The notes beneath the pieces are model-generated. The model ran no database searches and was not told the origin of the DNA. It saw only the letters and a list, made by a program, of their open reading frames with translations. 64,000 nucleotides of DNA from a bacterium (GTDB lineage Bacteria > Pseudomonadota > Gammaproteobacteria > Burkholderiales > Thiobacillaceae). The stretch lies in contig WOUQ01000003.1 in the NCBI GenBank assembly GCA_009772925.1, forward strand, positions 62,001-126,000. The letters are read 5' to 3'. Positions 1-64,000 of the stretch are shown piece by piece. Numbering within the stretch: the stretch's first letter is position 1; each line of letters starts with the position of its first letter. A program made the position numbers and the translations under genes.

Positions 1-602
1 ACCGCGCCGTCGAAGAGTTGCGCATGCTGTCGAACTTCCACGAGGGCGACAAATCCCTGCTGCAAAGCTTCCTGCTCGGCCAGCCCGAATTCCGCGACAC
101 CATCCAGAGCCCGGAAATGCTGCAACTGCGCCAGCGGGTGATCGCCTCCTACCACCTGGGGCCGCTCGACCGCAACGAGACCATCCAGTACATCGTGCAC
201 CGCCTGAACACCGCGGGCTGGCAGGGCAATCCCTCGTTCAGCGAGGATGCCTTCGACATCATCCACCAGTTCTCCGGTGGCGTGCCCCGGCGCATCAACA
301 CCCTGTGCGACCGCCTGCTGCTGTTCGGCTATCTGGAGGAGCGTACGCACCTGGATTCCGCCGCCGTGCAGGAAGTGATCAGCGACCTGCAGCAGGAAGT
401 CCACCACCAGGCGCCGCGCGCGCACAGGCCCGAGCCGGCCGAGGCCCCGGCGGCAACGCATGTGCCGCCAATGCAGGCCGTGGCGGTCCTGCCGGAAAAC
501 CTGGAGGAACGTCTGCTGGCCATGGAGCGTTCCCTCAATCGTCTCGCTCCCCTGGTACGCAAGGTGCTTTTCACCGTCACTTCCGGCCGGGAATCCGAAT
601 GA
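1..602 (+). CDS. XrtA/PEP-CTERM system-associated ATPase, C-terminal part (cut by window edge)
   Basis: The frame is open from base 3 and stops with TGA at 600-602, so only about 199 C-terminal residues are seen; the Walker A/B region lies upstream of the window. What is visible is ExeA/GspA-like AAA sequence: LRMLSNFHEG near the left edge, GQPEFRD, and a sensor-2-like GGVPRRINTLCDRLLL, followed by a Pro/Ala-rich tail. In exosortase A loci an ATPase of this type (putative secretion ATPase, TIGR03015) normally sits just upstream of wecB, as here. It is expected to drive assembly or secretion at the inner membrane; its exact substrate is not known. The stop overlaps the next start (ATGA). Confidence 0.85.
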   Translation, partial: RAVEELRMLSNFHEGDKSLLQSFLLGQPEFRDTIQSPEMLQLRQRVIASYHLGPLDRNETIQYIVHRLNTAGWQGNPSFSEDAFDIIHQFSGGVPRRINTLCDRLLLFGYLEERTHLDSAAVQEVISDLQQEVHHQAPRAHRPEPAEAPAATHVPPMQAVAVLPENLEERLLAMERSLNRLAPLVRKVLFTVTSGRESE

Positions 603-1708
603 GCGTCGAAGTGGTCTGCGTGGTGGGCGCGCGCCCCAATTTCATGAAGATCGCGCCCATCATGGCCGCCTTCCGCGCCAAGCCCATCGCCGCTAAGCTG
701 GTGCACACCGGGCAGCACTACGACCCGTCGATGAGCGACAGCTTCTTCGCGCAACTCGGCATTCCCCGCCCGGACGTCAATCTGGAAGTCGGCTCCGCCA
801 GCCACGCGGTGCAGACCGCCGACATCATGCGCGCCTTCGAACCGGTGCTCGACGCGGAAAAGCCCAAGGCGGTGCTGGTGGTGGGCGACGTCAACTCCAC
901 CATCGCCTGCGCCCTGGTGGCGGCCAAGAAAGGCATCCAGGTGATCCACGTGGAAGCCGGTCTGCGCAGCTACGACCGTGCCATGCCGGAGGAGATCAAC
1001 CGGGTGCTCACCGACCAGATCTCCGATCTGCTGTTCACCACCGAGCGCTCCGCCCTCGATAACCTGAAGCGCGAGGGCATCGCCCCGGAGCGCGTGCATT
1101 TCGCCGGCAACGTCATGATCGACACCCTGCGCGGCCATCTCGACCGCGCCGTGCCCGCCGAGGTGACGCTGGGCGGCAAGCCGACGCGGGGCTACGCCGT
1201 GGTCACCCTGCATCGTCCGTCCAACGTGGACAATGCGGACACCCTGCGCGGCCTGCTGGACACCCTGGGTGAGGTGGCCGGCCACCTGGATGTGGTCTTC
1301 CCCATCCATCCGCGTACCCGCGCCGCCGCCGAACGTTTCGGCCTGGGCGGCCTGCTGGAGCGTCCCGGCATGCGCCTGCTGCCGCCGCAGGGATACCTGC
1401 AGATGCTGGGCCTCACGCGCGAGGCGACGCTGGTGCTGACCGACTCCGGCGGCCTGCAGGAGGAAACCACCGCGCTGGGTGTGCCCTGCATCACGGTGCG
1501 CGAGAACACCGAGCGTCCCATCACCATGACGGACGGCACCAATACCCTCACCGGACCGACGCCGGAGAAGATCCTGGCCTGTTTCGCCGATATCCAGGCG
1601 ACGGGCGGCAAACGCGGGCGCGTGCCGGAATTCTGGGACGGGCGCGCGGCCGAACGCGTCGCCGATTTCCTGCGTCCCTGGCTGGACGCGCTGCCGGCGC
1701 GGCCCTGA
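599..1708 (+). CDS. wecB: UDP-N-acetylglucosamine 2-epimerase (non-hydrolysing)
   Basis: A 369-residue protein, the normal length for WecB. It interconverts UDP-GlcNAc and UDP-ManNAc in the cytoplasm, providing an activated amino sugar for the polysaccharide. Diagnostic segments are all present: GARPNFMKIAP at the N-terminus, HTGQHYD, GDVNST, HVEAGLRS, PEEINR, TLHRPSNVD, IHPRTR and DSGGLQEET followed by RENTERP. The ATG at 599 overlaps the upstream stop by four bases and begins the conserved N-terminal strand. The frame is open further upstream, but that stretch is only a shadow of the ATPase gene. The gene is in the usual place of the XrtA operon. Confidence 0.95.
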   Translation: MSVEVVCVVGARPNFMKIAPIMAAFRAKPIAAKLVHTGQHYDPSMSDSFFAQLGIPRPDVNLEVGSASHAVQTADIMRAFEPVLDAEKPKAVLVVGDVNSTIACALVAAKKGIQVIHVEAGLRSYDRAMPEEINRVLTDQISDLLFTTERSALDNLKREGIAPERVHFAGNVMIDTLRGHLDRAVPAEVTLGGKPTRGYAVVTLHRPSNVDNADTLRGLLDTLGEVAGHLDVVFPIHPRTRAAAERFGLGGLLERPGMRLLPPQGYLQMLGLTREATLVLTDSGGLQEETTALGVPCITVRENTERPITMTDGTNTLTGPTPEKILACFADIQATGGKRGRVPEFWDGRAAERVADFLRPWLDALPARP

Positions 1709-1714
1709 AGCGGC

Positions 1715-2569
1715 ATGCGCGGCGTGGACATCACCAATGTGATGAGCGTCGACGTGGAAGACTACTTCCAGGTCGGCGCCTTCGAGCACACCATCCACCG
1801 CGACCACTGGGAACGCTGGCCCTGCCGCGTCGAAGCCAACATCGAACGCATCCTGCTGCTGTTCGAGCGGCACAAGCTTCGCGCCACCTTCTTCACCCTG
1901 GGCTGGATCGCCGAACGCTATCCCGGCGTGGTCCGTTCGTTGGTCGATGCCGGCCACGAACTGGCCAGCCACGGCTACGGTCACCAGCGCGCGATGGCAT
2001 TGTCGCGGGGCGAATTCCGGCAGGACGTGACGCGCGCCAAGCACCTCCTGGAGGACCTTGGCGGCGTTGCCGTGGCCGGCTACCGCGCGCCCAGTTTCTC
2101 CATCGGCCACCGCAACCTGTGGGCGCTGGACGTCCTCGCCGAAGCCGGCCACCGCTACAGTTCCAGCATCTACCCGATCGCCCATGACCATTACGGCATG
2201 CCCGGCGCGCCGCGCTTTCCCTACCGTCCGGAGCAGTGCCCGGCCCTGCTGGAGATGCCGCCCACCACCGTCGACTGGCGTGGCCGCAACCTGCCGGCCG
2301 CCGGCGGCGGCTTCTTCCGCCTGTTGCCGTATGCCGCCTCGCGCTGGCTGATCGAGCGCGTGAACGGCCACGACCGCCGCCCGGCCATGTTCTATTTCCA
2401 TCCCTGGGAGGTCGACCCCGGCCAGCCGCGGGTGGCGGGCGCGCCGCTGAAGAGCCGCTTCCGCCACTACGTCAACCTGGGGCGCATGGAAGGCAAGCTG
2501 GACCGCCTCTGCCACGATTTCCGCTGGGACCGGGCGGACCGGGTGTACGCCGAAGAACTCGCGGCATGA
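1715..2569 (+). CDS. XrtA-associated polysaccharide deacetylase (NodB fold, DUF3473 C-terminus)
   Basis: A 284-residue NodB-type carbohydrate esterase. The N-terminal SVDVEDYFQV carries the catalytic/metal Asp pair, ELASHGYGHQ supplies the zinc histidines (H-x4-H type), YRAPSFS is motif 3, and the C-terminal FYFHPWEVDP belongs to the DUF3473 extension typical of the exosortase-associated subfamily (TIGR03006). It probably removes N-acetyl groups from the nascent exopolysaccharide, or from a lipid-linked precursor. It starts six bases after wecB and its stop overlaps the next start (ATGA), so the genes are co-translated. Confidence 0.93.
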   Translation: MRGVDITNVMSVDVEDYFQVGAFEHTIHRDHWERWPCRVEANIERILLLFERHKLRATFFTLGWIAERYPGVVRSLVDAGHELASHGYGHQRAMALSRGEFRQDVTRAKHLLEDLGGVAVAGYRAPSFSIGHRNLWALDVLAEAGHRYSSSIYPIAHDHYGMPGAPRFPYRPEQCPALLEMPPTTVDWRGRNLPAAGGGFFRLLPYAASRWLIERVNGHDRRPAMFYFHPWEVDPGQPRVAGAPLKSRFRHYVNLGRMEGKLDRLCHDFRWDRADRVYAEELAA

Positions 2570-3600
2570 CACTCACGGTTCGGCCCGCCCGCGACAGCGA
2601 TGCCGCCGCCTGGGATGCCTTCGTCCTCGGCCTGCCCGAGGCCACCTTCTTCCATCGCTATGGCTGGCAACGGGTCATCGCGCGCGCCTTCGGCCATCGC
2701 ACCCATTACCTGCTGGCGGAACGCGACGGCCGCATCCAGGGCGTGCTGCCTCTGGCCGAGATGAAGAGCCGCCTGTTCGGCCACAGCCTGGTGTCGACGC
2801 CGTTCTGCGTCTACGGCGGCATCGCCGCCGCCGGTGACGATGCGCGCGCCGCCCTCGACGCCCATGCCCAGGCCCTGGCCGCGGAACTCGGTGTCGGCCA
2901 CCTGGAATACCGCGACCGCGATGCGCCGGCGCACGCCGACTGGCCCGGCACCGATCTCTACGTCACCTTCCGCAAGACCCTGGACGCGGACGTGGAAAAG
3001 AACATGCTGGCCATCCCGCGCAAGCAGCGCGCCATGGTGCGCAAGGGCATCCAGCGCGACTTGCGCGTCGAGATGGAGGCGGGCGTCGACGGTTTCTTCG
3101 CGGTCTATGCCGACAACGTCCGCCGGCACGGCACGCCCGCCCTGCCCAAGCGCTACTTCGCCCTGCTGCGCGAGGAATTCGGCGACGATTGCGATGTGCT
3201 GCTGGTGCGCTCCCCCGAAGGCCGGGTGGTCAGCGGCGTGCTCAGCTTTCATTTCCGCGACGAAATCCTGCCCTACTATGCCGGCGACGCGCCGGAGGCT
3301 CGCGCCCTCGCCGCCAACGACTTCAAGTACTGGGAAGTGATGCGTCGCGCGGTGGAACGCGGCGCGCGCGTGTTCGACTACGGCCGCAGCAAGGTCGGCA
3401 CCGGTCCCTACGACTTCAAGCGCAACTGGGGCTTCGAGCCGGCGCCCCTGCATTACCGCTACCAGCTGGTGCGCGCCGAGCGGGTGCCGGAGAACAACCC
3501 CAACAACCCCAAGTACCGGCTGTTCATCCAGGCCTGGCGCCGGCTGCCGCTGCCGGTGGCGAATTTCCTGGGGCCGCATATCGTCAAGAATCTGGGGTGA
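2566..3600 (+). CDS. FemAB-like XrtA/PEP-CTERM-associated protein (GNAT fold)
   Basis: A 344-residue protein starting at the ATG that overlaps the deacetylase stop. The sequence begins TLTVRPARDSDAAAWDAFV and contains FHRYGWQRVI, the 'IPRKQRAMVRKG' helix and the C-terminal 'VFDYGRSKVGTGPYDFKRNWGFEP', features of the FemAB-related family found in exosortase A loci (TIGR03019). Relatives transfer aminoacyl groups from aminoacyl-tRNA; in this context an aminoacyl or acyl decoration of the polysaccharide is the reasonable inference, but the donor is unknown. It is followed by the TIGR03087-type glycosyltransferase after nine bases. Confidence 0.9.
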   Translation: MTLTVRPARDSDAAAWDAFVLGLPEATFFHRYGWQRVIARAFGHRTHYLLAERDGRIQGVLPLAEMKSRLFGHSLVSTPFCVYGGIAAAGDDARAALDAHAQALAAELGVGHLEYRDRDAPAHADWPGTDLYVTFRKTLDADVEKNMLAIPRKQRAMVRKGIQRDLRVEMEAGVDGFFAVYADNVRRHGTPALPKRYFALLREEFGDDCDVLLVRSPEGRVVSGVLSFHFRDEILPYYAGDAPEARALAANDFKYWEVMRRAVERGARVFDYGRSKVGTGPYDFKRNWGFEPAPLHYRYQLVRAERVPENNPNNPKYRLFIQAWRRLPLPVANFLGPHIVKNLG

Positions 3601-3609
3601 GGGCTCGTC

Positions 3610-4791
3610 ATGTCGGAGCTGCTTTTCCTCGCCCATCGCATCCCGTATCCGCCCAACAAGGGTGACAAGATCCGTGCCTGGCATCTGCTGGAGCATCTCG
3701 CCCGGCGCCATCGCGTACACCTCGGCGCCTTCGTCGACGATCCCGACGACTGGCGCCACGCAGACAAGCTGCGCGAGGTCTGCGCCTCCGTGCATCTGAC
3801 GGGCGTCGATCCGCGCCGGGGCAAGCTGCGCGCCCTCACCGGCCTCTTCACCGGCGAGCCGTTGACCCTGCCGTTCTACCGCGACGCCGATATGCAGCGC
3901 TGGGTGGACGCGCGCCTTACGGATGGCGTGGACCGGGTACTGGCCTATTCCTCGGCCATGGCTCGCTTCGTCATGGGCCGACCCGGCCTGCGACGCATCA
4001 TGGATTTCGTCGACATCGATTCCGACAAATGGCGGCAGTACGCGCCCACCAAGACCTGGCCCCTGTCCTGGCTTTATCGCCGCGAGGGCGAGCGCCTGCT
4101 GGCCTGGGAACGCCGGGTCGCCGCCGAGTTCGACGCCAGCCTGTTCGTGTCCGCCGCCGAGGCCGCCGATTTTCGTCTGCTCGCGCCGGAGAGCGCCGGC
4201 AAGGTGGGGTATTTCCACAACGGTGTCGACGCGGACTACTTCTCGCCCGAACGCGCGTACGCCAACCCCTATCCGGCGGGCAGCCGCGCCGTGGTGTTCA
4301 CCGGCGCCATGGACTATTGGCCGAACGTCGACGCCGTACTCTGGTTCGCCGCCGAGGTGTTCCCCGCCCTGCGCGCCGCGCGGCCCGAACTGCTGTTCGT
4401 CATCGTCGGCGGCAAGCCGGCCGCCGAGGTGCGCGCGCTTGCCGCGCAGGAGGGCGTGCGGGTCACTGGCCGGGTCGAGGACGTGCGCCCCTGGGTGGCG
4501 CACGCGGCCGCCGTGGTGGCGCCGCTGCGCATCGCTCGCGGCATCCAGAACAAGGTGCTGGAGGGCATGGCCATGGCGCGCACGGTGGTGGCCACGCCGC
4601 AGGCGCTGGAAGGCATCGACGCCGCACCCGATCAGGAAATCCTGCTGGCTGCCGATAAAGCGGCCATGGTGGCGGCTGTCCTGCGCGCCATCGATCATGC
4701 GTCCCTGGGTGACGCGGCGCGCGCCAAGGTGCTGCGCGATTTCGACTGGGCCGCCAACCTGGCCCGCGTGGATGAATTGCTGGAGAGATGA
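3610..4791 (+). CDS. Glycosyltransferase family 4, TIGR03087 type (XrtA locus)
   Basis: A 393-residue GT-B enzyme. It begins MSELLFLAHRIPYPPNKGDKIR, a signature of the PEP-CTERM/EpsH1-associated sugar transferases, and has a C-terminal donor domain with VVFTGAMDYWPNVDA, FVIVGG and the catalytic-region sequence IARGIQNKVLEGMAM. It should add one sugar to the lipid-linked repeat unit on the cytoplasmic face of the inner membrane. The stop TGA overlaps the XrtA start, which again indicates translational coupling. Confidence 0.92.
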   Translation: MSELLFLAHRIPYPPNKGDKIRAWHLLEHLARRHRVHLGAFVDDPDDWRHADKLREVCASVHLTGVDPRRGKLRALTGLFTGEPLTLPFYRDADMQRWVDARLTDGVDRVLAYSSAMARFVMGRPGLRRIMDFVDIDSDKWRQYAPTKTWPLSWLYRREGERLLAWERRVAAEFDASLFVSAAEAADFRLLAPESAGKVGYFHNGVDADYFSPERAYANPYPAGSRAVVFTGAMDYWPNVDAVLWFAAEVFPALRAARPELLFVIVGGKPAAEVRALAAQEGVRVTGRVEDVRPWVAHAAAVVAPLRIARGIQNKVLEGMAMARTVVATPQALEGIDAAPDQEILLAADKAAMVAAVLRAIDHASLGDAARAKVLRDFDWAANLARVDELLER

Positions 4792-6296
4792 TGGAACAAG
4801 AGACGCGCAAGAGCTGGCTGGGCGCCGTGTTGCTGCTGGGCCTGGCCTGGTTGGCGACGGCGGCCCTGCTGCACCCCACCTTCTGGTCGATGGCGCAGAT
4901 CTGGGAGCGCTCGGAGACCTTCGCCCACGGCTACGTCATCCTGCCCATCGCCCTGTGGCTGACCTGGCGCATGCGCCACGATCTGGCCGCGGTGCAGACC
5001 GCGCCGGACTGGCGCGCCCTGCTGTTCATCGTCCCTTTCGCCCTGGGCTGGCTGGCGGCGCGGGTCGGTGGCGTGCTGGTGGTCGAGCAGTACATGCTGG
5101 TGAGCATCCTGATCGCCACGGTCTGGCTGCTGTTCGGTCCGGCCATGTTGCGCGCCGCCGCCTTTCCCCTGGGCTACCTGCTGCTCATGGTGCCCGCGGG
5201 CGAGGCGCTGATCCCGCCCCTGATCGAGTTCACCGCCGACTTCACCGTCGGCGCCGTGCAGCTCATCGGCATCCCGGTGCATCGCGAAGGCACCTTCTTC
5301 AGCCTGCCGACGGGGGACTGGAGCGTGGTGGAAGGCTGTTCCGGCCTGCGCTACCTGATCGCCTCGTTCACCCTGGGCACCCTCTACGCCTACCTGACCT
5401 ACCGCACCTTGTGGAAGCGGGTGGCGTTCAGCGTCGCCGCCGTGGTGGTGCCGATCTTCGCCAACGGCGTGCGCGCCACCATGATCGTGCTCATCGCCCA
5501 CTATTCGGACATGAAGCTGGCGCTGGGGGTCGACCACTTCATCTACGGCTGGGTCTGGTTCGGCATCGTCATGCTGGTCATGTTCTGGGTCGGCCTGATC
5601 TGGCGCGAGGACGACGATGCGGAGCGGGAGCCGCCGCCGGCGCGGACGGCGAAGTCCGACTGGCGGCCGGCCCTGGCGCTGGCCGCGGTGCTGGCGCTGG
5701 CGACCGCCTATCAGGCGCACGTCGTCGGGCATTCCATGCACGCCGCCCACCTGTCCCCGCCGCAGGGCGCCGGCTGGGAGCGCGAGGCAAGCGCCATGAC
5801 TTCCTGGGCGCCGCATTGGCAGGGCATGGACCAGATGCTGACGGCCCACTATCGCGCCGGCGAGCGGCGGGTCATGCTGAACGTGGCCTGGTACGGCGCC
5901 CAGCGCGACGGCGCGGAACTGATCAACAGCCAAAACATCATGGTGCCGGAGAAACATCCGGTCTGGCGTTCCCTGGGACGAAAGGTCACGCGCCACGAGG
6001 TCGCCGGCGCGCCACTGGAACTCGCCGAGTCGGTCATGGATTCGCGCGCGGACAACCAGCGCCTGCTGGTCTGGCAATGGCAACGCATCCAGGGGCGTGA
6101 CGGCATCAGTCCCTACCGCGCCAAGATCGAACTGACCCTGTCCGCCCTGCTCGGAGAGGGTACCGAGGCAGCGGCGGTGATCCTTGCCGCGCCCTACGAG
6201 AATGACCCCGCCGAGGCGCGCGCCATCCTCACGGCCTTCCTGGCCGAGCACAAGGTGGCGCTGGACGCGAGCCTGGACCGCGCCAACGAACCCTGA
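4788..6296 (+). CDS. xrtA: Exosortase A fused to an EpsI-type domain
   Basis: A 502-residue polytopic inner-membrane protein. The N-terminal ~270 residues are exosortase: several hydrophobic helices, the catalytic Cys184 in VVEGCSGLRY, Arg229 in ANGVRAT and His250 in GVDHFIYGW. The remaining ~210 residues form the EpsI (DUF3485) domain, linked through an acidic/Pro-rich stretch and one more hydrophobic helix. Exosortase A is a cysteine transpeptidase that processes PEP-CTERM proteins before surface attachment; XrtA-EpsI fusions are common in this group. Two adjacent ATG codons (4788 and 4791) are both possible starts; the first overlaps the upstream stop. No PEP-CTERM substrate is found in this window. 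Confidence 0.95.
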   Translation: MMEQETRKSWLGAVLLLGLAWLATAALLHPTFWSMAQIWERSETFAHGYVILPIALWLTWRMRHDLAAVQTAPDWRALLFIVPFALGWLAARVGGVLVVEQYMLVSILIATVWLLFGPAMLRAAAFPLGYLLLMVPAGEALIPPLIEFTADFTVGAVQLIGIPVHREGTFFSLPTGDWSVVEGCSGLRYLIASFTLGTLYAYLTYRTLWKRVAFSVAAVVVPIFANGVRATMIVLIAHYSDMKLALGVDHFIYGWVWFGIVMLVMFWVGLIWREDDDAEREPPPARTAKSDWRPALALAAVLALATAYQAHVVGHSMHAAHLSPPQGAGWEREASAMTSWAPHWQGMDQMLTAHYRAGERRVMLNVAWYGAQRDGAELINSQNIMVPEKHPVWRSLGRKVTRHEVAGAPLELAESVMDSRADNQRLLVWQWQRIQGRDGISPYRAKIELTLSALLGEGTEAAAVILAAPYENDPAEARAILTAFLAEHKVALDASLDRANEP

Positions 6297-6307
6297 CTCC
6301 CGTCCAA

Positions 6308-7513
6308 GTGAATGCGCCGCCCCATCCCTCAAGAAACTCGCCGGGCCGCCCCAAGAGTTTCTTGGCCCCCCCGGGGGCGGTGCTCATCGCCCACGTGGTG
6401 CATCACTTTGGTACCGGCGGCATGGAAAATGGCATGGTCAACCTGATCAACCGCCTGCCGACCGAGCGTTACCGGCACGTCATCCTTTGCCTGGCCGGGC
6501 ACGGCGAATTCCGCCGCCGCATCGACAACCCGGCGGTCGAGTTCCACGACCTGGGCAAGCGCCCGGGCCACGACCTCACCTGGTATCCCCGGCTCTACCG
6601 GCTGCTGCGCGAACTGCGCCCGAGCATCCTGCATACCCGCAACCTGTCCACCCTGGAGGCCCAGTTCGTCGGTTTCCTGGCGCGGGTGCCCGGACGGGTG
6701 CACGGCGAACACGGCCGCGACGTGTTCGACCTGGAAGGCAAGAATCGCAAGTACAACCTGTTGCGCCGCGCGGCGCGCCGCGTCGTGCACCGCTACATCG
6801 CCGTCAGCCGCGACCTCGCCGGCTGGCTGGAGACCACCGTCGGCGTGGCGCCGGCGCGCATCCACCAGATCTACAACGGCGTCGACGGCGAACGCTTCCA
6901 TCCGCGCCGCGGCGAACGCCCCGACCTGGGCCGCGCGGAGTTTTTCGCCGGCGCCCATTGTGTCATCGGCAGCATCGGCCGCATGGCCGAGGTGAAGGAC
7001 TACCCCGGCCTGGTGGAAGCTTTCATCCGCCTGTGCCGCGCCCGGCCGGACGCATCCGGCCTGCGCCTGATCCTGGTCGGCGACGGCCCCGCGCGCGGGC
7101 GCTGCCAGGCCATGCTGGAATCGGCCGGTCTGGCCGATCGGGCCTGGCTGCCGGGTGATCGCGCCGACACCGCGGAATGGCTGCGCGCCTTCGACGTGTT
7201 CGTGCTGAATTCCCTCGGCGAGGGCATTTCCAACACCATCCTGGAAGCCATGGCCAGCGCCCTGCCGGTGCTCGCCACGCGCGTGGGCGGCAATCCGGAA
7301 CTGGTGGCGCCGGGGCAAACCGGCAGCTTGCTGCCATCCGGCAACCCCGATGCACTGGCCGCCGCACTCGCTGCCTACGTGGACGACCCCGCCCGGCGCC
7401 GGAGCGAGGGCGCGGCGGCGCGGGCGCGCATCGAACGGGATTTCGACTGGCAACGCGCCACCGACGCCTACGCGGACATCTACCAACGGCTGCTCACGCG
7501 GCCGGCGAACTGA
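6308..7513 (+). CDS. Glycosyltransferase family 4, TIGR03088 type (XrtA locus)
   Basis: A GT-B enzyme of about 400 residues. The recognisable N-terminus is VLIAHVVHHFGTGGMENGMVN, typical of the sugar transferases that follow XrtA (TIGR03088). The donor domain has IGSIGRMAEVKDYPGLVEAF, LILVGDGPAR and NSLGEGISNTILEAMASALPV (E-x7-E-like motif). The start is uncertain: GTG at 6308 gives an unusual 22-residue Pro-rich lead before the conserved core, and the GTG just before LIAHVVHHF is an alternative. It lies 11 bases after xrtA and 18 bases before the amidotransferase. Confidence 0.9.
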   Translation: MNAPPHPSRNSPGRPKSFLAPPGAVLIAHVVHHFGTGGMENGMVNLINRLPTERYRHVILCLAGHGEFRRRIDNPAVEFHDLGKRPGHDLTWYPRLYRLLRELRPSILHTRNLSTLEAQFVGFLARVPGRVHGEHGRDVFDLEGKNRKYNLLRRAARRVVHRYIAVSRDLAGWLETTVGVAPARIHQIYNGVDGERFHPRRGERPDLGRAEFFAGAHCVIGSIGRMAEVKDYPGLVEAFIRLCRARPDASGLRLILVGDGPARGRCQAMLESAGLADRAWLPGDRADTAEWLRAFDVFVLNSLGEGISNTILEAMASALPVLATRVGGNPELVAPGQTGSLLPSGNPDALAAALAAYVDDPARRRSEGAAARARIERDFDWQRATDAYADIYQRLLTRPAN

Positions 7514-7531
7514 GAGGAAAGCGTTCCCACC

Positions 7532-9457
7532 ATGTGCGGCATCACCGGCATCTTCGACCTCTCCGGACAGCGCGCCATCGACCGCGACGTGCTCCAGCGC
7601 ATCAACGACATGCAGTGGCACCGCGGCCCGGACGAAGCGGGCCTCTACCTGGAACCGGGCCTGGGCTTCGGCCACCGGCGCCTGTCCATCATCGACATCG
7701 CCGCCGGCCAGCAGCCCATGTTCAACGAGGACGGCACGGTGGCCGTGGTGTTCAACGGCGAGATCTACAACTTCGTCGACCTCATCCCGGAACTCACCGC
7801 CCTGGGCCACAACTTCAAGACCCGTTCCGATACCGAGACCATCGTGCACGCCTGGGAGCAGTGGGGCCCGGACTGCGTGCACCACTTCCGCGGCATGTTC
7901 GCCTTCGCCCTGTGGGACCGTCGGCAGCAAGTGTTCTTCCTGGCTCGCGACCGGTTGGGGGTGAAGCCCCTGTTCTATGCCGTCACCGACGAGGGCTTCC
8001 TGGTGTTCGGTTCCGAACTGAAAACCCTGACCGCCTGGCCGGGCTTCCGCCGCGACATCCTGGACGAGGCGGTGGAGGACTACTTCAGCTACGGCTACGT
8101 ACCCGAGCCCCGCACCATCTACACCTCGGCCCTGAAGATGCCGCCCGGCCACCGGCTGCTGATCCGCCGGGGACAGCCGGTGCCCGCGCCGGAGGAATAC
8201 TGGGACGTGCCCTTCCGGCCGCTGGAGCCCATTGCCCTGGAAGACGCCCAATCGGAGTTCATCGAGCGCTTCCGCGAGGCGGTGAAGATCCGCATGGTCG
8301 CCGAGGTGCCTTTGGGCGCCTTCCTTTCCGGCGGCGTTGATTCCTCCGCCGTGGTGGCCATGATGGCGGGCATCAATGCACAACGCGGCGACCACCCGGT
8401 GAAGACCTGCTCCATCGCCTTTCCCGATCCGAAGTACGACGAATCCGCCTATGCCAAGCAGGTGGCGGACCGCTACCACACCGACCACCACATCAATATG
8501 GTGGAATCCGACGACATCGGCCTGGTGGATGAACTCGCCCGCCTCTACGACGAGCCCTATGCCGACTCCTCCGCCATGCCCACCTACCGGGTCTGCCAAC
8601 TGGCGCGCAAGGACGTGACCGTGGCCCTGTCCGGCGACGGCGGCGACGAGAATTTCGCCGGCTACCGGCGCTACCGCTGGCATTCCTACGAGGAGCGCAT
8701 GCGCCGCCTCATGCCCTACGGCTTGCGCAAGCCCCTGTTCGGTTTCCTGGGCTGCGCCTACCCCAAGGCGGACTGGGCGCCCAAGGTATTGCGCGCCAAG
8801 ACCACCTTCCAGGCCATGGCCCGCGACACGGTGGAAGGCTATTTCCACGGCGTCTCCATCATGGGCGACGACCTGCGCGACAAGGTCTTCAGTGCCGCCT
8901 TCCGCAAGCGCCTGAACGGCTACCGCGCGGTGGAGGTGCTGCGCCGCCACCACGCGCATTCCCCAGTACGCGATGGCGACGCCGTCTCCCAGGTGCAGTA
9001 CCTGGACATGAAAACCTACCTGGTGGGCGACATCCTCACCAAGGTGGACCGCGCCAGCATGGCGCACGCCCTGGAGGTGCGCGTGCCCTTCCTGGACCAC
9101 AAGCTGATGGAATGGGTGTCCGGCCTGCCGGTGGGCTACAAGCTCAAGGGCGCGGAGGGCAAGTACATGCTGAAGAAGGCCCTGGAACCGCATCTGCCGC
9201 ACGACATCATGTACCGGCGCAAGATGGGTTTCTCCATCCCCCTGGCCGAATGGTTCCGCGGGCCGCTGAAGGACAAGCTCTATACGGCGCTTAGCTCGCA
9301 GCGCATGGCCGACACCGGCCTGTTCGACATGGCCTTCCTGCAGCGCATGGCCGACGACCACGCGCGCGGCCGGCGCGACCACAGCGCTTCCCTGTGGTCG
9401 CTGTACATGTTCGAGGCTTTCCTGCGCCAACAGGAAATGCCGACCGCGTCTGACTGA
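7532..9457 (+). CDS. XrtA-associated asparagine synthetase-like amidotransferase (TIGR03108 type)
   Basis: A 641-residue class II glutamine amidotransferase plus synthetase. Cys2 (MCGITGIFD) is the glutaminase nucleophile, followed by HRGPDEAG, GHRRLSIID and VFNGEIYNF. The C-terminal ATP-pyrophosphatase domain has the SGGVDSSAVVAMM P-loop and ALSGDGGDENFAGY. Family members in exosortase loci probably amidate a uronic-acid carboxylate of the polysaccharide rather than make free asparagine; that is inference from context. It is the last gene of the uninterrupted XrtA core and ends just before an accessory segment. Confidence 0.93.
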   Translation: MCGITGIFDLSGQRAIDRDVLQRINDMQWHRGPDEAGLYLEPGLGFGHRRLSIIDIAAGQQPMFNEDGTVAVVFNGEIYNFVDLIPELTALGHNFKTRSDTETIVHAWEQWGPDCVHHFRGMFAFALWDRRQQVFFLARDRLGVKPLFYAVTDEGFLVFGSELKTLTAWPGFRRDILDEAVEDYFSYGYVPEPRTIYTSALKMPPGHRLLIRRGQPVPAPEEYWDVPFRPLEPIALEDAQSEFIERFREAVKIRMVAEVPLGAFLSGGVDSSAVVAMMAGINAQRGDHPVKTCSIAFPDPKYDESAYAKQVADRYHTDHHINMVESDDIGLVDELARLYDEPYADSSAMPTYRVCQLARKDVTVALSGDGGDENFAGYRRYRWHSYEERMRRLMPYGLRKPLFGFLGCAYPKADWAPKVLRAKTTFQAMARDTVEGYFHGVSIMGDDLRDKVFSAAFRKRLNGYRAVEVLRRHHAHSPVRDGDAVSQVQYLDMKTYLVGDILTKVDRASMAHALEVRVPFLDHKLMEWVSGLPVGYKLKGAEGKYMLKKALEPHLPHDIMYRRKMGFSIPLAEWFRGPLKDKLYTALSSQRMADTGLFDMAFLQRMADDHARGRRDHSASLWSLYMFEAFLRQQEMPTASD

Positions 9458-9469
9458 CCGCTTAGTCAC

Positions 9470-9556
9470 ATGCCTCCACCCAACCTCGACAACGTCCGTA
9501 TCGACCCAGGCAAGATGACGGGCTATGTCGTCGGAGAATGCGATGAAACCGCTTGA
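9470..9556 (+). pseudogene. Short remnant resembling the N-terminus of a DUF6883 protein
   Basis: An ATG-to-TGA frame of 28 codons reads PPNLDNVRIDPGKMTGYVV, then ends quickly with GECDETA. This resembles the opening 'pN-a-r-a-v-d-p-x-K-l-t-d-Y-v-l' of the DUF6883 family, a ~110-residue protein often paired with a DUF4926 gene. The remainder of that domain is absent, and the stop lies inside the following DUF4926 frame, so it looks like a two-gene module in which most of the first gene was deleted. It is very short, so the match could be chance. Confidence 0.4.
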
Positions 9557-9749
9557 TGTCGTTGCCACCCTGGAAGACCTGCCGGCCAGTCGTCTGACCA
9601 AGGGGCAAGTCGGCACGATTGTGGAAGTGCTCTCGACGGGGATGTACCTGGTCGAATTTGCCGACCTGAACGGTGTGGCTTATGCCATCGAACCCATTCC
9701 CGGAGACAATCTCATGCCGCTTCGGCATGCCCCAGCCTTGGCCGCCTAA
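9543..9749 (+). CDS. DUF4926 domain protein, small accessory protein
   Basis: A 68-residue protein, MKPLDVVATLEDLPASRLTK at the N-terminus, then GQVGTIVEVL, YLVEFADLNG and AYAIEPIPGDNL. This is the compact SH3-like barrel pattern of DUF4926 proteins, which usually accompany DUF6883 genes in toxin-antitoxin-like pairs. The start at 9543 is preferred over an in-frame ATG at 9525 because GGAGA lies a few bases upstream. No molecular function is established. It sits between the amidotransferase and the DUF433/DUF5615 module, in a stretch interrupting the polysaccharide operon. Confidence 0.7.
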   Translation: MKPLDVVATLEDLPASRLTKGQVGTIVEVLSTGMYLVEFADLNGVAYAIEPIPGDNLMPLRHAPALAA

Positions 9750-9832
9750 CTGTCTTGCCGCATCCTTGACCCTCCGAATTATCCACGTCTTCGAACATTC
9801 CCCGTCCCCACGGCGATCAAACGGAGTCAGAC

Positions 9833-10063
9833 ATGGCCAGTGAAATGCACAGAATCACCATGGACCCCGCAATTTGCGGGGGGCGCCCCTGTATCCGCAA
9901 GACCCGAGTCAGGGTGAAGGATGTCCTCGACTTGTTGGCGGCCGGTGCAAGCGCGGAAGAAATCCTGGGGGACTACCCCTATCTGGAACGTGGCGACATT
10001 TCGGCAGCCCTGGAATTCGCCGCGCAATATCTGGACCACACGATTTTGCGCCCTGCGGCATGA
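9833..10063 (+). CDS. DUF433 antitoxin-like protein (VapB45 type)
   Basis: A 76-residue DUF433 protein. It has RITMDPAICGGRPCIRKTRV, the ICGGxPxIxGTRxxV-type motif of the family, followed by the helical segment VKDVLDLLAAGASAEEIL and YPYLERGDISAALEFAA. Family members form a winged helix-turn-helix and act as antitoxins and repressors of an adjoining DUF5615 PIN-like toxin. The stop codon overlaps the start of that toxin gene (ATGA). A purine-rich stretch just upstream of ATG 9833 could serve as the ribosome-binding site. Confidence 0.87.
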   Translation: MASEMHRITMDPAICGGRPCIRKTRVRVKDVLDLLAAGASAEEILGDYPYLERGDISAALEFAAQYLDHTILRPAA

Positions 10064-10398
10064 TCCGTTTCCTGGTGGATGCCCAATTGCCTCCCGCACT
10101 GGCCCGTTGGTTGAGTGATCGTGGATATCCCTCCGAACATGTGTTCGATTTTGGCCGGGATGGCACCAGCGATCTGGAAATATGGGATAGAGCGCTCGGC
10201 TTGGGATCGGTCATCCTTTCGAAAGACGAGGATTTTTCCATGCGCGCCTTACGCAGCAAGCAAGCGCCGCGGATTGTCTGGATACGTATTGGCAATACCC
10301 GACGCAACGAGTTGATGCGCTGGTTTGAGGGGCTGTTGCCGGAATTGCTGGCGGCAATCGAACGGGGCGAACGAATCATCGAAATCGGCGAAAAATGA
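10060..10398 (+). CDS. DUF5615 PIN-like toxin
   Basis: A 112-residue Mut7-C/PIN-like ribonuclease fold. The N-terminal FLVDAQLPPALARWL supplies the first acidic residue, HVFDFGRDGTSDLEIWD the second cluster, and SKDEDFSMRAL the third acidic patch. RIGNTRRNEL follows. It should act as an RNase toxin held in check by the DUF433 partner encoded immediately upstream. It overlaps neighbours on both sides: its ATG overlaps the DUF433 stop, and its TGA overlaps the ATG of the next glycosyltransferase. The module has therefore been inserted without breaking translational coupling of the sugar operon. Confidence 0.87.
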   Translation: MIRFLVDAQLPPALARWLSDRGYPSEHVFDFGRDGTSDLEIWDRALGLGSVILSKDEDFSMRALRSKQAPRIVWIRIGNTRRNELMRWFEGLLPELLAAIERGERIIEIGEK

Positions 10399-11612
10399 CT
10401 CTCCGCATCCTTCACGTCTTCGACCACTCCCTGCCGCTGCACTCGGGTTACACCTTCCGCAGCGCCAATATCCTGCGTGGCCAGCGCCGCCTGGGCTGGG
10501 AGACCTTCCACCTCACCAGCCCCAAGCAACTCGACGCCCGGGGCCTGGAAGAGGAGGCGGACGGCCTGCGCTTCTACCGCACGCCCAAACCCTCGGGCCT
10601 TGCCAGCCGGCTGCCGGTGCTCAACCAGTGGGCGCTGATGAAGGCCACCGAGCAGCGCCTGATGGAACTGGCCAGGGAACTGCGGCCGGACCTCATCCAC
10701 GCCCATTCCCCCGTGCTCAACGCCTGGCCCGCCATCCACGTGGGCCGCGCCCTGGGCATCCCGTCGGTGTACGAAATCCGTGCCTTCTGGGAAGACGCCG
10801 CGGTCGACCACGGCACGCAGAAGGAAGGCGGGCTGCGCTACCACCTGACCAAGACCCTGGAGACCACCGCCGTGCGCACTGCCAGCCAGGTGGTCACCAT
10901 CTGCCAGGGCCTGCGCGGCGACCTCATCGCGCGTGGCATCCTGCCCGGCAAGATCGGCGTGGTGCCCAACGCCGTCGATATCGAACACTTCCAGCTCAGT
11001 TCCGGCCCCGATCCCGCACTGAAGGCCAGCCTCGGCCTGGCCGGCTGCCGCGTCATCGGCTTCCTGGGCTCGTTCTACGCCTACGAGGGACTGGACCTGC
11101 TGCTCGCCGCCCTGCCGAAGATCCTGGCACAGGCCCCCGACGTGCGCGTCCTGCTGGTCGGCGGCGGTCCCCAGGACGCCAATCTCAAGGCCCAGGCGCA
11201 ACGCCTGGGCCTGGCGGACAAGGTGGTGTTCGTCGGCCGCGTGCCGCATGCCGAGGTGAGCCGTTACTACGATCTGGTCGACCTGCTCGCCTATCCCCGC
11301 CACGCCATGCGCCTCACCGATCTGGTCACGCCCCTCAAGCCGCTGGAGGCCATGGCCCAGGGCCATCTGCTCATCGCTTCCGACGTGGGCGGGCACAAGG
11401 AACTCATCGAGGACGGCGCCACCGGATTCCTGTTCCGCGCCGAGGATGGAGAGGACCTGGCGCGCAAGGCCTTGCAAGCGCTCAACCTGCCCGACCGGGG
11501 TGCCGCCATCCGCGCCAATGGCCGCCGCTTCGTGGAGCGGGAACGCACCTGGGACCGCAGCATTGCGAACTACAAGGCCATCTATGGCAGGGCATTGGGC
11601 CGGACCTTATGA
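10395..11612 (+). CDS. Exosortase A-associated glycosyltransferase, Daro_2409 type (TIGR04063)
   Basis: A 405-residue GT-B enzyme. The opening LRILHVFDHSLPLHSGYTFR matches the signature of the Daro_2409 family seen in XrtA polysaccharide loci. The donor-binding half shows VIGFLGSFYAYEGLDLLL, VRVLLVGGGPQ, LLAYPRHAMRLTDLVTPLKPLEAMA and ASDVGGHKELIEDG. It transfers a sugar on the cytoplasmic face of the inner membrane; donor and acceptor cannot be read from sequence. The start overlaps the DUF5615 stop, so it now depends on the toxin gene for coupled translation, unless it has its own promoter. Confidence 0.9.
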   Translation: MTLRILHVFDHSLPLHSGYTFRSANILRGQRRLGWETFHLTSPKQLDARGLEEEADGLRFYRTPKPSGLASRLPVLNQWALMKATEQRLMELARELRPDLIHAHSPVLNAWPAIHVGRALGIPSVYEIRAFWEDAAVDHGTQKEGGLRYHLTKTLETTAVRTASQVVTICQGLRGDLIARGILPGKIGVVPNAVDIEHFQLSSGPDPALKASLGLAGCRVIGFLGSFYAYEGLDLLLAALPKILAQAPDVRVLLVGGGPQDANLKAQAQRLGLADKVVFVGRVPHAEVSRYYDLVDLLAYPRHAMRLTDLVTPLKPLEAMAQGHLLIASDVGGHKELIEDGATGFLFRAEDGEDLARKALQALNLPDRGAAIRANGRRFVERERTWDRSIANYKAIYGRALGRTL

Positions 11613-11676
11613 ATGCACACCAAATAGCGCACCATCCGATGACATAATTGGTGATATCAAGCACTCGGAGAGAAGC

Positions 11677-11874
11677 ATGCGTACCACTGTCAACCTGGAT
11701 GAAGCCCTGATTGCCAAAGCCCAGGCCCTGTGCGGCCTGCAAGAGCGCGGTGCGCTGCTGCGCGCAGCCCTGCACGCGCTGATCGAGCGGGAAAGCGCAC
11801 GCCGGTTGGCAAAGCTGGGCGGTAGTGAACCCCAATTGGCGGATATCCCCCGCCGTCGCGGACCAGAGCAGTGA
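11677..11874 (+). CDS. vapB: VapB-family antitoxin
   Basis: A 65-residue protein starting MRTTVNLDEALIAKAQALCG, the N-terminal ribbon-helix-helix pattern of VapB antitoxins (pfam09957 type), followed by LLRAALHALIERESARRLAKLGG and the toxin-wrapping tail. GGAGAG about eight bases before ATG 11677 serves as ribosome-binding site. Its stop overlaps the GTG start of the downstream vapC reading frame. The gene itself is intact, although the toxin partner appears frameshifted. Confidence 0.87.
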   Translation: MRTTVNLDEALIAKAQALCGLQERGALLRAALHALIERESARRLAKLGGSEPQLADIPRRRGPEQ

Positions 11875-12241
11875 TACTGGTCGATACCTCCATCTGGATC
11901 GACCATTTACGCTCGGGCAACGTAACGCTTGCCGCTCTTCTGCAAGGGGAACGGGTATGCTCCACCCCTGGATCATCGGCGAGTTGGCCTGTGGTCAACT
12001 GGGCAATCGGGCCGAACTGTTAGCGTTGCTGGGCGCATTGCCGAGCCTGAATCCCGCCAGCGAAGAGGAAACCTTGCTGTTCATCGAAAAACGCCGGCTC
12101 ATGGGCCGAGGTATCGGTTATATCGATGTACACCTGCTCGTGGCCTGTGTGATGCACGGCACGACACTGTGGACGCGGGATCAGCGCTTGGCGAAGGTCG
12201 CGGTGGAACTCGGGCTGGCCGATCAGCCGAATGCCCATTAG
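11871..12241 (+). pseudogene. vapC: vapC PIN-domain toxin, frameshifted
   Basis: From GTG 11871 the frame reads ILVDTSIWIDHLRSGNVTLA and LLQGERV, a perfect VapC start with the first catalytic Asp. Conserved sequence then continues in another frame from 11957: MLHPWIIGELACG, LMGRGIGYIDVHLL and LWTRDQRLAKVA, which hold the remaining acidic residues. Joining the halves needs one extra base near 11955, giving a normal ~123-residue toxin. Without it, the first frame stops at 12021-12023. No slippery heptamer is obvious, so this is a one-base deletion or a sequencing error. If real, VapB is an orphan antitoxin. Confidence 0.82.
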
Positions 12242-12324
12242 CCGAACAAGCACCGTGAGCGAACCTCGCCTCCTTCCCAAGCCAACACAGACCGGATCCG
12301 GTCAGGCTATGCAAGGAGCCGCGC

Positions 12325-13416
12325 GTGGCCGCGCGCCCTGAACCTCGCACCGTGCCGTCGCGCCTGGCCCTGGTGGGGCCGATGCCACCACCCGCGGGCG
12401 GTATGGCCAACCAGACCCTGCAGCTCGCGCGCCTGTTGGAAGGGGAGGGCGTGCATGTGGAAATCGTGCAGGTCAACGCCCCATATTCGCCGGCCTGGGC
12501 CGGCCGCGTGCCGGTGCTGCGCGCGGCCTTCCGCCTGCTGCCCTATCTCTATCGCCTGTGGCGGGCGGCCGGGCGCAATGAGCTGTTCCACATCATGGCC
12601 AATTCCGGCTGGTCCTGGCACCTGTTCGCCGCGCCGGCCATCTGGATCGCCCGTCTGCGCGGCATCCCCGCCGTGGTCAATTACCGGGGCGGCGAGGCGG
12701 AGCCCTTCCTGCGCAAGGCGGCGGGCATGGTGCGTTTTTCCATGCGCCGCGCCGCGGCGCTGGCGGTACCCTCCGGCTTCCTGACGGAGGTCTTCGCTCG
12801 TTTCGGCATGGACGCGCGCATCGTGCCCAACATCATCGACCTGGAAAAATTCCGTGCCGGCGCTCCGAATCCCGGCGACATCCACGTCGTCGTGGCGCGC
12901 AACCTGGAGCCGCTCTATGACATCGCCAGCGCCCTGCGCGCCCTCGCCCTGTTGCGGGAGCGGCATCCCGGCGCGCGCATGAGCGTGGCCGGGTCGGGGC
13001 CGGAGCGGGCGAATCTGGAACGGCTCGCCGCCGAACTCGGCATCGCCGACCGAGTCCGCTTCACCGGCCGCCTGGACAGCCAGGCCATGGCAGCGCTGTA
13101 TCGCGAGGCCACCCTAAGCCTAAACCCATCCCTGGCCGATAACATGCCCAACTCGGTGCTGGAGGCTCTGGCCTGCGGCCTGCCCGTGGTCAGCACCGAC
13201 GTGGGCGGTGTGCCCCATCTGGTGCGCCACGAACATACCGCGTTGCTGGTCAAGCCCGGCGACGCTCCTGCCATGGCGGAGGCGATGGCGCGTCTGATCG
13301 AGGAGGAAGGCTTGAAGGAGGTACTGGTGCGCAATGGCCGCGTTCACGTGCAGGCATTCACTTGGCGCGCGGTGGGCCCGCAATGGTTGGAAATCTACCG
13401 GGAGGTGCGGGCATGA
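12325..13416 (+). CDS. Glycosyltransferase family 4
   Basis: A 363-residue GT-B enzyme starting at GTG 12325, chosen because AGGAG lies about six bases upstream. The N-terminal domain begins LALVGPMPPPAGGMANQTLQL and the C-terminal domain has VVVARNLEPLYDIASALRAL, MSVAGSGPERANLE, LSLNPSLADNMPNSVLEALACGLPVV and STDVGGVPHLV. It most likely builds the repeat unit at the inner membrane. It restarts the polysaccharide operon after the VapBC segment. Confidence 0.9.
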   Translation: MAARPEPRTVPSRLALVGPMPPPAGGMANQTLQLARLLEGEGVHVEIVQVNAPYSPAWAGRVPVLRAAFRLLPYLYRLWRAAGRNELFHIMANSGWSWHLFAAPAIWIARLRGIPAVVNYRGGEAEPFLRKAAGMVRFSMRRAAALAVPSGFLTEVFARFGMDARIVPNIIDLEKFRAGAPNPGDIHVVVARNLEPLYDIASALRALALLRERHPGARMSVAGSGPERANLERLAAELGIADRVRFTGRLDSQAMAALYREATLSLNPSLADNMPNSVLEALACGLPVVSTDVGGVPHLVRHEHTALLVKPGDAPAMAEAMARLIEEEGLKEVLVRNGRVHVQAFTWRAVGPQWLEIYREVRA

Positions 13417-13497
13417 CGGGGTTTCCGCCCGCGCGCCTCGTTGCACCCGGCCCGGCAGCCGCCGGGCATTATGTTCCCCGGGATAAGTCCGTGTGAA

Positions 13498-15051
13498 ATG
13501 CTGTTCAATTCGGTCGAATTCCTTTTCCTCTTCCTCCCCATCCTTCTGGGTGTGTTTTTTCTCCTGGGGAGGTCGAGCCATCGGCTGGCGGCCACCTGGC
13601 TGACCGCGGGGTCCATTTTTTTCTATGGCTGGTGGAATCCGGCCTACGTCGGTCTTCTGCTCGCCTCCATCGTCTTCAATTATCTGGTCGGTTACGGCCT
13701 GGCCCGCGGGGGCGACGTCGGCTCCGTCAGGAGGAAGCGCCTGCTGACCTTCGGCGTGGTGTGCGATCTCGCCCTGCTCGGCTATTACAAGTACGCGAAT
13801 TTCTTCATCGACACCGTGAACGTCGCGCTGGGCAGCGGCTATGGCTTCACCGACATCCTCCTGCCCCTGGGCATCTCCTTCTTCACCTTCACCCAGATCG
13901 CTTTCCTGGTGGATGCCGCGCGCGGCGAGGCGAAGGAATTCGATTTCATCCACTACAGCCTTTTCGTCACCTATTTCCCACATCTGATCGCCGGACCGGT
14001 GCTGCATCACAAGGAAATGATGCCCCAGTTCGGCCAGGCGACCACCTATCGCTTCAGCCATGCGTTCTTCACCGTCGGCCTGACCATCTTCGCCTTGGGC
14101 CTGTTCAAGAAGGTGGTGCTGGCCGACGGCATCGCGCCCTATGTCGGCCCGGCCTTCGCCGCCGCTGAATCCGGTGACGCCCCGGGCTTCTTCCAAGCCT
14201 GGGGCGGTGCGCTGGCCTACACGCTGCAACTGTATTTCGATTTCTCGGGGTACTCGGACATGGCCATCGGCCTGTCCTACATGATCGGCGTGCGCTTGCC
14301 GCTGAACTTCAATTCCCCCTATCAGGCGGTCAACATCGCCGATTTCTGGCGCAGATGGCACATGACCCTGTCCCGCTTCCTGCGCGACTACCTGTACATC
14401 CCCCTCGGGGGCAACCGCAAGGGCCCCGCCCGCCGCTACCTGAACCTGATAGTCACCATGCTGCTAGGCGGGCTCTGGCATGGCGCAGGCTGGACCTTCG
14501 TCATCTGGGGTGGCCTGCATGGTCTCTATCTGGTCGTGCATCAGGCCTGGCAGAGTCTGCGCGCGAGGATGGGGCAGGACTTGTCCACGTCTACCCGGCT
14601 CGGCCGCGCCGCCGGGATCGCGCTGACCTTCCTGGCCGTCGTGGTGGGATGGGTGTTTTTCCGGGCCCATAGCCTGGATGGCGCCCTTGCCCTGCTTGCC
14701 GGCATGCTGGGGATGAACGGTGTATCCATGCCCGCCGCGGTCGCCCTGCATGCGGGCGAGGTCGCGCGCTGGCTGGAGGGAGCCGGCGTGGCGTTCACGC
14801 CGGGAGGCGGCCGAGAATTCGTCATGAACTACCTGTGGATTGCCATCCTGCTGCCCATCGTGTTCCTGATGCCCAACACCCAGCAGATCATGGCCCGCTT
14901 CCAGCCCGCCCTCGACCATGGGGGGGGCTCCGCAAGCGTGCGCTTCACCTGGCGTCCGGGGTGGCGGTGGGGTGCCATCATGACGCTGGTTCTCGCCGGC
15001 GGCTTGCTGTCCCTGACCCGGCCCAGTGAATTCCTGTATTTCCAGTTCTGA
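13498..15051 (+). CDS. MBOAT-family O-acyltransferase (AlgI-like)
   Basis: A 517-residue polytopic membrane protein starting MLFNSVEFLFLFLPILLGVFF, the AlgI-type opening. It carries YYKYANFF, the PLGISFFTFTQIAFLVD segment, the RRWHMTLSRFLRDYLYIPLGGNRKG loop and the catalytic histidine in GGLWHGAGWTF. MBOAT proteins of this kind transfer acetyl groups across the membrane to periplasmic polysaccharide, normally with an SGNH/AlgJ-like partner, which follows here. The frame is open further 5' but those residues do not look like protein. A 27-codon frame (13413-13496) overlaps the upstream stop and may couple translation. Confidence 0.93.
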   Translation: MLFNSVEFLFLFLPILLGVFFLLGRSSHRLAATWLTAGSIFFYGWWNPAYVGLLLASIVFNYLVGYGLARGGDVGSVRRKRLLTFGVVCDLALLGYYKYANFFIDTVNVALGSGYGFTDILLPLGISFFTFTQIAFLVDAARGEAKEFDFIHYSLFVTYFPHLIAGPVLHHKEMMPQFGQATTYRFSHAFFTVGLTIFALGLFKKVVLADGIAPYVGPAFAAAESGDAPGFFQAWGGALAYTLQLYFDFSGYSDMAIGLSYMIGVRLPLNFNSPYQAVNIADFWRRWHMTLSRFLRDYLYIPLGGNRKGPARRYLNLIVTMLLGGLWHGAGWTFVIWGGLHGLYLVVHQAWQSLRARMGQDLSTSTRLGRAAGIALTFLAVVVGWVFFRAHSLDGALALLAGMLGMNGVSMPAAVALHAGEVARWLEGAGVAFTPGGGREFVMNYLWIAILLPIVFLMPNTQQIMARFQPALDHGGGSASVRFTWRPGWRWGAIMTLVLAGGLLSLTRPSEFLYFQF

Positions 15052-15063
15052 GGCAGGCATCGG

Positions 15064-16336
15064 ATGAAGGCTTATCTCCAGTTCTGGCTGATCGCCACCA
15101 CCCTGCTCCTGCTGTGTGTGGCGGGTTTCAATCTCATCGTCGATCCCTATGGGCTTTTCCGTCTGGTCGACACGCCGGGCTTCAACGCGGTGAAGCCCCA
15201 GGCGGGCCATCACGGCGCGATGGTCAAGGCCTACCAAGTCACGAGGGTGAAGCCGCGCGGACTGATACTGGGCAATTCCCGCGCGGAGGTGGGCTTCAAC
15301 CCGGAGCATGGGGCCTGGCCCGAGGAGGCGAAACCAGTCTTCAATCTCGCGTTGCCGGGGACCGGAACAGCCAGCAGTCTGCGTTACCTGCGCCACGTGC
15401 TGGCGGATTCGCGGGACACCGGCCGGCCGCCGCCCGCGGTTGTGGTCTGGGGCATCGACCTGATGGATTTTCTGGTGGACGAGACGCAAGCCAGGCCCGG
15501 GAGATCACCCAACAAGCAAGACCGGCGTTTGCTGACCCTCCCCGATGGTTCCCGCAATCCCGGCAGGCCGTTCCAGAGGATCAAGGATTATGGCGAAGCC
15601 ACGTTTACCCTGGGCGCCCTGATCGATTCCCTGGAAACCCTGCGCGCCCAGGGCGATGCCCACGCCCGGAACCTGACGCCCCTGGGGTTCAACCCCATGC
15701 GCGACTATCTCGGGATCGCCGCGAACGAAGGCTACTGGGCGCTTTTCAGGCAACGGGACATCGAGAACCTGCGCGCCTATCTGAGCCGGCCCAAGTCCCT
15801 GCATGACGCCACCGGGCCTTCGTCCGGCGCGCTGGACGACTTCCGTGAGGTCCTCGACCTGTGCAGACGGAATAACATCTCGCTGAAACTGGTCATCTAT
15901 CCTTATCATGCGCACCTGCTGGAAATCCTGCGTATCTCGGGCCACCTGCCGGTCTTCGAGGCATGGAAAAGGGAATTGGTGCATATCCCTCGGCGAAGAG
16001 GCGCGCCGATCCGGTGGCGGCTCCTTCCCGCTATGGGACTTCAGCGGTTTCAATGAGTACTCCATGGAGCCAGTGCCGTTGAGAGGCGACCGCGCCACCG
16101 AGATGCGGTGGTACTGGGAGGCGGGGCATTTCAAACGGGAACTGGGTGACCGGATCCTGGAGGAAGTGTTATCCGGAGAGCGAGGGCGCACGGGATTCGG
16201 CGTGCGTCTCGATGCGCGCAACATCGAAGCCGGATCGGCGGCGATGCATGAAGGGTATGCCGGTTACAGGAGGCATTTCCCGACTGACGTGTCTCAACTG
16301 GAACATCTTGCCACCGGACAGGGTGGAGGAAGGTAG
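15064..16336 (+). pseudogene. SGNH/AlgJ-like acetylation partner of the MBOAT protein, frameshifted
   Basis: The first frame (15064-16056) begins with a membrane anchor, FWLIATTLLLLCVAGFNLIV, then LILGNSRAEVGFNP (SGNH-like block) and VVVWGIDLMDFLVDE. Around 15985-15990, after AWKRELVHI, homology moves to the next frame: GEEARRS, SFPLWDFSGFNEY, MRWYWEAGHFKRELGD and FGVRLDARNIEAG, ending at 16336. One missing base explains this; restored, the protein has about 424 residues. The DFSG and H residues of the second part would complete the active site. It should acetylate polysaccharide in the periplasm together with the MBOAT protein. If the shift is real, O-acetylation is likely lost. Confidence 0.8.
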
Positions 16337-16437
16337 CATCGCGCATGTGCGTAAGCTGGAGAGCGGCATGGAGCGAATGAGAGACAGGGCGGCCAATGGC
16401 TTGAGCCGGACTGCCGCACTGGGGTCGCCGGCCTGAC

Positions 16438-17808
16438 ATGTCCCTGCGCACCCGCATCATTTCGAGTCTGTTGTTTCCGCTTCAGGAGCGGATGAAGCGG
16501 CACGACACGTTCCGTGTCCGACGCGAGATGGAACAGAGCCAGTATTGGCCGCCGGAGCGGATCGAGTCCCTGCGTGTGGAGCGGCTGCGGTCGTTGCTCG
16601 GCGAAGCGGGCCGGCATGTGCCCTACTACCGAGACCTGTTCGCGCGGCTGGGCTTCGACCCCGCGCGCGTCACCTCCACGGCCGAACTGGGGCGCTTGCC
16701 GTTTCTGGACAAAGCCACCATCCGCGCGCATACCGATGCCCTCAAGTCCGAGCGGGCCGTTGGCCTGGCGCGCTTCAACACCGGCGGTTCCAGCGGCGAG
16801 CCGCTGATCTTCTTCATCGGCAACGAACGGGTATCCCATGACGTCGCCGCGAAATGGCGCGCCACGCGTTGGTGGGGCGTCGATATCGGCGATCCGGAGA
16901 TCGTCCTGTGGGGCTCCCCCATCGAACTCACCTCGCAGGACCGGATGCGCCAGTTGCGCGATGCGCTGATGCGCACCCGGCTGTTACCGGCCTTCGAGAT
17001 GTCGCCGGAAAAGGTGGAGGGCTTCATCCGCGAGATACGCGCCATGCGGCCCAGGATGTTGTTCGGCTACCCGTCCGCCTTCGCCCATATCGCCCGCCAT
17101 GCCGAGGAACGGGGCATGCGACTCGACGACCTGGGCATCCGCGTGGCCTTCGTCACCTCGGAACGCCTGTACGACCACCAGCGCGAGCTCATCCAGCGGG
17201 TGTTCAATTGCCCGGTGGCCAACGGTTACGGCGGCCGCGACGCCGGCTTCATCGCCCACCAGTGCCCCGCCGGCGGCATGCACCTGACCCATGAGGATCT
17301 CATCGTGGAAATCGTCGATGGCGAGGGCCGTGTCCTGCCGCCCGGCGAAAGTGGCGAAATCGTCGTCACGCATCTGGCCACGCGGGATTTTCCTTTCATC
17401 CGCTACCGCACGGGGGATGTCGGCGTGCTGGATGATCGACCCTGTTCCTGTGGCCGCACCCTCCCGCTTTTAAGGGAAGTGCAGGGGCGCAGCACGGATT
17501 TCCTGGTGGCCAGGGATGGCACTGTCATGCATGGCCTGTCCCTCATCTACATCGTGCGAGACCTTCCCGGTGTGCGGCAGTTCAAGATCGCGCAGGAAAG
17601 CCTGGACCTGACGCGCATCCTGTTGGTCACCGATGCCGCCTTCGATCGCGCCCGGGTGTCGGAAATCGCGAGCGCCGCCCGGGCCAGACTGGGTGGGGAC
17701 GTCACTGTGAAAATCGAGCTGGTGGATGAGATCCCGCCGGAACAATCGGGCAAATACCGCTACGTGGTCAGCAAGGTGGTGCCCGGCACGACAGGAAAGG
17801 CAGCCTGA
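16438..17808 (+). CDS. CapK/PaaK-like adenylate-forming enzyme
   Basis: A 456-residue member of the phenylacetate-CoA-ligase-like AMP-binding superfamily, closest in layout to the capsule protein CapK. Key blocks are NTGGSSGEPL (P-loop-like adenylation motif), MLFGYPSAFAHIA, NGYGGRDAGFIA, IRYRTGDVGVLD and the final EIPPEQSGKYRYVVSKV with the catalytic Lys region. It likely activates a carboxylic acid for transfer to the polysaccharide or to a carrier protein; the acid is not known. Its TGA overlaps the start of the next gene (TGATG). Confidence 0.88.
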   Translation: MSLRTRIISSLLFPLQERMKRHDTFRVRREMEQSQYWPPERIESLRVERLRSLLGEAGRHVPYYRDLFARLGFDPARVTSTAELGRLPFLDKATIRAHTDALKSERAVGLARFNTGGSSGEPLIFFIGNERVSHDVAAKWRATRWWGVDIGDPEIVLWGSPIELTSQDRMRQLRDALMRTRLLPAFEMSPEKVEGFIREIRAMRPRMLFGYPSAFAHIARHAEERGMRLDDLGIRVAFVTSERLYDHQRELIQRVFNCPVANGYGGRDAGFIAHQCPAGGMHLTHEDLIVEIVDGEGRVLPPGESGEIVVTHLATRDFPFIRYRTGDVGVLDDRPCSCGRTLPLLREVQGRSTDFLVARDGTVMHGLSLIYIVRDLPGVRQFKIAQESLDLTRILLVTDAAFDRARVSEIASAARARLGGDVTVKIELVDEIPPEQSGKYRYVVSKVVPGTTGKAA

Positions 17809-19148
17809 TGCGCGACATATTCGTGGCCCTGGTGGTTTTCGGCCTGATCCCGATGGTGCTGCGCCGCCCACAGGTGGGCATCTACCTGTGGTGCTGGATC
17901 AGCTACATGAACCCGCATCGCCTGGCCTACGGTTTCGCCATGACCTTCCCCTGGGCCTATCTGATCGCCATCACCACCATGCTGGGCATGATCTTCAGCA
18001 AGGAGCCCAAGCGCATCCCGTGGACGCGAGAAACCATCCTGATGCTGATCCTGTTGCTGTGGGCGGCGGTGACCTCCTACTTCGCCTTCTTCCCGGATCT
18101 GGCCTGGGAGGGTTGGATCAAGTTCTTCAAGATTCTGCTGATGACCTTCGTCACCCTCGTCGTCATTAACAATCGGGAACGCCTGCATGGCGTGGTGTGG
18201 ATGATCGCCCTGTCGATCGGGTTCTATGGCATCAAGGGCGGCATCTTCACCATCGTCCACGGCGGGGTGTATCGCGTGCAGGGCCCGTTGGGCACCTTCA
18301 TCGGCGGCAACAACGAAATGGCGCTGGCGCTGATCATGACCATTCCCCTCATCCGCTACCTGCACTTGCAGGAAACGCGGCAATGGCTGAAGACCGGGCT
18401 CATGGGCGCCATGCTGCTCACCGCCATCGCGGCCATCGGCAGCCAGTCGCGCGGTGCTCTGGTGGGTATCCTGGCCATGGGCATGTTCCTGTGGCTCAAG
18501 AGCCGCAACAAGTTCATGACCGCCTTATTGATCGTCATTTCCGTCGGAGCTATTGCCACGATCATGCCGCAGGAATGGCGTGACCGTATGCACTCGACCA
18601 AAGACTACCAGGAGGATGCATCCGCTTTAGGCCGGATCAATGCCTGGCACACCGCCTTCAACGTGGCCAAGGATCGTGTCACCGGCGGTGGCATCGAGAT
18701 GTTCCGACCCTCCGTGTTCCGGGAATACGCGCCGGAACCCTACCGGGTGCACGACGTGCATAGTGTGTATTTCGAGATCATAGGCGAGCACGGCTTCATC
18801 GGTTTCGGCATTTACATGGCCATCATGGGCTTCACCTGGCTGAAGGCCAGTTCCATCATCCGCCGCAGCAAACGTCAGCCCGAGTTGAAATGGGCGCGCG
18901 ACCTGGCGGCGATGACCCAGGTGAGCATGATCGGCTATGGCGCCTGCGGGGCCTTCCTCGGGCTGGCCTACTTCGACTACTACTGGCACCTGGTGGCGAT
19001 CATCGTGATCCTGGACCAGTTGGTGAGGCAGCGGGAAACTTCGACGGCAACCGTGGAGGCAAGCGGGACGGTGCGCTCGGAGGAGAGGGAGGAAGGCCGA
19101 CTTGCCATGCCCGGCTATGGGACCGGGCGACCCTCGTTGAGGGAATGA
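17808..19148 (+). CDS. XrtA-associated O-antigen-ligase-like polymerase/O-glycosylation ligase (TIGR03097 type)
   Basis: A 446-residue membrane protein of the Wzy/WaaL type. The N-terminus MRDIFVALVVFGLIPMVLRR followed by GIYLWCWISYMNPHRLAYGF is characteristic of the ligase-like proteins in exosortase A loci. About ten hydrophobic segments follow, with a large periplasmic loop bearing GRINAWHTAFNVAKDR and VHDVHSVYFEIIGEHG, the WaaL-like H/R region. It should polymerise the repeat unit or transfer it to protein in the periplasm. The coding strand ends here and meets the oppositely oriented ACP gene. Confidence 0.92.
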   Translation: MRDIFVALVVFGLIPMVLRRPQVGIYLWCWISYMNPHRLAYGFAMTFPWAYLIAITTMLGMIFSKEPKRIPWTRETILMLILLLWAAVTSYFAFFPDLAWEGWIKFFKILLMTFVTLVVINNRERLHGVVWMIALSIGFYGIKGGIFTIVHGGVYRVQGPLGTFIGGNNEMALALIMTIPLIRYLHLQETRQWLKTGLMGAMLLTAIAAIGSQSRGALVGILAMGMFLWLKSRNKFMTALLIVISVGAIATIMPQEWRDRMHSTKDYQEDASALGRINAWHTAFNVAKDRVTGGGIEMFRPSVFREYAPEPYRVHDVHSVYFEIIGEHGFIGFGIYMAIMGFTWLKASSIIRRSKRQPELKWARDLAAMTQVSMIGYGACGAFLGLAYFDYYWHLVAIIVILDQLVRQRETSTATVEASGTVRSEEREEGRLAMPGYGTGRPSLRE

Positions 19149-19235
19149 CATGCCGAGGGTTTAGGGAAGTGCCCCCCTTGCAAGGCCTCAGGTGGAGACT
19201 TTCGCCTGCCCAGTCCGCTTTCCTCTGGCGGCGGC

Positions 19236-19505
19236 TCAGCCGCCACCTTTACGCTTGAGCACGAAGTCGGCCATGGCGTTGATGGAGCCGAGGTTGTCGA
19301 TGTTGATTTCGTCCTGCTTGAGCGGCAGGTCATATTCCCCCTCGTACCACACCACCAGTTCCAGGATGGCGGCCGAGTCCACGTAGCCGCTGGCGGGAAT
19401 AATGTCGTCGTCGCCGATGTCGCCGGCGTCCATGCCCAGGCTTTTCGCCAGTTCGATGACTTTGGCGCGCACGGCGGCCTTGATGGCATCACGGTCGAGG
19501 TTCAT
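19236..19505 (-). CDS. Acyl carrier protein (dedicated)
   Basis: An 89-residue acyl carrier protein. It starts MNLDRDAIKAAVRAKVIELA and contains GYVDSAAILELVVWYE, where Ser44 in the D-S-x motif is the 4'-phosphopantetheine attachment site, followed by an acidic helix III. The start at 19505 is preferred to the longer one at 19541, because the 12 extra residues come from a repeat-rich stretch. ACPs are common in XrtA loci. This one is the last gene of a three-gene minus-strand unit with E2 and E1 2-oxo-acid-dehydrogenase-like proteins, so it probably carries the acyl group they make. Confidence 0.9.
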   Translation of the reverse strand: MNLDRDAIKAAVRAKVIELAKSLGMDAGDIGDDDIIPASGYVDSAAILELVVWYEGEYDLPLKQDEINIDNLGSINAMADFVLKRKGGG

Positions 19506-19524
19506 AGCGGTTTCCTTTGCGTTT

Positions 19525-19566
19525 ACTCCCCTCGCCCGCAAGCGGGAGAGGGGCAGGGGGAGAGGG
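19525..19566. repeat. G/C-rich intergenic hairpin repeat, copy 1
   Basis: A stem with arms CCCCTCGCCCGC and GCGGGAGAGGGG is followed by CAGGGGGAGAGGG. A closely similar element occurs at 63779-63819 (CCCCTCTCCCGC, then GTGAGAGGGG and CTGGGG). It lies between the ACP and E2 genes. No T-tract follows, so a rho-independent terminator is not supported. This kind of element is a common mobile intergenic repeat in proteobacteria. Confidence 0.55.
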
Positions 19567-19568
19567 AA

Positions 19569-20678
19569 TCAGACCGGAGGTTTGGCCAGATCCATAAGCA
19601 GCCGCGCCACGTCGAAGCCGGACAGCACGCGGTGGTCGTAGCTGGCGCCCAGCACGGCGCGTCCGCTGCCCTTGGGGGCGGCATGGGCGATCATGAGGGA
19701 ACAATAGGGTGGCAGGATGGGGATGTGGCGGCTGACGTTCCAGCGCGCCATGCTGGAAAATGCGATGGTGGCGCCGCTGGTCTCCTCGCGGGAGAGCTTG
19801 CGCTGGATGGCGTGGCGCTGCACTTCGCCCAGAGCCTCGATGAATTTGGCCGTTTCCAGGCTGTCGGCGTCGCGCACCACGGTCAGGTACAGGGTTTCGC
19901 CAGCCTGTACCGTGAATCCCAGGTTCACCGGCTTGTACTGGAAGCGCTTGCCGTTGACCACCGTGGCGTTGAGGCGTGGACTGGCCTTCACCAGTTGCAC
20001 GAGGCGATAGGCCAGCAACGGCAGCAGCGGCGAAAGCATCAGCTTGTTGGCGCTGGCGTAAGCGGCGGCGTGATCTTCCCAGGCCTTGGGGTCGTACTCC
20101 ACCTCTAGATAGGTGGCGGCGGCATGGTCCCGGTGCCAGGACACGGTGATCAGCATGCCGCGTTCCTCGGCGCTGAGATCCACCAGATCGCCCGGCACAT
20201 CCGGCAGGCTTTCTCCCGCCGGGGCCGCCACAGCGGGCGTCTGGTCGCGGCGGCGGATGCCATGGGCCGCCATGTGGGCCTCGACGTCGGCCAGCGTCAG
20301 CCGCTCCCCAGTGGCCGGCACCACGCCAGCGTCCAGGCCGAGCTCCTTGAGCAGCGCGCGCGCCTTGGCGGTGGGGCGGGCGTTGCCGCCGCCGCCTTCC
20401 ACCGGGGTTGCGGCCACGGATTCCGGCACCGGCTCGTCGGCGCTGTCTCCCTGCCAGAGCAGGATCGAGCCAACCGCCACCTTGTCGTCCACCGCGCACA
20501 TCAGCTTGAGGACGTAGCCGTCGCGCTCGGCTTCCACCTCGACGATGGCCTTGTCGGTTTCCACGTCGACGACCACGTCTCCCTTCTTCACGAGGTCGCC
20601 CGGAGCGACGCGGAAGGCAATGACCTGGACGATGTCGTCGTTGTTGTTCACGCGTGGCGCATGGAGGGCAAAGGCCAT
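19569..20678 (-). CDS. 2-oxo-acid dehydrogenase E2-like acyltransferase with altered active-site motif
   Basis: A 369-residue E2 (dihydrolipoyl acyltransferase) homologue. A lipoyl domain occupies residues ~1-80 with the lipoylation site in VETDKAIVEVEAE (Lys43). A peripheral-subunit-binding domain follows at ~97-140 (RPTAKARALLKELGLD, ATGERLTLADVEAHMA), then the acyltransferase core. The C-terminal catalytic motif reads DHRVLSG: His349 is kept, but the usual Asp of H-R-x-x-D-G is Ser353. It lies 11 bases downstream of the E1 gene and upstream of the ACP gene. It may transfer an acyl group to the ACP rather than to CoA, or serve mainly as a lipoyl carrier; both are inference. Confidence 0.88.
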   Translation of the reverse strand: MAFALHAPRVNNNDDIVQVIAFRVAPGDLVKKGDVVVDVETDKAIVEVEAERDGYVLKLMCAVDDKVAVGSILLWQGDSADEPVPESVAATPVEGGGGNARPTAKARALLKELGLDAGVVPATGERLTLADVEAHMAAHGIRRRDQTPAVAAPAGESLPDVPGDLVDLSAEERGMLITVSWHRDHAAATYLEVEYDPKAWEDHAAAYASANKLMLSPLLPLLAYRLVQLVKASPRLNATVVNGKRFQYKPVNLGFTVQAGETLYLTVVRDADSLETAKFIEALGEVQRHAIQRKLSREETSGATIAFSSMARWNVSRHIPILPPYCSLMIAHAAPKGSGRAVLGASYDHRVLSGFDVARLLMDLAKPPV

Positions 20679-20689
20679 GATGATCCTCG

Positions 20690-22696
20690 TCAGTACAGGT
20701 TATCCAGGATGTCTTCGATGAGCTTGTCGGCGTCGGGCAGCACCTGGCGTTCCAGGCTGCGGGCCGAGGCGATGGGCACCGGCGGCGTGCCGATGCGGAA
20801 GGCGCGCCCCCGGTAGCCGGCTTCCAGCAGGCTGGCGGCGATCTCGGCGCCGATGCCGAATTCGTGGTGGGATTCCTCCGCGATCACCACGCGCTCGGCT
20901 CGCAGCAGATGGGCGAGCAGGGTGCGGCGGGGCAACGGCGCCAGCAGGGAGGGTACGACGATGTCCACCATCAATTCCTCTTCTTCCTCCAGTCGCCGGG
21001 CCGCTTCCTCCACCACCGGCAGCATGCCGCCGTAGGTGACGATGGTGAGATCGGCGTCCTGGCGGCCGCGCAAAAGGGTCGGAAACAGGTGGGCGGCGAG
21101 ATCCTCCGGGTCGGCATCCAGGGTCCGGTAATCTCCCGCCGCCTGGGTCTCGCCGTAGAGCAGCTTGTGTTCCAGGAACAGGGTGGGATAGGGCCAGCGC
21201 CTTGCCGCGTCGACCAGCAGGCGGGCGACGTCGTGGCGGTGGCTGCCGTAGAGCACGGTGAGGCCGGGGATCGAGGTGAAGATGTTCTCCGGACTCTGGC
21301 TGTGGGTGGGGCCGTAGCCGCGGCGGCCGCCCGACGGTGTGCGCACGATCAGCGGCACCGTCACCTGGGGGAACACGCCGGGAAACTTCACCGCGTGGTT
21401 GTAGAGCTGGTCCATGCACAGCGAGAGGAAGTCCGCGAACATGATTTCCATGATCGGACGGAAGCCGTCCATGGCCAGGCCAATGGCGGCGCCGGTGATG
21501 CCGGCCTCGGAAATCGGTGTGGAGATGACCCGGCCCGGGTAAGCGGTGGACAGGCCCTGGGTGACCTTGAAGGCGCCGCCGTAGGGGTCGTGCAGGTCCT
21601 CGCCCAGCAGGAGGGTTTCCGGGTGGCGGGCGAGCAGATGGCCGAGTGCGGCGTTGATCGCCAGGCGCACGCTGGTGCCCGGCGCGACCTCGGGATAGTC
21701 GGGCGCCGGTCCGGCCAGTTCTCCGGCCCGGTCGAAGATGTGCTCGGGCGCGTCGTCGAACACCGCTTCGGGCGAAGCGTTGGCCGCCTCCCGCACCGCT
21801 TCGATGAAGGCGGCGTTGCGCGCCTCGATGGCTTCACGTTCCGCTTGCGGCAGGCTGCGGCCCAGGGCGGCGAGCGGATCGCGCGCCCGGATGGCGGAAA
21901 GCACCGCCTCGTCGCGCAGGTCGTCGCCCTTGGAATGGGGCCCCATGCGCTGCGTGTCGATGACCAGGAAGCCTGGCCGGCCGGTTTCTCGAACGGTATG
22001 CACGGCCCGTTCCGCCTGCTCGAAGAAATCTTCCGCCGCGTCGTCCACGCGCCAGGTGTGCAGGCCGAAGGCGGCGCCGCGCGCCTGGATGTCGCCGCCC
22101 AGGTTCTGGTGCGGCTCGGTAGTCTGCGAAATGCCGTTGTTTTCCACCACCACCAGCAAGGGAGCGGACCACACCGAGGCCATGTTCATGGCCTCGTAGA
22201 GCAGGCCCTGGCCCAGGGTGCCGTCGCCGATCATGGCGGCGACGATGGCGCCGGAGCCATGCAGCTTGCGCGCCAATGCCAGGCCCGCGCCGATGCCGGT
22301 CATGCCGCCCTGCACGCCATTCGAGTGGAAATGGCGCCAGACCAGGTGCTGGCTGCCGCCCCGGCCGCCGCAGGCGCCGCCGTCGCGGCCCATGATCTCG
22401 GCGACCAGGCCGACGAATTCGCCGGAGTAGGTGAGGAAGTGGCCGTGGTTGCGATGGTTGGACAGTACCGCGTCGTCGGGATGGGTGAGCGCGCGCACCA
22501 CCGCCATGGCGCAGAGTTCCTGGCCCAGGCAGGTATGGGTGGTGCCGGAAACCAGGCCGCGCGAGAACTGGTCGAGCACCAGTTGCTCGCTGGAGCGGAT
22601 CAGGTGGCCGTAGGCATACAACGCTTCCGGACTTGTGCCGATCACGGGCTTGCCGTGGGCGTCATGTGTGAAGCCGGGAATGGGAAGGCTAGGCAT
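20690..22696 (-). CDS. 2-oxo-acid dehydrogenase E1 component, alpha and beta subunits fused
   Basis: A 668-residue thiamine-diphosphate enzyme. The N-terminal ~320 residues are E1-alpha, with GGRGGSQHL and the ThDP motif GDGTLGQG ending in VVENNG. The C-terminal half is E1-beta, with LGEDLHDPYGGAFKVTQGL, STPISEAGITGAAIG (catalytic Glu) and THSQSPENIF. E1 decarboxylates a 2-oxo acid and reductively acylates the lipoyl arm of E2, encoded just downstream. The start MPSLPIPGF at 22696 is preferred; an upstream in-frame ATG at 22744 would run through a REP-flanking sequence. No E3 (dihydrolipoamide dehydrogenase) gene is in the window. The substrate is unknown. Confidence 0.9.
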   Translation of the reverse strand: MPSLPIPGFTHDAHGKPVIGTSPEALYAYGHLIRSSEQLVLDQFSRGLVSGTTHTCLGQELCAMAVVRALTHPDDAVLSNHRNHGHFLTYSGEFVGLVAEIMGRDGGACGGRGGSQHLVWRHFHSNGVQGGMTGIGAGLALARKLHGSGAIVAAMIGDGTLGQGLLYEAMNMASVWSAPLLVVVENNGISQTTEPHQNLGGDIQARGAAFGLHTWRVDDAAEDFFEQAERAVHTVRETGRPGFLVIDTQRMGPHSKGDDLRDEAVLSAIRARDPLAALGRSLPQAEREAIEARNAAFIEAVREAANASPEAVFDDAPEHIFDRAGELAGPAPDYPEVAPGTSVRLAINAALGHLLARHPETLLLGEDLHDPYGGAFKVTQGLSTAYPGRVISTPISEAGITGAAIGLAMDGFRPIMEIMFADFLSLCMDQLYNHAVKFPGVFPQVTVPLIVRTPSGGRRGYGPTHSQSPENIFTSIPGLTVLYGSHRHDVARLLVDAARRWPYPTLFLEHKLLYGETQAAGDYRTLDADPEDLAAHLFPTLLRGRQDADLTIVTYGGMLPVVEEAARRLEEEEELMVDIVVPSLLAPLPRRTLLAHLLRAERVVIAEESHHEFGIGAEIAASLLEAGYRGRAFRIGTPPVPIASARSLERQVLPDADKLIEDILDNLY

Positions 22697-22744
22697 GGCG
22701 GCTATCGCTTGAATTAAATGAACGCAGTCTCGATGCAGGAGCAC

Positions 22745-22807
22745 GTAGGAGCGGCTTCAGCCGCGAACTGAACCGGTAGACGACTTCGCGGCTGAAGCCG
22801 CTCCTAC
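22745..22807. repeat. REP/BIME element, type A
   Basis: Two inverted copies of the hairpin GCGGCTTCAGCCGC, each with a GTAGGA foot (GTAG...CTAC), separated by about 19 bases. It sits in the divergent gap between the E1 gene and the GNAT gene. It is one of the type A copies; see also 25645, 42657 and 53416. Confidence 0.9.
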
Positions 22808-22885
22808 GTGGCGGGCCGCGAGCTTACCCCAGATCGCCGGGCGGTTGTGTTAACGTCCCGTCGCCGACAACGCCTCTATAACGTC

Positions 22886-23749
22886 ATGGCTCTGCCCAAA
22901 CTTGAACCCGTTCGCGACCAGGACCTGCCGGAGTTCTGCGCTTTTCTCCACCGGCACCTCAGTCCCAGCCACGCACCGGAGGTGTGGGCCGACGCCTTCC
23001 GCCAGGACTGGGGCGTGGACAAGCCCAATAACGGTTTCCTCATCCGAGATGAAACCGGCGGCATTGCCGGAGGCATCGGCGCCATCTATGCCTCCTATCC
23101 GGTGCGCGGCAAGCTGGAGACATTCTGCAATATCACCAGTTGGGTGGTGCTCGACGCCTACCGCACCCAGAGCATGCGCCTGGCCATGGCGGTGGTGTCC
23201 CAGCCCGGCTTCCATTTCACCGACCTGTCGCCCACCGCCGTGGTCGAACAGTCCCTCAGGTTCCTCAAGTTCAAGCCCATGGACGAGCGTCGCGTGGCGC
23301 TGTTCAACCTGCCCGCGCCGCATCTGCGCCTGGCGGGCTGGCGCGTGCTGACCGAAGCCGCCGCCATCGAGGCTGCCCTCGATGACGCCGCTGCCAAGGT
23401 GTATCGGGATCATCGCCATTTCCCCTGGCTGCGCTTCCTGGCGGTGGGCAAGGACAGCGACTGGAGCCTGGTGGTGTACAAGCGCGCGAAACTGAAGGGC
23501 TTGCCCAGCGCGGAGATCATCGGTTTCACCAATCCGGGGAATTTCCTGGCCCGCATGCCTCTGCTGGGCTGCCACTTCCTGCTCGCGGGCATGGCCACCA
23601 CGCGGGTCGAGACCCGCCTGCTGCCGGGACTGCCGGCCTGGCCGCACAAGGTCCTGTCGGGCTACCGCAACAAGGTGTTCCGCAGCGACAGCCTGGGCGA
23701 GGTCGACATCTGGAACCTCTATACGGAAAGCGCCGCCCTTGACCTCTGA
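22886..23749 (+). CDS. GNAT-like acyltransferase of the polysaccharide locus
   Basis: A 287-residue protein with a GNAT-type N-terminal part: LEPVRDQDLPEFCAFLHRHL, then NGFLIRDETGGIAGGIGAIY and TSWVVLDAYRTQSMRLAMAV, followed by a less typical C-terminal half containing TVVYKRAKL-like strands. ATG 22886 starts the conserved part; the frame is open upstream only through the REP element. The C-terminal 11 bases overlap the next gene. Likely an N- or O-acyltransferase acting on a sugar nucleotide or lipid-linked sugar; the substrate is not evident. Confidence 0.75.
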   Translation: MALPKLEPVRDQDLPEFCAFLHRHLSPSHAPEVWADAFRQDWGVDKPNNGFLIRDETGGIAGGIGAIYASYPVRGKLETFCNITSWVVLDAYRTQSMRLAMAVVSQPGFHFTDLSPTAVVEQSLRFLKFKPMDERRVALFNLPAPHLRLAGWRVLTEAAAIEAALDDAAAKVYRDHRHFPWLRFLAVGKDSDWSLVVYKRAKLKGLPSAEIIGFTNPGNFLARMPLLGCHFLLAGMATTRVETRLLPGLPAWPHKVLSGYRNKVFRSDSLGEVDIWNLYTESAALDL

Positions 23750-24749
23750 GCGCGACCTGTTTCCCGGACACAGCCCGATCCACCTGCCGGCGGACACGCC
23801 ACCCATTCTCAGCGTGGTGATCCACACCGAGGAGGAGTTCGACTGGAGCCGGGAGCACGCCCGCGAGGAAACCGGTGTCGAGCACATGCGCCACATCGGC
23901 CGTGCCCAGGAGATCTTTGATGCCTTTGGCATCGTCCCCAATTACGTCATCGATTACCCCATCGCCTCCCAGCCCCTGGCGTTCGAGACTCTGCGTCGCT
24001 ACCAGGACGACGGCCGCGCCCTCATCGGCGCCCATCTGCACCCCTGGGTGTCCCCGCCCCTGACCGAGCCCCTCTCCCGCGCCAACACCTACCCCGGCAA
24101 CCTGCCGCGCGAACTCGAATACGAAAAGCTGCGCGTGCTTACGGAAACCATCGAAGCGAATTTCGGCCACCGACCCCTGACCTATCTGGCGGGCCGCTAC
24201 GGCAACGGCCCCCACAGCGCGGACATCCTGGAGGCGCTCGGCTACGAGGTGGACATCAGCGTGGCGCCCCCCATCGACTACAGCGCCGACGGCGGCCCCG
24301 ACTACTCCGCTTACAGCGCCGAGCCATTCTGGTTTGGCCGGCAGCGCCGCCTGCTGGGCCTGCCCGGCGGCGGCGGCTACGCGGGCTGGCTGAAGTCGGC
24401 CGGTACGCCGTTCTACCGCCTGATCACCCACTCCAGCCTGCGCTGGGCGCGCCTGCCGGGCATCACCTCCCGCCTGCGTGCCTTCGAGCGCATCCGCCTG
24501 TCGCCCGAGGATTACACGTTCGCGGAAATGTGCCGGCTGACCCGCTCCATGCTGGACGAGGGACAGCGTATCTTCGTGTTCAGCTTCCATTCCCCTTCCG
24601 TACATCCCGGGTTCACCCCCTACGTGCGCGACATGGCCGGGCTCGAACGCTTCCTCGACAAGACGCGGCGCTATTTCGAGTGGTTCATGCGGGAATTGAA
24701 TGGCAGCAGCATGACGCCACTGGAGATCAGGCAACGACTCCTGACATGA
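23739..24749 (+). CDS. WalW-like polysaccharide deacetylase-family protein
   Basis: A 336-residue protein with an N-terminal SVVIHTEEEFDW block, equivalent to the NodB D-x-x-E/D region, and GAHLHPWVSPP, which provides metal-type histidines. Later segments are LTYLAGRYGNGPHSADILEALGYEVDIS and FVFSFHSPSVHPGFTPYV. This is the pattern of WalW proteins, which are found in polysaccharide clusters and belong to the NodB fold. It overlaps the GNAT gene by 11 bases. It presumably trims N-acetyl groups; activity has not been read directly from the sequence. Confidence 0.82.
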   Translation: MTSERDLFPGHSPIHLPADTPPILSVVIHTEEEFDWSREHAREETGVEHMRHIGRAQEIFDAFGIVPNYVIDYPIASQPLAFETLRRYQDDGRALIGAHLHPWVSPPLTEPLSRANTYPGNLPRELEYEKLRVLTETIEANFGHRPLTYLAGRYGNGPHSADILEALGYEVDISVAPPIDYSADGGPDYSAYSAEPFWFGRQRRLLGLPGGGGYAGWLKSAGTPFYRLITHSSLRWARLPGITSRLRAFERIRLSPEDYTFAEMCRLTRSMLDEGQRIFVFSFHSPSVHPGFTPYVRDMAGLERFLDKTRRYFEWFMRELNGSSMTPLEIRQRLLT

Positions 24750-24825
24750 AAGCCAGGAGATGCGCGATATCGGGTGCTCGCGCGTCCTTGTAGACAGAAG
24801 AGGTATCCATCACAAGGGAGGGTAC

Positions 24826-24957
24826 ATGAACCCCATCGAGTCGCTGAGATCGTATTTCGTGTGGTCGCGCCCGATTCGGGACGTATACGGGCCATTGAAG
24901 GGCCTCCGGATCGCGTGGCAATTGAGACGGGCCATGTGGGCTGCCCCGGCCGGGTGA
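24826..24957 (+). pseudogene. N-terminal fragment of the FkbM methyltransferase, out of frame
   Basis: ATG 24826 opens a frame NPIESLRSYFVWSRPIRDVY, then GLRIAWQLRRAMWAAPAG, ending at TGA 24955-24957. This matches the usual N-terminal helix region of FkbM methyltransferases in such clusters, and the catalytic part follows in the +1 frame. Removing one G from the GGG at 24952-24954 would fuse the two parts as AGETVEISLP. GGGAGGG lies eight bases before the ATG. Either a one-base insertion or a sequencing error at a G run. Confidence 0.75.
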
Positions 24958-24961
24958 AACG

Positions 24962-25624
24962 GTGGAAATCAGTCTTCCAGACCTGCGCCAACCCGTGACC
25001 CTCAGGGCCGGGACATCCGACGCCGCGGTTTTTCTCCAGGTGTTCGTGCAGAGGCAGGGTTATTTTCCTGTCGATGGCACGCCCAAATTCATCGTTGATG
25101 CCGGGGCCAATATCGGGTTGGCCTCGGTTTGCCTGGCCAACCGTTTTCCCGGCAGCACGGTGGTATCCATGGAGATCGATCCGTCCAACTTCACCGCGCT
25201 GGCGAATAACTGTCGCCGATACCCGGCAGTCGTTCCCATGCAGGTCGGCTTGTGGTCGCATGGCGCGACATTGGCGATCGAGAATCCCGAGGCGGACTCC
25301 TGGGCATTCCGCACGGTCGAGGTGGCCCCGGACACACCCGGCGCGATCCAGGCAATAGGCGTCGCGGACGTGATGGATCGATTCGGCAAAGACCGCATCG
25401 ATGTGCTCAAGATCGACATCGAGGGCGCCGAGAACGAGTTGTTCTCCGCCGACATCTCCGAATGGATCGATCGCATTGGCATGCTCGCCATCGAGATCCA
25501 CGAGCGCATTCGCCCTGGGGTGACGGAACGGGTATGTAATGCACTGGCCCGGTTCGGCTTCTCCCACCATCGATGGGAGGAGTACTGGATATTCAGCCGT
25601 TCAGCAAAGGGACGCCTCGGATAA
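24962..25624 (+). CDS. FkbM-family SAM-dependent methyltransferase (catalytic part)
   Basis: A 220-residue frame from GTG 24962 covering a full FkbM methyltransferase core. It has FIVDAGANIGLASVCLANRFPG (SAM-binding motif I), VVSMEIDPSNF (acidic loop), DVLKIDIEGAENELF (motif with the conserved Asp) and IEIHERIRPG. It probably O-methylates a sugar hydroxyl of the polysaccharide. The N-terminal ~44 residues lie in another frame (24826-24957), so the natural start may have been lost. The GTG has no good ribosome-binding site. If the shift is a sequencing artefact, the true gene is 24826-25624. Confidence 0.85.
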   Translation: MEISLPDLRQPVTLRAGTSDAAVFLQVFVQRQGYFPVDGTPKFIVDAGANIGLASVCLANRFPGSTVVSMEIDPSNFTALANNCRRYPAVVPMQVGLWSHGATLAIENPEADSWAFRTVEVAPDTPGAIQAIGVADVMDRFGKDRIDVLKIDIEGAENELFSADISEWIDRIGMLAIEIHERIRPGVTERVCNALARFGFSHHRWEEYWIFSRSAKGRLG

Positions 25625-25644
25625 CCCGTCACGCCAACCTCTCC

Positions 25645-25717
25645 GTAGGAGCGGCTTCAGCCGCGAAGACAGCGTTTATGACGCACGGGCGGAATTCGCG
25701 GCTGAAGCCGCTCCTAC
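25645..25717. repeat. REP/BIME element, type A with conserved linker
   Basis: Inverted GTAGGA-GCGGCTTCAGCCGC units flank a linker containing GACAGCGTTTATGA and GGAATT. Nearly the same linker is present in the copies at 42657 and 53416, so these three descend from one composite element. It lies between the FkbM gene and the convergent GT2 gene. Confidence 0.92.
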
Positions 25718-25808
25718 AGGGGGGGCGAGCCGGCTTGCGCCGGAGTGACATGGCAAGGGTTGATAGAGGCCACGGGATATGACCGAGCGGCCAGGCCGCA
25801 CGACCTGG

Positions 25809-26804
25809 TCAGGCCGAGGCGGGGCGTTTGCCGATGCCGAGCCGCCGCAGCGCGGCGGCGGCCAGCATCTTCAGGAAACCGCCGCTCAAGCCGTATCGCG
25901 CGGATTTCCGCAGGGCGTCCTCCGCCTCTCGCCATTCGCCGCGCTGCCGGAGCTGCCAGCAATAGTCGAGCCAGCCGCGGTGCAGGGCACGAAGCAGGGC
26001 ACGCTGCCTGCCTGGCTCCACCGCAGCCGGATGGCGCAGGAGGGACTCCTTGATTTCGAGGTTGGAGCGGGTGTGCTCCAGCGCCCTGTGGCCCTGCGAG
26101 GAATAGCCCTGGCCCGCCGCGCGTTGCAGGTAGAGCCCTTCGTCCAAAAGGGCACACTCGCCATGCAGGGCGGCGCGCAAGGCCCAGTCGCAGTCCCACA
26201 GCAGACACTCCGGACGGTAATCGCCGATGGCGAGATAGTCCTCGCGCGCCACCACGGGCCGCTGGAACGGCATGGGCACGCGGTCGAGCAGCGCCTCGAA
26301 CAGGCCGTCTTGAAAACGGGCCAGGCCGGCGCTGTCCGGATCTGCGCCTGCCTGCCTTCGAATAATGTCCATGCCGCGGTCCTGCGCCTGTTGTCCCGCC
26401 TCGCCGCGTTCTCCGAACCAGCGCACGCCCATGAACAGCACCCTGACCTCGGGCGAGGCCAGCAGGGCCGCGTTGGCTTTCTCCAGATAGTCGCCTCGCC
26501 ACAGATCGTCGTCGTCGAGAAAGGCCAGCACCTGCCCACGCGCTTCCCGCGCCCCCGCCGACTTGGCCGCGGCGCCTCCGCACGATTCCGCGAGGGCGAT
26601 CAGACGTGCGTTGGGGCCGGCCAGGGCCAGCAATTCCTCCTCGGTGAGGGGATGGCTCGAAGCGTCGTCCACCACGAGGAGTTCCCAATCGGTGCAACTC
26701 TGCGCCACCACGGAAGCGATGGCCTCGCGCAGCAGTTCCAGGCGGTCGTGGGTGGGCAGAATGACGGAAAAACGGGGTGGCATCGGGTTCCGGGGCGATG
26801 TCAT
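25809..26804 (-). CDS. Glycosyltransferase family 2
   Basis: A GT-A enzyme of about 331 residues. It shows RFSVILPTHDRLELLREAIA, LLVVDDASSH, the D-x-D-type LAFLDDDDLWRGDYLEKA and DWALRAALHG. The substrate cannot be read from the sequence. Several in-frame starts exist (26831, 26804, 26783); MPPRFSVIL at 26783 is the shortest consistent with the fold, and none has a convincing ribosome-binding site. It is the only gene in this part on the minus strand and stands alone, facing the FkbM gene. The 26832-27016 gap holds no recognisable gene. Confidence 0.88.
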   Translation of the reverse strand: MTSPRNPMPPRFSVILPTHDRLELLREAIASVVAQSCTDWELLVVDDASSHPLTEEELLALAGPNARLIALAESCGGAAAKSAGAREARGQVLAFLDDDDLWRGDYLEKANAALLASPEVRVLFMGVRWFGERGEAGQQAQDRGMDIIRRQAGADPDSAGLARFQDGLFEALLDRVPMPFQRPVVAREDYLAIGDYRPECLLWDCDWALRAALHGECALLDEGLYLQRAAGQGYSSQGHRALEHTRSNLEIKESLLRHPAAVEPGRQRALLRALHRGWLDYCWQLRQRGEWREAEDALRKSARYGLSGGFLKMLAAAALRRLGIGKRPASA

Positions 26805-27016
26805 GTCAGCTATCGGGAAAATCTGAAACATCCTTGTTATTGAGAAATACCAGAATTCAGTTCGCCGTGTTCGATTGTTTCCGGGTTCCGCGCGGATATC
26901 CGCGCGCTGAGCCGAAGGACTGCCCGCATGGTGTCTCTGAAATACCGCTCAAATTTTTCCGCCCCACGCCGTAATACAATCGGTGCCCTTCCACCGAGCC
27001 CTCGGCCCGCCGACGC

Positions 27017-27835
27017 ATGCTACGTATCGCCAAGAACCTCTACGACTACCGCGAGCTCATGTTCACGCTCGCCTGGAAGAACATTGCCCTGCGTTACAAG
27101 CAGGCCTACCTGGGTATCGCCTGGGCCATCGTCAAGCCGCTCATGCTCATGCTCATCTTCACCCTGGTGCGCAGCTTCGTCGGCATCGACAGCGGCAGCG
27201 TGCCCTACCCGGTGCTCACCTTCGCTGCCCTCATGCTATGGATCTTTTTCCAGGAAGCGGCCTCCGAGGGCGTCACCAGCGTGGTGGGCAACACCGCCCT
27301 CATCCGCAAGATCTACTTCCCGCGAGAAATCTTCCCCCTCACCAGCGTGATCACCAAGCTGGTGGAACTGGGCATCAACTTCCTCATCATCATGGGGCTC
27401 ATGGCCTGGTACGGCATCTTGCCGGGCCCCGAGGTGTTCTGGGTGCCGGTGCTGATCGCCTACACCATCCTCGCGGCCCTCACCATCGCCTTCGTCGGCG
27501 CCGCCATCAATGTGTATTACCGCGACGTGGGCAACGCCCTGCCCGTGCTGCTGTCCCTGGTCATGTATACCTCGCCGGTGATCTACCCGCTCAACCTGGT
27601 CAAGGACAAGCTCGTGACCCAGCAGGCCGCCGGCGAATGGTCCAACCTGCTCTATCAGATTTACCTGCTCAACCCCCTGGCCGGCCTCATCGACAGCTTC
27701 CAGAACGTCATGCTGCGCGGCCTGCCGCCGGACTTTTCCGCAATGGCCCCCGGTTTTTTGCTGGTGTGCTGCCTCTTGCCCCTAAGCTATCTGTATTTCA
27801 AGCGGGCCGAGGCCTATTTCGCTGACGTAATCTGA
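27017..27835 (+). CDS. ABC-2 polysaccharide exporter permease (Wzm-like)
   Basis: A 272-residue membrane protein with six hydrophobic segments. It starts MLRIAKNLYDYRELMFTLAWKNIALRYKQ, the cytoplasmic N-terminal helix typical of Wzm/KpsM/TagG permeases, and has AWAIVKPLMLMLIFTLV, the NTALIRKIYFPREIFP gate loop and YTSPVIYPLNLV. With a Wzt-like ATPase it exports a lipid-linked polysaccharide across the inner membrane. The ATPase gene normally follows directly; here it lies about 2.8 kb away (30629), separated by toxin-antitoxin modules and a duplication. Its stop is three bases before the first module. Confidence 0.93.
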   Translation: MLRIAKNLYDYRELMFTLAWKNIALRYKQAYLGIAWAIVKPLMLMLIFTLVRSFVGIDSGSVPYPVLTFAALMLWIFFQEAASEGVTSVVGNTALIRKIYFPREIFPLTSVITKLVELGINFLIIMGLMAWYGILPGPEVFWVPVLIAYTILAALTIAFVGAAINVYYRDVGNALPVLLSLVMYTSPVIYPLNLVKDKLVTQQAAGEWSNLLYQIYLLNPLAGLIDSFQNVMLRGLPPDFSAMAPGFLLVCCLLPLSYLYFKRAEAYFADVI

Positions 27836-27838
27836 ACC

Positions 27839-28139
27839 ATGCGTCTCACCCCCGCGCAAGTCGCCCTCATCAAGTCCGCGGTTGCCGACCTGGCCGGCCC
27901 CGAAGCCCGCGTGCGCCTCTTCGGCTCACGGCTGGATGACGATGCCCGCGGCGGAGACGTTGAACCTCTTGCTGGAGCTGCCAGACCCCGTCGACCGCCC
28001 CGCCCTGCTCGCGGCGCGCCTGGCCGCCCGGATTTCGCGCGGCATGGGTGGGCGCAAGGTGGATGTGTTGCTCAGCCCACCCAACCTAGAGCCCCGGCCC
28101 ATCCACGACATCGCCCTTCGGGAGGGCCGTCTGCTATGA
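27839..28139 (+). pseudogene. MNT-type nucleotidyltransferase antitoxin, frameshifted
   Basis: From ATG 27839 the frame reads MRLTPAQVALIKSAVADLAG and VRLFGSRLDDDARGGD, the GS-x10-D start of a minimal nucleotidyltransferase. Near 27961-27965 homology jumps to another frame: NLLLELPDPVDRPALLAARL, MGGRKVDVLL and IHDIALREGRLL, ending at TGA 28137-28139. One extra A after GTTG accounts for it. The restored protein of ~99 residues would be a MNT antitoxin that modifies its HEPN partner. As it stands it is inactive. It overlaps the next gene by ATGA. Confidence 0.8.
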
Positions 28140-28471
28140 CGCTGGAACTCGCCCTTGCCCAGCGTCTGCGTTTTCTTGCACGGGTCGTGCATAAGGAAAG
28201 CCGGCATCTGGCGACCACCGACCAACGCCTGTTCGCCAGCGCCTTCACGATTGACCGCGCCAGGCAACTGGAGACAGACCCGGACCTCGCCGAGCGCGTG
28301 GAAGCCTTCGTCGGCCGTATTGGCCGACTTCAGGACACCCTGGGCGACAAACTTCTGCCCGCCCTGCTCGCCGAAGCTCTGCAGACAGGGCACGAATTCG
28401 TGGCCGCCCTTACCACCGCTGCGAGGATCATGATCGCGGAAAGCGAACGCCGGATCCCCGCCCCCGGCTAA
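28136..28471 (+). pseudogene. HEPN-type toxin with internal deletion of its catalytic region
   Basis: A 111-residue frame: LARVVHKESRHLATTDQRLFASAF and ERVEAFVGRIGRLQDTLGDKLLPALL are the first helices of a HEPN-like partner of the MNT gene. The sequence then jumps directly to AEALQTGHEFVAALTTAARIM, the last helix. From memory of the family, about 50 residues are missing between them, including the R-x4-6-H RNase motif. The frame is preserved, so a shortened protein could still be made but should lack RNase activity. Together with the frameshifted MNT this module looks dead. Confidence 0.65.
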
Positions 28472-28497
28472 TCCACCAGGAGCACTCTCCCACTCCC

Positions 28498-28674
28498 ATG
28501 CCCGCTCAAATCCGACTTCCCCAAGTACAGATTGCCGACCTCTGCCGGCGATACCACATCAGCAAGCTCGCGCTGTTTGGGTCAGTGCTCCGGGACAATT
28601 TACGACCAGACAGCGTTTTATCGCCGAACAACCGAAAAATTCGGGGAGAACAATTGAAATGCGCCCTTCGCTAG
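28498..28674 (+). pseudogene. Truncated MNT nucleotidyltransferase remnant
   Basis: ATG 28498 opens MPAQIRLPQVQIADLCRRYH and ISKLALFGSVLRDNLRPDS, the N-terminal third of a minimal nucleotidyltransferase. After PDS the D-x-D catalytic segment is replaced by unrelated residues and the frame stops at 28672-28674. The break lies just upstream of another complete MNT gene, whose first bases overlap this remnant. It is the trace of a separate module replaced or cut by the next one. Confidence 0.7.
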
Positions 28675-28949
28675 CCCTGCAAACCCATCGCGAAGCGATA
28701 CGACAAATCGCCCTGCGACATCATGTGAAGCAAGTCCGTGTATTCGGCTCGGTCCTGCATGGCGACGACACGGACAACAGCGACCTGGATTTACTGGTCG
28801 AGCCCACACCCGCCACCACACTCATGGATATTGGTGCGATTCGCTATGAGCTAAGACAGTTGCTGGGCATTCCCGTTGATATCTTGACCCCCAAGGCATT
28901 GCCGGACAACTGCCGCGAACAGATACTGTCCGAGGCACGGCTGGTATGA
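28659..28949 (+). CDS. mntA: MntA-like nucleotidyltransferase antitoxin
   Basis: A complete 96-residue minimal nucleotidyltransferase. QVRVFGSVLHGDDTDNSDLDLLVEP carries the GS-x9-D-x-D catalytic motif, followed by LGIPVDILTPKALPD. Proteins of this type AMPylate a Tyr in the HEPN partner to neutralise it. The stop overlaps the start of the HepT-like gene at 28946 (ATGA), the usual arrangement. This appears to be the only intact module of the four in this stretch. Confidence 0.87.
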   Translation: MRPSLALQTHREAIRQIALRHHVKQVRVFGSVLHGDDTDNSDLDLLVEPTPATTLMDIGAIRYELRQLLGIPVDILTPKALPDNCREQILSEARLV

Positions 28950-29314
28950 GTAAGGCAGGCAAGCTGCGTGTGCCGGATTATCTTGGACACATCCTCGAGG
29001 CCATAAGACGAATTCACCTCTATGTCGAGAACATGACCGAGGTGCAGTTTCTTGAAGATGGCAAAACACAGGATGCCGTGATCCGGAATTTCGAGATCAT
29101 CGGCGAGGCGTGCCGGAACATTGATTCACTTCATCCCGAGTTCACACAAGAACACCCCGAGGTGCCCTGGGGATTTGCTTACGAAATGCGCAACGTACTG
29201 GCTCACGGCTATTTCAAGGTCGATCTTGAAATTGTCTGGCAGACCATACACACAGACCTGCCCGACCTGGCCGCCCAGATTGAAGTTCTGCTGAACAAGT
29301 CACATAAAGCCTGA
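28946..29314 (+). CDS. hepT: HepT-like HEPN RNase toxin (DUF86)
   Basis: A 122-residue DUF86/HepT protein. It contains DYLGHILEAIRRIHLYVENMT, DAVIRNFEIIGEACRNI and the catalytic/target block MRNVLAHGYFKVD, which has the R-x4-H-x-Y signature (Arg and His for RNase, Tyr for AMPylation). It should be neutralised by the MntA-like protein encoded immediately upstream. The module is complete and probably active. Confidence 0.9.
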   Translation: MSKAGKLRVPDYLGHILEAIRRIHLYVENMTEVQFLEDGKTQDAVIRNFEIIGEACRNIDSLHPEFTQEHPEVPWGFAYEMRNVLAHGYFKVDLEIVWQTIHTDLPDLAAQIEVLLNKSHKA

Positions 29315-29352
29315 TGCAATGTCGCCCTTCAGCTCTTCGTACCTACGTGGTT

Positions 29353-29722
29353 CCCACGCCCCACCCCGGCATCGGGCCCAATCGCTGTCGCATGAACCTC
29401 AAAGACACAAGGGTGCCTCTAATGATCCGTCATACCCGCGAAGGCGGTTATCCAGATCGTTGTTGCTACTCGGTTCCCACCTGCGCGGGAACAAAAATTC
29501 ATAGGTTGCCTCCCCCGTAGGAGCGGCTTCAGCCGCGAACACCCCGCCCCCACAACCACCCCCGCCAAGCCCACCCGCAACTGAACCCCCCATGCCCATC
29601 ATCGAAGTCAGCCACCTCACCAAGGAATACCGCCTGGGCGCCATGCAGCGCCTCAAGCAGACGCTGCTCAACTCGGCCGCCAAACTTGCCGGTAAACAGG
29701 TGAAAGAACGCTCCCTGTTCAG
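29353..29722 (+). repeat. Direct duplication of about 370 bp, copy 1
   Basis: Bases 29353-29722 recur at 30383-30760 with few differences. Copy 1 lacks a nine-base CCCCCGCCA unit present once more in copy 2 and has scattered substitutions. It covers a short intergenic segment (with an ACCCGCGAAGGCGG-type repeat), a half REP at 29517, and the first ~43 codons of a Wzt-like ATPase gene. The 3' boundary is the TTCA before the ATPase frame diverges. The region 29315-29591 holds no other gene. Confidence 0.92.
29517..29540 (+). repeat. Single REP hairpin, type A (in duplication copy 1)
   Basis: A lone GTAGGA-GCGGCTTCAGCCGC-GA unit with no inverted partner, lying upstream of the truncated ATPase start. 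The same unit is at 30546 in the second copy, so it was duplicated with the segment. Confidence 0.88.
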
Positions 29723-29828
29723 ATACCCTCAAGTTGGCTTGGGCTACTGCCGAAAAACAAGAGGTGGTCACAAATTATGGACACCTCGCAAGTCTTATAT
29801 GCTCATCGGCTCTACTGTATGCATTTAA
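29592..29828 (+). pseudogene. Truncated Wzt-like ABC ATPase N-terminus
   Basis: ATG 29592 opens MPIIEVSHLTKEYRLGAMQR and LKQTLLNSAAKLAGKQVKER, nearly identical to the intact ATPase at 30629. After SLF the sequence departs from the ATPase (RYPQVGLGYCR...) and stops at 29828, with no Walker A motif. It is the 5' fragment left in copy 1 of the duplication. Confidence 0.9.
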
Positions 29829-29882
29829 CACCACCACCATGAACCTCACTTTCATCCCCGCATGATCCATGCGGGAAACAAC

Positions 29883-30203
29883 ATGACAGAGCTCACCGAA
29901 TCCAAACTGGTCGAGATCACGGAACGACTCGTGCATGCACTTCACCCCAAACAAGTTGTCTTGTTCGGCTCCCATGCATGGGGCCAGCCCCACAAGGACA
30001 GCGATGCGGACCTGCTCGTGATCGTTGAAAAAGAGGGTGAACCCGGTTACCGATTGGCTCAACAGGCCTATCGTGCCCTCTACGGCGTACGTTACCCCTG
30101 TGACGTCATTGTCCATACCGCCGAGGAGGTCGAGCGGGCAAAACAGGTCAAGACATCCCTCCTGCGCAGGATCGTCGAACAAGGACGAGTGCTCTATGGC
30201 TGA
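29883..30203 (+). CDS. MNT-type nucleotidyltransferase antitoxin
   Basis: A 106-residue minimal nucleotidyltransferase. KQVVLFGSHAWGQPHKDSDADLLVIVE contains the GS-x10-D-x-D motif, followed by YGVRYPCDVIVHTAEE. ATG 29883 is preferred over 29862. The gene looks intact and overlaps its HEPN partner by eight bases. Because that partner is truncated by the duplication junction, this is an antitoxin without a full toxin. Confidence 0.85.
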   Translation: MTELTESKLVEITERLVHALHPKQVVLFGSHAWGQPHKDSDADLLVIVEKEGEPGYRLAQQAYRALYGVRYPCDVIVHTAEEVERAKQVKTSLLRRIVEQGRVLYG

Positions 30204-30549
30204 CCCCAAGACCGACGAAATCCGTCAATGGATGCAAAAAGCACATCACGACCTGCTTACCGCGGCCCAAGTCCTCGAACTGGACCAGCCACTGACCGAT
30301 ATCGCTGCCTACCATTGTCAACAGGCTGCGGAAAAGGCGCTAAAGGTATACCTGGTGCAACAAGATACACCCTTCAGCAAGACCCACGCCTTCCCCGGCA
30401 TCGGGCCCAATCGCTGTCGCATGAACCTCAAAGACACAAGGGCGCCTCTAATAACCCGTCATACCCGCGAAGGCGGTTATCCAGATCGTTGCTGCTACTC
30501 GGTTCCCACCTGCGCAGGAACAACAATTCATAGGTTGCCTCCCCCGTAG
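30196..30549 (+). pseudogene. HEPN-domain protein truncated by the duplication junction
   Basis: From ATG 30196 the frame reads KTDEIRQWMQKAHHDLLTAA, AAYHCQQAAEKALKVYL and DTPFSKTHAF, the first two-thirds of a HEPN protein. At base ~30383-30393 it runs into the duplicated segment and continues as non-homologous sequence (PGIGPNRCRMNLK...) to 30549. The C-terminal helix expected in this family is missing. The junction therefore formed inside this gene. Confidence 0.82.
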
Positions 30550-30760
30550 GAGCGGCTTCAGCCGCGAACACCCCGCCCCCACAACCACCCCCGCCACCCC
30601 CGCCAAGCCCACCCGCAACTGAACCCCCATGCCCATCATCGAAGTCAGCCACCTCACCAAGGAATACCGCCTGGGCGCCATGCAGGGCCTCAAGCAGACG
30701 CTGCTCAACTCGGCCGCCAAACTTGCCGGTAAACCGGTGAAAGAACGCCCCCTGTTCAAA
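30383..30760 (+). repeat. Direct duplication of about 370 bp, copy 2
   Basis: Second copy of 29353-29722. Here the segment joins truncated HEPN sequence on the left and continues into the complete ATPase gene on the right, so the right side is probably ancestral. It contains one additional CCCCCGCCA unit in the C-rich stretch just before the ATPase start. Confidence 0.92.
30546..30569 (+). repeat. Single REP hairpin, type A (in duplication copy 2)
   Basis: A GTAGGA-GCGGCTTCAGCCGC-GA unit without inverted partner, 60 bases before the ATPase start. It is the duplicate of the unit at 29517. Confidence 0.88.
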
Positions 30761-31969
30761 GCACTGGATGACGTCAGCTTTTCCATAGAGCAAGGCGAGG
30801 TGGTGGGCATCATCGGGCACAACGGGGCGGGGAAATCCACCCTGTTAAAGATGCTGGCGAGGATCAGTACACCGACCAGCGGCGAGATCAAGGTCAATGG
30901 CCGCATCGCACCCTTGATCGAGGTGGGCGCTGGCTTCGTGCCGGATTTCACCGGCCGTGAAAACGTCTACCTCAACGGCGCCATCCTCGGCATGTCCAAA
31001 CAGGAAATCGACAAGAAGTACGACGAGATCGTTGATTTCGCCGAGATGGCTGAATTTATCGACACCCCGGTCAAGCGCTACAGCTCGGGCATGCAGGTCA
31101 AACTTGCATTTGCAGTGGCAACCAGCATCGAATCGGAAATCCTGATCGTCGATGAGGTATTGGCAGTGGGGGACCTTGCGTTTCAGCGAAAGTGCTTCGA
31201 CCGGATGGAAGATTTAATTAAGGGTCAAGGCAAGACGGTTTTAGTGGTCTCTCACAATATCCGTCAGATCGAACGCCTATGCAGCAGGGTAATCCTCCTC
31301 GGCAACGGGCAGGTCCTTATGGACGGAAATCCAACCGAAGTCTGTAATCGCTTCTTCGATATCAACGATGACAAGGTCCAGTTGTCACACTCGGTACGTG
31401 CGCACGAAATGAAAACCGGTGAGATCGAACTTCTCAATGTTCGCCTTACCGACAGCGAAGGAAATATTGTTGACCAAGTCACCAGTGGACATGGTGTAAA
31501 CATCGTGATGACCTACCAAGTTAATAGGCCATTGAAACAGGTTAATTTCGGAGTTGGATTACATACGATCGATTTTATTTACCTCGCCACCAACAATTGG
31601 ATTGACGAACTGCCCCTAATCGATTTAGAGTCTGGTGAAGTAACCGTGTCTTTCCGAATACCATCTGTACCGCTATTGCCAAGGAGATACTCTCTGCGAG
31701 GCGGGGTGTCTATCGGTGAAAAGCAAGTTCCAATCTATTACGCTGAGGGCATCTTGCAATTCCAAGTCATTTCACAAAATGCATCAATTTCGGCCTCACA
31801 GGAGGCTGGTTTCTTAGCGATACAAGGTAGTTGGGATATTGCCACAAAGGCTTCTTCGGTTGAGTTAACCAGCAATTCCACAGTTACTGGCCATGATCCG
31901 CTAAGTAGCGTTGATGACAACACTGAGGTTCGCCAACCAAACCAAGGTTCATTCGGAACTGTCCGATGA
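30629..31969 (+). CDS. ABC exporter ATPase with C-terminal polysaccharide-binding domain (Wzt-like)
   Basis: A 446-residue Wzt-type protein. The nucleotide-binding domain (~1-250) has Walker A GHNGAGKST at residues 63-71, the signature region KRYSSGMQVKLAFAVA, Walker B ILIVDEVLAVGD and the switch His in VVSHN. The C-terminal ~180 residues are the Wzt carbohydrate-binding domain (EIELLNVRLTDSEG, VNFGVGLHTIDFIYLA). It powers export of the polysaccharide with the permease at 27017, and its C-domain selects the chain. Base composition becomes clearly more AT-rich within the C-terminal part (from about 31.4 kb), which fits exchange of the specificity domain by transfer. Confidence 0.93.
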   Translation: MPIIEVSHLTKEYRLGAMQGLKQTLLNSAAKLAGKPVKERPLFKALDDVSFSIEQGEVVGIIGHNGAGKSTLLKMLARISTPTSGEIKVNGRIAPLIEVGAGFVPDFTGRENVYLNGAILGMSKQEIDKKYDEIVDFAEMAEFIDTPVKRYSSGMQVKLAFAVATSIESEILIVDEVLAVGDLAFQRKCFDRMEDLIKGQGKTVLVVSHNIRQIERLCSRVILLGNGQVLMDGNPTEVCNRFFDINDDKVQLSHSVRAHEMKTGEIELLNVRLTDSEGNIVDQVTSGHGVNIVMTYQVNRPLKQVNFGVGLHTIDFIYLATNNWIDELPLIDLESGEVTVSFRIPSVPLLPRRYSLRGGVSIGEKQVPIYYAEGILQFQVISQNASISASQEAGFLAIQGSWDIATKASSVELTSNSTVTGHDPLSSVDDNTEVRQPNQGSFGTVR

Positions 31970-32238
31970 AAAAAGCACTTATTTGCGGAGTATCCTGTCA
32001 AGATGATTCATGCCTTGCCCAACTGTTGCTTGACAAAGGATATGAGATCTACCGCACTTCCCGCGACGACCTGATCCTGCGCTTCAAATTTAGGACAAGA
32101 GGCCCCATCGATCGCCTGACCTTTGGCCTGGGCATTCACACGCCCGACATACTCTACCTTGCGAGCAAGGACAGGGGTGATTCCTACTGGACTGCCCACA
32201 TCACCCAGAAAATATTCGAAGTAGAACGCAAAATATGA
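31966..32238 (+). pseudogene. Chimera: degenerate GDP-mannose 4,6-dehydratase N-terminus joined to a Wzt C-domain fragment
   Basis: The first ~34 residues, MKKALICGVSCQDDSCLAQL and LLDKGYEIYRTSRDD, match the start of Gmd, but the glycine-rich Rossmann motif G-x-S-G-Q-D-G is altered (Cys and Asp replace Gly). The rest, LILRFKFRTRGPIDRLTFGL and GIHTPDILYLAS, resembles the sugar-binding domain of Wzt and aligns by eye with that of the upstream ATPase. Neither part is complete at 90 residues. The start overlaps the ATPase stop. It reads as a recombination scar rather than a working enzyme. Confidence 0.75.
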
Positions 32239-32310
32239 AGCTACCCCTTCTTGCCTGTAAACTTTGCAATCCGTGCTGCGATTGCGCAGGGCGAAGCCTT
32301 CGTTTTCTAA

Positions 32311-32421
32311 GCGGAGAACCTATACCCTTTCGTCGTGACCGCACGCGACGGCAGCAGCGCGGACATGTCCGAAGAAGGTTTCGTGCATTTGCAACTGGGT
32401 TGGTCGTTGCCAGAGGTGTAG
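32311..32421 (+). pseudogene. Possible coding remnant before the methyltransferase
   Basis: A frame reading AENLYPFVVTARDGSSADMS then EEGFVHLQLGWSLPEV ends at TAG 32419-32421. It has no start codon of its own and no family could be named, but residue usage looks protein-like. It lies in an otherwise gene-free gap (32239-32478) behind the Gmd/Wzt chimera and may be another piece of the replaced DNA. Confidence 0.3.
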
Positions 32422-32478
32422 GCGGATATTGATGATCACCCTAACACCTCCATACGGGCCTAACATCAAGGGCAACAA

Positions 32479-33132
32479 ATGACTGATAGCACGAAGAGCA
32501 ACTTCACCACCATATACGACAAGCACACTTGGCTCGGACAGTCTATGAGCGGTCCGGGATCGGATGCCAATCGGACGGCCGTCTTCCGGACCTACCTGGA
32601 AGAATTCATACGAGATAAGGGTATCCGTTCTGTGGTCGATCTCGGCTGTGGTGACTGGAGCTACAGCCGTCTTGTCGACTGGGGCGGCACCAATTACACA
32701 GGTATCGATGTCGTCGAGTCGGTCATTGAACGCAATCGTACGCAATACGGAAGCGAGAGGGTGTCTTTCAGCTGCTTGAATGCAGCCACCACAGATCTGC
32801 CCGCCGCCGATCTCCTCATCGCGAAAGAGGTTCTACAGCACCTTCCGAACGCCGACATACTGGCCATTCTTTCAAAGTTAGGTGCCTACAAGTACGCGAT
32901 CTTCGTGAACGACATCACACATCACCTCCGTGGTGGTTGGAAACAACTGTGGCAATGGAAATCCATCTGTTCCACCAATGCGGACATCGAGGCGGGCGGC
33001 TACCGTCTCCTGAGACTCACCGAGCCCCCTTTCTCACTCAATGCCACGCGCGTTCTCATCTACGACAACCGATATAAGGAACGGCGCTGGTGCAAAGAAG
33101 TGCTGCTGTTTGTCAACACAACAAAAAAATAG
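32479..33132 (+). CDS. Class I SAM-dependent methyltransferase
   Basis: A 217-residue methyltransferase. Motif I is SVVDLGCGDWSYSRL, the acidic strand-2 residue is in YTGIDVVESVIERN, and DLLIAKEVLQHLPNADI resembles the post-motif region of small-molecule methyltransferases. The N-terminal part, KHTWLGQSMSGPGSD, is typical of polysaccharide-locus relatives. It likely methylates a sugar or chain terminus; the target is unknown. The codons are more AT-rich than in the flanking XrtA regions. Confidence 0.85.
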   Translation: MTDSTKSNFTTIYDKHTWLGQSMSGPGSDANRTAVFRTYLEEFIRDKGIRSVVDLGCGDWSYSRLVDWGGTNYTGIDVVESVIERNRTQYGSERVSFSCLNAATTDLPAADLLIAKEVLQHLPNADILAILSKLGAYKYAIFVNDITHHLRGGWKQLWQWKSICSTNADIEAGGYRLLRLTEPPFSLNATRVLIYDNRYKERRWCKEVLLFVNTTKK

Positions 33133-33219
33133 CTGAAAGATAATGAGCAAAGCTAATCAGAACCCGGCTTACCTCCGCGAAAATTTACGCATGAAGGCGC
33201 ATGATCCCTCACGTTGAGC

Positions 33220-34452
33220 ATGATGACGCCAGTAAATCGAGTTTTATTCATCGCGCATGATGCGTCATTATTCGGCGCACAGCGGATGCTGCTGACCCTA
33301 TTGCAGGGACTCGACAGGTCCCGTTTCGAGTCGCACGTCGTTGCGCCCTGGACGGGCGCCTTTGTCGACGCGCTGTCGCCCTTAAGCATCCCGGTTGATC
33401 TCCGTCAAATGGTACGTTGGGTACCTAGCAGTATCGAGATGAAAGGACGCCACAAACTGCCTCAGATAGCGCGACTTTTGGCCGGACTGCGAGCTCGGGT
33501 GTGGGCAGTTGCGCGCCTGATAGAGCGCCACAATATCGATCTAGTTTTTACCAACACGGTGACCGTTGTCGAAGGCGCGTTGGCAGCACACATTACCCAG
33601 AAACCGCATGTGTGGCATATACACGAACCTGTTTATGACAATGACGAGTTAACTCCGCTATTACCAGCATTTGCCTATGAGAAGGTAATCGGCGACCTTT
33701 CCAAAGCAGTAATCTTTCCTTCGGCGGCGGTTGCACATGACTATCGGAGACTCGAATCGAAGACTCATATTGTTTACAACGGACTGCGGCTGCCTACCCG
33801 TATGGACCGCGCATCGGCTCGCATGACGCTTGTCCAGATATACGGACTGGATCCACTCAAGAAATGGATTGCCGTCGTCGGTGCCGTGCAGCCACGCAAG
33901 GACCACGGCACTTTTCTGGAGGCGGCCCGGCGCGTCCTAGCCGTTAATCGCGATGCGCTCTTTCTGATTATCGGTGGCGGACCGGAATCGGAGGTGGCCC
34001 GTCTTGAAGCTTTGCTGCATGGCTTGGGTGGAGAACCGCAGGTGATACGGCTCGGCCAATGGCCGGGAGATATCAACGTGGTCATGCACGCCATCGACTT
34101 GTTGGTCATCTCGTCCCAGCAGGAGTCATTTGGCCTAACCATGATCGAAGCCTTTGCGGCAGCGACACCAGTACTTTCCACCCGTTGTGGCGGACCACAG
34201 GAGATCATCGAGGACGGTATTAATGGGCGACTTGTCCCTATCAAAAATCCAATGGCAATGGCAAATGCAATTCTCGATTTCCTTACAGACCCGGCAACTG
34301 CCTTGGCGTGGGGTGCGAGGGGACGGGATTTGACTCAGGCCAGGTTTACGGAAGAGGCCTACGTACAAAACATTCAACTTGTCATGCAATTAGCACTCGG
34401 TTCTTCGCCAACGCAAGACAAGCGGTCCAAGGACATCCAGGTTTCTGCATGA
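33220..34452 (+). CDS. Glycosyltransferase family 4
   Basis: A 410-residue GT-B enzyme. It begins RVLFIAHDASLFGAQRMLLT, contains KPHVWHIHEPV and a donor domain with IAVVGAVQPRKDHGTFLEAA, LFLIIGGGPESEV, SSQQESFGLTMIEAFAAATPV and TRCGGPQEIIEDG. Two adjacent ATGs (33220, 33223) and an upstream TTG (33214) are possible starts; the first ATG was chosen. Its stop overlaps the next gene (ATGA). Composition is intermediate to AT-rich. Confidence 0.9.
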   Translation: MMTPVNRVLFIAHDASLFGAQRMLLTLLQGLDRSRFESHVVAPWTGAFVDALSPLSIPVDLRQMVRWVPSSIEMKGRHKLPQIARLLAGLRARVWAVARLIERHNIDLVFTNTVTVVEGALAAHITQKPHVWHIHEPVYDNDELTPLLPAFAYEKVIGDLSKAVIFPSAAVAHDYRRLESKTHIVYNGLRLPTRMDRASARMTLVQIYGLDPLKKWIAVVGAVQPRKDHGTFLEAARRVLAVNRDALFLIIGGGPESEVARLEALLHGLGGEPQVIRLGQWPGDINVVMHAIDLLVISSQQESFGLTMIEAFAAATPVLSTRCGGPQEIIEDGINGRLVPIKNPMAMANAILDFLTDPATALAWGARGRDLTQARFTEEAYVQNIQLVMQLALGSSPTQDKRSKDIQVSA

Positions 34453-35678
34453 AATCCCGACACACCCCCAGCGCCGATATTCGCGCGATTGCGTTTTATC
34501 TACCCCAGTTTCATCCCATCCCAGAAAATGACGAATGGTGGGGCAAAGGTTTTACGGAGTGGCGGAATGTAACCAAGGCCAACCCCGTTTTTCCGGAACA
34601 TTATCAACCGCACCTCCCTGCCGATTTGGGTTTCTATGATCTGAGGTTGCCCGAAGTACGAGAGGCCCAGGCCGAGTTGGCCCGTCAATACGGCATCCAC
34701 GGCTTCTGTTACTACCATTACTGGTTCAATGGCCGCCGTATTCTGGAGCGCCCTTTCAACGAGGTTCTCCAAAGCGGAAAGCCGGATTTTCCTTTTTGCC
34801 TCTGTTGGGCAAATGAAAACTGGACGCGTGTATGGGATGGCGGTGAACGCAACGTTTTGCTGAGTCAGATTTACAGTAGCGAAGACGATCTTGCGCATAT
34901 CCGCAGCCTGATTTCTGCCTTCAAAGACCCTCGCTATATTCGGATAGATGGTAAACCACTATTTTTGGTATACAGAACAGAATCATTGCCTAATCCTTTT
35001 AAAAGCGCTCAGATTTGGCGAGAAGAAGCCGCAAGGGCGGGGATTGGTGACCTCTATCTTGTTCGTGTGGCGGGCTTTGACGACACAGTAGATCCACGTG
35101 AAATAGGGTTTGATGCTGCTGTCGAGTTTGCGCCAGACTGGCGAAAGTCAGTTGATAGTGTCCATCGGGATCCAATTTCTCGATTATTGATTAATTTTGG
35201 TATTGGTTCGAAGGGCTACTTAAATCATTTTGTTACCCGCTATGATGGGCTGATAAGAAGGATGCAAGATAAGCCCATGCCTGACTACATATTTTTTCGC
35301 TGTGTTACCCCGGGCTTCGACAACTCATCGCGCCGGTCACGGGGAGCTGCAATTCTGATTGGCAACACTCCGGAAAGATATGGTAGTTGGCTTGCTGATG
35401 TGGTACAACAAACCCGGCGGCATTACATTGGTGATCATAGGTTGGTATTTATCAATGCTTGGAATGAATGGGCTGAAGGCAATCATCTTGAACCAGATTT
35501 GAGAAATGGCCTGTCTTTTCTTGAAGCCACTAGACAGGCGCTCGATTCTACGTATTCTGTAGGGAACAAACTTGAACATTCGTCTGGGCAACCTGCTGTC
35601 AACGCAGTCCAAATATTTTATTGGAAAATTGTTTCCTTGCTTCGCCGCATGCATCAGTTATTTCGACGTAATAAATAA
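34449..35678 (+). CDS. WbsX-like glycosyltransferase/hydrolase-fold protein, copy 1
   Basis: A 409-residue WbsX protein (pfam14307). It has AIAFYLPQFHPIPENDEWWG, KGFTEWRNVTKA, LPADLGFYDLRLPEVREAQA, HGFCYYHYWFNGRR and FCLCWANENWTRVWDG, plus AWNEWAEGNHLEPD near the C-terminus. WbsX proteins occur in O-antigen loci as probable glycosyltransferases on a TIM-barrel-like scaffold. The start overlaps the upstream stop. The second half is strikingly AT-rich compared with the paralogue at 39669. Confidence 0.92.
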   Translation: MKSRHTPSADIRAIAFYLPQFHPIPENDEWWGKGFTEWRNVTKANPVFPEHYQPHLPADLGFYDLRLPEVREAQAELARQYGIHGFCYYHYWFNGRRILERPFNEVLQSGKPDFPFCLCWANENWTRVWDGGERNVLLSQIYSSEDDLAHIRSLISAFKDPRYIRIDGKPLFLVYRTESLPNPFKSAQIWREEAARAGIGDLYLVRVAGFDDTVDPREIGFDAAVEFAPDWRKSVDSVHRDPISRLLINFGIGSKGYLNHFVTRYDGLIRRMQDKPMPDYIFFRCVTPGFDNSSRRSRGAAILIGNTPERYGSWLADVVQQTRRHYIGDHRLVFINAWNEWAEGNHLEPDLRNGLSFLEATRQALDSTYSVGNKLEHSSGQPAVNAVQIFYWKIVSLLRRMHQLFRRNK

Positions 35679-35681
35679 ATC

Positions 35682-36623
35682 ATGAAGCTTGCCGTAAGTG
35701 TTATTATGCCTACCTACAATGGGGCAAAGTATATCCGGCAGGCGATAGAAAGTGCGCTAGAACAAACCTACCCGATTCATGAACTTATCGTAGTGGATGA
35801 CGGATCGCTCGATAATACCGTGGAGATTGTCAATGGTTACGGTGGTCCCGTCAAGCTGATATCTCAGAATAACATGCGGACGGCGTGTGCCTATAACACA
35901 GGTATTGATCATGCTACTGGCGATTTAATCGCCTTCCTTGAGCACGACGACCTTTGGAAACCGAATAAGAATGCTATCCAAGTGGAATATCTGAATCGAC
36001 ATCATGAATGCGGCTTGGTATTTACCCCTGTTGAACTGCTCAAAGATGGAATAGTTTCAAAGCAACATTCAATCGATGACCAAGCGTTGCCAGGCGTCTT
36101 CGGTTTCGCCGATTTTTTTCTTGAGAACCGTATTCTTAACTGTTCATCGGTTATGGTCAGGGCTGATGTGTTTCGTCATGTTGGAATCTTTCGCGACGAT
36201 ATGCGCTTAGCTTTCGATTATGATCTGTGGTTGCGCATAGCTTCGAAGTATAGTATTGCCTGCTTGGAAGAGATCACTACATTGTACCGAATTCATGCTG
36301 CCAATCTTTCATCTGACGCGAACGAATACATGGCGGCAGAGGGTCATCTTCAAACTCTTGCACATTGGCAGAAGGATCGCGAAGCCCGTATGCAAGTTGG
36401 GACTCTCGAATTTGACGCGCGACTTGTAGCCGCTTATTTACGTATGGCGTGGGCACATGCTTGCCAGGGCGAGCGCAGGGGAGAGGTAGAGAAATTGTGG
36501 GCAGCAGTAAAAATCAAGCCTTTTGCCTTGCGCAATTGGCGAGAATTAATCTGGCGCTCCATCGACCCAACCACGCGTAACAGGATCAACTGGTATTGCA
36601 GGCATTTCCGTAGGCACCAATGA
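35682..36623 (+). CDS. Glycosyltransferase family 2
   Basis: A 313-residue GT-A enzyme with SVIMPTYNGAKYIRQAIESA, LIVVDDGSLDNTVEIV, the donor/metal motif IAFLEHDDLWKPNKN and DYDLWLRIASKYS. It follows the WbsX gene after three bases and shares its AT-rich codon use, so both probably arrived together. Donor and acceptor are unknown. The 114-base gap after it shows nothing recognisable. Confidence 0.9.
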   Translation: MKLAVSVIMPTYNGAKYIRQAIESALEQTYPIHELIVVDDGSLDNTVEIVNGYGGPVKLISQNNMRTACAYNTGIDHATGDLIAFLEHDDLWKPNKNAIQVEYLNRHHECGLVFTPVELLKDGIVSKQHSIDDQALPGVFGFADFFLENRILNCSSVMVRADVFRHVGIFRDDMRLAFDYDLWLRIASKYSIACLEEITTLYRIHAANLSSDANEYMAAEGHLQTLAHWQKDREARMQVGTLEFDARLVAAYLRMAWAHACQGERRGEVEKLWAAVKIKPFALRNWRELIWRSIDPTTRNRINWYCRHFRRHQ

Positions 36624-36737
36624 GCACTGCCTGTCATCTCAGACTTTCCCGTAGATAAGTAAACCGTTTATTACTGTACTAGGGTCAGGACGAAGAACCC
36701 CTTCATCGGGCCGAGTAGTCCGTTTCGGGAGAGAGAC

Positions 36738-38678
36738 TTGATCGCTGAATATCTCGAATTGCAAGGGCTGTTTGCGAAGGCGCAGGTTGGCAGAGTTCCT
36801 GCTGACATACGATTCCTGCGAGTTGCCGTCTCCCCCAGCTCCGGCCTCGAGATCATCATGGATCGTTTCAATGATGTCGATGCTGCCTGTTGCTTCATTC
36901 GTTTTCAGCCAGGTGCATCTACTTCATTAATGATTTCCTGCGCAGGTCTGTATTCCATACAGACCCCAGCTTCAGGTGGCTGGTTGTTGGTCCCACCCAC
37001 CGCAGGCCAGGATGCCTACTGGATACCCCAACCGCCCATGCTCCGCCGGTTGGATGCCCAGGGTCATATCCTGGCTCATCGGCAGGTTCCCATTGCGCGA
37101 TTCGAGGTTTCCACGAACGGCCTGGGTGTCACCTTGGAGGTACCTTCGGGGTACACCTTGGATTTGGCTATTTGGCATATCCCGGGAGGAGAGGACGATC
37201 TGATCCAATCCTTAGGATTAATAGGCTCTCTTGAAACACAACGCTATTTCCTCTGGAGTTCTCACACGGCCTACGCCTGCCCGGCCGACCTCTACCTGCA
37301 TCTGGTCCATGGCCACGTATACGAAAACCACGAGGTCTGGCCCAGGTATTGGCGGGTTTGCTCGGAATTGGATGCCTATGCCCTTTACGTTGTCTTGACG
37401 GGCCTGCTGCGGGCCACAGGCAAGCGTATGTATGACCTGTTGCGCACCCAAGTGGTGTTTTCCGTGATCGCCCGCCAGGCGAAGGATGGTGGTTGGTACC
37501 ACGGCGAGTGGACACAGGACATGGAGTCGCACCACCGGCTAGTGAACGGCGCGATTGTCATGCTGACCGCCTATTTGGGGGAGTATGAGGATCCGGTGGT
37601 TCGAACCGCGCTGGAAAAGGGCATGGCCTTTCTGGTGAGGCATACCCAGAAAATCACTGCAGGTACCTGGTTCATGCACGATTCGCTGGAAGCGGACGTA
37701 CATTCCCTGGCCAAATATCCGTTCCCGTATGCGAGGAGCACAGCCCTGGGAAAATCCGTGGGCAATATGCTTATCCTCAATACCCATCTGGATAGCCTGA
37801 TCGCCCTGGATCTGTATGCCCACACCACCAGCGATACCCAGTATGCAGACGTAGCCGCTTCTGCGCGCAAGGCCGCTTGTGTGGTGCTGAACTTGCGGAC
37901 TGCGGAGTTCCTCTACCGCTTGCTGTGTCGAATCCTGGAGTTGACTCAGTTGCCGAAGGATGAGGCGATGCGGCTCCCCGCAACGACCCGGATCATCAAG
38001 CGACTTGGCTGGAAGTATCTTGCACCTCGAATGCACCTGATCAAGGCAATATTCCCGCGTCTTGTCATGCCCAATGGTTTCGTGGATCGCTCCCTGTGCC
38101 AGAAGGACCATTCCACCCGCTATCAGAGTGTTCACGTTTTGGATCTAGTGCGTTACCAGCGCAGATACCCACAAGATGGGTTCTGGCCCATCGTCCGGAG
38201 AACTCTCGAATACACTCAACACAGTTCCATCCGTGCCCATTGGATGGAGGACAAGACGCGGCAGGATGCCCTCGGCTTCTGGGCGGAAGCGCTATACCAT
38301 CTCTGTCTACTGGATCCTGAGCCGCAGTACCGCGCTTGGCTTGCAGAGGCCATTCTGGATCTAGAGGACTATGGCCTTGGTTTGCCACCCTCACTGTTAG
38401 GGTCGAATGCGGAGGCTATCGCCCCTACCTTGCAGTGCCCCTGCCCTAGCCCGGTTGATCGCCGCCTGAGGGTGGCCAACCTGAGCCGAGGGGATACGAT
38501 CGAATGGTTGATTGTCAATCCGACTCATCAGGAGTCCCCATTGCGCTGGGAGACCTCGCTTAATGTTGAGATGGTGTGGCATCGATCCGATGCGGCGTTG
38601 CATAGCGATGCCGAAGATTTTCCGCAGATCCCGCAACGGGGTTGGATACACGGAATAGGCAGGGGAAGCCCGCCGTGA
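36738..38678 (+). CDS. Uncharacterised 646-residue protein, probable alpha/alpha-toroid
   Basis: A 646-residue protein, not assigned to a named family by eye. It starts at TTG 36738, preceded by GGAGAG; no closer ATG keeps the N-terminal part. The N-terminal ~170 residues look beta-rich. The middle has repeated helical pairs with aromatic and His-rich motifs: DGGWYHGEWTQDMESHHR, GKSVGNMLILNTHLDSLIAL and RYQSVHVLDLVRYQRR, suggesting an alpha/alpha-barrel as in polysaccharide lyases, unsaturated glucuronyl hydrolases or epimerases. There is no clear signal peptide. Location among glycosyltransferases suggests a chain-modifying role. Composition returns to the higher-GC level of the flanks. Confidence 0.8.
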   Translation: MIAEYLELQGLFAKAQVGRVPADIRFLRVAVSPSSGLEIIMDRFNDVDAACCFIRFQPGASTSLMISCAGLYSIQTPASGGWLLVPPTAGQDAYWIPQPPMLRRLDAQGHILAHRQVPIARFEVSTNGLGVTLEVPSGYTLDLAIWHIPGGEDDLIQSLGLIGSLETQRYFLWSSHTAYACPADLYLHLVHGHVYENHEVWPRYWRVCSELDAYALYVVLTGLLRATGKRMYDLLRTQVVFSVIARQAKDGGWYHGEWTQDMESHHRLVNGAIVMLTAYLGEYEDPVVRTALEKGMAFLVRHTQKITAGTWFMHDSLEADVHSLAKYPFPYARSTALGKSVGNMLILNTHLDSLIALDLYAHTTSDTQYADVAASARKAACVVLNLRTAEFLYRLLCRILELTQLPKDEAMRLPATTRIIKRLGWKYLAPRMHLIKAIFPRLVMPNGFVDRSLCQKDHSTRYQSVHVLDLVRYQRRYPQDGFWPIVRRTLEYTQHSSIRAHWMEDKTRQDALGFWAEALYHLCLLDPEPQYRAWLAEAILDLEDYGLGLPPSLLGSNAEAIAPTLQCPCPSPVDRRLRVANLSRGDTIEWLIVNPTHQESPLRWETSLNVEMVWHRSDAALHSDAEDFPQIPQRGWIHGIGRGSPP

Positions 38679-38908
38679 ATTCCCATGGGACTAGGCTAAT
38701 CAAGTCACACCACGCCATGCTCGAGACTGAAGCACGACAGTCAGAGCGGTTTCATTCTTTCGCACGTCTATGGAAGCGCCACGTCTTGCACAAGCCTTCT
38801 CTGCCCCCCCCCGGCTGCAGGCATCGAAATCCGTCTGGTTTGACGATGGCTTCGATCGCGCGTGACAATCAGATTGTTGAAAACTTCAACAACAGCAGTG
38901 GAGGTTCC

Positions 38909-39142
38909 ATGAGCACCGTCAATTTCAGTGTCCCGGAAGACGTCAAACAGGCCTTCAACGCAGTGTTCAAGGGCCGGAACAAGAGCGCCATCATCGCCGA
39001 ATTGATGCGGGAAGCGGTGGAACGTGCCCAGCGCGGACAACGTAGCCGGGAAGCCATTTCCCGCATCATGAAGCGGCGCGAGCATGCGCCCGTCGTGTCG
39101 GAAGAAGAGGCCCGGATCGCACGGGAAGAAGGCCGGCCATGA
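38909..39142 (+). CDS. Ribbon-helix-helix-type antitoxin of a PIN toxin pair
   Basis: A 77-residue protein. The start at 38909 is set by a near-perfect GGAGG six bases upstream; longer frames upstream lack support. STVNFSVPEDVKQAFNAVFK and NKSAIIAELMREAVERAQR give the RHH strand and helices, followed by a charged tail for toxin binding. The stop overlaps the PIN gene start (ATGA). The preceding 38679-38908 gap holds no recognisable gene. Confidence 0.83.
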   Translation: MSTVNFSVPEDVKQAFNAVFKGRNKSAIIAELMREAVERAQRGQRSREAISRIMKRREHAPVVSEEEARIAREEGRP

Positions 39143-39564
39143 CCCTGGCCGTGGTGGATGCCAGTGTCGCCCTGAAGTGGTTCCTGCGGCTTCGCGACAA
39201 TGAAGCCGATACCGACCGGGCATTGGCCATCCTGGCCGGCATCAGCGCAGCAAGCATCCAAATGGTCCAACCGGCCCATTTCACCGTGGAGGTCGCTTCG
39301 GTCTTGGCAAGAGAGAAACCGGAAGAGGCCCACGATGACCTGCTGGACTTGATGGAGATCGAGCACCATACCCTCGATACGCCGGATGTGCTGGCCACCG
39401 CGCTGGAGCTTGCCATACGCTACCGGCAGCATCTCTTTGACACGCTTTATCATGCGGTAGCCCTGCACACTCAAGGCGCCACATTGATTACCGCCGACCG
39501 GCGTTACCACGATAAAGCCCGCAGCGAAGGAGGCCTCATGCTTCTGGCGGACTGGAAGCCATGA
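39139..39564 (+). CDS. PIN-domain RNase toxin (VapC family)
   Basis: A 141-residue PIN protein. AVVDASVALKWFL gives the first Asp, PAHFTVEVASVL the conserved Glu, RQHLFDTLYHAVAL the third acidic residue with the usual 'D-x-x-Y-x-A-x-A' pattern, and LITADRRYHDKA the fourth. It is intact and overlaps the antitoxin. It sits between the 646-residue protein and the second WbsX gene, another toxin-antitoxin pair inside the sugar locus. Confidence 0.88.
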   Translation: MTLAVVDASVALKWFLRLRDNEADTDRALAILAGISAASIQMVQPAHFTVEVASVLAREKPEEAHDDLLDLMEIEHHTLDTPDVLATALELAIRYRQHLFDTLYHAVALHTQGATLITADRRYHDKARSEGGLMLLADWKP

Positions 39565-39668
39565 AGCGCATTCCTAGTGGCAGGGTTTCCGCCAGTCCCG
39601 GCGTGGATTGCTAAGGTTTCCCCGAAAAGCGCCGAAAAAAATAACTAGCCCACCAACCCCTCTGCCCG

Positions 39669-40745
39669 ATGTCCCCACGCGCCCGTCTCATCGCCTTCCA
39701 TCTGCCCCAGTTCCACCCCACGCCGCAGAACGATGCCTGGTGGGGCAAGGGCTTCACGGAATGGACCAACGTGGCGAAGGCAAAGCCTTTGTTCCCAGGC
39801 CATTACCAGCCTCACGTGCCCGCCGATCTGGGTTTCTATGATCTGCGCCTGCACGAGGCGCGACATGCCCAGGCGGAACTGGCCAAGGAATCCGGCCTGG
39901 ACGGGTTTTGCTATTACCACTACTGGTTCGGCGATGGTCGCCGCATGCTGGAGCGCCCCGTCAACGAAATTCTGTCCAGCGGCGAACCGGATTTTCCGTT
40001 CTGTTTGTGTTGGGCCAACCATAGCTGGAACACGGTCTGGCAGGGCACCAACGAGATGCTGATGGAACAGACCTATCCCGGCTGGGAGGATCACGCGGCA
40101 CATTTCGACTGGTTGTTGCAGGCGTTCCGGGATCCGCGCTATCTCACGCTGGATGGCAAGCCCATCTTCGTGATCTACGCGCCCAAGGATATTCCCGATG
40201 TCGAGCAAGTCATGGCCTTCTGGCGAAAACGCGCGCTGGATGCGGGTTTGCCCGGCCTGTACCTGATCGGCGTTTCGAACTACGACCCCTACTGGGATCC
40301 CCGTAGCTATGGACTGGATGCCAGCACGATGCAGATGCTGCCCAATCGCGATGGGCAGGTGCCCGCGCGTTACAGGCCATGGGCATGGTGGAAAGCAATG
40401 ACCCGCGCCAGAGGGAATTCGCTGACCATTCGGGATTATCGGGATGTGATGCCCAATCTGTTGCGCCGCAATCAGGTGGAGTGGGATGACTATCCCATCG
40501 CTCTACCCAACTGGGACAATACTCCGCGCTCCGGCGAACGTGGACTGGTCTTGCAGAATTCGACTCCGGAATTGTTTCGTATCCACCTGCGCGAGGCCAT
40601 TTCGTGTGTGGCCCAGAGACCGCCGGAGCGCCGTATCGTGTTCCTGAAAGCCTGGAACGAGTGGGCGGAAGGCAACTATGTCGAACCGGACCAGAAGTGG
40701 GGACGTGCTTATCTGGAAGTCATACGGGAAGAAATGGGTGAGTAA
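39669..40745 (+). CDS. WbsX-like glycosyltransferase/hydrolase-fold protein, copy 2
   Basis: A 358-residue WbsX protein clearly related to the one at 34449. Shared blocks are LIAFHLPQFHPTPQNDAWWG, KGFTEWTNVAKA, PADLGFYDLRLHEARHAQAE, FCYYHYWFGDGRRMLERPVN and FCLCWANHSWNTVWQG, with AWNEWAEGNYVEPD near the end. It is high-GC like the surrounding genes, in contrast to copy 1. Likely a glycosyltransferase of the same chain or a related one. Confidence 0.92.
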   Translation: MSPRARLIAFHLPQFHPTPQNDAWWGKGFTEWTNVAKAKPLFPGHYQPHVPADLGFYDLRLHEARHAQAELAKESGLDGFCYYHYWFGDGRRMLERPVNEILSSGEPDFPFCLCWANHSWNTVWQGTNEMLMEQTYPGWEDHAAHFDWLLQAFRDPRYLTLDGKPIFVIYAPKDIPDVEQVMAFWRKRALDAGLPGLYLIGVSNYDPYWDPRSYGLDASTMQMLPNRDGQVPARYRPWAWWKAMTRARGNSLTIRDYRDVMPNLLRRNQVEWDDYPIALPNWDNTPRSGERGLVLQNSTPELFRIHLREAISCVAQRPPERRIVFLKAWNEWAEGNYVEPDQKWGRAYLEVIREEMGE

Positions 40746-40768
40746 TAACAACTTGGGAGGTAATAACA

Positions 40769-42622
40769 ATGTGTGGAATCAATGGCATCTTTGCCTATGC
40801 GAAGGTTGCCCCGGAGGTGGATCGCGAGGAGCTGTTGCGGACCCGTGATGCCATGCGCGCGCGCGGGCCGGACCATGCCGGTGCATGGCATTCCCCTGCC
40901 GCGCATATAGGACTGGGCCATAGAAGGCTTTCGATCATCGATTTGTCCGAGCTGGGTTCGCAGCCGATGTCCACCAGCGATGGCCGCTACACGATCAGCT
41001 TCAACGGCGAGATCTACAACTACGCCGAGTTGCGGGAGGAACTCGCGCGCGAGGGTGCCCGATTTCGCAGTCACAGCGATACCGAAGTGCTGTTGCATCT
41101 ATACCGGCGCGATGGCCCGGAGATGGTGCGTGCGCTGCGCGGCATGTTTGCCTTCGCCCTTTGGGATGAGGAAGCGCGCAGTTTGTTTCTGGCGCGGGAT
41201 CCGCATGGGATCAAGCCGCTCTATTACGCGGACGATGGCAAGACCTTTCGTTTCGCTTCCCAAGTGCAGGCGTTGCTTGCGGGAGGGGCTCTTCCGCGCC
41301 GAGTGTCGCCGGGAGGCCTGGTCGGCTTTCTGATGTGGGGGAGCGTGCCCGAGCCGCTTACGTTTTACCAAGGCATACGGGAACTCCCGGCTGGGCATGC
41401 CATGCATGTTACCCACCGAGGCGCGCATGCGCCGACCGCATACTGGCGCCTGGGCGAGGCATTGGTGCGCTCCGCCGAGGCCGCGCGGTTGATCCCCCGG
41501 GGCGAGGAGATCGATGTCCTGCGGGAGACGCTGGCGAGTTCGGTGCGCGCCCATCTGGTGGCCGATGTTCCCGTGGGGGCATTTCTCTCCGCGGGTTTGG
41601 ATTCAACCGTTCTGGTGGGGCTGGCGCACGAATTGGGCCACGACATTCAGACCTACACGGTGACGGCGGATGATTTCCTGAACCATGCCAGTGATGAGGC
41701 GCCGGCCGCGGCCGAATTTGCCCGGCATATTGGCGTGCCCCATGCCGTTGCCAGGATTTCCCTGGAACATGCGCACGAAACCATTCCCAAGTTCCTGGCC
41801 GCCATGGACCAACCCACGGTGGATGGCATCAATACCTGGATGGTGACCGAAGCCACCCGTCGAGCGGGCCTGAAGGTTGTCATATCGGGACTTGGCGGAG
41901 ATGAGTTGCTGGGGGGCTATTCAACATTCGGGGCAATCGCCGCAATTCAGGCCAATTCACCGCAATGGATGCGGAAAGCCGGGGTGGGTCAAACCTACAG
42001 CAACCTATATGCCTGGTGCGCGCGTGTCCTGAAAACCCTGCAGCCGCGGAATAGCGAGAGGTGGCTGGCGAGCGGAAATGTTCAGTCGGCTTACCTTTGG
42101 CAGCGTGGGTTGTTCATGCCCTGGGAGTTGTCGTGTTTGTTGCCGCGCGATATTTGCCTTGCCGGGTTCAGCGAATTGAGCACCGCGGCCACATGGGAGG
42201 CCATGCCGAACCAACTTACACCTTGGGGCCAGGTCAGCCTGCTGGAGTCGACGCGCTACATGCGCAATCAGCTTCTGCGCGACTCCGACTGGGTGGGCAT
42301 GGCGCACTCCCTCGAATTGCGCACACCCCTGGTCGATCATCGGGTCACCGAGCAACTTTCAGGCCTGGCCGCTCTCGGCCGTCTTGGCCAAGGCAAGACA
42401 GCGCTGGGGGGCGTGCTGGCTAAAGGGCTTCCCGATGCCATCCGCAATCGTCCAAAAACCGGCTTCACCCTGCCCATCTGGCAATGGCTGCACACGCAGG
42501 AGGACATGGCCGGATGGAAGCGCAATGCCTGGCTGCGCAGCCGCCATGCCAGAAATGCCTATAGTCGCTGGGGCTATGCGATTCTCGCGCGCATGCCAGA
42601 GGCGCAGGGCATGTTGCTCTAG
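40769..42622 (+). CDS. asnB: Asparagine synthetase (glutamine-hydrolysing) family amidotransferase
   Basis: A 617-residue class II amidotransferase with Cys2 (MCGINGIFA), RGPDHAGAW, GHRRLSIIDLSELGSQPM, SFNGEIYNYAEL and the synthetase P-loop SAGLDSTVLVGLA, followed by ISGLGGDELLGGY. GGGAGG lies about 11 bases before the ATG. In P-loop position the usual SGGxDS is SAGLDS, a conservative change. Within this cluster it probably amidates a sugar acid or makes amide-linked decoration. It is one of three homologues in the window. Confidence 0.9.
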   Translation: MCGINGIFAYAKVAPEVDREELLRTRDAMRARGPDHAGAWHSPAAHIGLGHRRLSIIDLSELGSQPMSTSDGRYTISFNGEIYNYAELREELAREGARFRSHSDTEVLLHLYRRDGPEMVRALRGMFAFALWDEEARSLFLARDPHGIKPLYYADDGKTFRFASQVQALLAGGALPRRVSPGGLVGFLMWGSVPEPLTFYQGIRELPAGHAMHVTHRGAHAPTAYWRLGEALVRSAEAARLIPRGEEIDVLRETLASSVRAHLVADVPVGAFLSAGLDSTVLVGLAHELGHDIQTYTVTADDFLNHASDEAPAAAEFARHIGVPHAVARISLEHAHETIPKFLAAMDQPTVDGINTWMVTEATRRAGLKVVISGLGGDELLGGYSTFGAIAAIQANSPQWMRKAGVGQTYSNLYAWCARVLKTLQPRNSERWLASGNVQSAYLWQRGLFMPWELSCLLPRDICLAGFSELSTAATWEAMPNQLTPWGQVSLLESTRYMRNQLLRDSDWVGMAHSLELRTPLVDHRVTEQLSGLAALGRLGQGKTALGGVLAKGLPDAIRNRPKTGFTLPIWQWLHTQEDMAGWKRNAWLRSRHARNAYSRWGYAILARMPEAQGMLL

Positions 42623-42656
42623 CCAGGATATTTCATGAATTTGCGAAACCTCTCAT

Positions 42657-42730
42657 GTAGGAGCGGCTTCAGCCGCGATGACAGCGTTTATGATCACACA
42701 GGCTGAATTCGCGGCTGAAGCCGCTCCTAC
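42657..42730. repeat. REP/BIME element, type A with conserved linker
   Basis: Inverted GTAGGA-GCGGCTTCAGCCGC units flank a linker with GACAGCGTTTATGATCACAC. The inverted symmetry extends outward: GGATATTTC and CCTCTC on the left recur as reverse complements on the right (GAGAGG, GAAATATCC). It lies between the asnB-like gene and the GT2 gene. Confidence 0.92.
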
Positions 42731-42775
42731 GGGGGCTTGGAGAGGGTCGCGAAATATCCGGACTAGAGGAAGAGG

Positions 42776-43741
42776 ATGTTGAAAACGCGCGCAATTCCCA
42801 ACCGTATCAGCGTCGTGATGCCCTGCTACAACGCGGCGCCTTATCTCGCCGAGGCGGTGGGCTCGGCCCTGGGACAAAGCTACGCGGACGTGGAAGTCGT
42901 TCTGGTGGATGATGGATCGGACGATGATTCTGCGAAGATCGCCGAGCGTCTGGCCGTGGCGTATCCGGATCGCCTGATTATTCTGCATAGTCATCGCCAA
43001 GGTCCCTATCCGGCGCGCAACTTCGCGCTCAGCCAGACCAAGGGCGAATTCATCGCTTTTCTCGATGCCGATGACTGGTGGGATCCCCATGCGCTGGAAA
43101 AACTGCACGCGGCGCTGATCAAGCATGGAGCGGACATTGCCTATTGCGGATGGCAGAACGTAGGGGAGGGGATCGTTTCCGAGCCTTATGTGCCCCCCGA
43201 ATACGAAAAGGAAGATCCGGTAGCCCATTTCGTGCGTACCTGCCCCTGGCCCATCCACGCCGCCCTGGTCAAGCGGGAACTCGTCGACCATCTGGGTGGT
43301 TTCTCGGAGCGGCGTTTTTCCTCCATGGACTACGACTTCTGGCTGCGTGCCCTGGCATCGACCCGTCGCATGGTGCGCGTGCCCGAGGTGCTGGCCTATT
43401 ACCGCTGGCACGGTCAGGGCCAGGTGTCCGCGGTGAAATGGCGCCAGGTACTGGATGCCCTGGCCGCGCAACAGGATTTCATCCGCGCCAATCCGGGCTT
43501 GGTGGCCCACCTGCCCCGAGAGCGCCTGCGCGATCTCACCCACGGCCAGGTGTTGCGCCAGGCCTACCGGGCGTTCTGGAAGCGTGATCTGGTCTCCGCG
43601 CAGAGACTGTTTCGCCATGCCGCTTTCGCTGGCGCGTATCGAACCGGCGATCTGCGCCACATCCTCACCGCAGTGATGTTGCCCTCCACGCTGTATCGGG
43701 GTCTGGTGTCGCTCATCGACGGCAGGAGCTGCAGGACATGA
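42776..43741 (+). CDS. Glycosyltransferase family 2
   Basis: A 321-residue GT-A enzyme. ISVVMPCYNAAPYLAEAVGS and VEVVLVDDGSDDDSAKIAER bind the nucleotide sugar, FIAFLDADDWWDPHALEKL holds the D-x-D motif and DYDFWLRALAS the catalytic region. AGAGGAAGAGG just before ATG 42776 is the ribosome-binding site. It overlaps the deacetylase gene by four bases. Confidence 0.9.
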   Translation: MLKTRAIPNRISVVMPCYNAAPYLAEAVGSALGQSYADVEVVLVDDGSDDDSAKIAERLAVAYPDRLIILHSHRQGPYPARNFALSQTKGEFIAFLDADDWWDPHALEKLHAALIKHGADIAYCGWQNVGEGIVSEPYVPPEYEKEDPVAHFVRTCPWPIHAALVKRELVDHLGGFSERRFSSMDYDFWLRALASTRRMVRVPEVLAYYRWHGQGQVSAVKWRQVLDALAAQQDFIRANPGLVAHLPRERLRDLTHGQVLRQAYRAFWKRDLVSAQRLFRHAAFAGAYRTGDLRHILTAVMLPSTLYRGLVSLIDGRSCRT

Positions 43742-44535
43742 GTGTCGCCCGCGTTCCCGTTCTGATGTACCACCGCGTGGGAGAGGCCCATAACGCCTGG
43801 GAGGCGCGCTATGCCATCAGCCCCCGAGGATTCGCGGCCCACATGAGCGCGCTGCGCCGTCGCGGCTTCCGGGCCGTCGCCATCGATGATCTGGTGGCTT
43901 GGCTGGAGGGCAGGACCGCGCTACCGGAGGGGGCTTTCCTGCTGACTTTCGACGACGGCTTCCGGGGCGTGCGCGAGCATGCCTTGCCGGTGCTGGAGGA
44001 ATTGGGCTGGCCCTGCACCGTCTTCCTGGTCAGCGACCTGATCGGCGGCCAGGATGTCTGGACGCAGAAATCCAACCCCTCCGGGCAAACCTACCCCCTG
44101 CTGGATGCGGACGAGATTCGCGACATGCAGAACCGTGGCTGCACTTTCCATTCCCACACGCGCAGCCACACCAGCCTGCCCAGCCTGGACGATGCCGCCC
44201 TGGCGGACCAGTTGCGCGGCTCGCGCGAGGCGCTGGCCGCGTTGCTCGGCCATGCGGTCGAGTACATCGCCTATCCGTTCGGGCATCTTGATGATCGGGT
44301 CGAGGCCGCGACCAGGTCGGCGGGCTATCGGGCCGCCTTCTCCACCCAGCCGGGCTTCAACCGGCCGGACGTGAATCCCTTCCGCATTCGGCGCATGGAT
44401 GTCTATGGCACCGACACGCCGGCCATGCTCTTGCGAAAAATCCGCCTGGGCACGAACGATGGCGGCTTGGGGCATGCGTTCCTTTATTACATCAACCAGT
44501 TGAAAAGCCGCCTGAGCATTGGAGGCGGGAAGTGA
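43738..44535 (+). CDS. Polysaccharide deacetylase (NodB fold)
   Basis: A 265-residue NodB-type enzyme. It has PVLMYHRVGE at the start, LLTFDDGFRGVREHALPVL with the catalytic Asp and metal Asp, CTFHSHTRSHTSLPSL with the zinc histidines, and YIAYPFGHLDDRVEAATRSA as motif 3. It probably deacetylates polysaccharide or the lipid-linked precursor. The start overlaps the GT2 stop, so both are coupled. It is the third of four deacetylase-fold proteins in the window. Confidence 0.92.
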   Translation: MSVARVPVLMYHRVGEAHNAWEARYAISPRGFAAHMSALRRRGFRAVAIDDLVAWLEGRTALPEGAFLLTFDDGFRGVREHALPVLEELGWPCTVFLVSDLIGGQDVWTQKSNPSGQTYPLLDADEIRDMQNRGCTFHSHTRSHTSLPSLDDAALADQLRGSREALAALLGHAVEYIAYPFGHLDDRVEAATRSAGYRAAFSTQPGFNRPDVNPFRIRRMDVYGTDTPAMLLRKIRLGTNDGGLGHAFLYYINQLKSRLSIGGGK

Positions 44536-44559
44536 AGAGGGTTATGGTGATCTGCTCAT

Positions 44560-44626
44560 TCGCGGCTGAAGCCGCTCCTACACCTCTCCGGCCGGCCCCC
44601 CGCGTAGGAGCGCCTTCAGGCGCGAA
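44560..44626. repeat. Hybrid REP pair: type A and type B facing outward
   Basis: A reverse type A unit (CGGCTGAAGCCG stem, ending CTCCTAC at 44581) is followed after 22 bases by a forward type B unit (GTAGGAGCGCCTTCAGGCGC, 44604-44623). Unlike the other pairs the GTAG feet point inward, and the two stems belong to different subfamilies. It looks like the junction of two elements that lost their outer halves. Confidence 0.88.
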
Positions 44627-44689
44627 CCGTCACGCCAGCGCGCGCCACATTGCCTTCGCGGATAAAGCCGCCAACGGGGAAAACCGGGC

Positions 44690-45604
44690 ATGACCATCGC
44701 CTATACCGTGGCGTTGTGCACACACAACCACGCGGACCGGCTCGAACGTACCCTGGCCGACCTGCCGCGTATCCGCGTTCCCGACGCCGCCTGGGAATTC
44801 CTGGTCATCGACAACGGCAGCCGCGATGCCACCCCCGCGATGCTCGCCGGGCATGACTGGCCGCCGGGCTGGACGGTGCGCGTGGTGCGGGAGGAGAAGC
44901 TGGGGCTGTCCAACGCGCGCAACCGGGCCATCGCCGAGGCGCGCGGCGAGTACGTCATCTTCATGGACGATGACGAGACCGCCGATCCCGACTGGCTGCG
45001 CGCCTTCGAGCGGCTGATCACGGCGCGGCGTCCCGATGCCTTCGGCGGGCGCATCCAGGTGCTGTTCGAGGATGCCCGCCCGCCCTGGCTGAGCGACGAG
45101 CTGCTGGGCTTCCTTGGCGAACTGAACCGGGCCGAAGCCATCTGCCCCCTGGTGGACCCAGGCTCCTCCTTCTACGGCGGCAACTTCGGCTTCCGCCGCC
45201 TGGTGTGCGACACGGTGGGCGGCTTCGACGCCATGCTGGGGCGCAAGGGCAGCGACAACACCGGCGGCGAGGAGGTGGATTTCTACCGCCGGTTGCTGCA
45301 AGCCGGGTTCAAGGTCTGGTGGACGCCCGAGGCGGTGATCCATCACCGCATCCAGGCGGCGAAGCTGAACCGGCGCTATTTCCGCGACTTGCATTACCGC
45401 CAGGGCCGCATGGAGGCCATCCGCCGGCGTGGCGAAGGCTCCCGCGTTCCACCGAAATATTTCTATGGTCAACTGGTGCGCGCGATCGCCTCGGTCTGGT
45501 CGGAATTCCGCGCCAGCGGGCGTGACGCCACACTCAGGAAGGAAATGAACGTGGCCTATTTCCTCGGGCAGATCGTCGGCTGGTCCCTGGGGCCCCGCGT
45601 CTGA
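44690..45604 (+). CDS. Glycosyltransferase family 2
   Basis: A 304-residue GT-A enzyme with AYTVALCTHNHADRLERTLA, FLVIDNGSRDATPAMLA, YVIFMDDDETADPDWLRAFE (D-x-D) and FYGGNFGFRR with GGFDAMLGRKGSDNTGGEEV, characteristic of a subgroup with the 'GEEVDFYRRL' catalytic segment. It is related to the next gene, 36 bases downstream, suggesting tandem duplication of an ancestor. Confidence 0.9.
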   Translation: MTIAYTVALCTHNHADRLERTLADLPRIRVPDAAWEFLVIDNGSRDATPAMLAGHDWPPGWTVRVVREEKLGLSNARNRAIAEARGEYVIFMDDDETADPDWLRAFERLITARRPDAFGGRIQVLFEDARPPWLSDELLGFLGELNRAEAICPLVDPGSSFYGGNFGFRRLVCDTVGGFDAMLGRKGSDNTGGEEVDFYRRLLQAGFKVWWTPEAVIHHRIQAAKLNRRYFRDLHYRQGRMEAIRRRGEGSRVPPKYFYGQLVRAIASVWSEFRASGRDATLRKEMNVAYFLGQIVGWSLGPRV

Positions 45605-45639
45605 GAATGCCCAGGCTGTCCATCAACCGCGTGTAGGGT

Positions 45640-46593
45640 ATGTCGACGCTCACCATCCTGATCTGCACCCATAACCGCGCGGCGTTGCTGGAACGGGTGC
45701 TGGCCTCGCTCAATGCGGCGCGGCGGCCGGAATCGTGGCGGGTCGACATCCTGGTGGCGGCCAATGCCTGCACGGACGGAACCGAAGCGCTGCTGACGTC
45801 CTACGAGCGCGAACAGGCAAGGCGCGATGGGCTGCCCCTCACCTGGTTTGCGGAACCGGTGCCCGGAAAATCCCACGCCCTCAACCAGGCGATGCCCCGC
45901 GTTTCCGCGGATGTCGTGGCCTTCGTGGACGATGATCATCGCGTGGATGCCGGGTTCCTGACCACAATCTGCCAGGCGGCCGAGGCGCATCCCGCGACGG
46001 ATCTGTTCTGTGGGCGCATCCTGCCCGACTGGGATGGCGGCGAACCGGCCTGGGTGCACGACCAGGGTCCCTATCGCATCTACCCGCTGCCGGTACCCCG
46101 TTACGATCTCGGCGCCGAGCCCAGGGAGATCCATGACGAGGGGCCGTTGCCGGGCGGGGGCAATCTGTTTTTGCGCGTTCCCTGGCTGGCCAGGGTGGGG
46201 GATTTCTCCACCGAGTTCGGCCCCAAGGGGCACGACCTGGGCGGCGCGGAAGACCTGGAATGGGTTCGCCGCGCCCTGGCGCTGGGCGCCCGGCTGCGCT
46301 ATGCCCCCGAGGTCCTTCAGTACCACTACGTCGATACCCAGCGCCTGCGCCTGGGGTATCTGGTGCGCAAGGCGTTCGAGCGCTCCGCGTCCTCGGTGCG
46401 CCTGCGCCATAGCGTGGAAAAGGTGCCGCTGTTCACCTATCGCAAGCTGGCGGGATATCTGCTGAGGGGCCTGTTCAGCCTGCACTGGCCGCGTACCCGG
46501 TTTTTCCTGGTGCGGTTCGCCGCCGCGCTGGGGGAGATCAAGGGCTACCGCCAGGTGGCGCGGGAGCAGGCTGCCCGGGTTCATTCCCGCTAG
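45640..46593 (+). CDS. Glycosyltransferase family 2
   Basis: A 317-residue GT-A enzyme. TLTILICTHNRAALLERVLA and DILVAANACTDGTEALLTSY are the nucleotide-binding part, VVAFVDDDHRVDAGFLTTIC holds the D-x-D motif, and PGGGNLFLRVPW with GGAEDLEWVRRALAL is the catalytic part. GTAGGGT precedes the ATG. It has the same arrangement as its upstream neighbour. Confidence 0.9.
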   Translation: MSTLTILICTHNRAALLERVLASLNAARRPESWRVDILVAANACTDGTEALLTSYEREQARRDGLPLTWFAEPVPGKSHALNQAMPRVSADVVAFVDDDHRVDAGFLTTICQAAEAHPATDLFCGRILPDWDGGEPAWVHDQGPYRIYPLPVPRYDLGAEPREIHDEGPLPGGGNLFLRVPWLARVGDFSTEFGPKGHDLGGAEDLEWVRRALALGARLRYAPEVLQYHYVDTQRLRLGYLVRKAFERSASSVRLRHSVEKVPLFTYRKLAGYLLRGLFSLHWPRTRFFLVRFAAALGEIKGYRQVAREQAARVHSR

Positions 46594-46605
46594 ACATCGA
46601 CCGTC

Positions 46606-47556
46606 ATGCCCAGCCTGCGAAACCTGCACAAACTCCTCGACGCGGATATCCGCGCCAAGAACCTGCTCGCTCTGCGCCGTGCGGCGCGCGGCCTGGCCTA
46701 CGACCTGGCGCGGCCGGCCATGCCCGACCCCGTGTTCGTGCTGGGCTGTTCCCGTTCCGGCACCACGGTGACCTTCGAGACGCTGGCCGCCGCGCCCCAA
46801 TTCATGAGCCTGGGGGTGGAGATTCCCGAGTTCTGGAACGGCCTGTACGGTCCCCTCAACAATGGTTGGCTGTCGGAGGCGGCGGGAGAGAAACAGGCCA
46901 GGCCGGAACACCGCCACGCTGCCCTGCGCTATTTCTACCAGCGTCTCGGACGTGGCCAGATGCTGGACAAGACCTGCATCAACACGCTGCGCGTGCCTTA
47001 CCTGCATGCGCTGTTCCCCAATGCCCGCTATGTGTTCATCCAGCGCGACGGGCGCGACAACATCAGCTCCATGATCGACGGCTGGCGCCTCGGCCGCACC
47101 GACGGCTCGTTCCATCTCAGCCAGTTTTTCGGCCCGTTTCCGGAGCCGGTGGCGATCAACGGTGGCGAGTTCCGGGAATGGCATTTCTTCCTGCCGCCGG
47201 GTTGGCGCGAGTACAACCAGGCCAGCCTGGAGGAGGTTTGCGCGTTCCAGTGGATCTCCGCCAACCGACTGGCCCTGGAAGGCCGGCGCCTGATTCCGCC
47301 GGAGAACTGGATTCAACTGCGCTACGAGGACCTGTTCGAACGCCCCGTGGAGATGTTCCGCGAAGCCTTCGAGCGTCTCGGCGTGCCGTTCGACGAGGCC
47401 TTGAGGACCCGCTGTGCCCACCTGGCCCCGACCAGCATCGTGAAAGGCAAGCCGAAGAAGCAGAAATGGAAGGACCACAACCCCGAGGCGATCGAGCGCA
47501 TCCTGCCCATGATCCGGCCCATGATGGAAGAGTTGGGCTATGACTGCGATGCCTGA
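46606..47556 (+). CDS. PAPS-dependent sulfotransferase-family protein
   Basis: A 316-residue sulfotransferase. The 5'-phosphosulfate-binding loop is FVLGCSRSGTTVTFETLA, and the 3'-phosphate-binding segment is RYVFIQRDGRDNISSMIDGWR. The C-terminal IQLRYEDLFERPVEMFREAF is also typical. It should transfer sulfate from PAPS to a sugar hydroxyl, making part of the polysaccharide sulfated. Twelve bases separate it from the GT2. A sulfatase-fold protein is encoded 1.7 kb downstream. Confidence 0.9.
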   Translation: MPSLRNLHKLLDADIRAKNLLALRRAARGLAYDLARPAMPDPVFVLGCSRSGTTVTFETLAAAPQFMSLGVEIPEFWNGLYGPLNNGWLSEAAGEKQARPEHRHAALRYFYQRLGRGQMLDKTCINTLRVPYLHALFPNARYVFIQRDGRDNISSMIDGWRLGRTDGSFHLSQFFGPFPEPVAINGGEFREWHFFLPPGWREYNQASLEEVCAFQWISANRLALEGRRLIPPENWIQLRYEDLFERPVEMFREAFERLGVPFDEALRTRCAHLAPTSIVKGKPKKQKWKDHNPEAIERILPMIRPMMEELGYDCDA

Positions 47557-47569
47557 CCAACCCCGTTTT

Positions 47570-47637
47570 GTAGGAGCGCCTTCAGGCGCGAACTCCGCCG
47601 TTGGTCAAACCGCTTTCGCGCCTGAAGGCGCTCCTAC
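47570..47637. repeat. REP/BIME element, type B
   Basis: Inverted GTAGGA-GCGCCTTCAGGCGC units with the linker CCGCCGTTGGTCAAACCGC. It is almost the same as the copy at 47723. It lies just upstream of the RAYT gene. Confidence 0.93.
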
Positions 47638-47722
47638 GGTGGGTGAGGTTTTGGGGCCTGAAGGTGTGCCGGTTGGGGAAGGGGTGCTCGGAATGGTTGT
47701 GATGGCAGGTGAATCCTGCTTC

Positions 47723-47790
47723 GTAGGAGCGCCTTCAGGCGCGAATTCCTCCGTTGGTCAAACCGCTTTCGCGCCTGAAGGCGCTCCTAC
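47723..47790. repeat. REP/BIME element, type B
   Basis: Inverted GTAGGA-GCGCCTTCAGGCGC units with linker CCTCCGTTGGTCAAACCGC, near-identical to 47570-47637. Its right foot is 26 bases before the proposed RAYT start, so it forms the immediate upstream end of the transposase gene. Confidence 0.93.
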
Positions 47791-47815
47791 GGGGGATAGG
47801 TTTCGGGGGAGTGCT

Positions 47816-48253
47816 TTGCGCAAGGGCAGGTGGTCCGGGGATCACCAGGCCTATTTGATCACCACGGTCACCCATGGCCGCGAACCATTGCTTGCACAGC
47901 CACCCTGCGCTCGCGCTGTTGTGCAAGGCCTGCGCGGTTCTGCCTTGGAGCGTTTGTCTCATACCCATGCCTTTGTGGTCATGCCCGATCACGTGCATTG
48001 GCTGATGACCCTTTGTGAAGGAAGCAATCTTTCTCGCACGGTCGGCAAGCTCAAGGGAATCACGGCGCGCCGGATCAATGCGCTCCTGGGACGACAGGGT
48101 GCCCCCGTTTGGCAGCATGGCTTTCATGACCACGCTCTGCGGGGTTCGGAAGATATGCGCGACATCGCCCGCTATGTGGTGGCGAATCCATTACGCGCGG
48201 GTCTGGTGGATCGCCTCGGTGACTACCCATGGTGGGATGCTGAGAGGTTATGA
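47816..48253 (+). CDS. REP-associated tyrosine transposase (RAYT, Y1 HUH)
   Basis: A 145-residue TnpA_REP-type protein. The HUH metal-binding motif is VMPDHVHWLM (His59, His61) and the single catalytic Tyr is in RDIARYVVANPLRAGLV (Tyr120). VWQHGFHDHALR precedes it, as in the family. The start is inferred at TTG 47816, preceded by GGGGGA; no ATG exists between the REP element and the HUH motif, and upstream frame is REP sequence. The enzyme should nick and join REP hairpins as single strands. Elements flank it on both sides (47570, 47723, 48262). Confidence 0.88.
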   Translation: MRKGRWSGDHQAYLITTVTHGREPLLAQPPCARAVVQGLRGSALERLSHTHAFVVMPDHVHWLMTLCEGSNLSRTVGKLKGITARRINALLGRQGAPVWQHGFHDHALRGSEDMRDIARYVVANPLRAGLVDRLGDYPWWDAERL

Positions 48254-49224
48254 CCCAGTCCGTAGGAGCGCCTTCAGGCGCGAAATCCGCTATGGCCATT
48301 CCTGGGTTCGCGCCTGAAGGCGCTCCTACGGGGACGGGGGCGCTTGTTTCGGTGGTTGTGCCTGCCTACAACGCCGACTGGTGCGTGGTGCGGGCGGTGG
48401 ACAGCGTGCTGAAGCAGAGCTTTCAGGATTTTGAACTGATCGTGGTGAACGACGGCAGCACCGATCGGACGGCCGAGGTGCTGGCGGGCTATGGGGAGCG
48501 TCTGCGCGTCGTCGATCAGCCCAATGGTGGCCTGTCCAGCGCGCGCAACGCGGGCATCGCCGCGGCTGGCGGACGTTACGTCGCCTTTCTAGACGCCGAT
48601 GACTGGTGGTTGCCGGAGAAACTCGCCCGCCAGGTGGCGTGCATGGAGGCCCGCCCGGAACTCGTGTTCTGCTCCACCACCACCCTGGTACGGACCCCGG
48701 CAGGCGAGCCCTTGCCGGACTGGCGCTGCGGCGCGGGGGCGGGAACCCACCTGGAGCGTATCTTCGGTGCCAACGCGCACGTGGCCGGCAGCGGCTCCGC
48801 CGTGCTTGCCCGACGGGACGCATTCGCCCGGGTGGGGGGGTTCGACGAAGGCTTGCGCAGCCTGGAAGACATCGACATGTGGATGCGGCTGGCCACGCTG
48901 GGGGACTACGCCTGCATCGACGAGCCGCTGACCGCGATCGAGAAGCGGGGCGACAGCATGAGCGGCAATCTGGAAGTGATGCGGGCTGCCGCCATCACGG
49001 TGATGAAGAAAAACCGCCACCTGCTGCCCTCCGACCGGCAAGGCGGGTTCTGGCGCGCGGCGTACGCGGGGATGCTGGCCGACTACGCGAAATGGGCGTA
49101 CCGGCGCGGCCAGCGGGTCCGCGCCATGCTCGATCTGGCGCGGGGGCTCCTGCTGGCGCCGGTCGCGCGCGGGCGGCTACTCGCCGGCCTGCTCCTGGCG
49201 ATGGCAATGGGGCGGAAACTGTGA
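48250..49224 (+). CDS. Glycosyltransferase family 2 with REP-encoded N-terminus
   Basis: A 324-residue frame. The GT2 core begins only at about residue 33: LVSVVVPAYNADWCVVRAVD, LIVVNDGSTDRTAEVL, VAFLDADDWWLPEKL (D-x-D) and SLEDIDMWMRLATLGD. The first ~28 residues (after ATG 48250, which overlaps the RAYT stop) are a translation of the type B REP element at 48262-48329. ATG 48291 is also inside the element. The natural start may have been replaced by insertion, and translation now relies on the element. It directly precedes the sulfatase-fold gene (TGATG). Confidence 0.85.
   Translation: MTQSVGAPSGAKSAMAIPGFAPEGAPTGTGALVSVVVPAYNADWCVVRAVDSVLKQSFQDFELIVVNDGSTDRTAEVLAGYGERLRVVDQPNGGLSSARNAGIAAAGGRYVAFLDADDWWLPEKLARQVACMEARPELVFCSTTTLVRTPAGEPLPDWRCGAGAGTHLERIFGANAHVAGSGSAVLARRDAFARVGGFDEGLRSLEDIDMWMRLATLGDYACIDEPLTAIEKRGDSMSGNLEVMRAAAITVMKKNRHLLPSDRQGGFWRAAYAGMLADYAKWAYRRGQRVRAMLDLARGLLLAPVARGRLLAGLLLAMAMGRKL
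48262..48329. repeat. REP/BIME element, type B, within a coding frame
   Basis: Inverted GTAGGA-GCGCCTTCAGGCGC units with a linker unlike the upstream copies. It starts nine bases after the RAYT stop and its whole length is open in the GT2 frame. It is the right-hand flanking element of the transposase gene. Confidence 0.93.
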
Positions 49225-51353
49225 TGCCCATGGACGATCCGGGCTTCCTGGCCCTGGCTGTCCGCGCCAGCAACATGGCCGGCCTGGTGGCGGTCATGTT
49301 CTCCCTGTTGCTGCTGATCAAGTCGATGCTGGATTACAGCCAGACCGGGCCGCAATTGCGTCAGGAGGTGTTGGCCAATTATCGCGGCTACCTGGTATTC
49401 AGCCTGGGTCGGCTGACGCTGGCCAGCTTTCTGTTGGCGCTGTTCCTGGCCTTGCCGGGCGTGGTGGTCTATCTCGTTGGGTTGGTCCTGCTCGGCGGCG
49501 CTTACCAGGATCCGGCGGCACTCTTGGCCGCCGCGGCGTCCCTGGGAGTGCTGACACTGGCCCGGTTCTGCAAGGTGCTGCACGATTCGCCCGGGGTGAT
49601 CGTCGCCTCTTCCCATTACTCCATGGCGCACTTCTACCCGCTATGGGCGAAGTTATCCCCGTCCCGCTTGCGCATGGCCGGTCTGCTCCTGGCCGGCGCC
49701 TACGGGGTCTGGCTGAGCCTGGGCGCGCTGGCCTTGTATCGTGAAGGGGCCGGGTACGCCGCGCTGGTCCTGATGCTGCTCCACGGCTTGGTCCTGTGCG
49801 CGTTGAAATGCCCGCTGGCGGATCGGGAGCCGCGACCCGTCGCCGCGCGCCGCCGGACCGGCAGTCCCAATATCCTGATGCTGGGTTCCGATACCCTGCG
49901 CGCGGACCGGCTGGGCGCGGCCGGCTATCGGCGGGCGCTGACGCCGAATCTGGACCGCCTGGTGGCGCGCGGCGCTCTGTTTGGCCAATGCTACGTGCCG
50001 TGCGCGCGCACCGCGCCCAGCCTGCTTTCCCTCATGACCGGAACCTGGCCGCACCGGCATGGCATCCGGGACAATTTCGTCGCCGACAGTGAAACCGGCC
50101 TCAACGTGCCGGCCCTGCCCCGGCTGCTCGCCGACGCGGGCTACCACACCGTCGCGCTGGGGGACTGGGCGGCCGCCGACCTGGGCAAGTTCGACCTGGG
50201 TTTTCAGGACCTGGAAGTGCCCGACGACCAGTGGAACCTGAAATTCTTCCTGCGCCAGGGGCCCAAGGATTTAAGGCTGTTTCTCTCCCTGTTTGTGGAT
50301 AACGCGCTGGGCCGCTACTTCCTCGAGGAGATTCACTATTTGGCCGGCATCCCCAAGACCTGCCGCATCGGCCGGCGCGCGCGCCAGTTGTTGAGCCGGC
50401 TGGCCGCGGAGGACCGGCCCTTTCTGTTGAACGTGTTCATGGCCAGTACCCATCCCCCCTTCGCCAGCGAGCATCCCTACTACACCCTGTTCGCCGATCC
50501 CGCGTATCGCGGCCCCTCGAAGTTCGCCATGGCGCGGCTCACCGACCCCTTCGAGATCATCCGGCGCCAGGGCGAGCCGCGCGCCGAGTTCGACCTCGAT
50601 CAGATCCTGGACCTCTACGACGGCTGCGTGAAAAGCTTCGACGACGAGGCCGGCCGCATCCTGGATTACCTGGACCGCTGTGGCCTCACGTCCAATACGC
50701 TGGTGGTGGTGTACAGCGACCACGGCATGGAGTTTTTCGAGCACGAAACCTGGGGCCAGGGCAATTCCGCCATTGGCGAACAGTCGGCGCGGGTTCCCCT
50801 GATTCTCGCGGGCCCGCAGCTTTCCTCCGCTCAGTCCCTGGACGCGGTCACGCGCACGGTGGATGTCGCCCCGACCCTGCTCGATTTGCTGGGATTGCCG
50901 ATCCCGCCGGAAATGGAAGGCATTTCCCTGGCGTCGGCGTTGCGCGGCGAACTCCCCCCCCCCGAATTGCCGGCATTCCACGAAACCGGCATCTGGCTCA
51001 CCGAGGTGCCGGGCATGCCCCAGGGCCACTTGCGTTACCCCAACCTGCTGGACTTGCTGGAGATTCCGGACACCGCCAGCAGTACCCTGGCGATCAAACC
51101 CGAGTTCCAGAAGCGGATCATCGCCGCCAAGGACCGCATGATCCGCGAGGGAGCCTGGAAGCTGGTGTATCAGCCCCTGGAGACGGGTTATCTGCTGAAA
51201 CTCTTCGACCTGGAGCGGGACCCGCACTGTGCCAGTGATGTGGCCGGAGAACACCCGGACGTCACGGCGCGGCTTTGGGAACGCTTGGAGGAGTGGATGC
51301 GGGCCGATCCGTACTCTGGGGATCCGGGCAGAAACGGCACCAGGGGTTCGTAG
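49224..51353 (+). CDS. Sulfatase-fold membrane protein lacking the sulfatase cysteine
   Basis: A 709-residue protein starting at ATG 49224, overlapping the GT2 stop. The N-terminal ~200 residues contain about five hydrophobic helices. The C-terminal part is of the alkaline phosphatase/sulfatase superfamily: NILMLGSDTLRADRLGAAGY (metal Asp pair), TAPSLLSLMTGTWPHRHGIR and VVVYSDHGMEFFEHETWGQG. The nucleophile position holds Thr263 rather than the formylglycine-forming Cys (C-x-P-x-R), as in LtaS/EptA-type transferases. It could add phosphoethanolamine or phosphoglycerol to the polysaccharide, or hydrolyse a phosphoester; true sulfatase activity is less likely. The 3' end overlaps the convergent TPR gene. 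Confidence 0.85.
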   Translation: MPMDDPGFLALAVRASNMAGLVAVMFSLLLLIKSMLDYSQTGPQLRQEVLANYRGYLVFSLGRLTLASFLLALFLALPGVVVYLVGLVLLGGAYQDPAALLAAAASLGVLTLARFCKVLHDSPGVIVASSHYSMAHFYPLWAKLSPSRLRMAGLLLAGAYGVWLSLGALALYREGAGYAALVLMLLHGLVLCALKCPLADREPRPVAARRRTGSPNILMLGSDTLRADRLGAAGYRRALTPNLDRLVARGALFGQCYVPCARTAPSLLSLMTGTWPHRHGIRDNFVADSETGLNVPALPRLLADAGYHTVALGDWAAADLGKFDLGFQDLEVPDDQWNLKFFLRQGPKDLRLFLSLFVDNALGRYFLEEIHYLAGIPKTCRIGRRARQLLSRLAAEDRPFLLNVFMASTHPPFASEHPYYTLFADPAYRGPSKFAMARLTDPFEIIRRQGEPRAEFDLDQILDLYDGCVKSFDDEAGRILDYLDRCGLTSNTLVVVYSDHGMEFFEHETWGQGNSAIGEQSARVPLILAGPQLSSAQSLDAVTRTVDVAPTLLDLLGLPIPPEMEGISLASALRGELPPPELPAFHETGIWLTEVPGMPQGHLRYPNLLDLLEIPDTASSTLAIKPEFQKRIIAAKDRMIREGAWKLVYQPLETGYLLKLFDLERDPHCASDVAGEHPDVTARLWERLEEWMRADPYSGDPGRNGTRGS

Positions 51354-52182
51354 GTGTCCCGGTGGGTGGGGCGGCGGAGGGGGGGGCGTCCTTCGCGTCC
51401 GCAGCTTTTCCATCACTCCCCATGCTGGTTGCGGCGGGGGTGGAGGGAGCTTGCTTGGCCGGATCTGACGGGGGCGGGGCGGGATCTGTGACGGGGGGCG
51501 TCTTGCCGGCCGGCTGCATTGGCGGCTGGACTGGTTCGGCGGGCTTGGGGTCTTCCACCTTGATGCCCAGTTCCCGCGCGAGCCGGCGCAGTCCTTTGTG
51601 GGCGGGATCGATGGCCACACCGGCCTTCACGGTTTCCACCGCCTTGGCTTTACGGTTGGATTCCAGGTACAGGCTGGCCAGGGTATGCATGGCCCCGACA
51701 TGTTGCGGATCGAGTTGCAGTGCCTTGTAGAGACTGGCCTCGGCCTGTGGCATCTGCTTTCCGAGCAACTGGGCGCGGCCACGCAGCGCGTAGGCTTCCG
51801 GCATGAAGTAATGAGTTTCAGGATTGTGTCCGATGACATAGCCGGTTTCGCCCACGACGGTCTGGACCAGATAGCGCCGCTGTTGTGGGTTGGACATTGA
51901 ATAGAGCTTGTTCAGGGCTTCTACCGCGTTGCAATAATGTGTAAGGCCGGAGAAATACTGTGGTCTGCTTGGCAGGCTGTTTAATTGGTTACTGCGATAG
52001 GCCTTGAGGAAGTCGATGCAGTAGGAATTCATCTCCATGTATTCCGCCAGCTTGCTTGCCTGCGCAAGACCGGACATGAAGGTGCACTGCAGGAGCATGA
52101 TTGCAAATCCAACTCGTAGAAAACGATCCAGGGACCGATTCCCAAGGTTGGCGGGTGGGATGGGGGGATTTCTCGGAGTCAT
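51262..52182 (-). CDS. Exported TPR protein with Pro/Ala-rich C-terminus
   Basis: A 306-residue protein starting at 52182, with a signal peptide-like segment (FLRVGFAIMLLQCTFMSGLA) ending near QASK. The middle carries TPR-like helices (YALRGRAQLLGKQMPQAEAS, LYKALQLDPQHVGAMHTLAS, LYLESNRKAKAVETVKAGV). The ~100-residue tail is rich in Pro, Ala and Thr and includes CRFCPDP. A periplasmic scaffold for polysaccharide assembly or outer-membrane passage is plausible. The gene end overlaps the sulfatase-fold gene by 92 bases, tail to tail. It is the last gene of the minus-strand cluster. Confidence 0.78.
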   Translation of the reverse strand: MTPRNPPIPPANLGNRSLDRFLRVGFAIMLLQCTFMSGLAQASKLAEYMEMNSYCIDFLKAYRSNQLNSLPSRPQYFSGLTHYCNAVEALNKLYSMSNPQQRRYLVQTVVGETGYVIGHNPETHYFMPEAYALRGRAQLLGKQMPQAEASLYKALQLDPQHVGAMHTLASLYLESNRKAKAVETVKAGVAIDPAHKGLRRLARELGIKVEDPKPAEPVQPPMQPAGKTPPVTDPAPPPSDPAKQAPSTPAATSMGSDGKAADAKDAPPSAAPPTGTPTNPWCRFCPDPQSTDRPASTPPSVPKAAP

Positions 52183-52192
52183 GTTGTTCAAC

Positions 52193-53338
52193 CTATCGTG
52201 CAATGAGTGACCAGGTTTTTTGGGCGATGGAAGGCCAGTTGAATTCGCTGTGCGCCCTCGCATGCCCCGCTTGCCCGAGGCGCGTGGCCAACTGGCCGTC
52301 GCCGAGCACGTCCGCCAGTTTGTCGACCACCGATTCCAGCCGTTTGCCGTCCACCCGGTAACCCGTCACGCCATCGCTCACGGCCGAGCCCGTGCCGCCG
52401 TCCTGGCCCGCGATGACCGGCCGGCCGCAGGCGGCGGCTTCCAGGAAGACCATGCCGAAGCCCTCGTTGTCGCCATTGATCTCGCGGTTGGGCATGACGA
52501 ATACGTCGCAGGCGTTGTACCAGCGCGGCAGGTCGTCAGGGCTGACATGGCCGAGCAGCTTGACGCGATCTCCAACACCGAGCTCCCGCGCGAGCCCGGC
52601 CAGGTAGTCGTGATCTTCGCCGATGCCGATCAGGGCATAGCGGACATCCAACCCTTGTTGCAAGAGCAGGGGCAGGCTGCGGATGACCATATCGAAACCC
52701 TTGCGGCGCGACAGCCTGCCCACGGAGAGGATCAGCTTGCATCCGGGAGCGACGCCGACGGATTGCCGCAGGTCCTCGCAGGGCAGCCCGGGCCGGAATA
52801 CGTCGGTATCGACGCCGGGATGGATCAGAGTGATGCGCTCGGGTGGAACCCCCATCTGGATGAGCGTGGCGCGGGTATGGTCGCTGTTGGCGATCACCGC
52901 GTCGGCGTGGGTGAGCGTGAAACGCATGGCCCGGTATTTCCCCCCGCTTCCCCAGGTGGTCAACTCCTCGCCGTGGGCGTACACGACCACCGGGCGGAGG
53001 GTGAGCCGGCCCACCAGCCACGCTACCAGCCCCTCGGGCAAGGCGCGGATGGCGTGAATGCCTTGCGGACGTCGGGTGACGGCGAGAAAGAGCGACTTGC
53101 GCAGCAGCCTGAGGTACATCGCCAGAGATTCCGGTTTCAGCCAGGGGATGCGCCGCAGGTCGAGGCGGTGAACGGTGTTGGGGTGTGTGGCGTCGAACTC
53201 GGCGGCCCCCGGCACGTCGGCGGTGACGATGTGGATGTCCTTGCCGCCGAGCCGCCGGTACACCTCGGCGGCCCATACGGCGGTGCCGCCCTTGGTGGGT
53301 AGGAACAGTTCCGTGATGACGAGCAGTCTGGCGTTCAT
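52193..53338 (-). CDS. Glycosyltransferase family 4
   Basis: A 381-residue GT-B enzyme, starting at the conserved MNARLLVITELFLPTKGGTA. It contains VVVYAHGEELTTWGSGGKYR, LILSVGRLSRRKGFDMVIRS, YALIGIGEDHDYLAGLAREL, MPNREINGDNEGFGMVFLEA and AGQDGGTGSAVSDG, like PimB/mannosyltransferase-type enzymes. It is minus-strand, 10 bases upstream of the TPR gene. Donor and acceptor are unknown. Confidence 0.92.
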   Translation of the reverse strand: MNARLLVITELFLPTKGGTAVWAAEVYRRLGGKDIHIVTADVPGAAEFDATHPNTVHRLDLRRIPWLKPESLAMYLRLLRKSLFLAVTRRPQGIHAIRALPEGLVAWLVGRLTLRPVVVYAHGEELTTWGSGGKYRAMRFTLTHADAVIANSDHTRATLIQMGVPPERITLIHPGVDTDVFRPGLPCEDLRQSVGVAPGCKLILSVGRLSRRKGFDMVIRSLPLLLQQGLDVRYALIGIGEDHDYLAGLARELGVGDRVKLLGHVSPDDLPRWYNACDVFVMPNREINGDNEGFGMVFLEAAACGRPVIAGQDGGTGSAVSDGVTGYRVDGKRLESVVDKLADVLGDGQLATRLGQAGHARAHSEFNWPSIAQKTWSLIAR

Positions 53339-53415
53339 CGGACTAGCGATCGTGGCGGAGGGGGGGATTCTTTCATAAACCTGGCCCGGATTTCGCGAAC
53401 ACCCCGATAACCTCT

Positions 53416-53489
53416 GTAGGAGCGGCTTCAGCCGCGCAGACAGCGTTTGTGATCGCACGCGCTGAATTCGCGGCTGAAGCCGCTCCTAC
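53416..53489. repeat. REP/BIME element, type A with conserved linker
   Basis: Inverted GTAGGA-GCGGCTTCAGCCGC units, the left one with CGCGCAG in place of CGCGA, and a linker GACAGCGTTTGTGATCGCAC also seen at 25645 and 42657. It lies between the glycosyltransferase and the deacetylase-like gene. Confidence 0.92.
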
Positions 53490-53506
53490 GGGAGGGGTTG
53501 CGTGAA

Positions 53507-54703
53507 TCATGCCAGCCTGTTGCTCAGGCCCGACAGGATGAGGCCGAGGCCGGTGAGGCGTGCCAGTTTCCAGAAACGCGGCAGGCGCCGCGCCCGCGCG
53601 ACCAAAGCGGCGAAGCGCCGGGCAAGACGCGTTTCCAGCCAGTCGCCGTGGCGGCGGTATTGCTCCGCGAGTTCGGCGCTGGAGGTGAAGCGCAGGTCTG
53701 TGTGTCGGGACAAGGCTTCGGCGAACAGACGGTCGAGTTCCCGCAGGGCGGCGGCGGCGTGTTCCCCGGTGAAGTTGAAGCGGTGGGTTTCCAGCAGGCA
53801 GGGTCTGCCCTGGGCGGTCTTGTCCCGCAGCGCGTCCAGCGCGCGCTCGGCGGCGTGGCCGTAGGCCGGCTCGAAGTAATCGTCGCGGACCAGGTAAAGG
53901 ACGCCGGCGGCGCCCGTCTGGCCATTGCGGAGGGCGACGCCCATGGCCCCGGCGGTGGGTTTGCCCGCCGCATCCCGGCCGATGTAGCGACGGCCCGGCG
54001 TGACCACGCAGGCCACGCCGCCGCGCGCCCAGGCGGCTTCCACCGTTTCGGTCCAGACGAAGGTGGGGGGCACCACCACCGCCGGCGAGTCGCCGAAGAT
54101 TTGGGTGTAAAGCGCGATTTCCTCGGCGACGGCGGCGCGGATTTCCGGCTCCGGCAGAGTGCGGGAGGGCAGCACACTGGCATCGACCCAGCGGGATTGC
54201 AGGGGGCTGGGCAGGGATTCGGTTTCCTGGCCGGGGCCGGCGAGGATCCAATCCAGCACTTGCGGGTCCGCCTGGCCGGCGCGCATGAGAGCCTCGGGCC
54301 AGTAGTGGGCCATGCCGTGGAGCTGGGGGGCAAAGATGCCGGCCGCGATGCCTTCCCGGATGGCGGCGAGGATGTCGGCATAGACGGGGGCGGTGAGGGG
54401 GAGGGAGTGGTAGGGAAGGGAAAGCCCAGCCGCCCGGATTGCCTGGCTATCGGGCAAGGACAGGGTCAGCCCGAGCGTCATCACCGGCAGCCGGCCGTTC
54501 GCGTCCCGATACTTCAGCAGGCATTTGGCCAAGCGGTGGAGCGCGGTGGCGTGCCGTGCCGGGCCGGGTCCCCAGTCGTCGCTCTCGACGATGAGAACCG
54601 GATGGCGCAGCGTCGGTTCGCGCCAGGCTGCGCGCAAAGGGCGCAGAAAAATCAGGATCAAGGCCACCCACACGAGCGGGGGCGCGAGCAGCAGCCAGGC
54701 CAT
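53507..54703 (-). CDS. Polysaccharide deacetylase-like membrane-anchored protein
   Basis: A 398-residue protein with an N-terminal membrane anchor (LLLAPPLVWVALILIFLRPL). The NodB-like core has PVLIVESDDWGPGPARH in place of the usual T-F-D-D-G block, FAPQLHGMAHYWPEALMRAG with histidines, VVPPTFVWTETVEAAW, and LLETHRFNFTGEH. This is the pattern of a deacetylase-fold family found in sugar loci, but the active site is unusual. It overlaps no neighbour; the asparagine-synthetase homologue is 17 bases upstream. Confidence 0.75.
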   Translation of the reverse strand: MAWLLLAPPLVWVALILIFLRPLRAAWREPTLRHPVLIVESDDWGPGPARHATALHRLAKCLLKYRDANGRLPVMTLGLTLSLPDSQAIRAAGLSLPYHSLPLTAPVYADILAAIREGIAAGIFAPQLHGMAHYWPEALMRAGQADPQVLDWILAGPGQETESLPSPLQSRWVDASVLPSRTLPEPEIRAAVAEEIALYTQIFGDSPAVVVPPTFVWTETVEAAWARGGVACVVTPGRRYIGRDAAGKPTAGAMGVALRNGQTGAAGVLYLVRDDYFEPAYGHAAERALDALRDKTAQGRPCLLETHRFNFTGEHAAAALRELDRLFAEALSRHTDLRFTSSAELAEQYRRHGDWLETRLARRFAALVARARRLPRFWKLARLTGLGLILSGLSNRLA

Positions 54704-54719
54704 CAGGGTGGTTCCACCG

Positions 54720-56519
54720 TCACAAGCGTTCGGCTTGCAGCCACTCTTCCAGCGTGGTCATGACCCAGATCATCTTGCCGAAGTAAGTGGCATGGCCGGT
54801 CATGTGCTCGCCACGCACATGGTCGATGTAGGCGGGTTGCAGGATGTCGCGCTTCTTCAGGTCGGCGAGCCGGTCCTCGACCCGCTCGCGCAGCGGTGTG
54901 TATTCCCTGGCCCAGACCCCGAACGGCAAGCCGAATCCATGTTTGCTCTTGTTGATGATCTCGTCCGGCAGGAAGCCCACCAGGGCTTTCTTGAAGAACC
55001 AGCGCAGGTAGCGGCCCTTTACCTTCCAGTCCGGCGGCACCTCGCCGGAGAAGTCCACCAGGGCGTCGTCCAGCAGCGGATAACGCACCTCGATGCCGGC
55101 GGCCTCGGTCATGCCGGCGACCTTGCGCAGGTCGTTGTCGGCGAGTGTGAACTTGAGGTCCAGGTGCAGCAGGCGATTGACGAAGGAATCGGAATCCGCG
55201 CGATCGTAGACTTCCTTCAGCAGGTCGCTGGGCTGATGGGCATCCACTCCGGACAGCAGGTCGGGCGTGAACATCCCGGTCAGGGGCTGCCGGTAGACGA
55301 AATTGTAGGATTCCATGCGTTCCGGCAGGGGGATGTTGGCTTGGCGGATGTAGCTCCGGGCCTTGCGCACGGGTGGGAGGGCGCCAAGCCCGGGCAATCC
55401 GGCCAGCGGCTCGATCAGGCCCTTGCGGACCAGTTCGGGCAGGAGGTGATAGGCCTCGAACACCTTCTGCTTGGCGTAGCGTTCATTGCCGCCGAAGATT
55501 TCGTCGCCGCCGTCCCCCGCCAGCATGAACCTGTGCCCGTCCTCCGCCGCCAGGCGGGCGCAGAAGTAGGTGGGCACGGCGGAGTCGTTGGCGAAGGGTT
55601 CGTCGTAATGCGTGGCGATCACCGGGATGGCGCTGACGATGTCCTCCGGCTTCAGGTAGTACTCGCGCATGTCCAGGCCGAAACGGCGCGCGGCGACGCG
55701 GGCGTATTCCATCTCGTCGAAGCCGTTGGCATCGAAGCCAATGGAGTAGGTGCTGGCTTGGCCGGCGAGTTCCTTGAGCACGCCGCTGACCGTGGAACTG
55801 TCGGTGCCGCCGGACAGGAACGAGGCGACTTCATCGCCCCCTTTGGCGCGGCCCACGCATTCGCGCAGCAGGCGATGGAAGCGAACGGCCTGGGTGTCGA
55901 AATCGTCGCGTGGTTCATCGCGATACGCCAGCACCCAGTAAAAGCCGCGGGTAATTTTCCCTTTGCGCCAATATGCCCACTGGGCCGGAAGGAGTTTCTC
56001 CACGCCGGAGAAAATGCTGCCGGGAGCCGGCACCTGGTGGAAATACAGGTAGTTGAACAGCCCCTGGTGATCGAGGCGGCGCCCCACCGCCGGGTGGGCG
56101 GCGACCATGTCCGCCTGGCTGGCGAAGACGATGCCGGCGGGGCCCGGCGCGAAAGCCAGCTTTTCCGCGCCGATGCGGTCGAGGGCGAGGAACACGCTTT
56201 GCTCGTGCCGGTCCAGCACCGCCAGGGCGAAGTTGCCGTGGATGTGTTTGGGCGCGTCGCGGCCATGCTTTTTCCACAGGGCGAGCAGGGCGGCGGCGGG
56301 AGCCAGCTTCTGCAGGGCCGAGTCCTCGAAGCGCGGGCGTCCGGTGATGAGGGCGGCGACGGGGCCCTCGACGGCCGGCGCCAGGTTGCCGGCCAGTCCC
56401 CAGTGCGGGTCGGCCTGGGTATGGGCGGGGCGGGCGACACTGCACGGGGCCAGCATCTGCTCCAGGATTTCGGCGGCGTCGGCCGTGTCGTGGCCGAGCC
56501 AGCCGGCGAGGCGGTGCAT
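54720..56519 (-). CDS. Asparagine synthetase homologue lacking the catalytic Cys2
   Basis: A 599-residue protein. The C-terminal synthetase domain is well conserved: VASFLSGGTDSSTVSGVLKE (P-loop), YDEPFANDSAVPTYF and LAGDGGDEIFGGNERYAKQK. The N-terminal part still resembles a glutaminase domain (NFALAVLDRHEQSVFLALDR, GIVFASQADMVAAHP) but starts MHRLAGWLGHD, without Cys2 and the following loops. It may use ammonia or another amine, or make another acyl-adenylate product. Start 56519 begins the homology. It is the third homologue in the window and the only minus-strand one. Confidence 0.85.
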   Translation of the reverse strand: MHRLAGWLGHDTADAAEILEQMLAPCSVARPAHTQADPHWGLAGNLAPAVEGPVAALITGRPRFEDSALQKLAPAAALLALWKKHGRDAPKHIHGNFALAVLDRHEQSVFLALDRIGAEKLAFAPGPAGIVFASQADMVAAHPAVGRRLDHQGLFNYLYFHQVPAPGSIFSGVEKLLPAQWAYWRKGKITRGFYWVLAYRDEPRDDFDTQAVRFHRLLRECVGRAKGGDEVASFLSGGTDSSTVSGVLKELAGQASTYSIGFDANGFDEMEYARVAARRFGLDMREYYLKPEDIVSAIPVIATHYDEPFANDSAVPTYFCARLAAEDGHRFMLAGDGGDEIFGGNERYAKQKVFEAYHLLPELVRKGLIEPLAGLPGLGALPPVRKARSYIRQANIPLPERMESYNFVYRQPLTGMFTPDLLSGVDAHQPSDLLKEVYDRADSDSFVNRLLHLDLKFTLADNDLRKVAGMTEAAGIEVRYPLLDDALVDFSGEVPPDWKVKGRYLRWFFKKALVGFLPDEIINKSKHGFGLPFGVWAREYTPLRERVEDRLADLKKRDILQPAYIDHVRGEHMTGHATYFGKMIWVMTTLEEWLQAERL

Positions 56520-56536
56520 GGGGGACTCCGGGAGGA

Positions 56537-57046
56537 TCAGGGTTTGCGCGCGGGTTCCGGCGGGGGCGGAATCAGCGGCGTCTTCGGGTAGCCGGCCTCG
56601 TCCAGCAGCTTGTCCCAGCTGGTGGTTTCATAACCCTTCAGATGGGACTTGCCCACCACGATGACCGGTACCTCCATGGCGCCGACCAGCTTCTTCAGGG
56701 CCAGGGCCTGTTCCGGATCGGTGGAGGGATCTTTCTGGCTGTAGGCGACGCCGCGCCGCTTGAGATGCTCGCGCGCCTGATCGCAGAAGGGGCCGCAGTT
56801 GTTGGCGTAGAGCACCACCGGGTTCTTCGCGTGCGCCTGCTTGCCGGCATAGGACTCCTTGTCCACCTCCACCACATTGCCCTTGCCGCGGATCTGCTGC
56901 GCCCCGCGCGTGTCCGCCGGGGGTGGCTGGTCGGAATAGTGGGTGCGGCCGCCGGGATCGACCCATTTGTACACACCGCTGGCGTGGGCGCCCATGGCCA
57001 CCAAGACGAACAGGATGGGCACTGACAAGCGGAATCCAAGGCGCAT
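56537..57046 (-). CDS. DUF4124 and glutaredoxin-like exported protein
   Basis: A 169-residue protein with a signal peptide (LSVPILFVLVAMGAHA, cleavage likely after AHA). A DUF4124 segment follows, SGVYKWVDPGGRTHYSDQPP, then a glutaredoxin-like domain: VVLYANNCGPFCDQAREHLK, VAYSQKDPSTDPE, VPVIVVGKSHLKGY. The active-site pair is C-G-P-F-C, three residues between cysteines instead of two. It lies 17 bases upstream of the amidotransferase homologue and could handle thiols in the periplasm. Start 57046 gives the signal peptide. Confidence 0.87.
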   Translation of the reverse strand: MRLGFRLSVPILFVLVAMGAHASGVYKWVDPGGRTHYSDQPPPADTRGAQQIRGKGNVVEVDKESYAGKQAHAKNPVVLYANNCGPFCDQAREHLKRRGVAYSQKDPSTDPEQALALKKLVGAMEVPVIVVGKSHLKGYETTSWDKLLDEAGYPKTPLIPPPPEPARKP

Positions 57047-57111
57047 GATCGATCTCCCTAGTGATGCCTTCATTCTAGCCATGAAGCATGCGAATTGCCG
57101 ACTCGCTTGAG

Positions 57112-57422
57112 CTATCGCGTGGCGGCGGTGTGACGCAGGTACCCGTCCATCCCGCGGGTGATGCCCTCCACCAGATCGGTTTTCGGCGCGAATTCCACCT
57201 CGCACCGGAGGTTCTCGAAGTTGTAGGTGAACACACCCTCGCCTCGACGTTGCGCCGCACCATGTCCTGCAGGCCGGGTTCGTAGATGGGAATGCCGCCG
57301 GACTTGAGGATTTCGATCTTGCGCGGATCGACGTCGAGACACAGCACCTCGTTGCCGACTTCAGCTAGGCAGGTACCAGTGACCAGGCCGACGTGGCCGG
57401 TACCGATGACGCTGAGTTTCAT
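57112..57422 (-). pseudogene. Chimeric remnant: UDP-glucose dehydrogenase N-terminus plus NAD-epimerase C-terminus
   Basis: From ATG 57422 (minus) the frame reads [40 protein letters not shown] and [20 protein letters not shown], the first ~60 residues of Ugd. It then diverges. In another frame just downstream (57112-57240 region) [20 protein letters not shown] and [14 protein letters not shown] resemble the C-terminal end of an NAD-dependent nucleotide-sugar epimerase. The junction is at about 57240. Neither enzyme is complete, so uronic acid supply is not encoded here. Confidence 0.8.
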
Positions 57423-57663
57423 TGAACGCGACTCCAGGGGATGGGATGTGGGAAATGCGGAGGAATATGGAGTCGTGGATTCTAGCCTGCCGATGTTGCG
57501 CTTATCGGCATCTCCTCTGCGGAGCTTGAGGCGTCATGGTTTCATGCCGCTGTGGTTATTCCGGCGCTTGCCCTGCCTAGGGGGAAGGCCGGTTGGTCTG
57601 CGGAAGCAAGGGATGCGGAACTACTTGATCGGCAACCCTCACGCCAACTCGCGCTCCGTTTTG

Positions 57664-57720
57664 GCAGGAGCGGGCTCGCCCGCGATTGGCCGGATTGATC
57701 GCGGGCGAGCCCGCTCCTAC
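57664..57720. repeat. REP/BIME element, type C
   Basis: Inverted units with stem GCGGGCTCGCCCGC and foot GCAGGA/TCCTAC. The stem differs from types A and B but the GCG...CGC ends and foot are the same. It is the only recognisable feature in the gene-free stretch 57423-57850; the rest shows no plausible gene or hairpin. Confidence 0.88.
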
Positions 57721-57850
57721 GACGGAAGCGGTTGTTTACCCAGAGAGTGAAGCGCGCAACAGCATTTCGTAGCTCTATCCTCGTGTATTCCAAGCGGGGG
57801 GTGTATGGAGGCTGTGCTTTTCAGGTTCATCATCACGCGCGTCCATCCAC

Positions 57851-59887
57851 TCACGCCATGCCGTTATGCCTTAACAGCGCGTCGATGGTCGGTTCCCGGC
57901 CGCGGAACGCCTTGAACGATTCCAGCGCCGGGCGGCTGCCGCCCTGGGCGAGGATTTCGCTCCAGAAGCGCTGGCCGACCTCGGGGTTGAGCACGCCGCC
58001 GACGTGGCCCCGCGCCTCCTCCTCGAACAGGCTGTAGGCGTCGGCGGACAGCACTTCCGCCCACTTGTAGCTGTAATAGCCGGCCGCGTAGCCGCCGGCG
58101 AAGATGTGCGAGAAGTTGTTGGGAAAGCGGTTGTAGTCCGGCGGCACCACCACCGCCACGCGCCGGCGGATGTCCGCCAGCAGTTGCAGGGCGGTTTGTC
58201 CCGGCGCCAGGTCGTGGTGCAGGTGCATGTCGAACAGCGAGAACTCGATCTGCCGCACGGTCTGCATGCCGGCCTGGAAGTTCTTCGCCGCCAGCATCTT
58301 GTCGAACAGTTCGCGCGGCAGCGGCGCGCCGCTGTCGACGTGCGCGGTCATGTGCTTCAGCACGTCCCATTCCCAGCAGAAGTTCTCCATGAACTGGCTG
58401 GGCAGTTCGACCGCGTCCCATTCCACGCCGTTGATGCCGGACACGCCGAGATCCTCCACCCGAGTGAGCAGGTGGTGCAGGCCGTGGCCGAATTCGTGGA
58501 ACAGGGTGATCACGTCGTCGTGCGTGAGCAGCGCCGGCTTGCCGCCCACCGGGCGGGTGAAGTTGCAGGTGAGGTAGGCCACCGGCGTCTGCACGCCCTC
58601 ACCCTTGCGCCGCCGCGTGATGGCGTCGTCCATCCAGGCGCCGCCTCGCTTGGTCTCGCGCGCGTAGAGGTCGAGATAGAACTGGCCGACCAGTTGCCCG
58701 CGCTGGTCGGTGAGGGCGAAGAACTTGACGTCGTCGTGCCACACCGGCGCCTGGTCGGGGCGGATATGCAGGCCGTACAGGGTCTCGATGACGCGGAACA
58801 GGCCGGCCAGCACCTTGGGCTCCTGCAGGTACTGCTTCACCTCGGTTTCCGAGTAGGCGTAGCGGCGCTCGCGCAGCTTCTCGCTGGCGTAGCCGATGTC
58901 CCAGGCCTGCAAGTCCGGCAGGCCCAGCTCGCGCGCGGCGAATTCGCGCAGTTCGGCCATGTCCTTTTCGGCATAGGGCTTGGCGCGGCGCGCCAGGGTG
59001 TCGAGGAAGTCCAGCACCTCGGCCGGCGTCTGCGCCATTTTCGGCTCCAGCGAGACCTCGGCGTAGGAGGCAAAGCCGAGCATGCGCGCGGCTTCCGCGC
59101 GCAACCGCAGGATGTCGGCAATGAGGCCGCTGTTGTCCCACTCCGGCTTGCCGAATTCCGAGGCGCGCGTGGTGTAGGCGCGATACAACTCCTCGCGCAG
59201 GGCGCGGTTGGCGCAGTACTGCATCACCGGCAGGAACGAGGGCGCCTGCAGGTTCAGCTTCCAGCCCGGCTTGCCGTCGGCCTCGGCCATCTCGCGGAAC
59301 ATCGCCAGGGCGTCGTCCGGCAGGCCGGCGAGTTCGGCTTGGTCGTCGATGAACTTGCTCCAGGCGTTGGTGGCGTCGAGCAGGTTTTCCTCGAACTTGG
59401 CGGAAAGCTTGGAAAGCTCTTCCTGGATTTCCATGAAGCGCGGCTTCTGCTCTTGCGGTAGGTCGGCGCCGCCGAGCTTGAAGTCGCGCAGTTCATTGTC
59501 GATCACCTTGCGGCGTGCCGGTGCCAGGCCCGTGAATTCGGGCGCGGTGGCCAGCGCCTTGTACTGGCGGAACAGGCCGTCGTGCTGGCCCAGCTCGGCG
59601 TAGTACTGCGTGATCTTCGGCAGGTTGGCGTTGTAGGCCTCGCGCAGCTCCGGGCTGTCCAGCACCGAATGCAGGTGGGAGACCTGGCCCCAGGCCCGCG
59701 ACAGGCGCTCGTTGGCGTCCTCCAGGGGTTGCACGAAGGCCTCCCAGGTGGGCGGCGTGGCCGGGCCGCACAGGGTTTCCACCAGGGCGCGGTTCTCCGC
59801 CAGGAGTTGCTCCATCGCGGGGGTGACGTGTTCGGGACGGACTTCGCTGTAGCGGGGCAGGCCGGAGAAATCGAGCAGGGGGTTCAT
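57851..59887 (-). CDS. prlC: Oligopeptidase A (M3 metallopeptidase)
   Basis: A 678-residue zinc peptidase from ATG 59887; nine bases further upstream another ATG is possible. The active site is TLFHEFGHGLHHLLTRVE (H-E-x-x-H), and the C-terminal part ends in FSHIFAGGYAAGYYSYKWAE and SEILAQGGSRPALESF, typical of oligopeptidase A. It degrades short peptides, including released signal peptides, in the cytoplasm. It begins the housekeeping end of the window and is divergent from the carbonic anhydrase gene. Confidence 0.95.
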   Translation of the reverse strand: MNPLLDFSGLPRYSEVRPEHVTPAMEQLLAENRALVETLCGPATPPTWEAFVQPLEDANERLSRAWGQVSHLHSVLDSPELREAYNANLPKITQYYAELGQHDGLFRQYKALATAPEFTGLAPARRKVIDNELRDFKLGGADLPQEQKPRFMEIQEELSKLSAKFEENLLDATNAWSKFIDDQAELAGLPDDALAMFREMAEADGKPGWKLNLQAPSFLPVMQYCANRALREELYRAYTTRASEFGKPEWDNSGLIADILRLRAEAARMLGFASYAEVSLEPKMAQTPAEVLDFLDTLARRAKPYAEKDMAELREFAARELGLPDLQAWDIGYASEKLRERRYAYSETEVKQYLQEPKVLAGLFRVIETLYGLHIRPDQAPVWHDDVKFFALTDQRGQLVGQFYLDLYARETKRGGAWMDDAITRRRKGEGVQTPVAYLTCNFTRPVGGKPALLTHDDVITLFHEFGHGLHHLLTRVEDLGVSGINGVEWDAVELPSQFMENFCWEWDVLKHMTAHVDSGAPLPRELFDKMLAAKNFQAGMQTVRQIEFSLFDMHLHHDLAPGQTALQLLADIRRRVAVVVPPDYNRFPNNFSHIFAGGYAAGYYSYKWAEVLSADAYSLFEEEARGHVGGVLNPEVGQRFWSEILAQGGSRPALESFKAFRGREPTIDALLRHNGMA

Positions 59888-59988
59888 GGTTGGCAAGTGG
59901 TAAGTGGTAAGTAGTGAAAGATGAGTATCGGACCAAAGACGAGGTTTTCAAGGCATAGTTTCGGGTCATTGCATTGCTATTTCCGACC

Positions 59989-60516
59989 ATGGCCATCGAA
60001 TCCTACCGCGACCGCCTGCCCCGCCTGGGGCGCGATGTCTATGTCCACCCCGCCGCCACGGTCATCGGCGACGTCGAGCTGGGCGACGAGGTGTCGGTAT
60101 GGCCCGGCGTGGTCATCCGCGGCGACGTCCACCACATCCGCATCGGCGCCCGCAGCAACATCCAGGATGGCTCCATCCTGCACGTCAGCCGGCCCAGCGC
60201 GCGCAATCCCGATGGCGCGCCCCTGCTTGTCGGCCGCGACGTCAGCGTGGCCCACGCCGTGGTCCTGCATGGTTGCACGATCGGCGACGAGTGTCTGATC
60301 GGCATGGGTTCCCTGGTCATGGACCGGGCCGTGCTGGAACCCCGCGTGCTGCTTGGGGCCGGCAGCCTGGTGCCGGAGGGCGGTGTGCTGCAATCCGGCT
60401 GGCTGTATTTCGGCCGGCCGGCCAGGGCGGTGCGCTTGCTGGATGCGGGCGAGCTGGAACATTTCGCCGTGTTGGCCGCGAATTACGTGCGCCTGGCCGG
60501 AGAGTACCTCGCTTGA
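59989..60516 (+). CDS. Gamma-class carbonic anhydrase-like hexapeptide-repeat protein
   Basis: A 175-residue left-handed beta-helix protein. Hexapeptide repeats run through VHPAATVIGDVELGDEVSVW, GVVIRGDVHHIRIG and ARSNIQDGSILHV; zinc-type histidines are in ILH, SVAHAVVLHGCTIG. This is the YrdA/PaaY layout; catalysis is not proven for most members. ATG 59989 is the start of the conserved MAIESYRDRLPRLG. It is on the opposite strand from prlC, divergently transcribed across a ~100-base gap. Confidence 0.92.
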   Translation: MAIESYRDRLPRLGRDVYVHPAATVIGDVELGDEVSVWPGVVIRGDVHHIRIGARSNIQDGSILHVSRPSARNPDGAPLLVGRDVSVAHAVVLHGCTIGDECLIGMGSLVMDRAVLEPRVLLGAGSLVPEGGVLQSGWLYFGRPARAVRLLDAGELEHFAVLAANYVRLAGEYLA

Positions 60517-60545
60517 TCGGCTGCGGCGTGCGGGCCGCAGGGGTC

Positions 60546-60601
60546 GTAGGAGCGAGCTTGCTCGCGATGGACCGGTTATTCGCGAGCAAGCTCGCTCCTA
60601 C
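60546..60601. repeat. REP/BIME element, type D
   Basis: Inverted units with stem GCGAGCTTGCTCGC and foot GTAGGA/TCCTAC, separated by about 16 bases. The inner stem again differs from types A, B and C with pairing kept. It lies between the carbonic anhydrase gene and the convergent GAF protein gene. Confidence 0.9.
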
Positions 60602-60642
60602 GGGGGAAGAGGGTGTTCCGGCTGCTTGTCCCGGAGCGCGGC

Positions 60643-61392
60643 TCAGCGCCCGCGTTCCAGCCGTTTGCTGTGGCGGTTCAGGCTGTCGGTGAGTTCCGAG
60701 ATGATTTCCCCCGCCGCGTGGATGATCTGGTTGGGCGTGAAGCCGCAGTGACGCATTTCCCGGTAGAAGCCCTTGGCCAGCAGCTTGGCCACCTTGTCCG
60801 GTTCGTGCGCCGACAGGGCGGTGACGGTGTCGGCCTTGGCGCCAGCCTGGCGGCCGAGCGCCATCTGCGCGAAGCGGGAATCGAGCAGGCTTTCCAGGCG
60901 GGCGACCTGGATGGCGCGGGCGATGAGCAGGGCGGCCAGTTCCGCCACCGCCTGGTCCTCGGCGGAAAAGGCGTCGCGCCGCGCGGGATTGCTGACGTTG
61001 AGCACACCGGCCGGCCGGCCGGCGAGGGGCAGGGGGCAGACCATGAAGGCGCCGGCCTGGTCCGGTCGGCGCGCGTTGGCCTGCCAAGCGGAACGATCGA
61101 TGCGGCGCACGCGCACACAGGTACCCGAAGCCAGCACCTGGCCGGCGATGCCCTGGCCCGGCGCGGGCTCCTCCTTCCAGGCCGCCTCCGGCAGCTCACC
61201 GTAGAGGGCGGCAAGCCGCAGATGGGCACCCTTTTCTTCGCCGGAGTCCAGCAGCATCAGCGAGACACGTCCCACCTCGAGCAGTTCGCCGGCGATTCGG
61301 GCCAGGCGGTAGAGGTTGTCCTCGAAGCTGCCGCAGACCTGGAAGGCGGCCAGTTCTTTCAATTTTTCCCGGCGCAACATGGTTCGGTTCAT
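60643..61392 (-). CDS. GAF-domain protein
   Basis: A 249-residue protein starting MNRTMLRREKLKELAAFQVC at 61392. The middle ~150 residues are a GAF domain: YRLARIAGELLEVGRVSLML, GQGIAGQVLASGTCVRVRRI, MVCPLPLAGRPAGVLNVSNP and DAFSAEDQAVAELAALLIAR. The C-terminal ~70 residues are helical and carry no output domain that could be recognised. It may sense a small molecule or partner with a kinase; ligand unknown. It sits 62 bases after the thioredoxin gene on the same strand. Confidence 0.85.
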   Translation of the reverse strand: MNRTMLRREKLKELAAFQVCGSFEDNLYRLARIAGELLEVGRVSLMLLDSGEEKGAHLRLAALYGELPEAAWKEEPAPGQGIAGQVLASGTCVRVRRIDRSAWQANARRPDQAGAFMVCPLPLAGRPAGVLNVSNPARRDAFSAEDQAVAELAALLIARAIQVARLESLLDSRFAQMALGRQAGAKADTVTALSAHEPDKVAKLLAKGFYREMRHCGFTPNQIIHAAGEIISELTDSLNRHSKRLERGR

Positions 61393-61454
61393 CTCGACTC
61401 CCCCTTCGATGGGACTTCCCTGCGCGGGCCGGCGGGCCGCGTGCCGGAGGCCGT

Positions 61455-62312
61455 TCAGTTCAATGCGCTGGCCAGCTTGCGGCGATACGTGGCCACCAGT
61501 TCCCCCTGGCCGCCCAGCATGTTGAACACCGCCAGGATGGTCTTGCGCGCGGCGTCGTCGTTCCAGTAGCGGTCGCGGCGCACGATCTCGAGCAGTTCGT
61601 CGAGGCCCTCGGCATGGCGGCCGGCGGCCACCAGCAGGTTGGCGAGTTGCATGCGGGGCTCCATGTCGGCCGGATCGGCGGCGATGCGCTGCCGCAAGTC
61701 GGACTCGTCGCCGCCCTGCTGGCCGCCCAGGGCGAACGTCAGCCGGGCGATGAGCTGCTGCGCGCGGTCCTCCATGCGGGTGGCGGGGGACAGGCTGTCC
61801 AGCATGCGCTTGGCCTCGTCCGTCTGGTCGAGGGACAGCAGGATGTCGGCGGCGTCCAGGCGCACGGCTTCGTTGCCCGCGTCCAGCTTGGAGGCTTCCG
61901 CCAGTAGTTGCAGGGCCTGGGCGCTGTCGCCGGTGTCGCGCGCGCGGCCGGCGGCGACGCGCAGTTCTTCGGCGGGCGAGGGAATGACGCGGTCGAGGAA
62001 GGCGCGCACATCGGCCTCGGGAATCGCGCCGGAGAACTCCTCCAGCAGTTCGCCGTTGTAGACCGCCTTGACGCTGGGAATGCCGCGCACGCCGAACTGG
62101 GCGGCCAGTTCCTGGTTGTGGTCGGCGTTGATCTTGGCGAGGATGAACTTGCCCTGGTATTCCTCCGCCAGCTTCTCCAGGATGGGTTTCAGGACCTTGC
62201 AGGGGCCGCACCACTCGGCCCAGAAGTCCATGACCACCGGGGTGTGGCGGGAGTGTTCGAGGACGATCTGCTCGAAATTGCTGGCGTCGACGTCGTAGGC
62301 GAATTGGGACAT
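61455..62312 (-). CDS. cnoX: Thioredoxin-fold co-chaperone with TPR-like tail (CnoX/YbbN type)
   Basis: A 285-residue protein. The thioredoxin domain (~1-110) has VVMDFWAEWCGPCKVLKPIL with an intact C-G-P-C, and GVRGIPSVKAVYNGELLEEF with the cis-Pro. The rest is a helical, TPR-like domain (LRVAAGRARDTGDSAQALQL, LLAEASKLDAGNEAVRLDAA). In E. coli CnoX the CGPC is degenerate (SxxC) and it protects substrates for DnaK/GroEL; here the redox pair is present, so it may also reduce thiols. Confidence 0.88.
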   Translation of the reverse strand: MSQFAYDVDASNFEQIVLEHSRHTPVVMDFWAEWCGPCKVLKPILEKLAEEYQGKFILAKINADHNQELAAQFGVRGIPSVKAVYNGELLEEFSGAIPEADVRAFLDRVIPSPAEELRVAAGRARDTGDSAQALQLLAEASKLDAGNEAVRLDAADILLSLDQTDEAKRMLDSLSPATRMEDRAQQLIARLTFALGGQQGGDESDLRQRIAADPADMEPRMQLANLLVAAGRHAEGLDELLEIVRRDRYWNDDAARKTILAVFNMLGGQGELVATYRRKLASALN

Positions 62313-62348
62313 GGCTGGGATGGCGGGAAGCTCGTGGCAGGTCGTGAG

Positions 62349-63948
<1,600 letters not shown>

Positions 63949-63951
63949 GGT

Positions 63952-64000
63952 TCAAAGTTTCTGGCGCAGGGCCAGGGCCGTCTGGTTGCGCAGCGCCTTG
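63952..64000 (-). CDS. 3' end of an unidentified gene (cut by window edge)
   Basis: Read on the minus strand from the right edge, the frame gives KALRNQTALALRQKL and then TGA (63952-63954). Codon choice fits the rest of the window. Only 15 residues are visible, too few to name a family. The perfect inverted repeat just beyond suggests the end of a transcription unit. Confidence 0.4.
   Translation of the reverse strand, partial: KALRNQTALALRQKL

Follow-up and report, generated by a model that had tools for sequence, protein, structure and literature searches.

GTAG-type REP pairs around a resident RAYT gene in a Thiobacillaceae genome, with spacers inverted in place in a relative

Twelve loci in a 64,000-nucleotide stretch of a Thiobacillaceae genome (assembly GCA_009772925.1, contig WOUQ01000003.1, positions 62,001 to 126,000; hereafter the window) carry short hairpins with a GTAG-type foot, sorted in a preliminary description into stem types A (GCGGC-TTCA-GCCGC), B (GCGCC-TTCA-GGCGC), C (GCGGGC-TC-GCCCGC), and D (GCGAGC-TT-GCTCGC). 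What are these repeats, which enzyme acts on them, and do their covarying stems reflect selection on the folded strand? Very probably they are GTAG-1-type REPs, mostly arranged as REPINs, which with their own REP-associated tyrosine transposase (RAYT) form a REPtron, A and B being one family most probably acted on by the RAYT and C and D probably leftovers.

Each of the 12 loci contains a REP, as first described, in nine head-to-head pairs, one tail-to-tail pair, and two singles. The REP unit is 22 nucleotides (nt) long (GTAG foot, GA, hairpin, GA tail). Type A head-to-head pairs lie at 22745..22807, 25645..25717, 42657..42730, and 53416..53489; type B head-to-head pairs lie at 47570..47637, 47723..47790, and 48262..48329, the first lying in a tandem copy of the second at 153-bp spacing. 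Head-to-head pairs with stems C (57664..57720) and D (60546..60601) probably belong to different REP families. The tail-to-tail pair is mixed (44560..44625; A on the minus strand at 44560-44581, B on the plus strand at 44604-44625). The single type A REPs (29517..29538 and 30546..30567, both plus strand) sit in the two copies, approximately 1.03 kb apart, of one direct repeat (212 nt at 96% identity, then 135 nt at 98%). The foot is generally GTAG, as first reported, but locus 57664 has GCAG as its forward foot. GA precedes the stem and GAA or GAT follows it in 21 of 22 halves, the sole departure being the forward arm at 53416; one A copy at this locus terminates in CGCGC instead of CGCGA.

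The unpaired GTAG at one end, the unpaired dinucleotide, the 3-bp tail, the short stem and loop, the subfamilies of complementary variants, the head-to-head and tail-to-tail pairs, and a nearby RAYT are all shared with GTAG-1 REPs (PMC3733652, partial text), and the stems vary with pairing retained. Inverted REPs separated by a short spacer and forming one hairpin, the REPIN arrangement, occur at 9 of the 12 loci; seven of the nine head-to-head pairs were folded as DNA, and all seven gave one long hairpin (z, −8.7 to −11.4). Inverted doublets, short spacers, predicted hairpins, and a link to a RAYT are shared with the REPINs of Pseudomonas fluorescens SBW25 (PMC3116915, partial text). The elements are ordinary as REPs, a known kind of small bacterial mobile repeat.

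A RAYT had been proposed as the likely driver, and the proposal is supported by a gene that was overlooked at the time and lies inside the REP interval (about 47813..48253, plus strand; start codon uncertain). Its identity comes directly from its sequence, which matches NF047646 (142 bits; cut-off, 80) and the solved Escherichia coli TnpA-REP 4er8 (E value, 3e-9), the latter alignment taking in the HxH motif and tyrosine region. Homology starts near 47819, and the open frame extends to 47540, across two REP pairs. Type B pairs bracket the gene, with 22 bp between the end of the upstream pair at 47723 and the RAYT segment, and 8 bp between the RAYT stop codon and the downstream pair at 48262; this is a Y1 HuH transposase bracketed by its own REPs in inverted orientation, as in a REPtron. 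Judging from its named matches, the enzyme may belong to group 3, which includes RAYTs of Pseudomonas and Stenotrophomonas that go with perfect-stem REPs. Its predicted substrate is the single-stranded REP, recognized via GTAG, apex, and intact stem, and it would copy or move REP pairs. We infer that the enzyme is active and serves A besides B, and that poor activity on mispaired stems maintains the covariation.

A count over the whole 3.22-Mb genome gave 39 exact matches to GTAGGAGCG-N8-CGCGA and 1 to the reversed pattern; 20 of the 39 fall in the window. The element thus also occurs outside the window, but by type, the four stems are wholly or nearly window bound (exact copies inside: A, 10 of 12; B, 7 of 7; C, 1 of 1; D, 2 of 2). 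Two stems have exact copies outside only, GCGGGC-TT-GCCCGC (7 copies) and GCGGCC-TT-GGCCGC (10 copies). The 31 kb around the RAYT (22745-53489) hold 17 of the 19 exact A and B copies of the genome, a span picked after the fact, for which P values are a guide only. Most REP families are genome-wide in spread, with one noticeable clustered exception (PMC3733652, partial text); here, unlike in that paper, two subtypes are nearly limited to the surroundings of one RAYT, and the host, of the GTDB family Thiobacillaceae, is new. With one RAYT and two stem variants in 31 kb, the locus is a compact case for the stem features that a RAYT requires. Against the preferred reading, type A never lies directly beside the window RAYT, which B alone adjoins; A is linked to the enzyme through co-location and through the genome of a relative, G061.

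G061 has a lone NF047646 match, around which A, B, and GCGAC stems occur, some of them in mixed A/B pairs. One RAYT serving several stem types had been thought unusual; the presence of several types near a single RAYT is in fact common, being found at 10 of 21 RAYT loci and, with three types, in this genome. That stem residues of GTAG families can be replaced by complementary alternatives has already been described (PMC3733652, partial text). Where REP classes switch around orthologous RAYTs (orthoswitch), a single lineage of RAYTs likewise goes with more than one REP variant, and orphan classes are left after RAYT loss (PMC3686654, partial text); unlike those classes, A and B here coexist near one RAYT, and in G061 they do so within single pairs. 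Another genome, G031, has both A and B copies, but three NF047646 matches. In vitro, group 3 enzymes accept many stem swaps at a mild to moderate cost, mismatches being harmful, but in REPMb (group 3) a fourth-position swap reduced cleavage (PMC8266576, partial text). A and B differ at the fourth stem position, which counts against their sharing one enzyme.

A single RAYT for all types in the window genome was rejected, since no fewer than three genes of the Y1 type are present there: the window RAYT, a second above the cut-off at C30:25284 (195.6 bits), whose flanks carry an unrelated GTAGGGCGGAA-type repeat, and one below the cut-off of 80 at C29:1116 (75 bits), with GGGGTCAGACAC repeats. 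In a genome of the same genus (G010), GCGGGC-TT-GCCCGC, a stem found elsewhere in the window genome, flanks the RAYT together with close variants, so the other stems fit another RAYT. Stems C and D are similar to those of further REP families in this genome or genus. A and B would be stem variants belonging with the resident RAYT, and C and D look like relics, probably of related REP families whose RAYTs this genome lacks.

The covariation first noticed in the window is real, as judged by exact-copy counts and by shuffle and slide tests near RAYTs. Six exact stem types occur in the window genome, and all 18 of their cells at the three inner positions are complementary. For column shuffles and slid pairings, 22-mers near 80 RAYTs were picked regardless of pairing; one of exact geometry was present at 31 of the 80 loci, and a fully paired one was present at 21. 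Outer-stem cells were Watson-Crick paired at a fraction of 0.736; column shuffles gave 0.425 (the highest of 500 being 0.502), and slid pairings gave 0.19 to 0.38. The 39 unique 22-mers more than 1,500 bp from a RAYT pair equally well (0.733 versus 0.475 shuffled; maximum, 0.569), so pairing is not peculiar to the RAYT flank. Of 53 unique near-RAYT 22-mers, 22 are incompletely paired in the five outer pairs, a count that retains several representing one GTGGGATGC-type sequence, perhaps no REP. A stem pair is broken in some REP-like copies of the window genome (e.g., C22:14057 and C30:35047), which counts against the preferred reading. The further claim, that covariation means selection on the folded strand, does not follow from covariation alone, because strand-switch copying at quasi-palindromes or hairpins could change the two halves of a stem together.

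The mobility of the REPs and the state of their spacers were compared with G029, a metagenome-assembled genome (MAG) from the same GTDB family but a different genus, whose contigs C77, C125, and C187 are about 95 to 98% identical to the window over aligned pieces. All five sites compared are occupied in both, with no insertion into an empty site among them, and the only copy-number change is one extra REP beside an existing pair (an additional reverse REP of 39 bp in G029 at 48262). At two of four comparable head-to-head pairs, 22745 and 53416, the spacer is exactly inverted in place; the B pairs at 47723 and 48262 are unflipped by alignment, and an arm-based scan scores both as “other,” apparently through arm trimming. 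We lean toward rejecting horizontal acquisition of the polysaccharide region by G029; the three contigs more probably come from a strain near the window's species and were misbinned, since G029 has its own versions, 72 to 82% identical, of some of these genes and of neighboring ones (C247 and C239). The flip comparison holds under either origin. Assembly error is unlikely, given arms of 21 and 26 nt in the window pairs and further cases in Pseudomonas genomes with a genome-long contig C1 (6.6 to 6.8 Mb).

In Pseudomonas, 63 comparisons of REP pairs with both sites occupied gave one near-exact flip (0.98) and one at 0.86; a third case, at 0.85, was left in “other” for insufficient margin. A looser cut of 0.75 gave 3 inverted spacers against 1.5 expected by chance, so the tight cut alone is informative. 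The arm-based scan found two exact flips at tail-to-tail pairs, head-to-head flips at 0.86 and 0.80, and two more (0.87 and 0.82) at the same site in G175; the near-exact head-to-head case was absent from its output. For Pseudomonas faucium, the best identity among the matches listed was 86%, with 297 other genomes drawn from the genus. One non-REP inverted repeat with 30-nt arms was also flipped (spacer identity, 0.84 inverted versus 0.59 direct), whereas non-REP repeats with short arms (10 to 11 nt) gave 0 flips against 133 unflipped (difference of two runs). Since tail-to-tail pairs and one long non-REP inverted repeat flip likewise, the inverted arms, rather than the transposase, appear to drive the flip; these cases speak for a general process more than for an inverton with a dedicated invertase.

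In-place spacer inversion at REP pairs is the new element here. No report of it was found in the titles and abstract openings of the literature searched, in which journal coverage was partial, and the words “inversion” and “flip” are absent from the partial text of the SBW25 REPIN paper (PMC3116915). Small inversions in chloroplasts (trnH-psbA) also flip a palindrome-associated sequence in place between close relatives (PMC2903610, partial text), but here the arms are bacterial REPs recurring genome-wide. The flips, present in single-contig genomes, imitate substitution clusters between REPs in alignments and suggest that mutation could produce stem covariation, a pattern readily taken as proof of selection on the fold; they matter beyond this locus more than the REPs themselves.

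It is possible, if less than an even prospect, that paired REPs are recurrent in-place inversion sites whose long, perfect inverted arms, in either head-to-head or tail-to-tail order, permit a strand switching during replication or repair that flips the spacer and copies one stem or arm onto the other, so that covariation and arm identity would be partly mutational and the RAYT would only filter. Somewhat more doubtful is the stronger alternative that covariation is a mutational footprint and not selection, strand-switch copying within hairpins or between inverted arms having rewritten stem sides and homogenized arms. The two exact flips in the window, those in Pseudomonas (head-to-head, one near-exact and one probable; tail-to-tail, two exact), and the identical stem type on both arms in all nine head-to-head pairs of the window would fit it, but the unpaired GTAG, GA, apex, and GA tail are constant too, which palindrome repair leaves unexplained, and mixed-type pairs survive outside the window, in G061.

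That the RAYT itself makes the flips, by excising a REPIN as single-stranded DNA and reinserting it reversed, is improbable; flips do occur at REPINs of RAYT-bearing genomes, but the tail-to-tail pairs that flip exactly are no REPIN units, the 30-nt-arm repeat is no REP, and arm length is the better predictor, on small counts. Least probable of all is that the REPs, which lie among polysaccharide genes as GTAG-1 arrays flank EPS genes of Thauera (PMC3733652, partial text), are mainly RNA elements (terminators or mRNA-stabilizing hairpins of polysaccharide operons) with an incidental GTAG: the strong folding of the pairs would suit this, but window-like polysaccharide genes show no excess at RAYT loci (present at 7 of 79 of them and in 23 of 184 control pieces, a crude comparison with controls all from Pseudomonas), GTAG stays unpaired in the folded single REP and an RNA hairpin would not need it conserved, and REP-like 22-mers reach 1.32 per kb within 300 bp of a RAYT, 13 times their density of 0.10 per kb beyond 1,500 bp.

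REP elements (22 nt, with a GTAG foot and a hairpin) were present at all 12 coordinates of the preliminary description (22745, 25645, 29517, 30546, 42657, 44560, 47570, 47723, 48262, 53416, 57664, and 60546), with stems of types A (GCGGC-TTCA-GCCGC), B (GCGCC-TTCA-GGCGC), C (GCGGGC-TC-GCCCGC), and D (GCGAGC-TT-GCTCGC). A foot-tolerant scan (≤2 foot mismatches; output includes chance hairpins with one or two foot mismatches each) gave nine head-to-head pairs (REPINs), one tail-to-tail pair of an A and a B REP (44560 to 44625), and two single A REPs (29517 and 30546), both within a direct repeat at a spacing of ~1.03 kb. Each element reads GTAG (GCAG once), GA, a 5- to 6-bp stem, an apex of TTCA or TT/TC, GA, and then A or T (CA once). 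Folded as single-stranded DNA, whole pairs formed one long hairpin (7/7 folded, out of nine pairs; z, −8.7 to −11.4), and a lone REP (n = 1) formed a 5-bp hairpin with an unpaired foot (z, −2.5). The direct repeat (29364 to 29721 and 30393 to 30758; ~0.36 kb, 96 to 98% identity) holds a single A REP along with a palindrome resembling GTTCCCACCTGCG(C)(A/G)GGAAC. The interval 28000 to 41000 is low in GC (48 to 60% per 2-kb windows versus mostly 62 to 70% nearby) and carries a HepT-like gene at 28946 plus Wzt-type ABC and WbsX genes.

A REP-associated tyrosine transposase (RAYT) lies in the open frame 47540 to 48253 (142 bits against profile NF047646, cutoff 80, with residues taken from 47813 on; Y1_Tnp above its cutoff; sequence match to solved TnpA-REP 4er8, E = 3e-9). 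It is bracketed by B pairs, the upstream one ending 22 bp short of 47813 and the downstream one starting 8 bp past the stop codon. The upstream frame (47540 to 47812) remains open across two tandem B pairs, so the real start codon is uncertain. A glycosyltransferase frame (48250 to 48350; L162:617-805) begins ATGACCCAGTCC and reads in frame across the entire B pair (VGAPSGA...FAPEGAPT); an extra 39-bp REP in the relative G029 preserves this frame, the start codon of which is uncertain, and translation of the B pair may not occur. Counting RAYT genes, as had been proposed, yielded two further Y1-type genes in the genome, with other flanking repeats. One of these, the second above-cutoff RAYT (G000:C30:25284-25715; L289:5284-5715; 195.6 bits), lies between inverted repeats of the GTAGGGCGGAA... 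type, which differ from the window REPs.

The suggested genome-wide search found exact copies outside the window too, though the types are unevenly distributed. The exact pattern with eight free middle bases matched 39 times in the 3.22-Mb genome (reversed control, 1). Ten of 12 exact type A copies, all seven of type B, the only type C copy, and both of type D fall in the window, which holds none of the seven GCGGGC-TT-GCCCGC or 10 GCGGCC-TT-GGCCGC copies. Degenerate copies were left out of this census because the two-mismatch pattern was drowned by chance matches (83 versus 116 in the control); a few REP-like ones among them, judged by eye, have a broken stem pair. Type A or B loci are locally concentrated, with 10 of 11 inside 30.7 kb (~1% of the genome); the probability by chance is tiny, but the span was chosen post hoc.

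Stem covariation, also proposed previously, was borne out near RAYT relatives (best 80 of 235, with organism names attached). Scanning flanks for GTRGGA-N14-GA, with stem pairing not required, gave matches at 31 of the 80 loci (64 entries, 53 unique); all five outer pairs were Watson-Crick in 31 of the 53, and the paired fraction was 0.736, versus 0.425 column-shuffled (maximum, 0.502) and 0.19 to 0.38 slid. Stem pair 5 was G-C in 15, C-G in 14, and A-T in 9. Similar sequences >1,500 bp from the RAYT were equally paired (0.733 versus 0.475 shuffled; 39 unique) at a 13-fold lower density per kilobase. At least two stem types occurred at 10 of the 21 loci having a fully paired REP, contrary to the expectation that one RAYT serving several would be unusual. 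The most telling relative here is G061, a gammaproteobacterial MAG (L101) with a single NF047646 match and 123 exact REP-pattern matches; its RAYT is adjoined by types A, B, and GCGAC, and some pairs carry one arm of each type. In G010 (same genus), GCGGGC-TT-GCCCGC and close variants flank the RAYT, and copies among the matches listed mostly have that stem. On the simplest reading, A and B go with the window RAYT, and C, D, and the outside stems come from different families that are probably older.

Group 3 RAYTs depend on an intact stem and on key bases in the loop and withstand many stem base swaps, the loss being mild to moderate; in one such system, swapping the fourth stem position, at which A and B differ, reduced cleavage (PMC8266576). 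The window RAYT probably moves A and B pairs, by preference close to itself; the clustering may alternatively reflect arrival of the region with its REPs already present. GTAG-1 REPs, stem subfamilies, RAYT association, and coexisting families are covered in PMC3733652, as are Thauera GTAG-1 arrays adjoining EPS genes; PMC3686654 documents class switching as well as orphan REP classes.

Three contigs of G029, a MAG of the same family and a different genus, are window-like (C77, C125, and C187 [L033/L162, L163, L164]; ~95 to 98% identity) and are probably misbinned, or else reflect recent transfer. They align to 19285 to 25453, 43451 to 47311 (one unaligned stretch inside), and 47634 to 55041, making five element sites comparable. 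At 22745 and 53416, the G029 and window spacers are exact reverse complements of each other, with arms unchanged and flanks near identical. Spacer orientation is the same at 47723 and 48262 (the latter with one additional 39-bp REP in G029), the layout of the mixed pair at 44560 is unchanged, and a sixth comparison, outside the window (C66 versus G029 C7; flanks, ~84 to 91%), also shows an uninverted spacer. None of six comparable non-REP inverted repeats (arms ≥9 nt) was flipped. No report of REP spacers being inverted in place appeared among the papers listed by a literature search; because chloroplast DNA is already known to undergo small inversions at palindromes, the process is not novel in itself. 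For 25454 to 43450, no high-identity counterpart was found in G029, and G029 contigs C247 and C239 bear the MAG's own versions (72 to 82%) of some genes of the window-like contigs and of neighboring genes.

Inversion was also scored in three Pseudomonas genomes (G126:C1 2413001-2993000, G161:C1 2377001-2957000, and G175:C1 1025001-1605000; 580 kb sampled each, pairwise 91.9 to 92.6% over 409- to 485-kb aligned segments), plus 100 kb of a fourth. From 198 REPIN-by-pair tests, 120 lacked a syntenic anchor; the 78 anchored had a REPIN in both (63), something else (13), or an empty site (2). Orientation among the 63 was the same in 22, inverted in two (identity, 0.98 and 0.86; versus an expectation of 0.1 from non-orthologous pairs scored with that cut), and neither in 39, meaning not clearly the same element (32/39 differ at ≥2 of 22 arm bases). 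Orthologous intergenic sites in these comparisons, which share genomes, look reused, with REPINs swapped. A second inverted-repeat test (arms ≥12 nt, cut 0.8, three pair comparisons with shared genomes) scored head-to-head REP pairs as 17 same, 2 inverted, and 40 neither; tail-to-tail pairs as 18, 4 (2 exact, 2 weak), and 29; pairs near a REP as 4, 1, and 8; and non-REP repeats as 22, 1 (arm, 30), and 23; a few others were missing or short. With arms of 10 to 11 nt, non-REP repeats (by subtracting two runs) gave 0 inverted versus 133 same. In these small and nonindependent counts, spacer flips track long inverted arms and not REPIN units, which is evidence against their being made by the RAYT.
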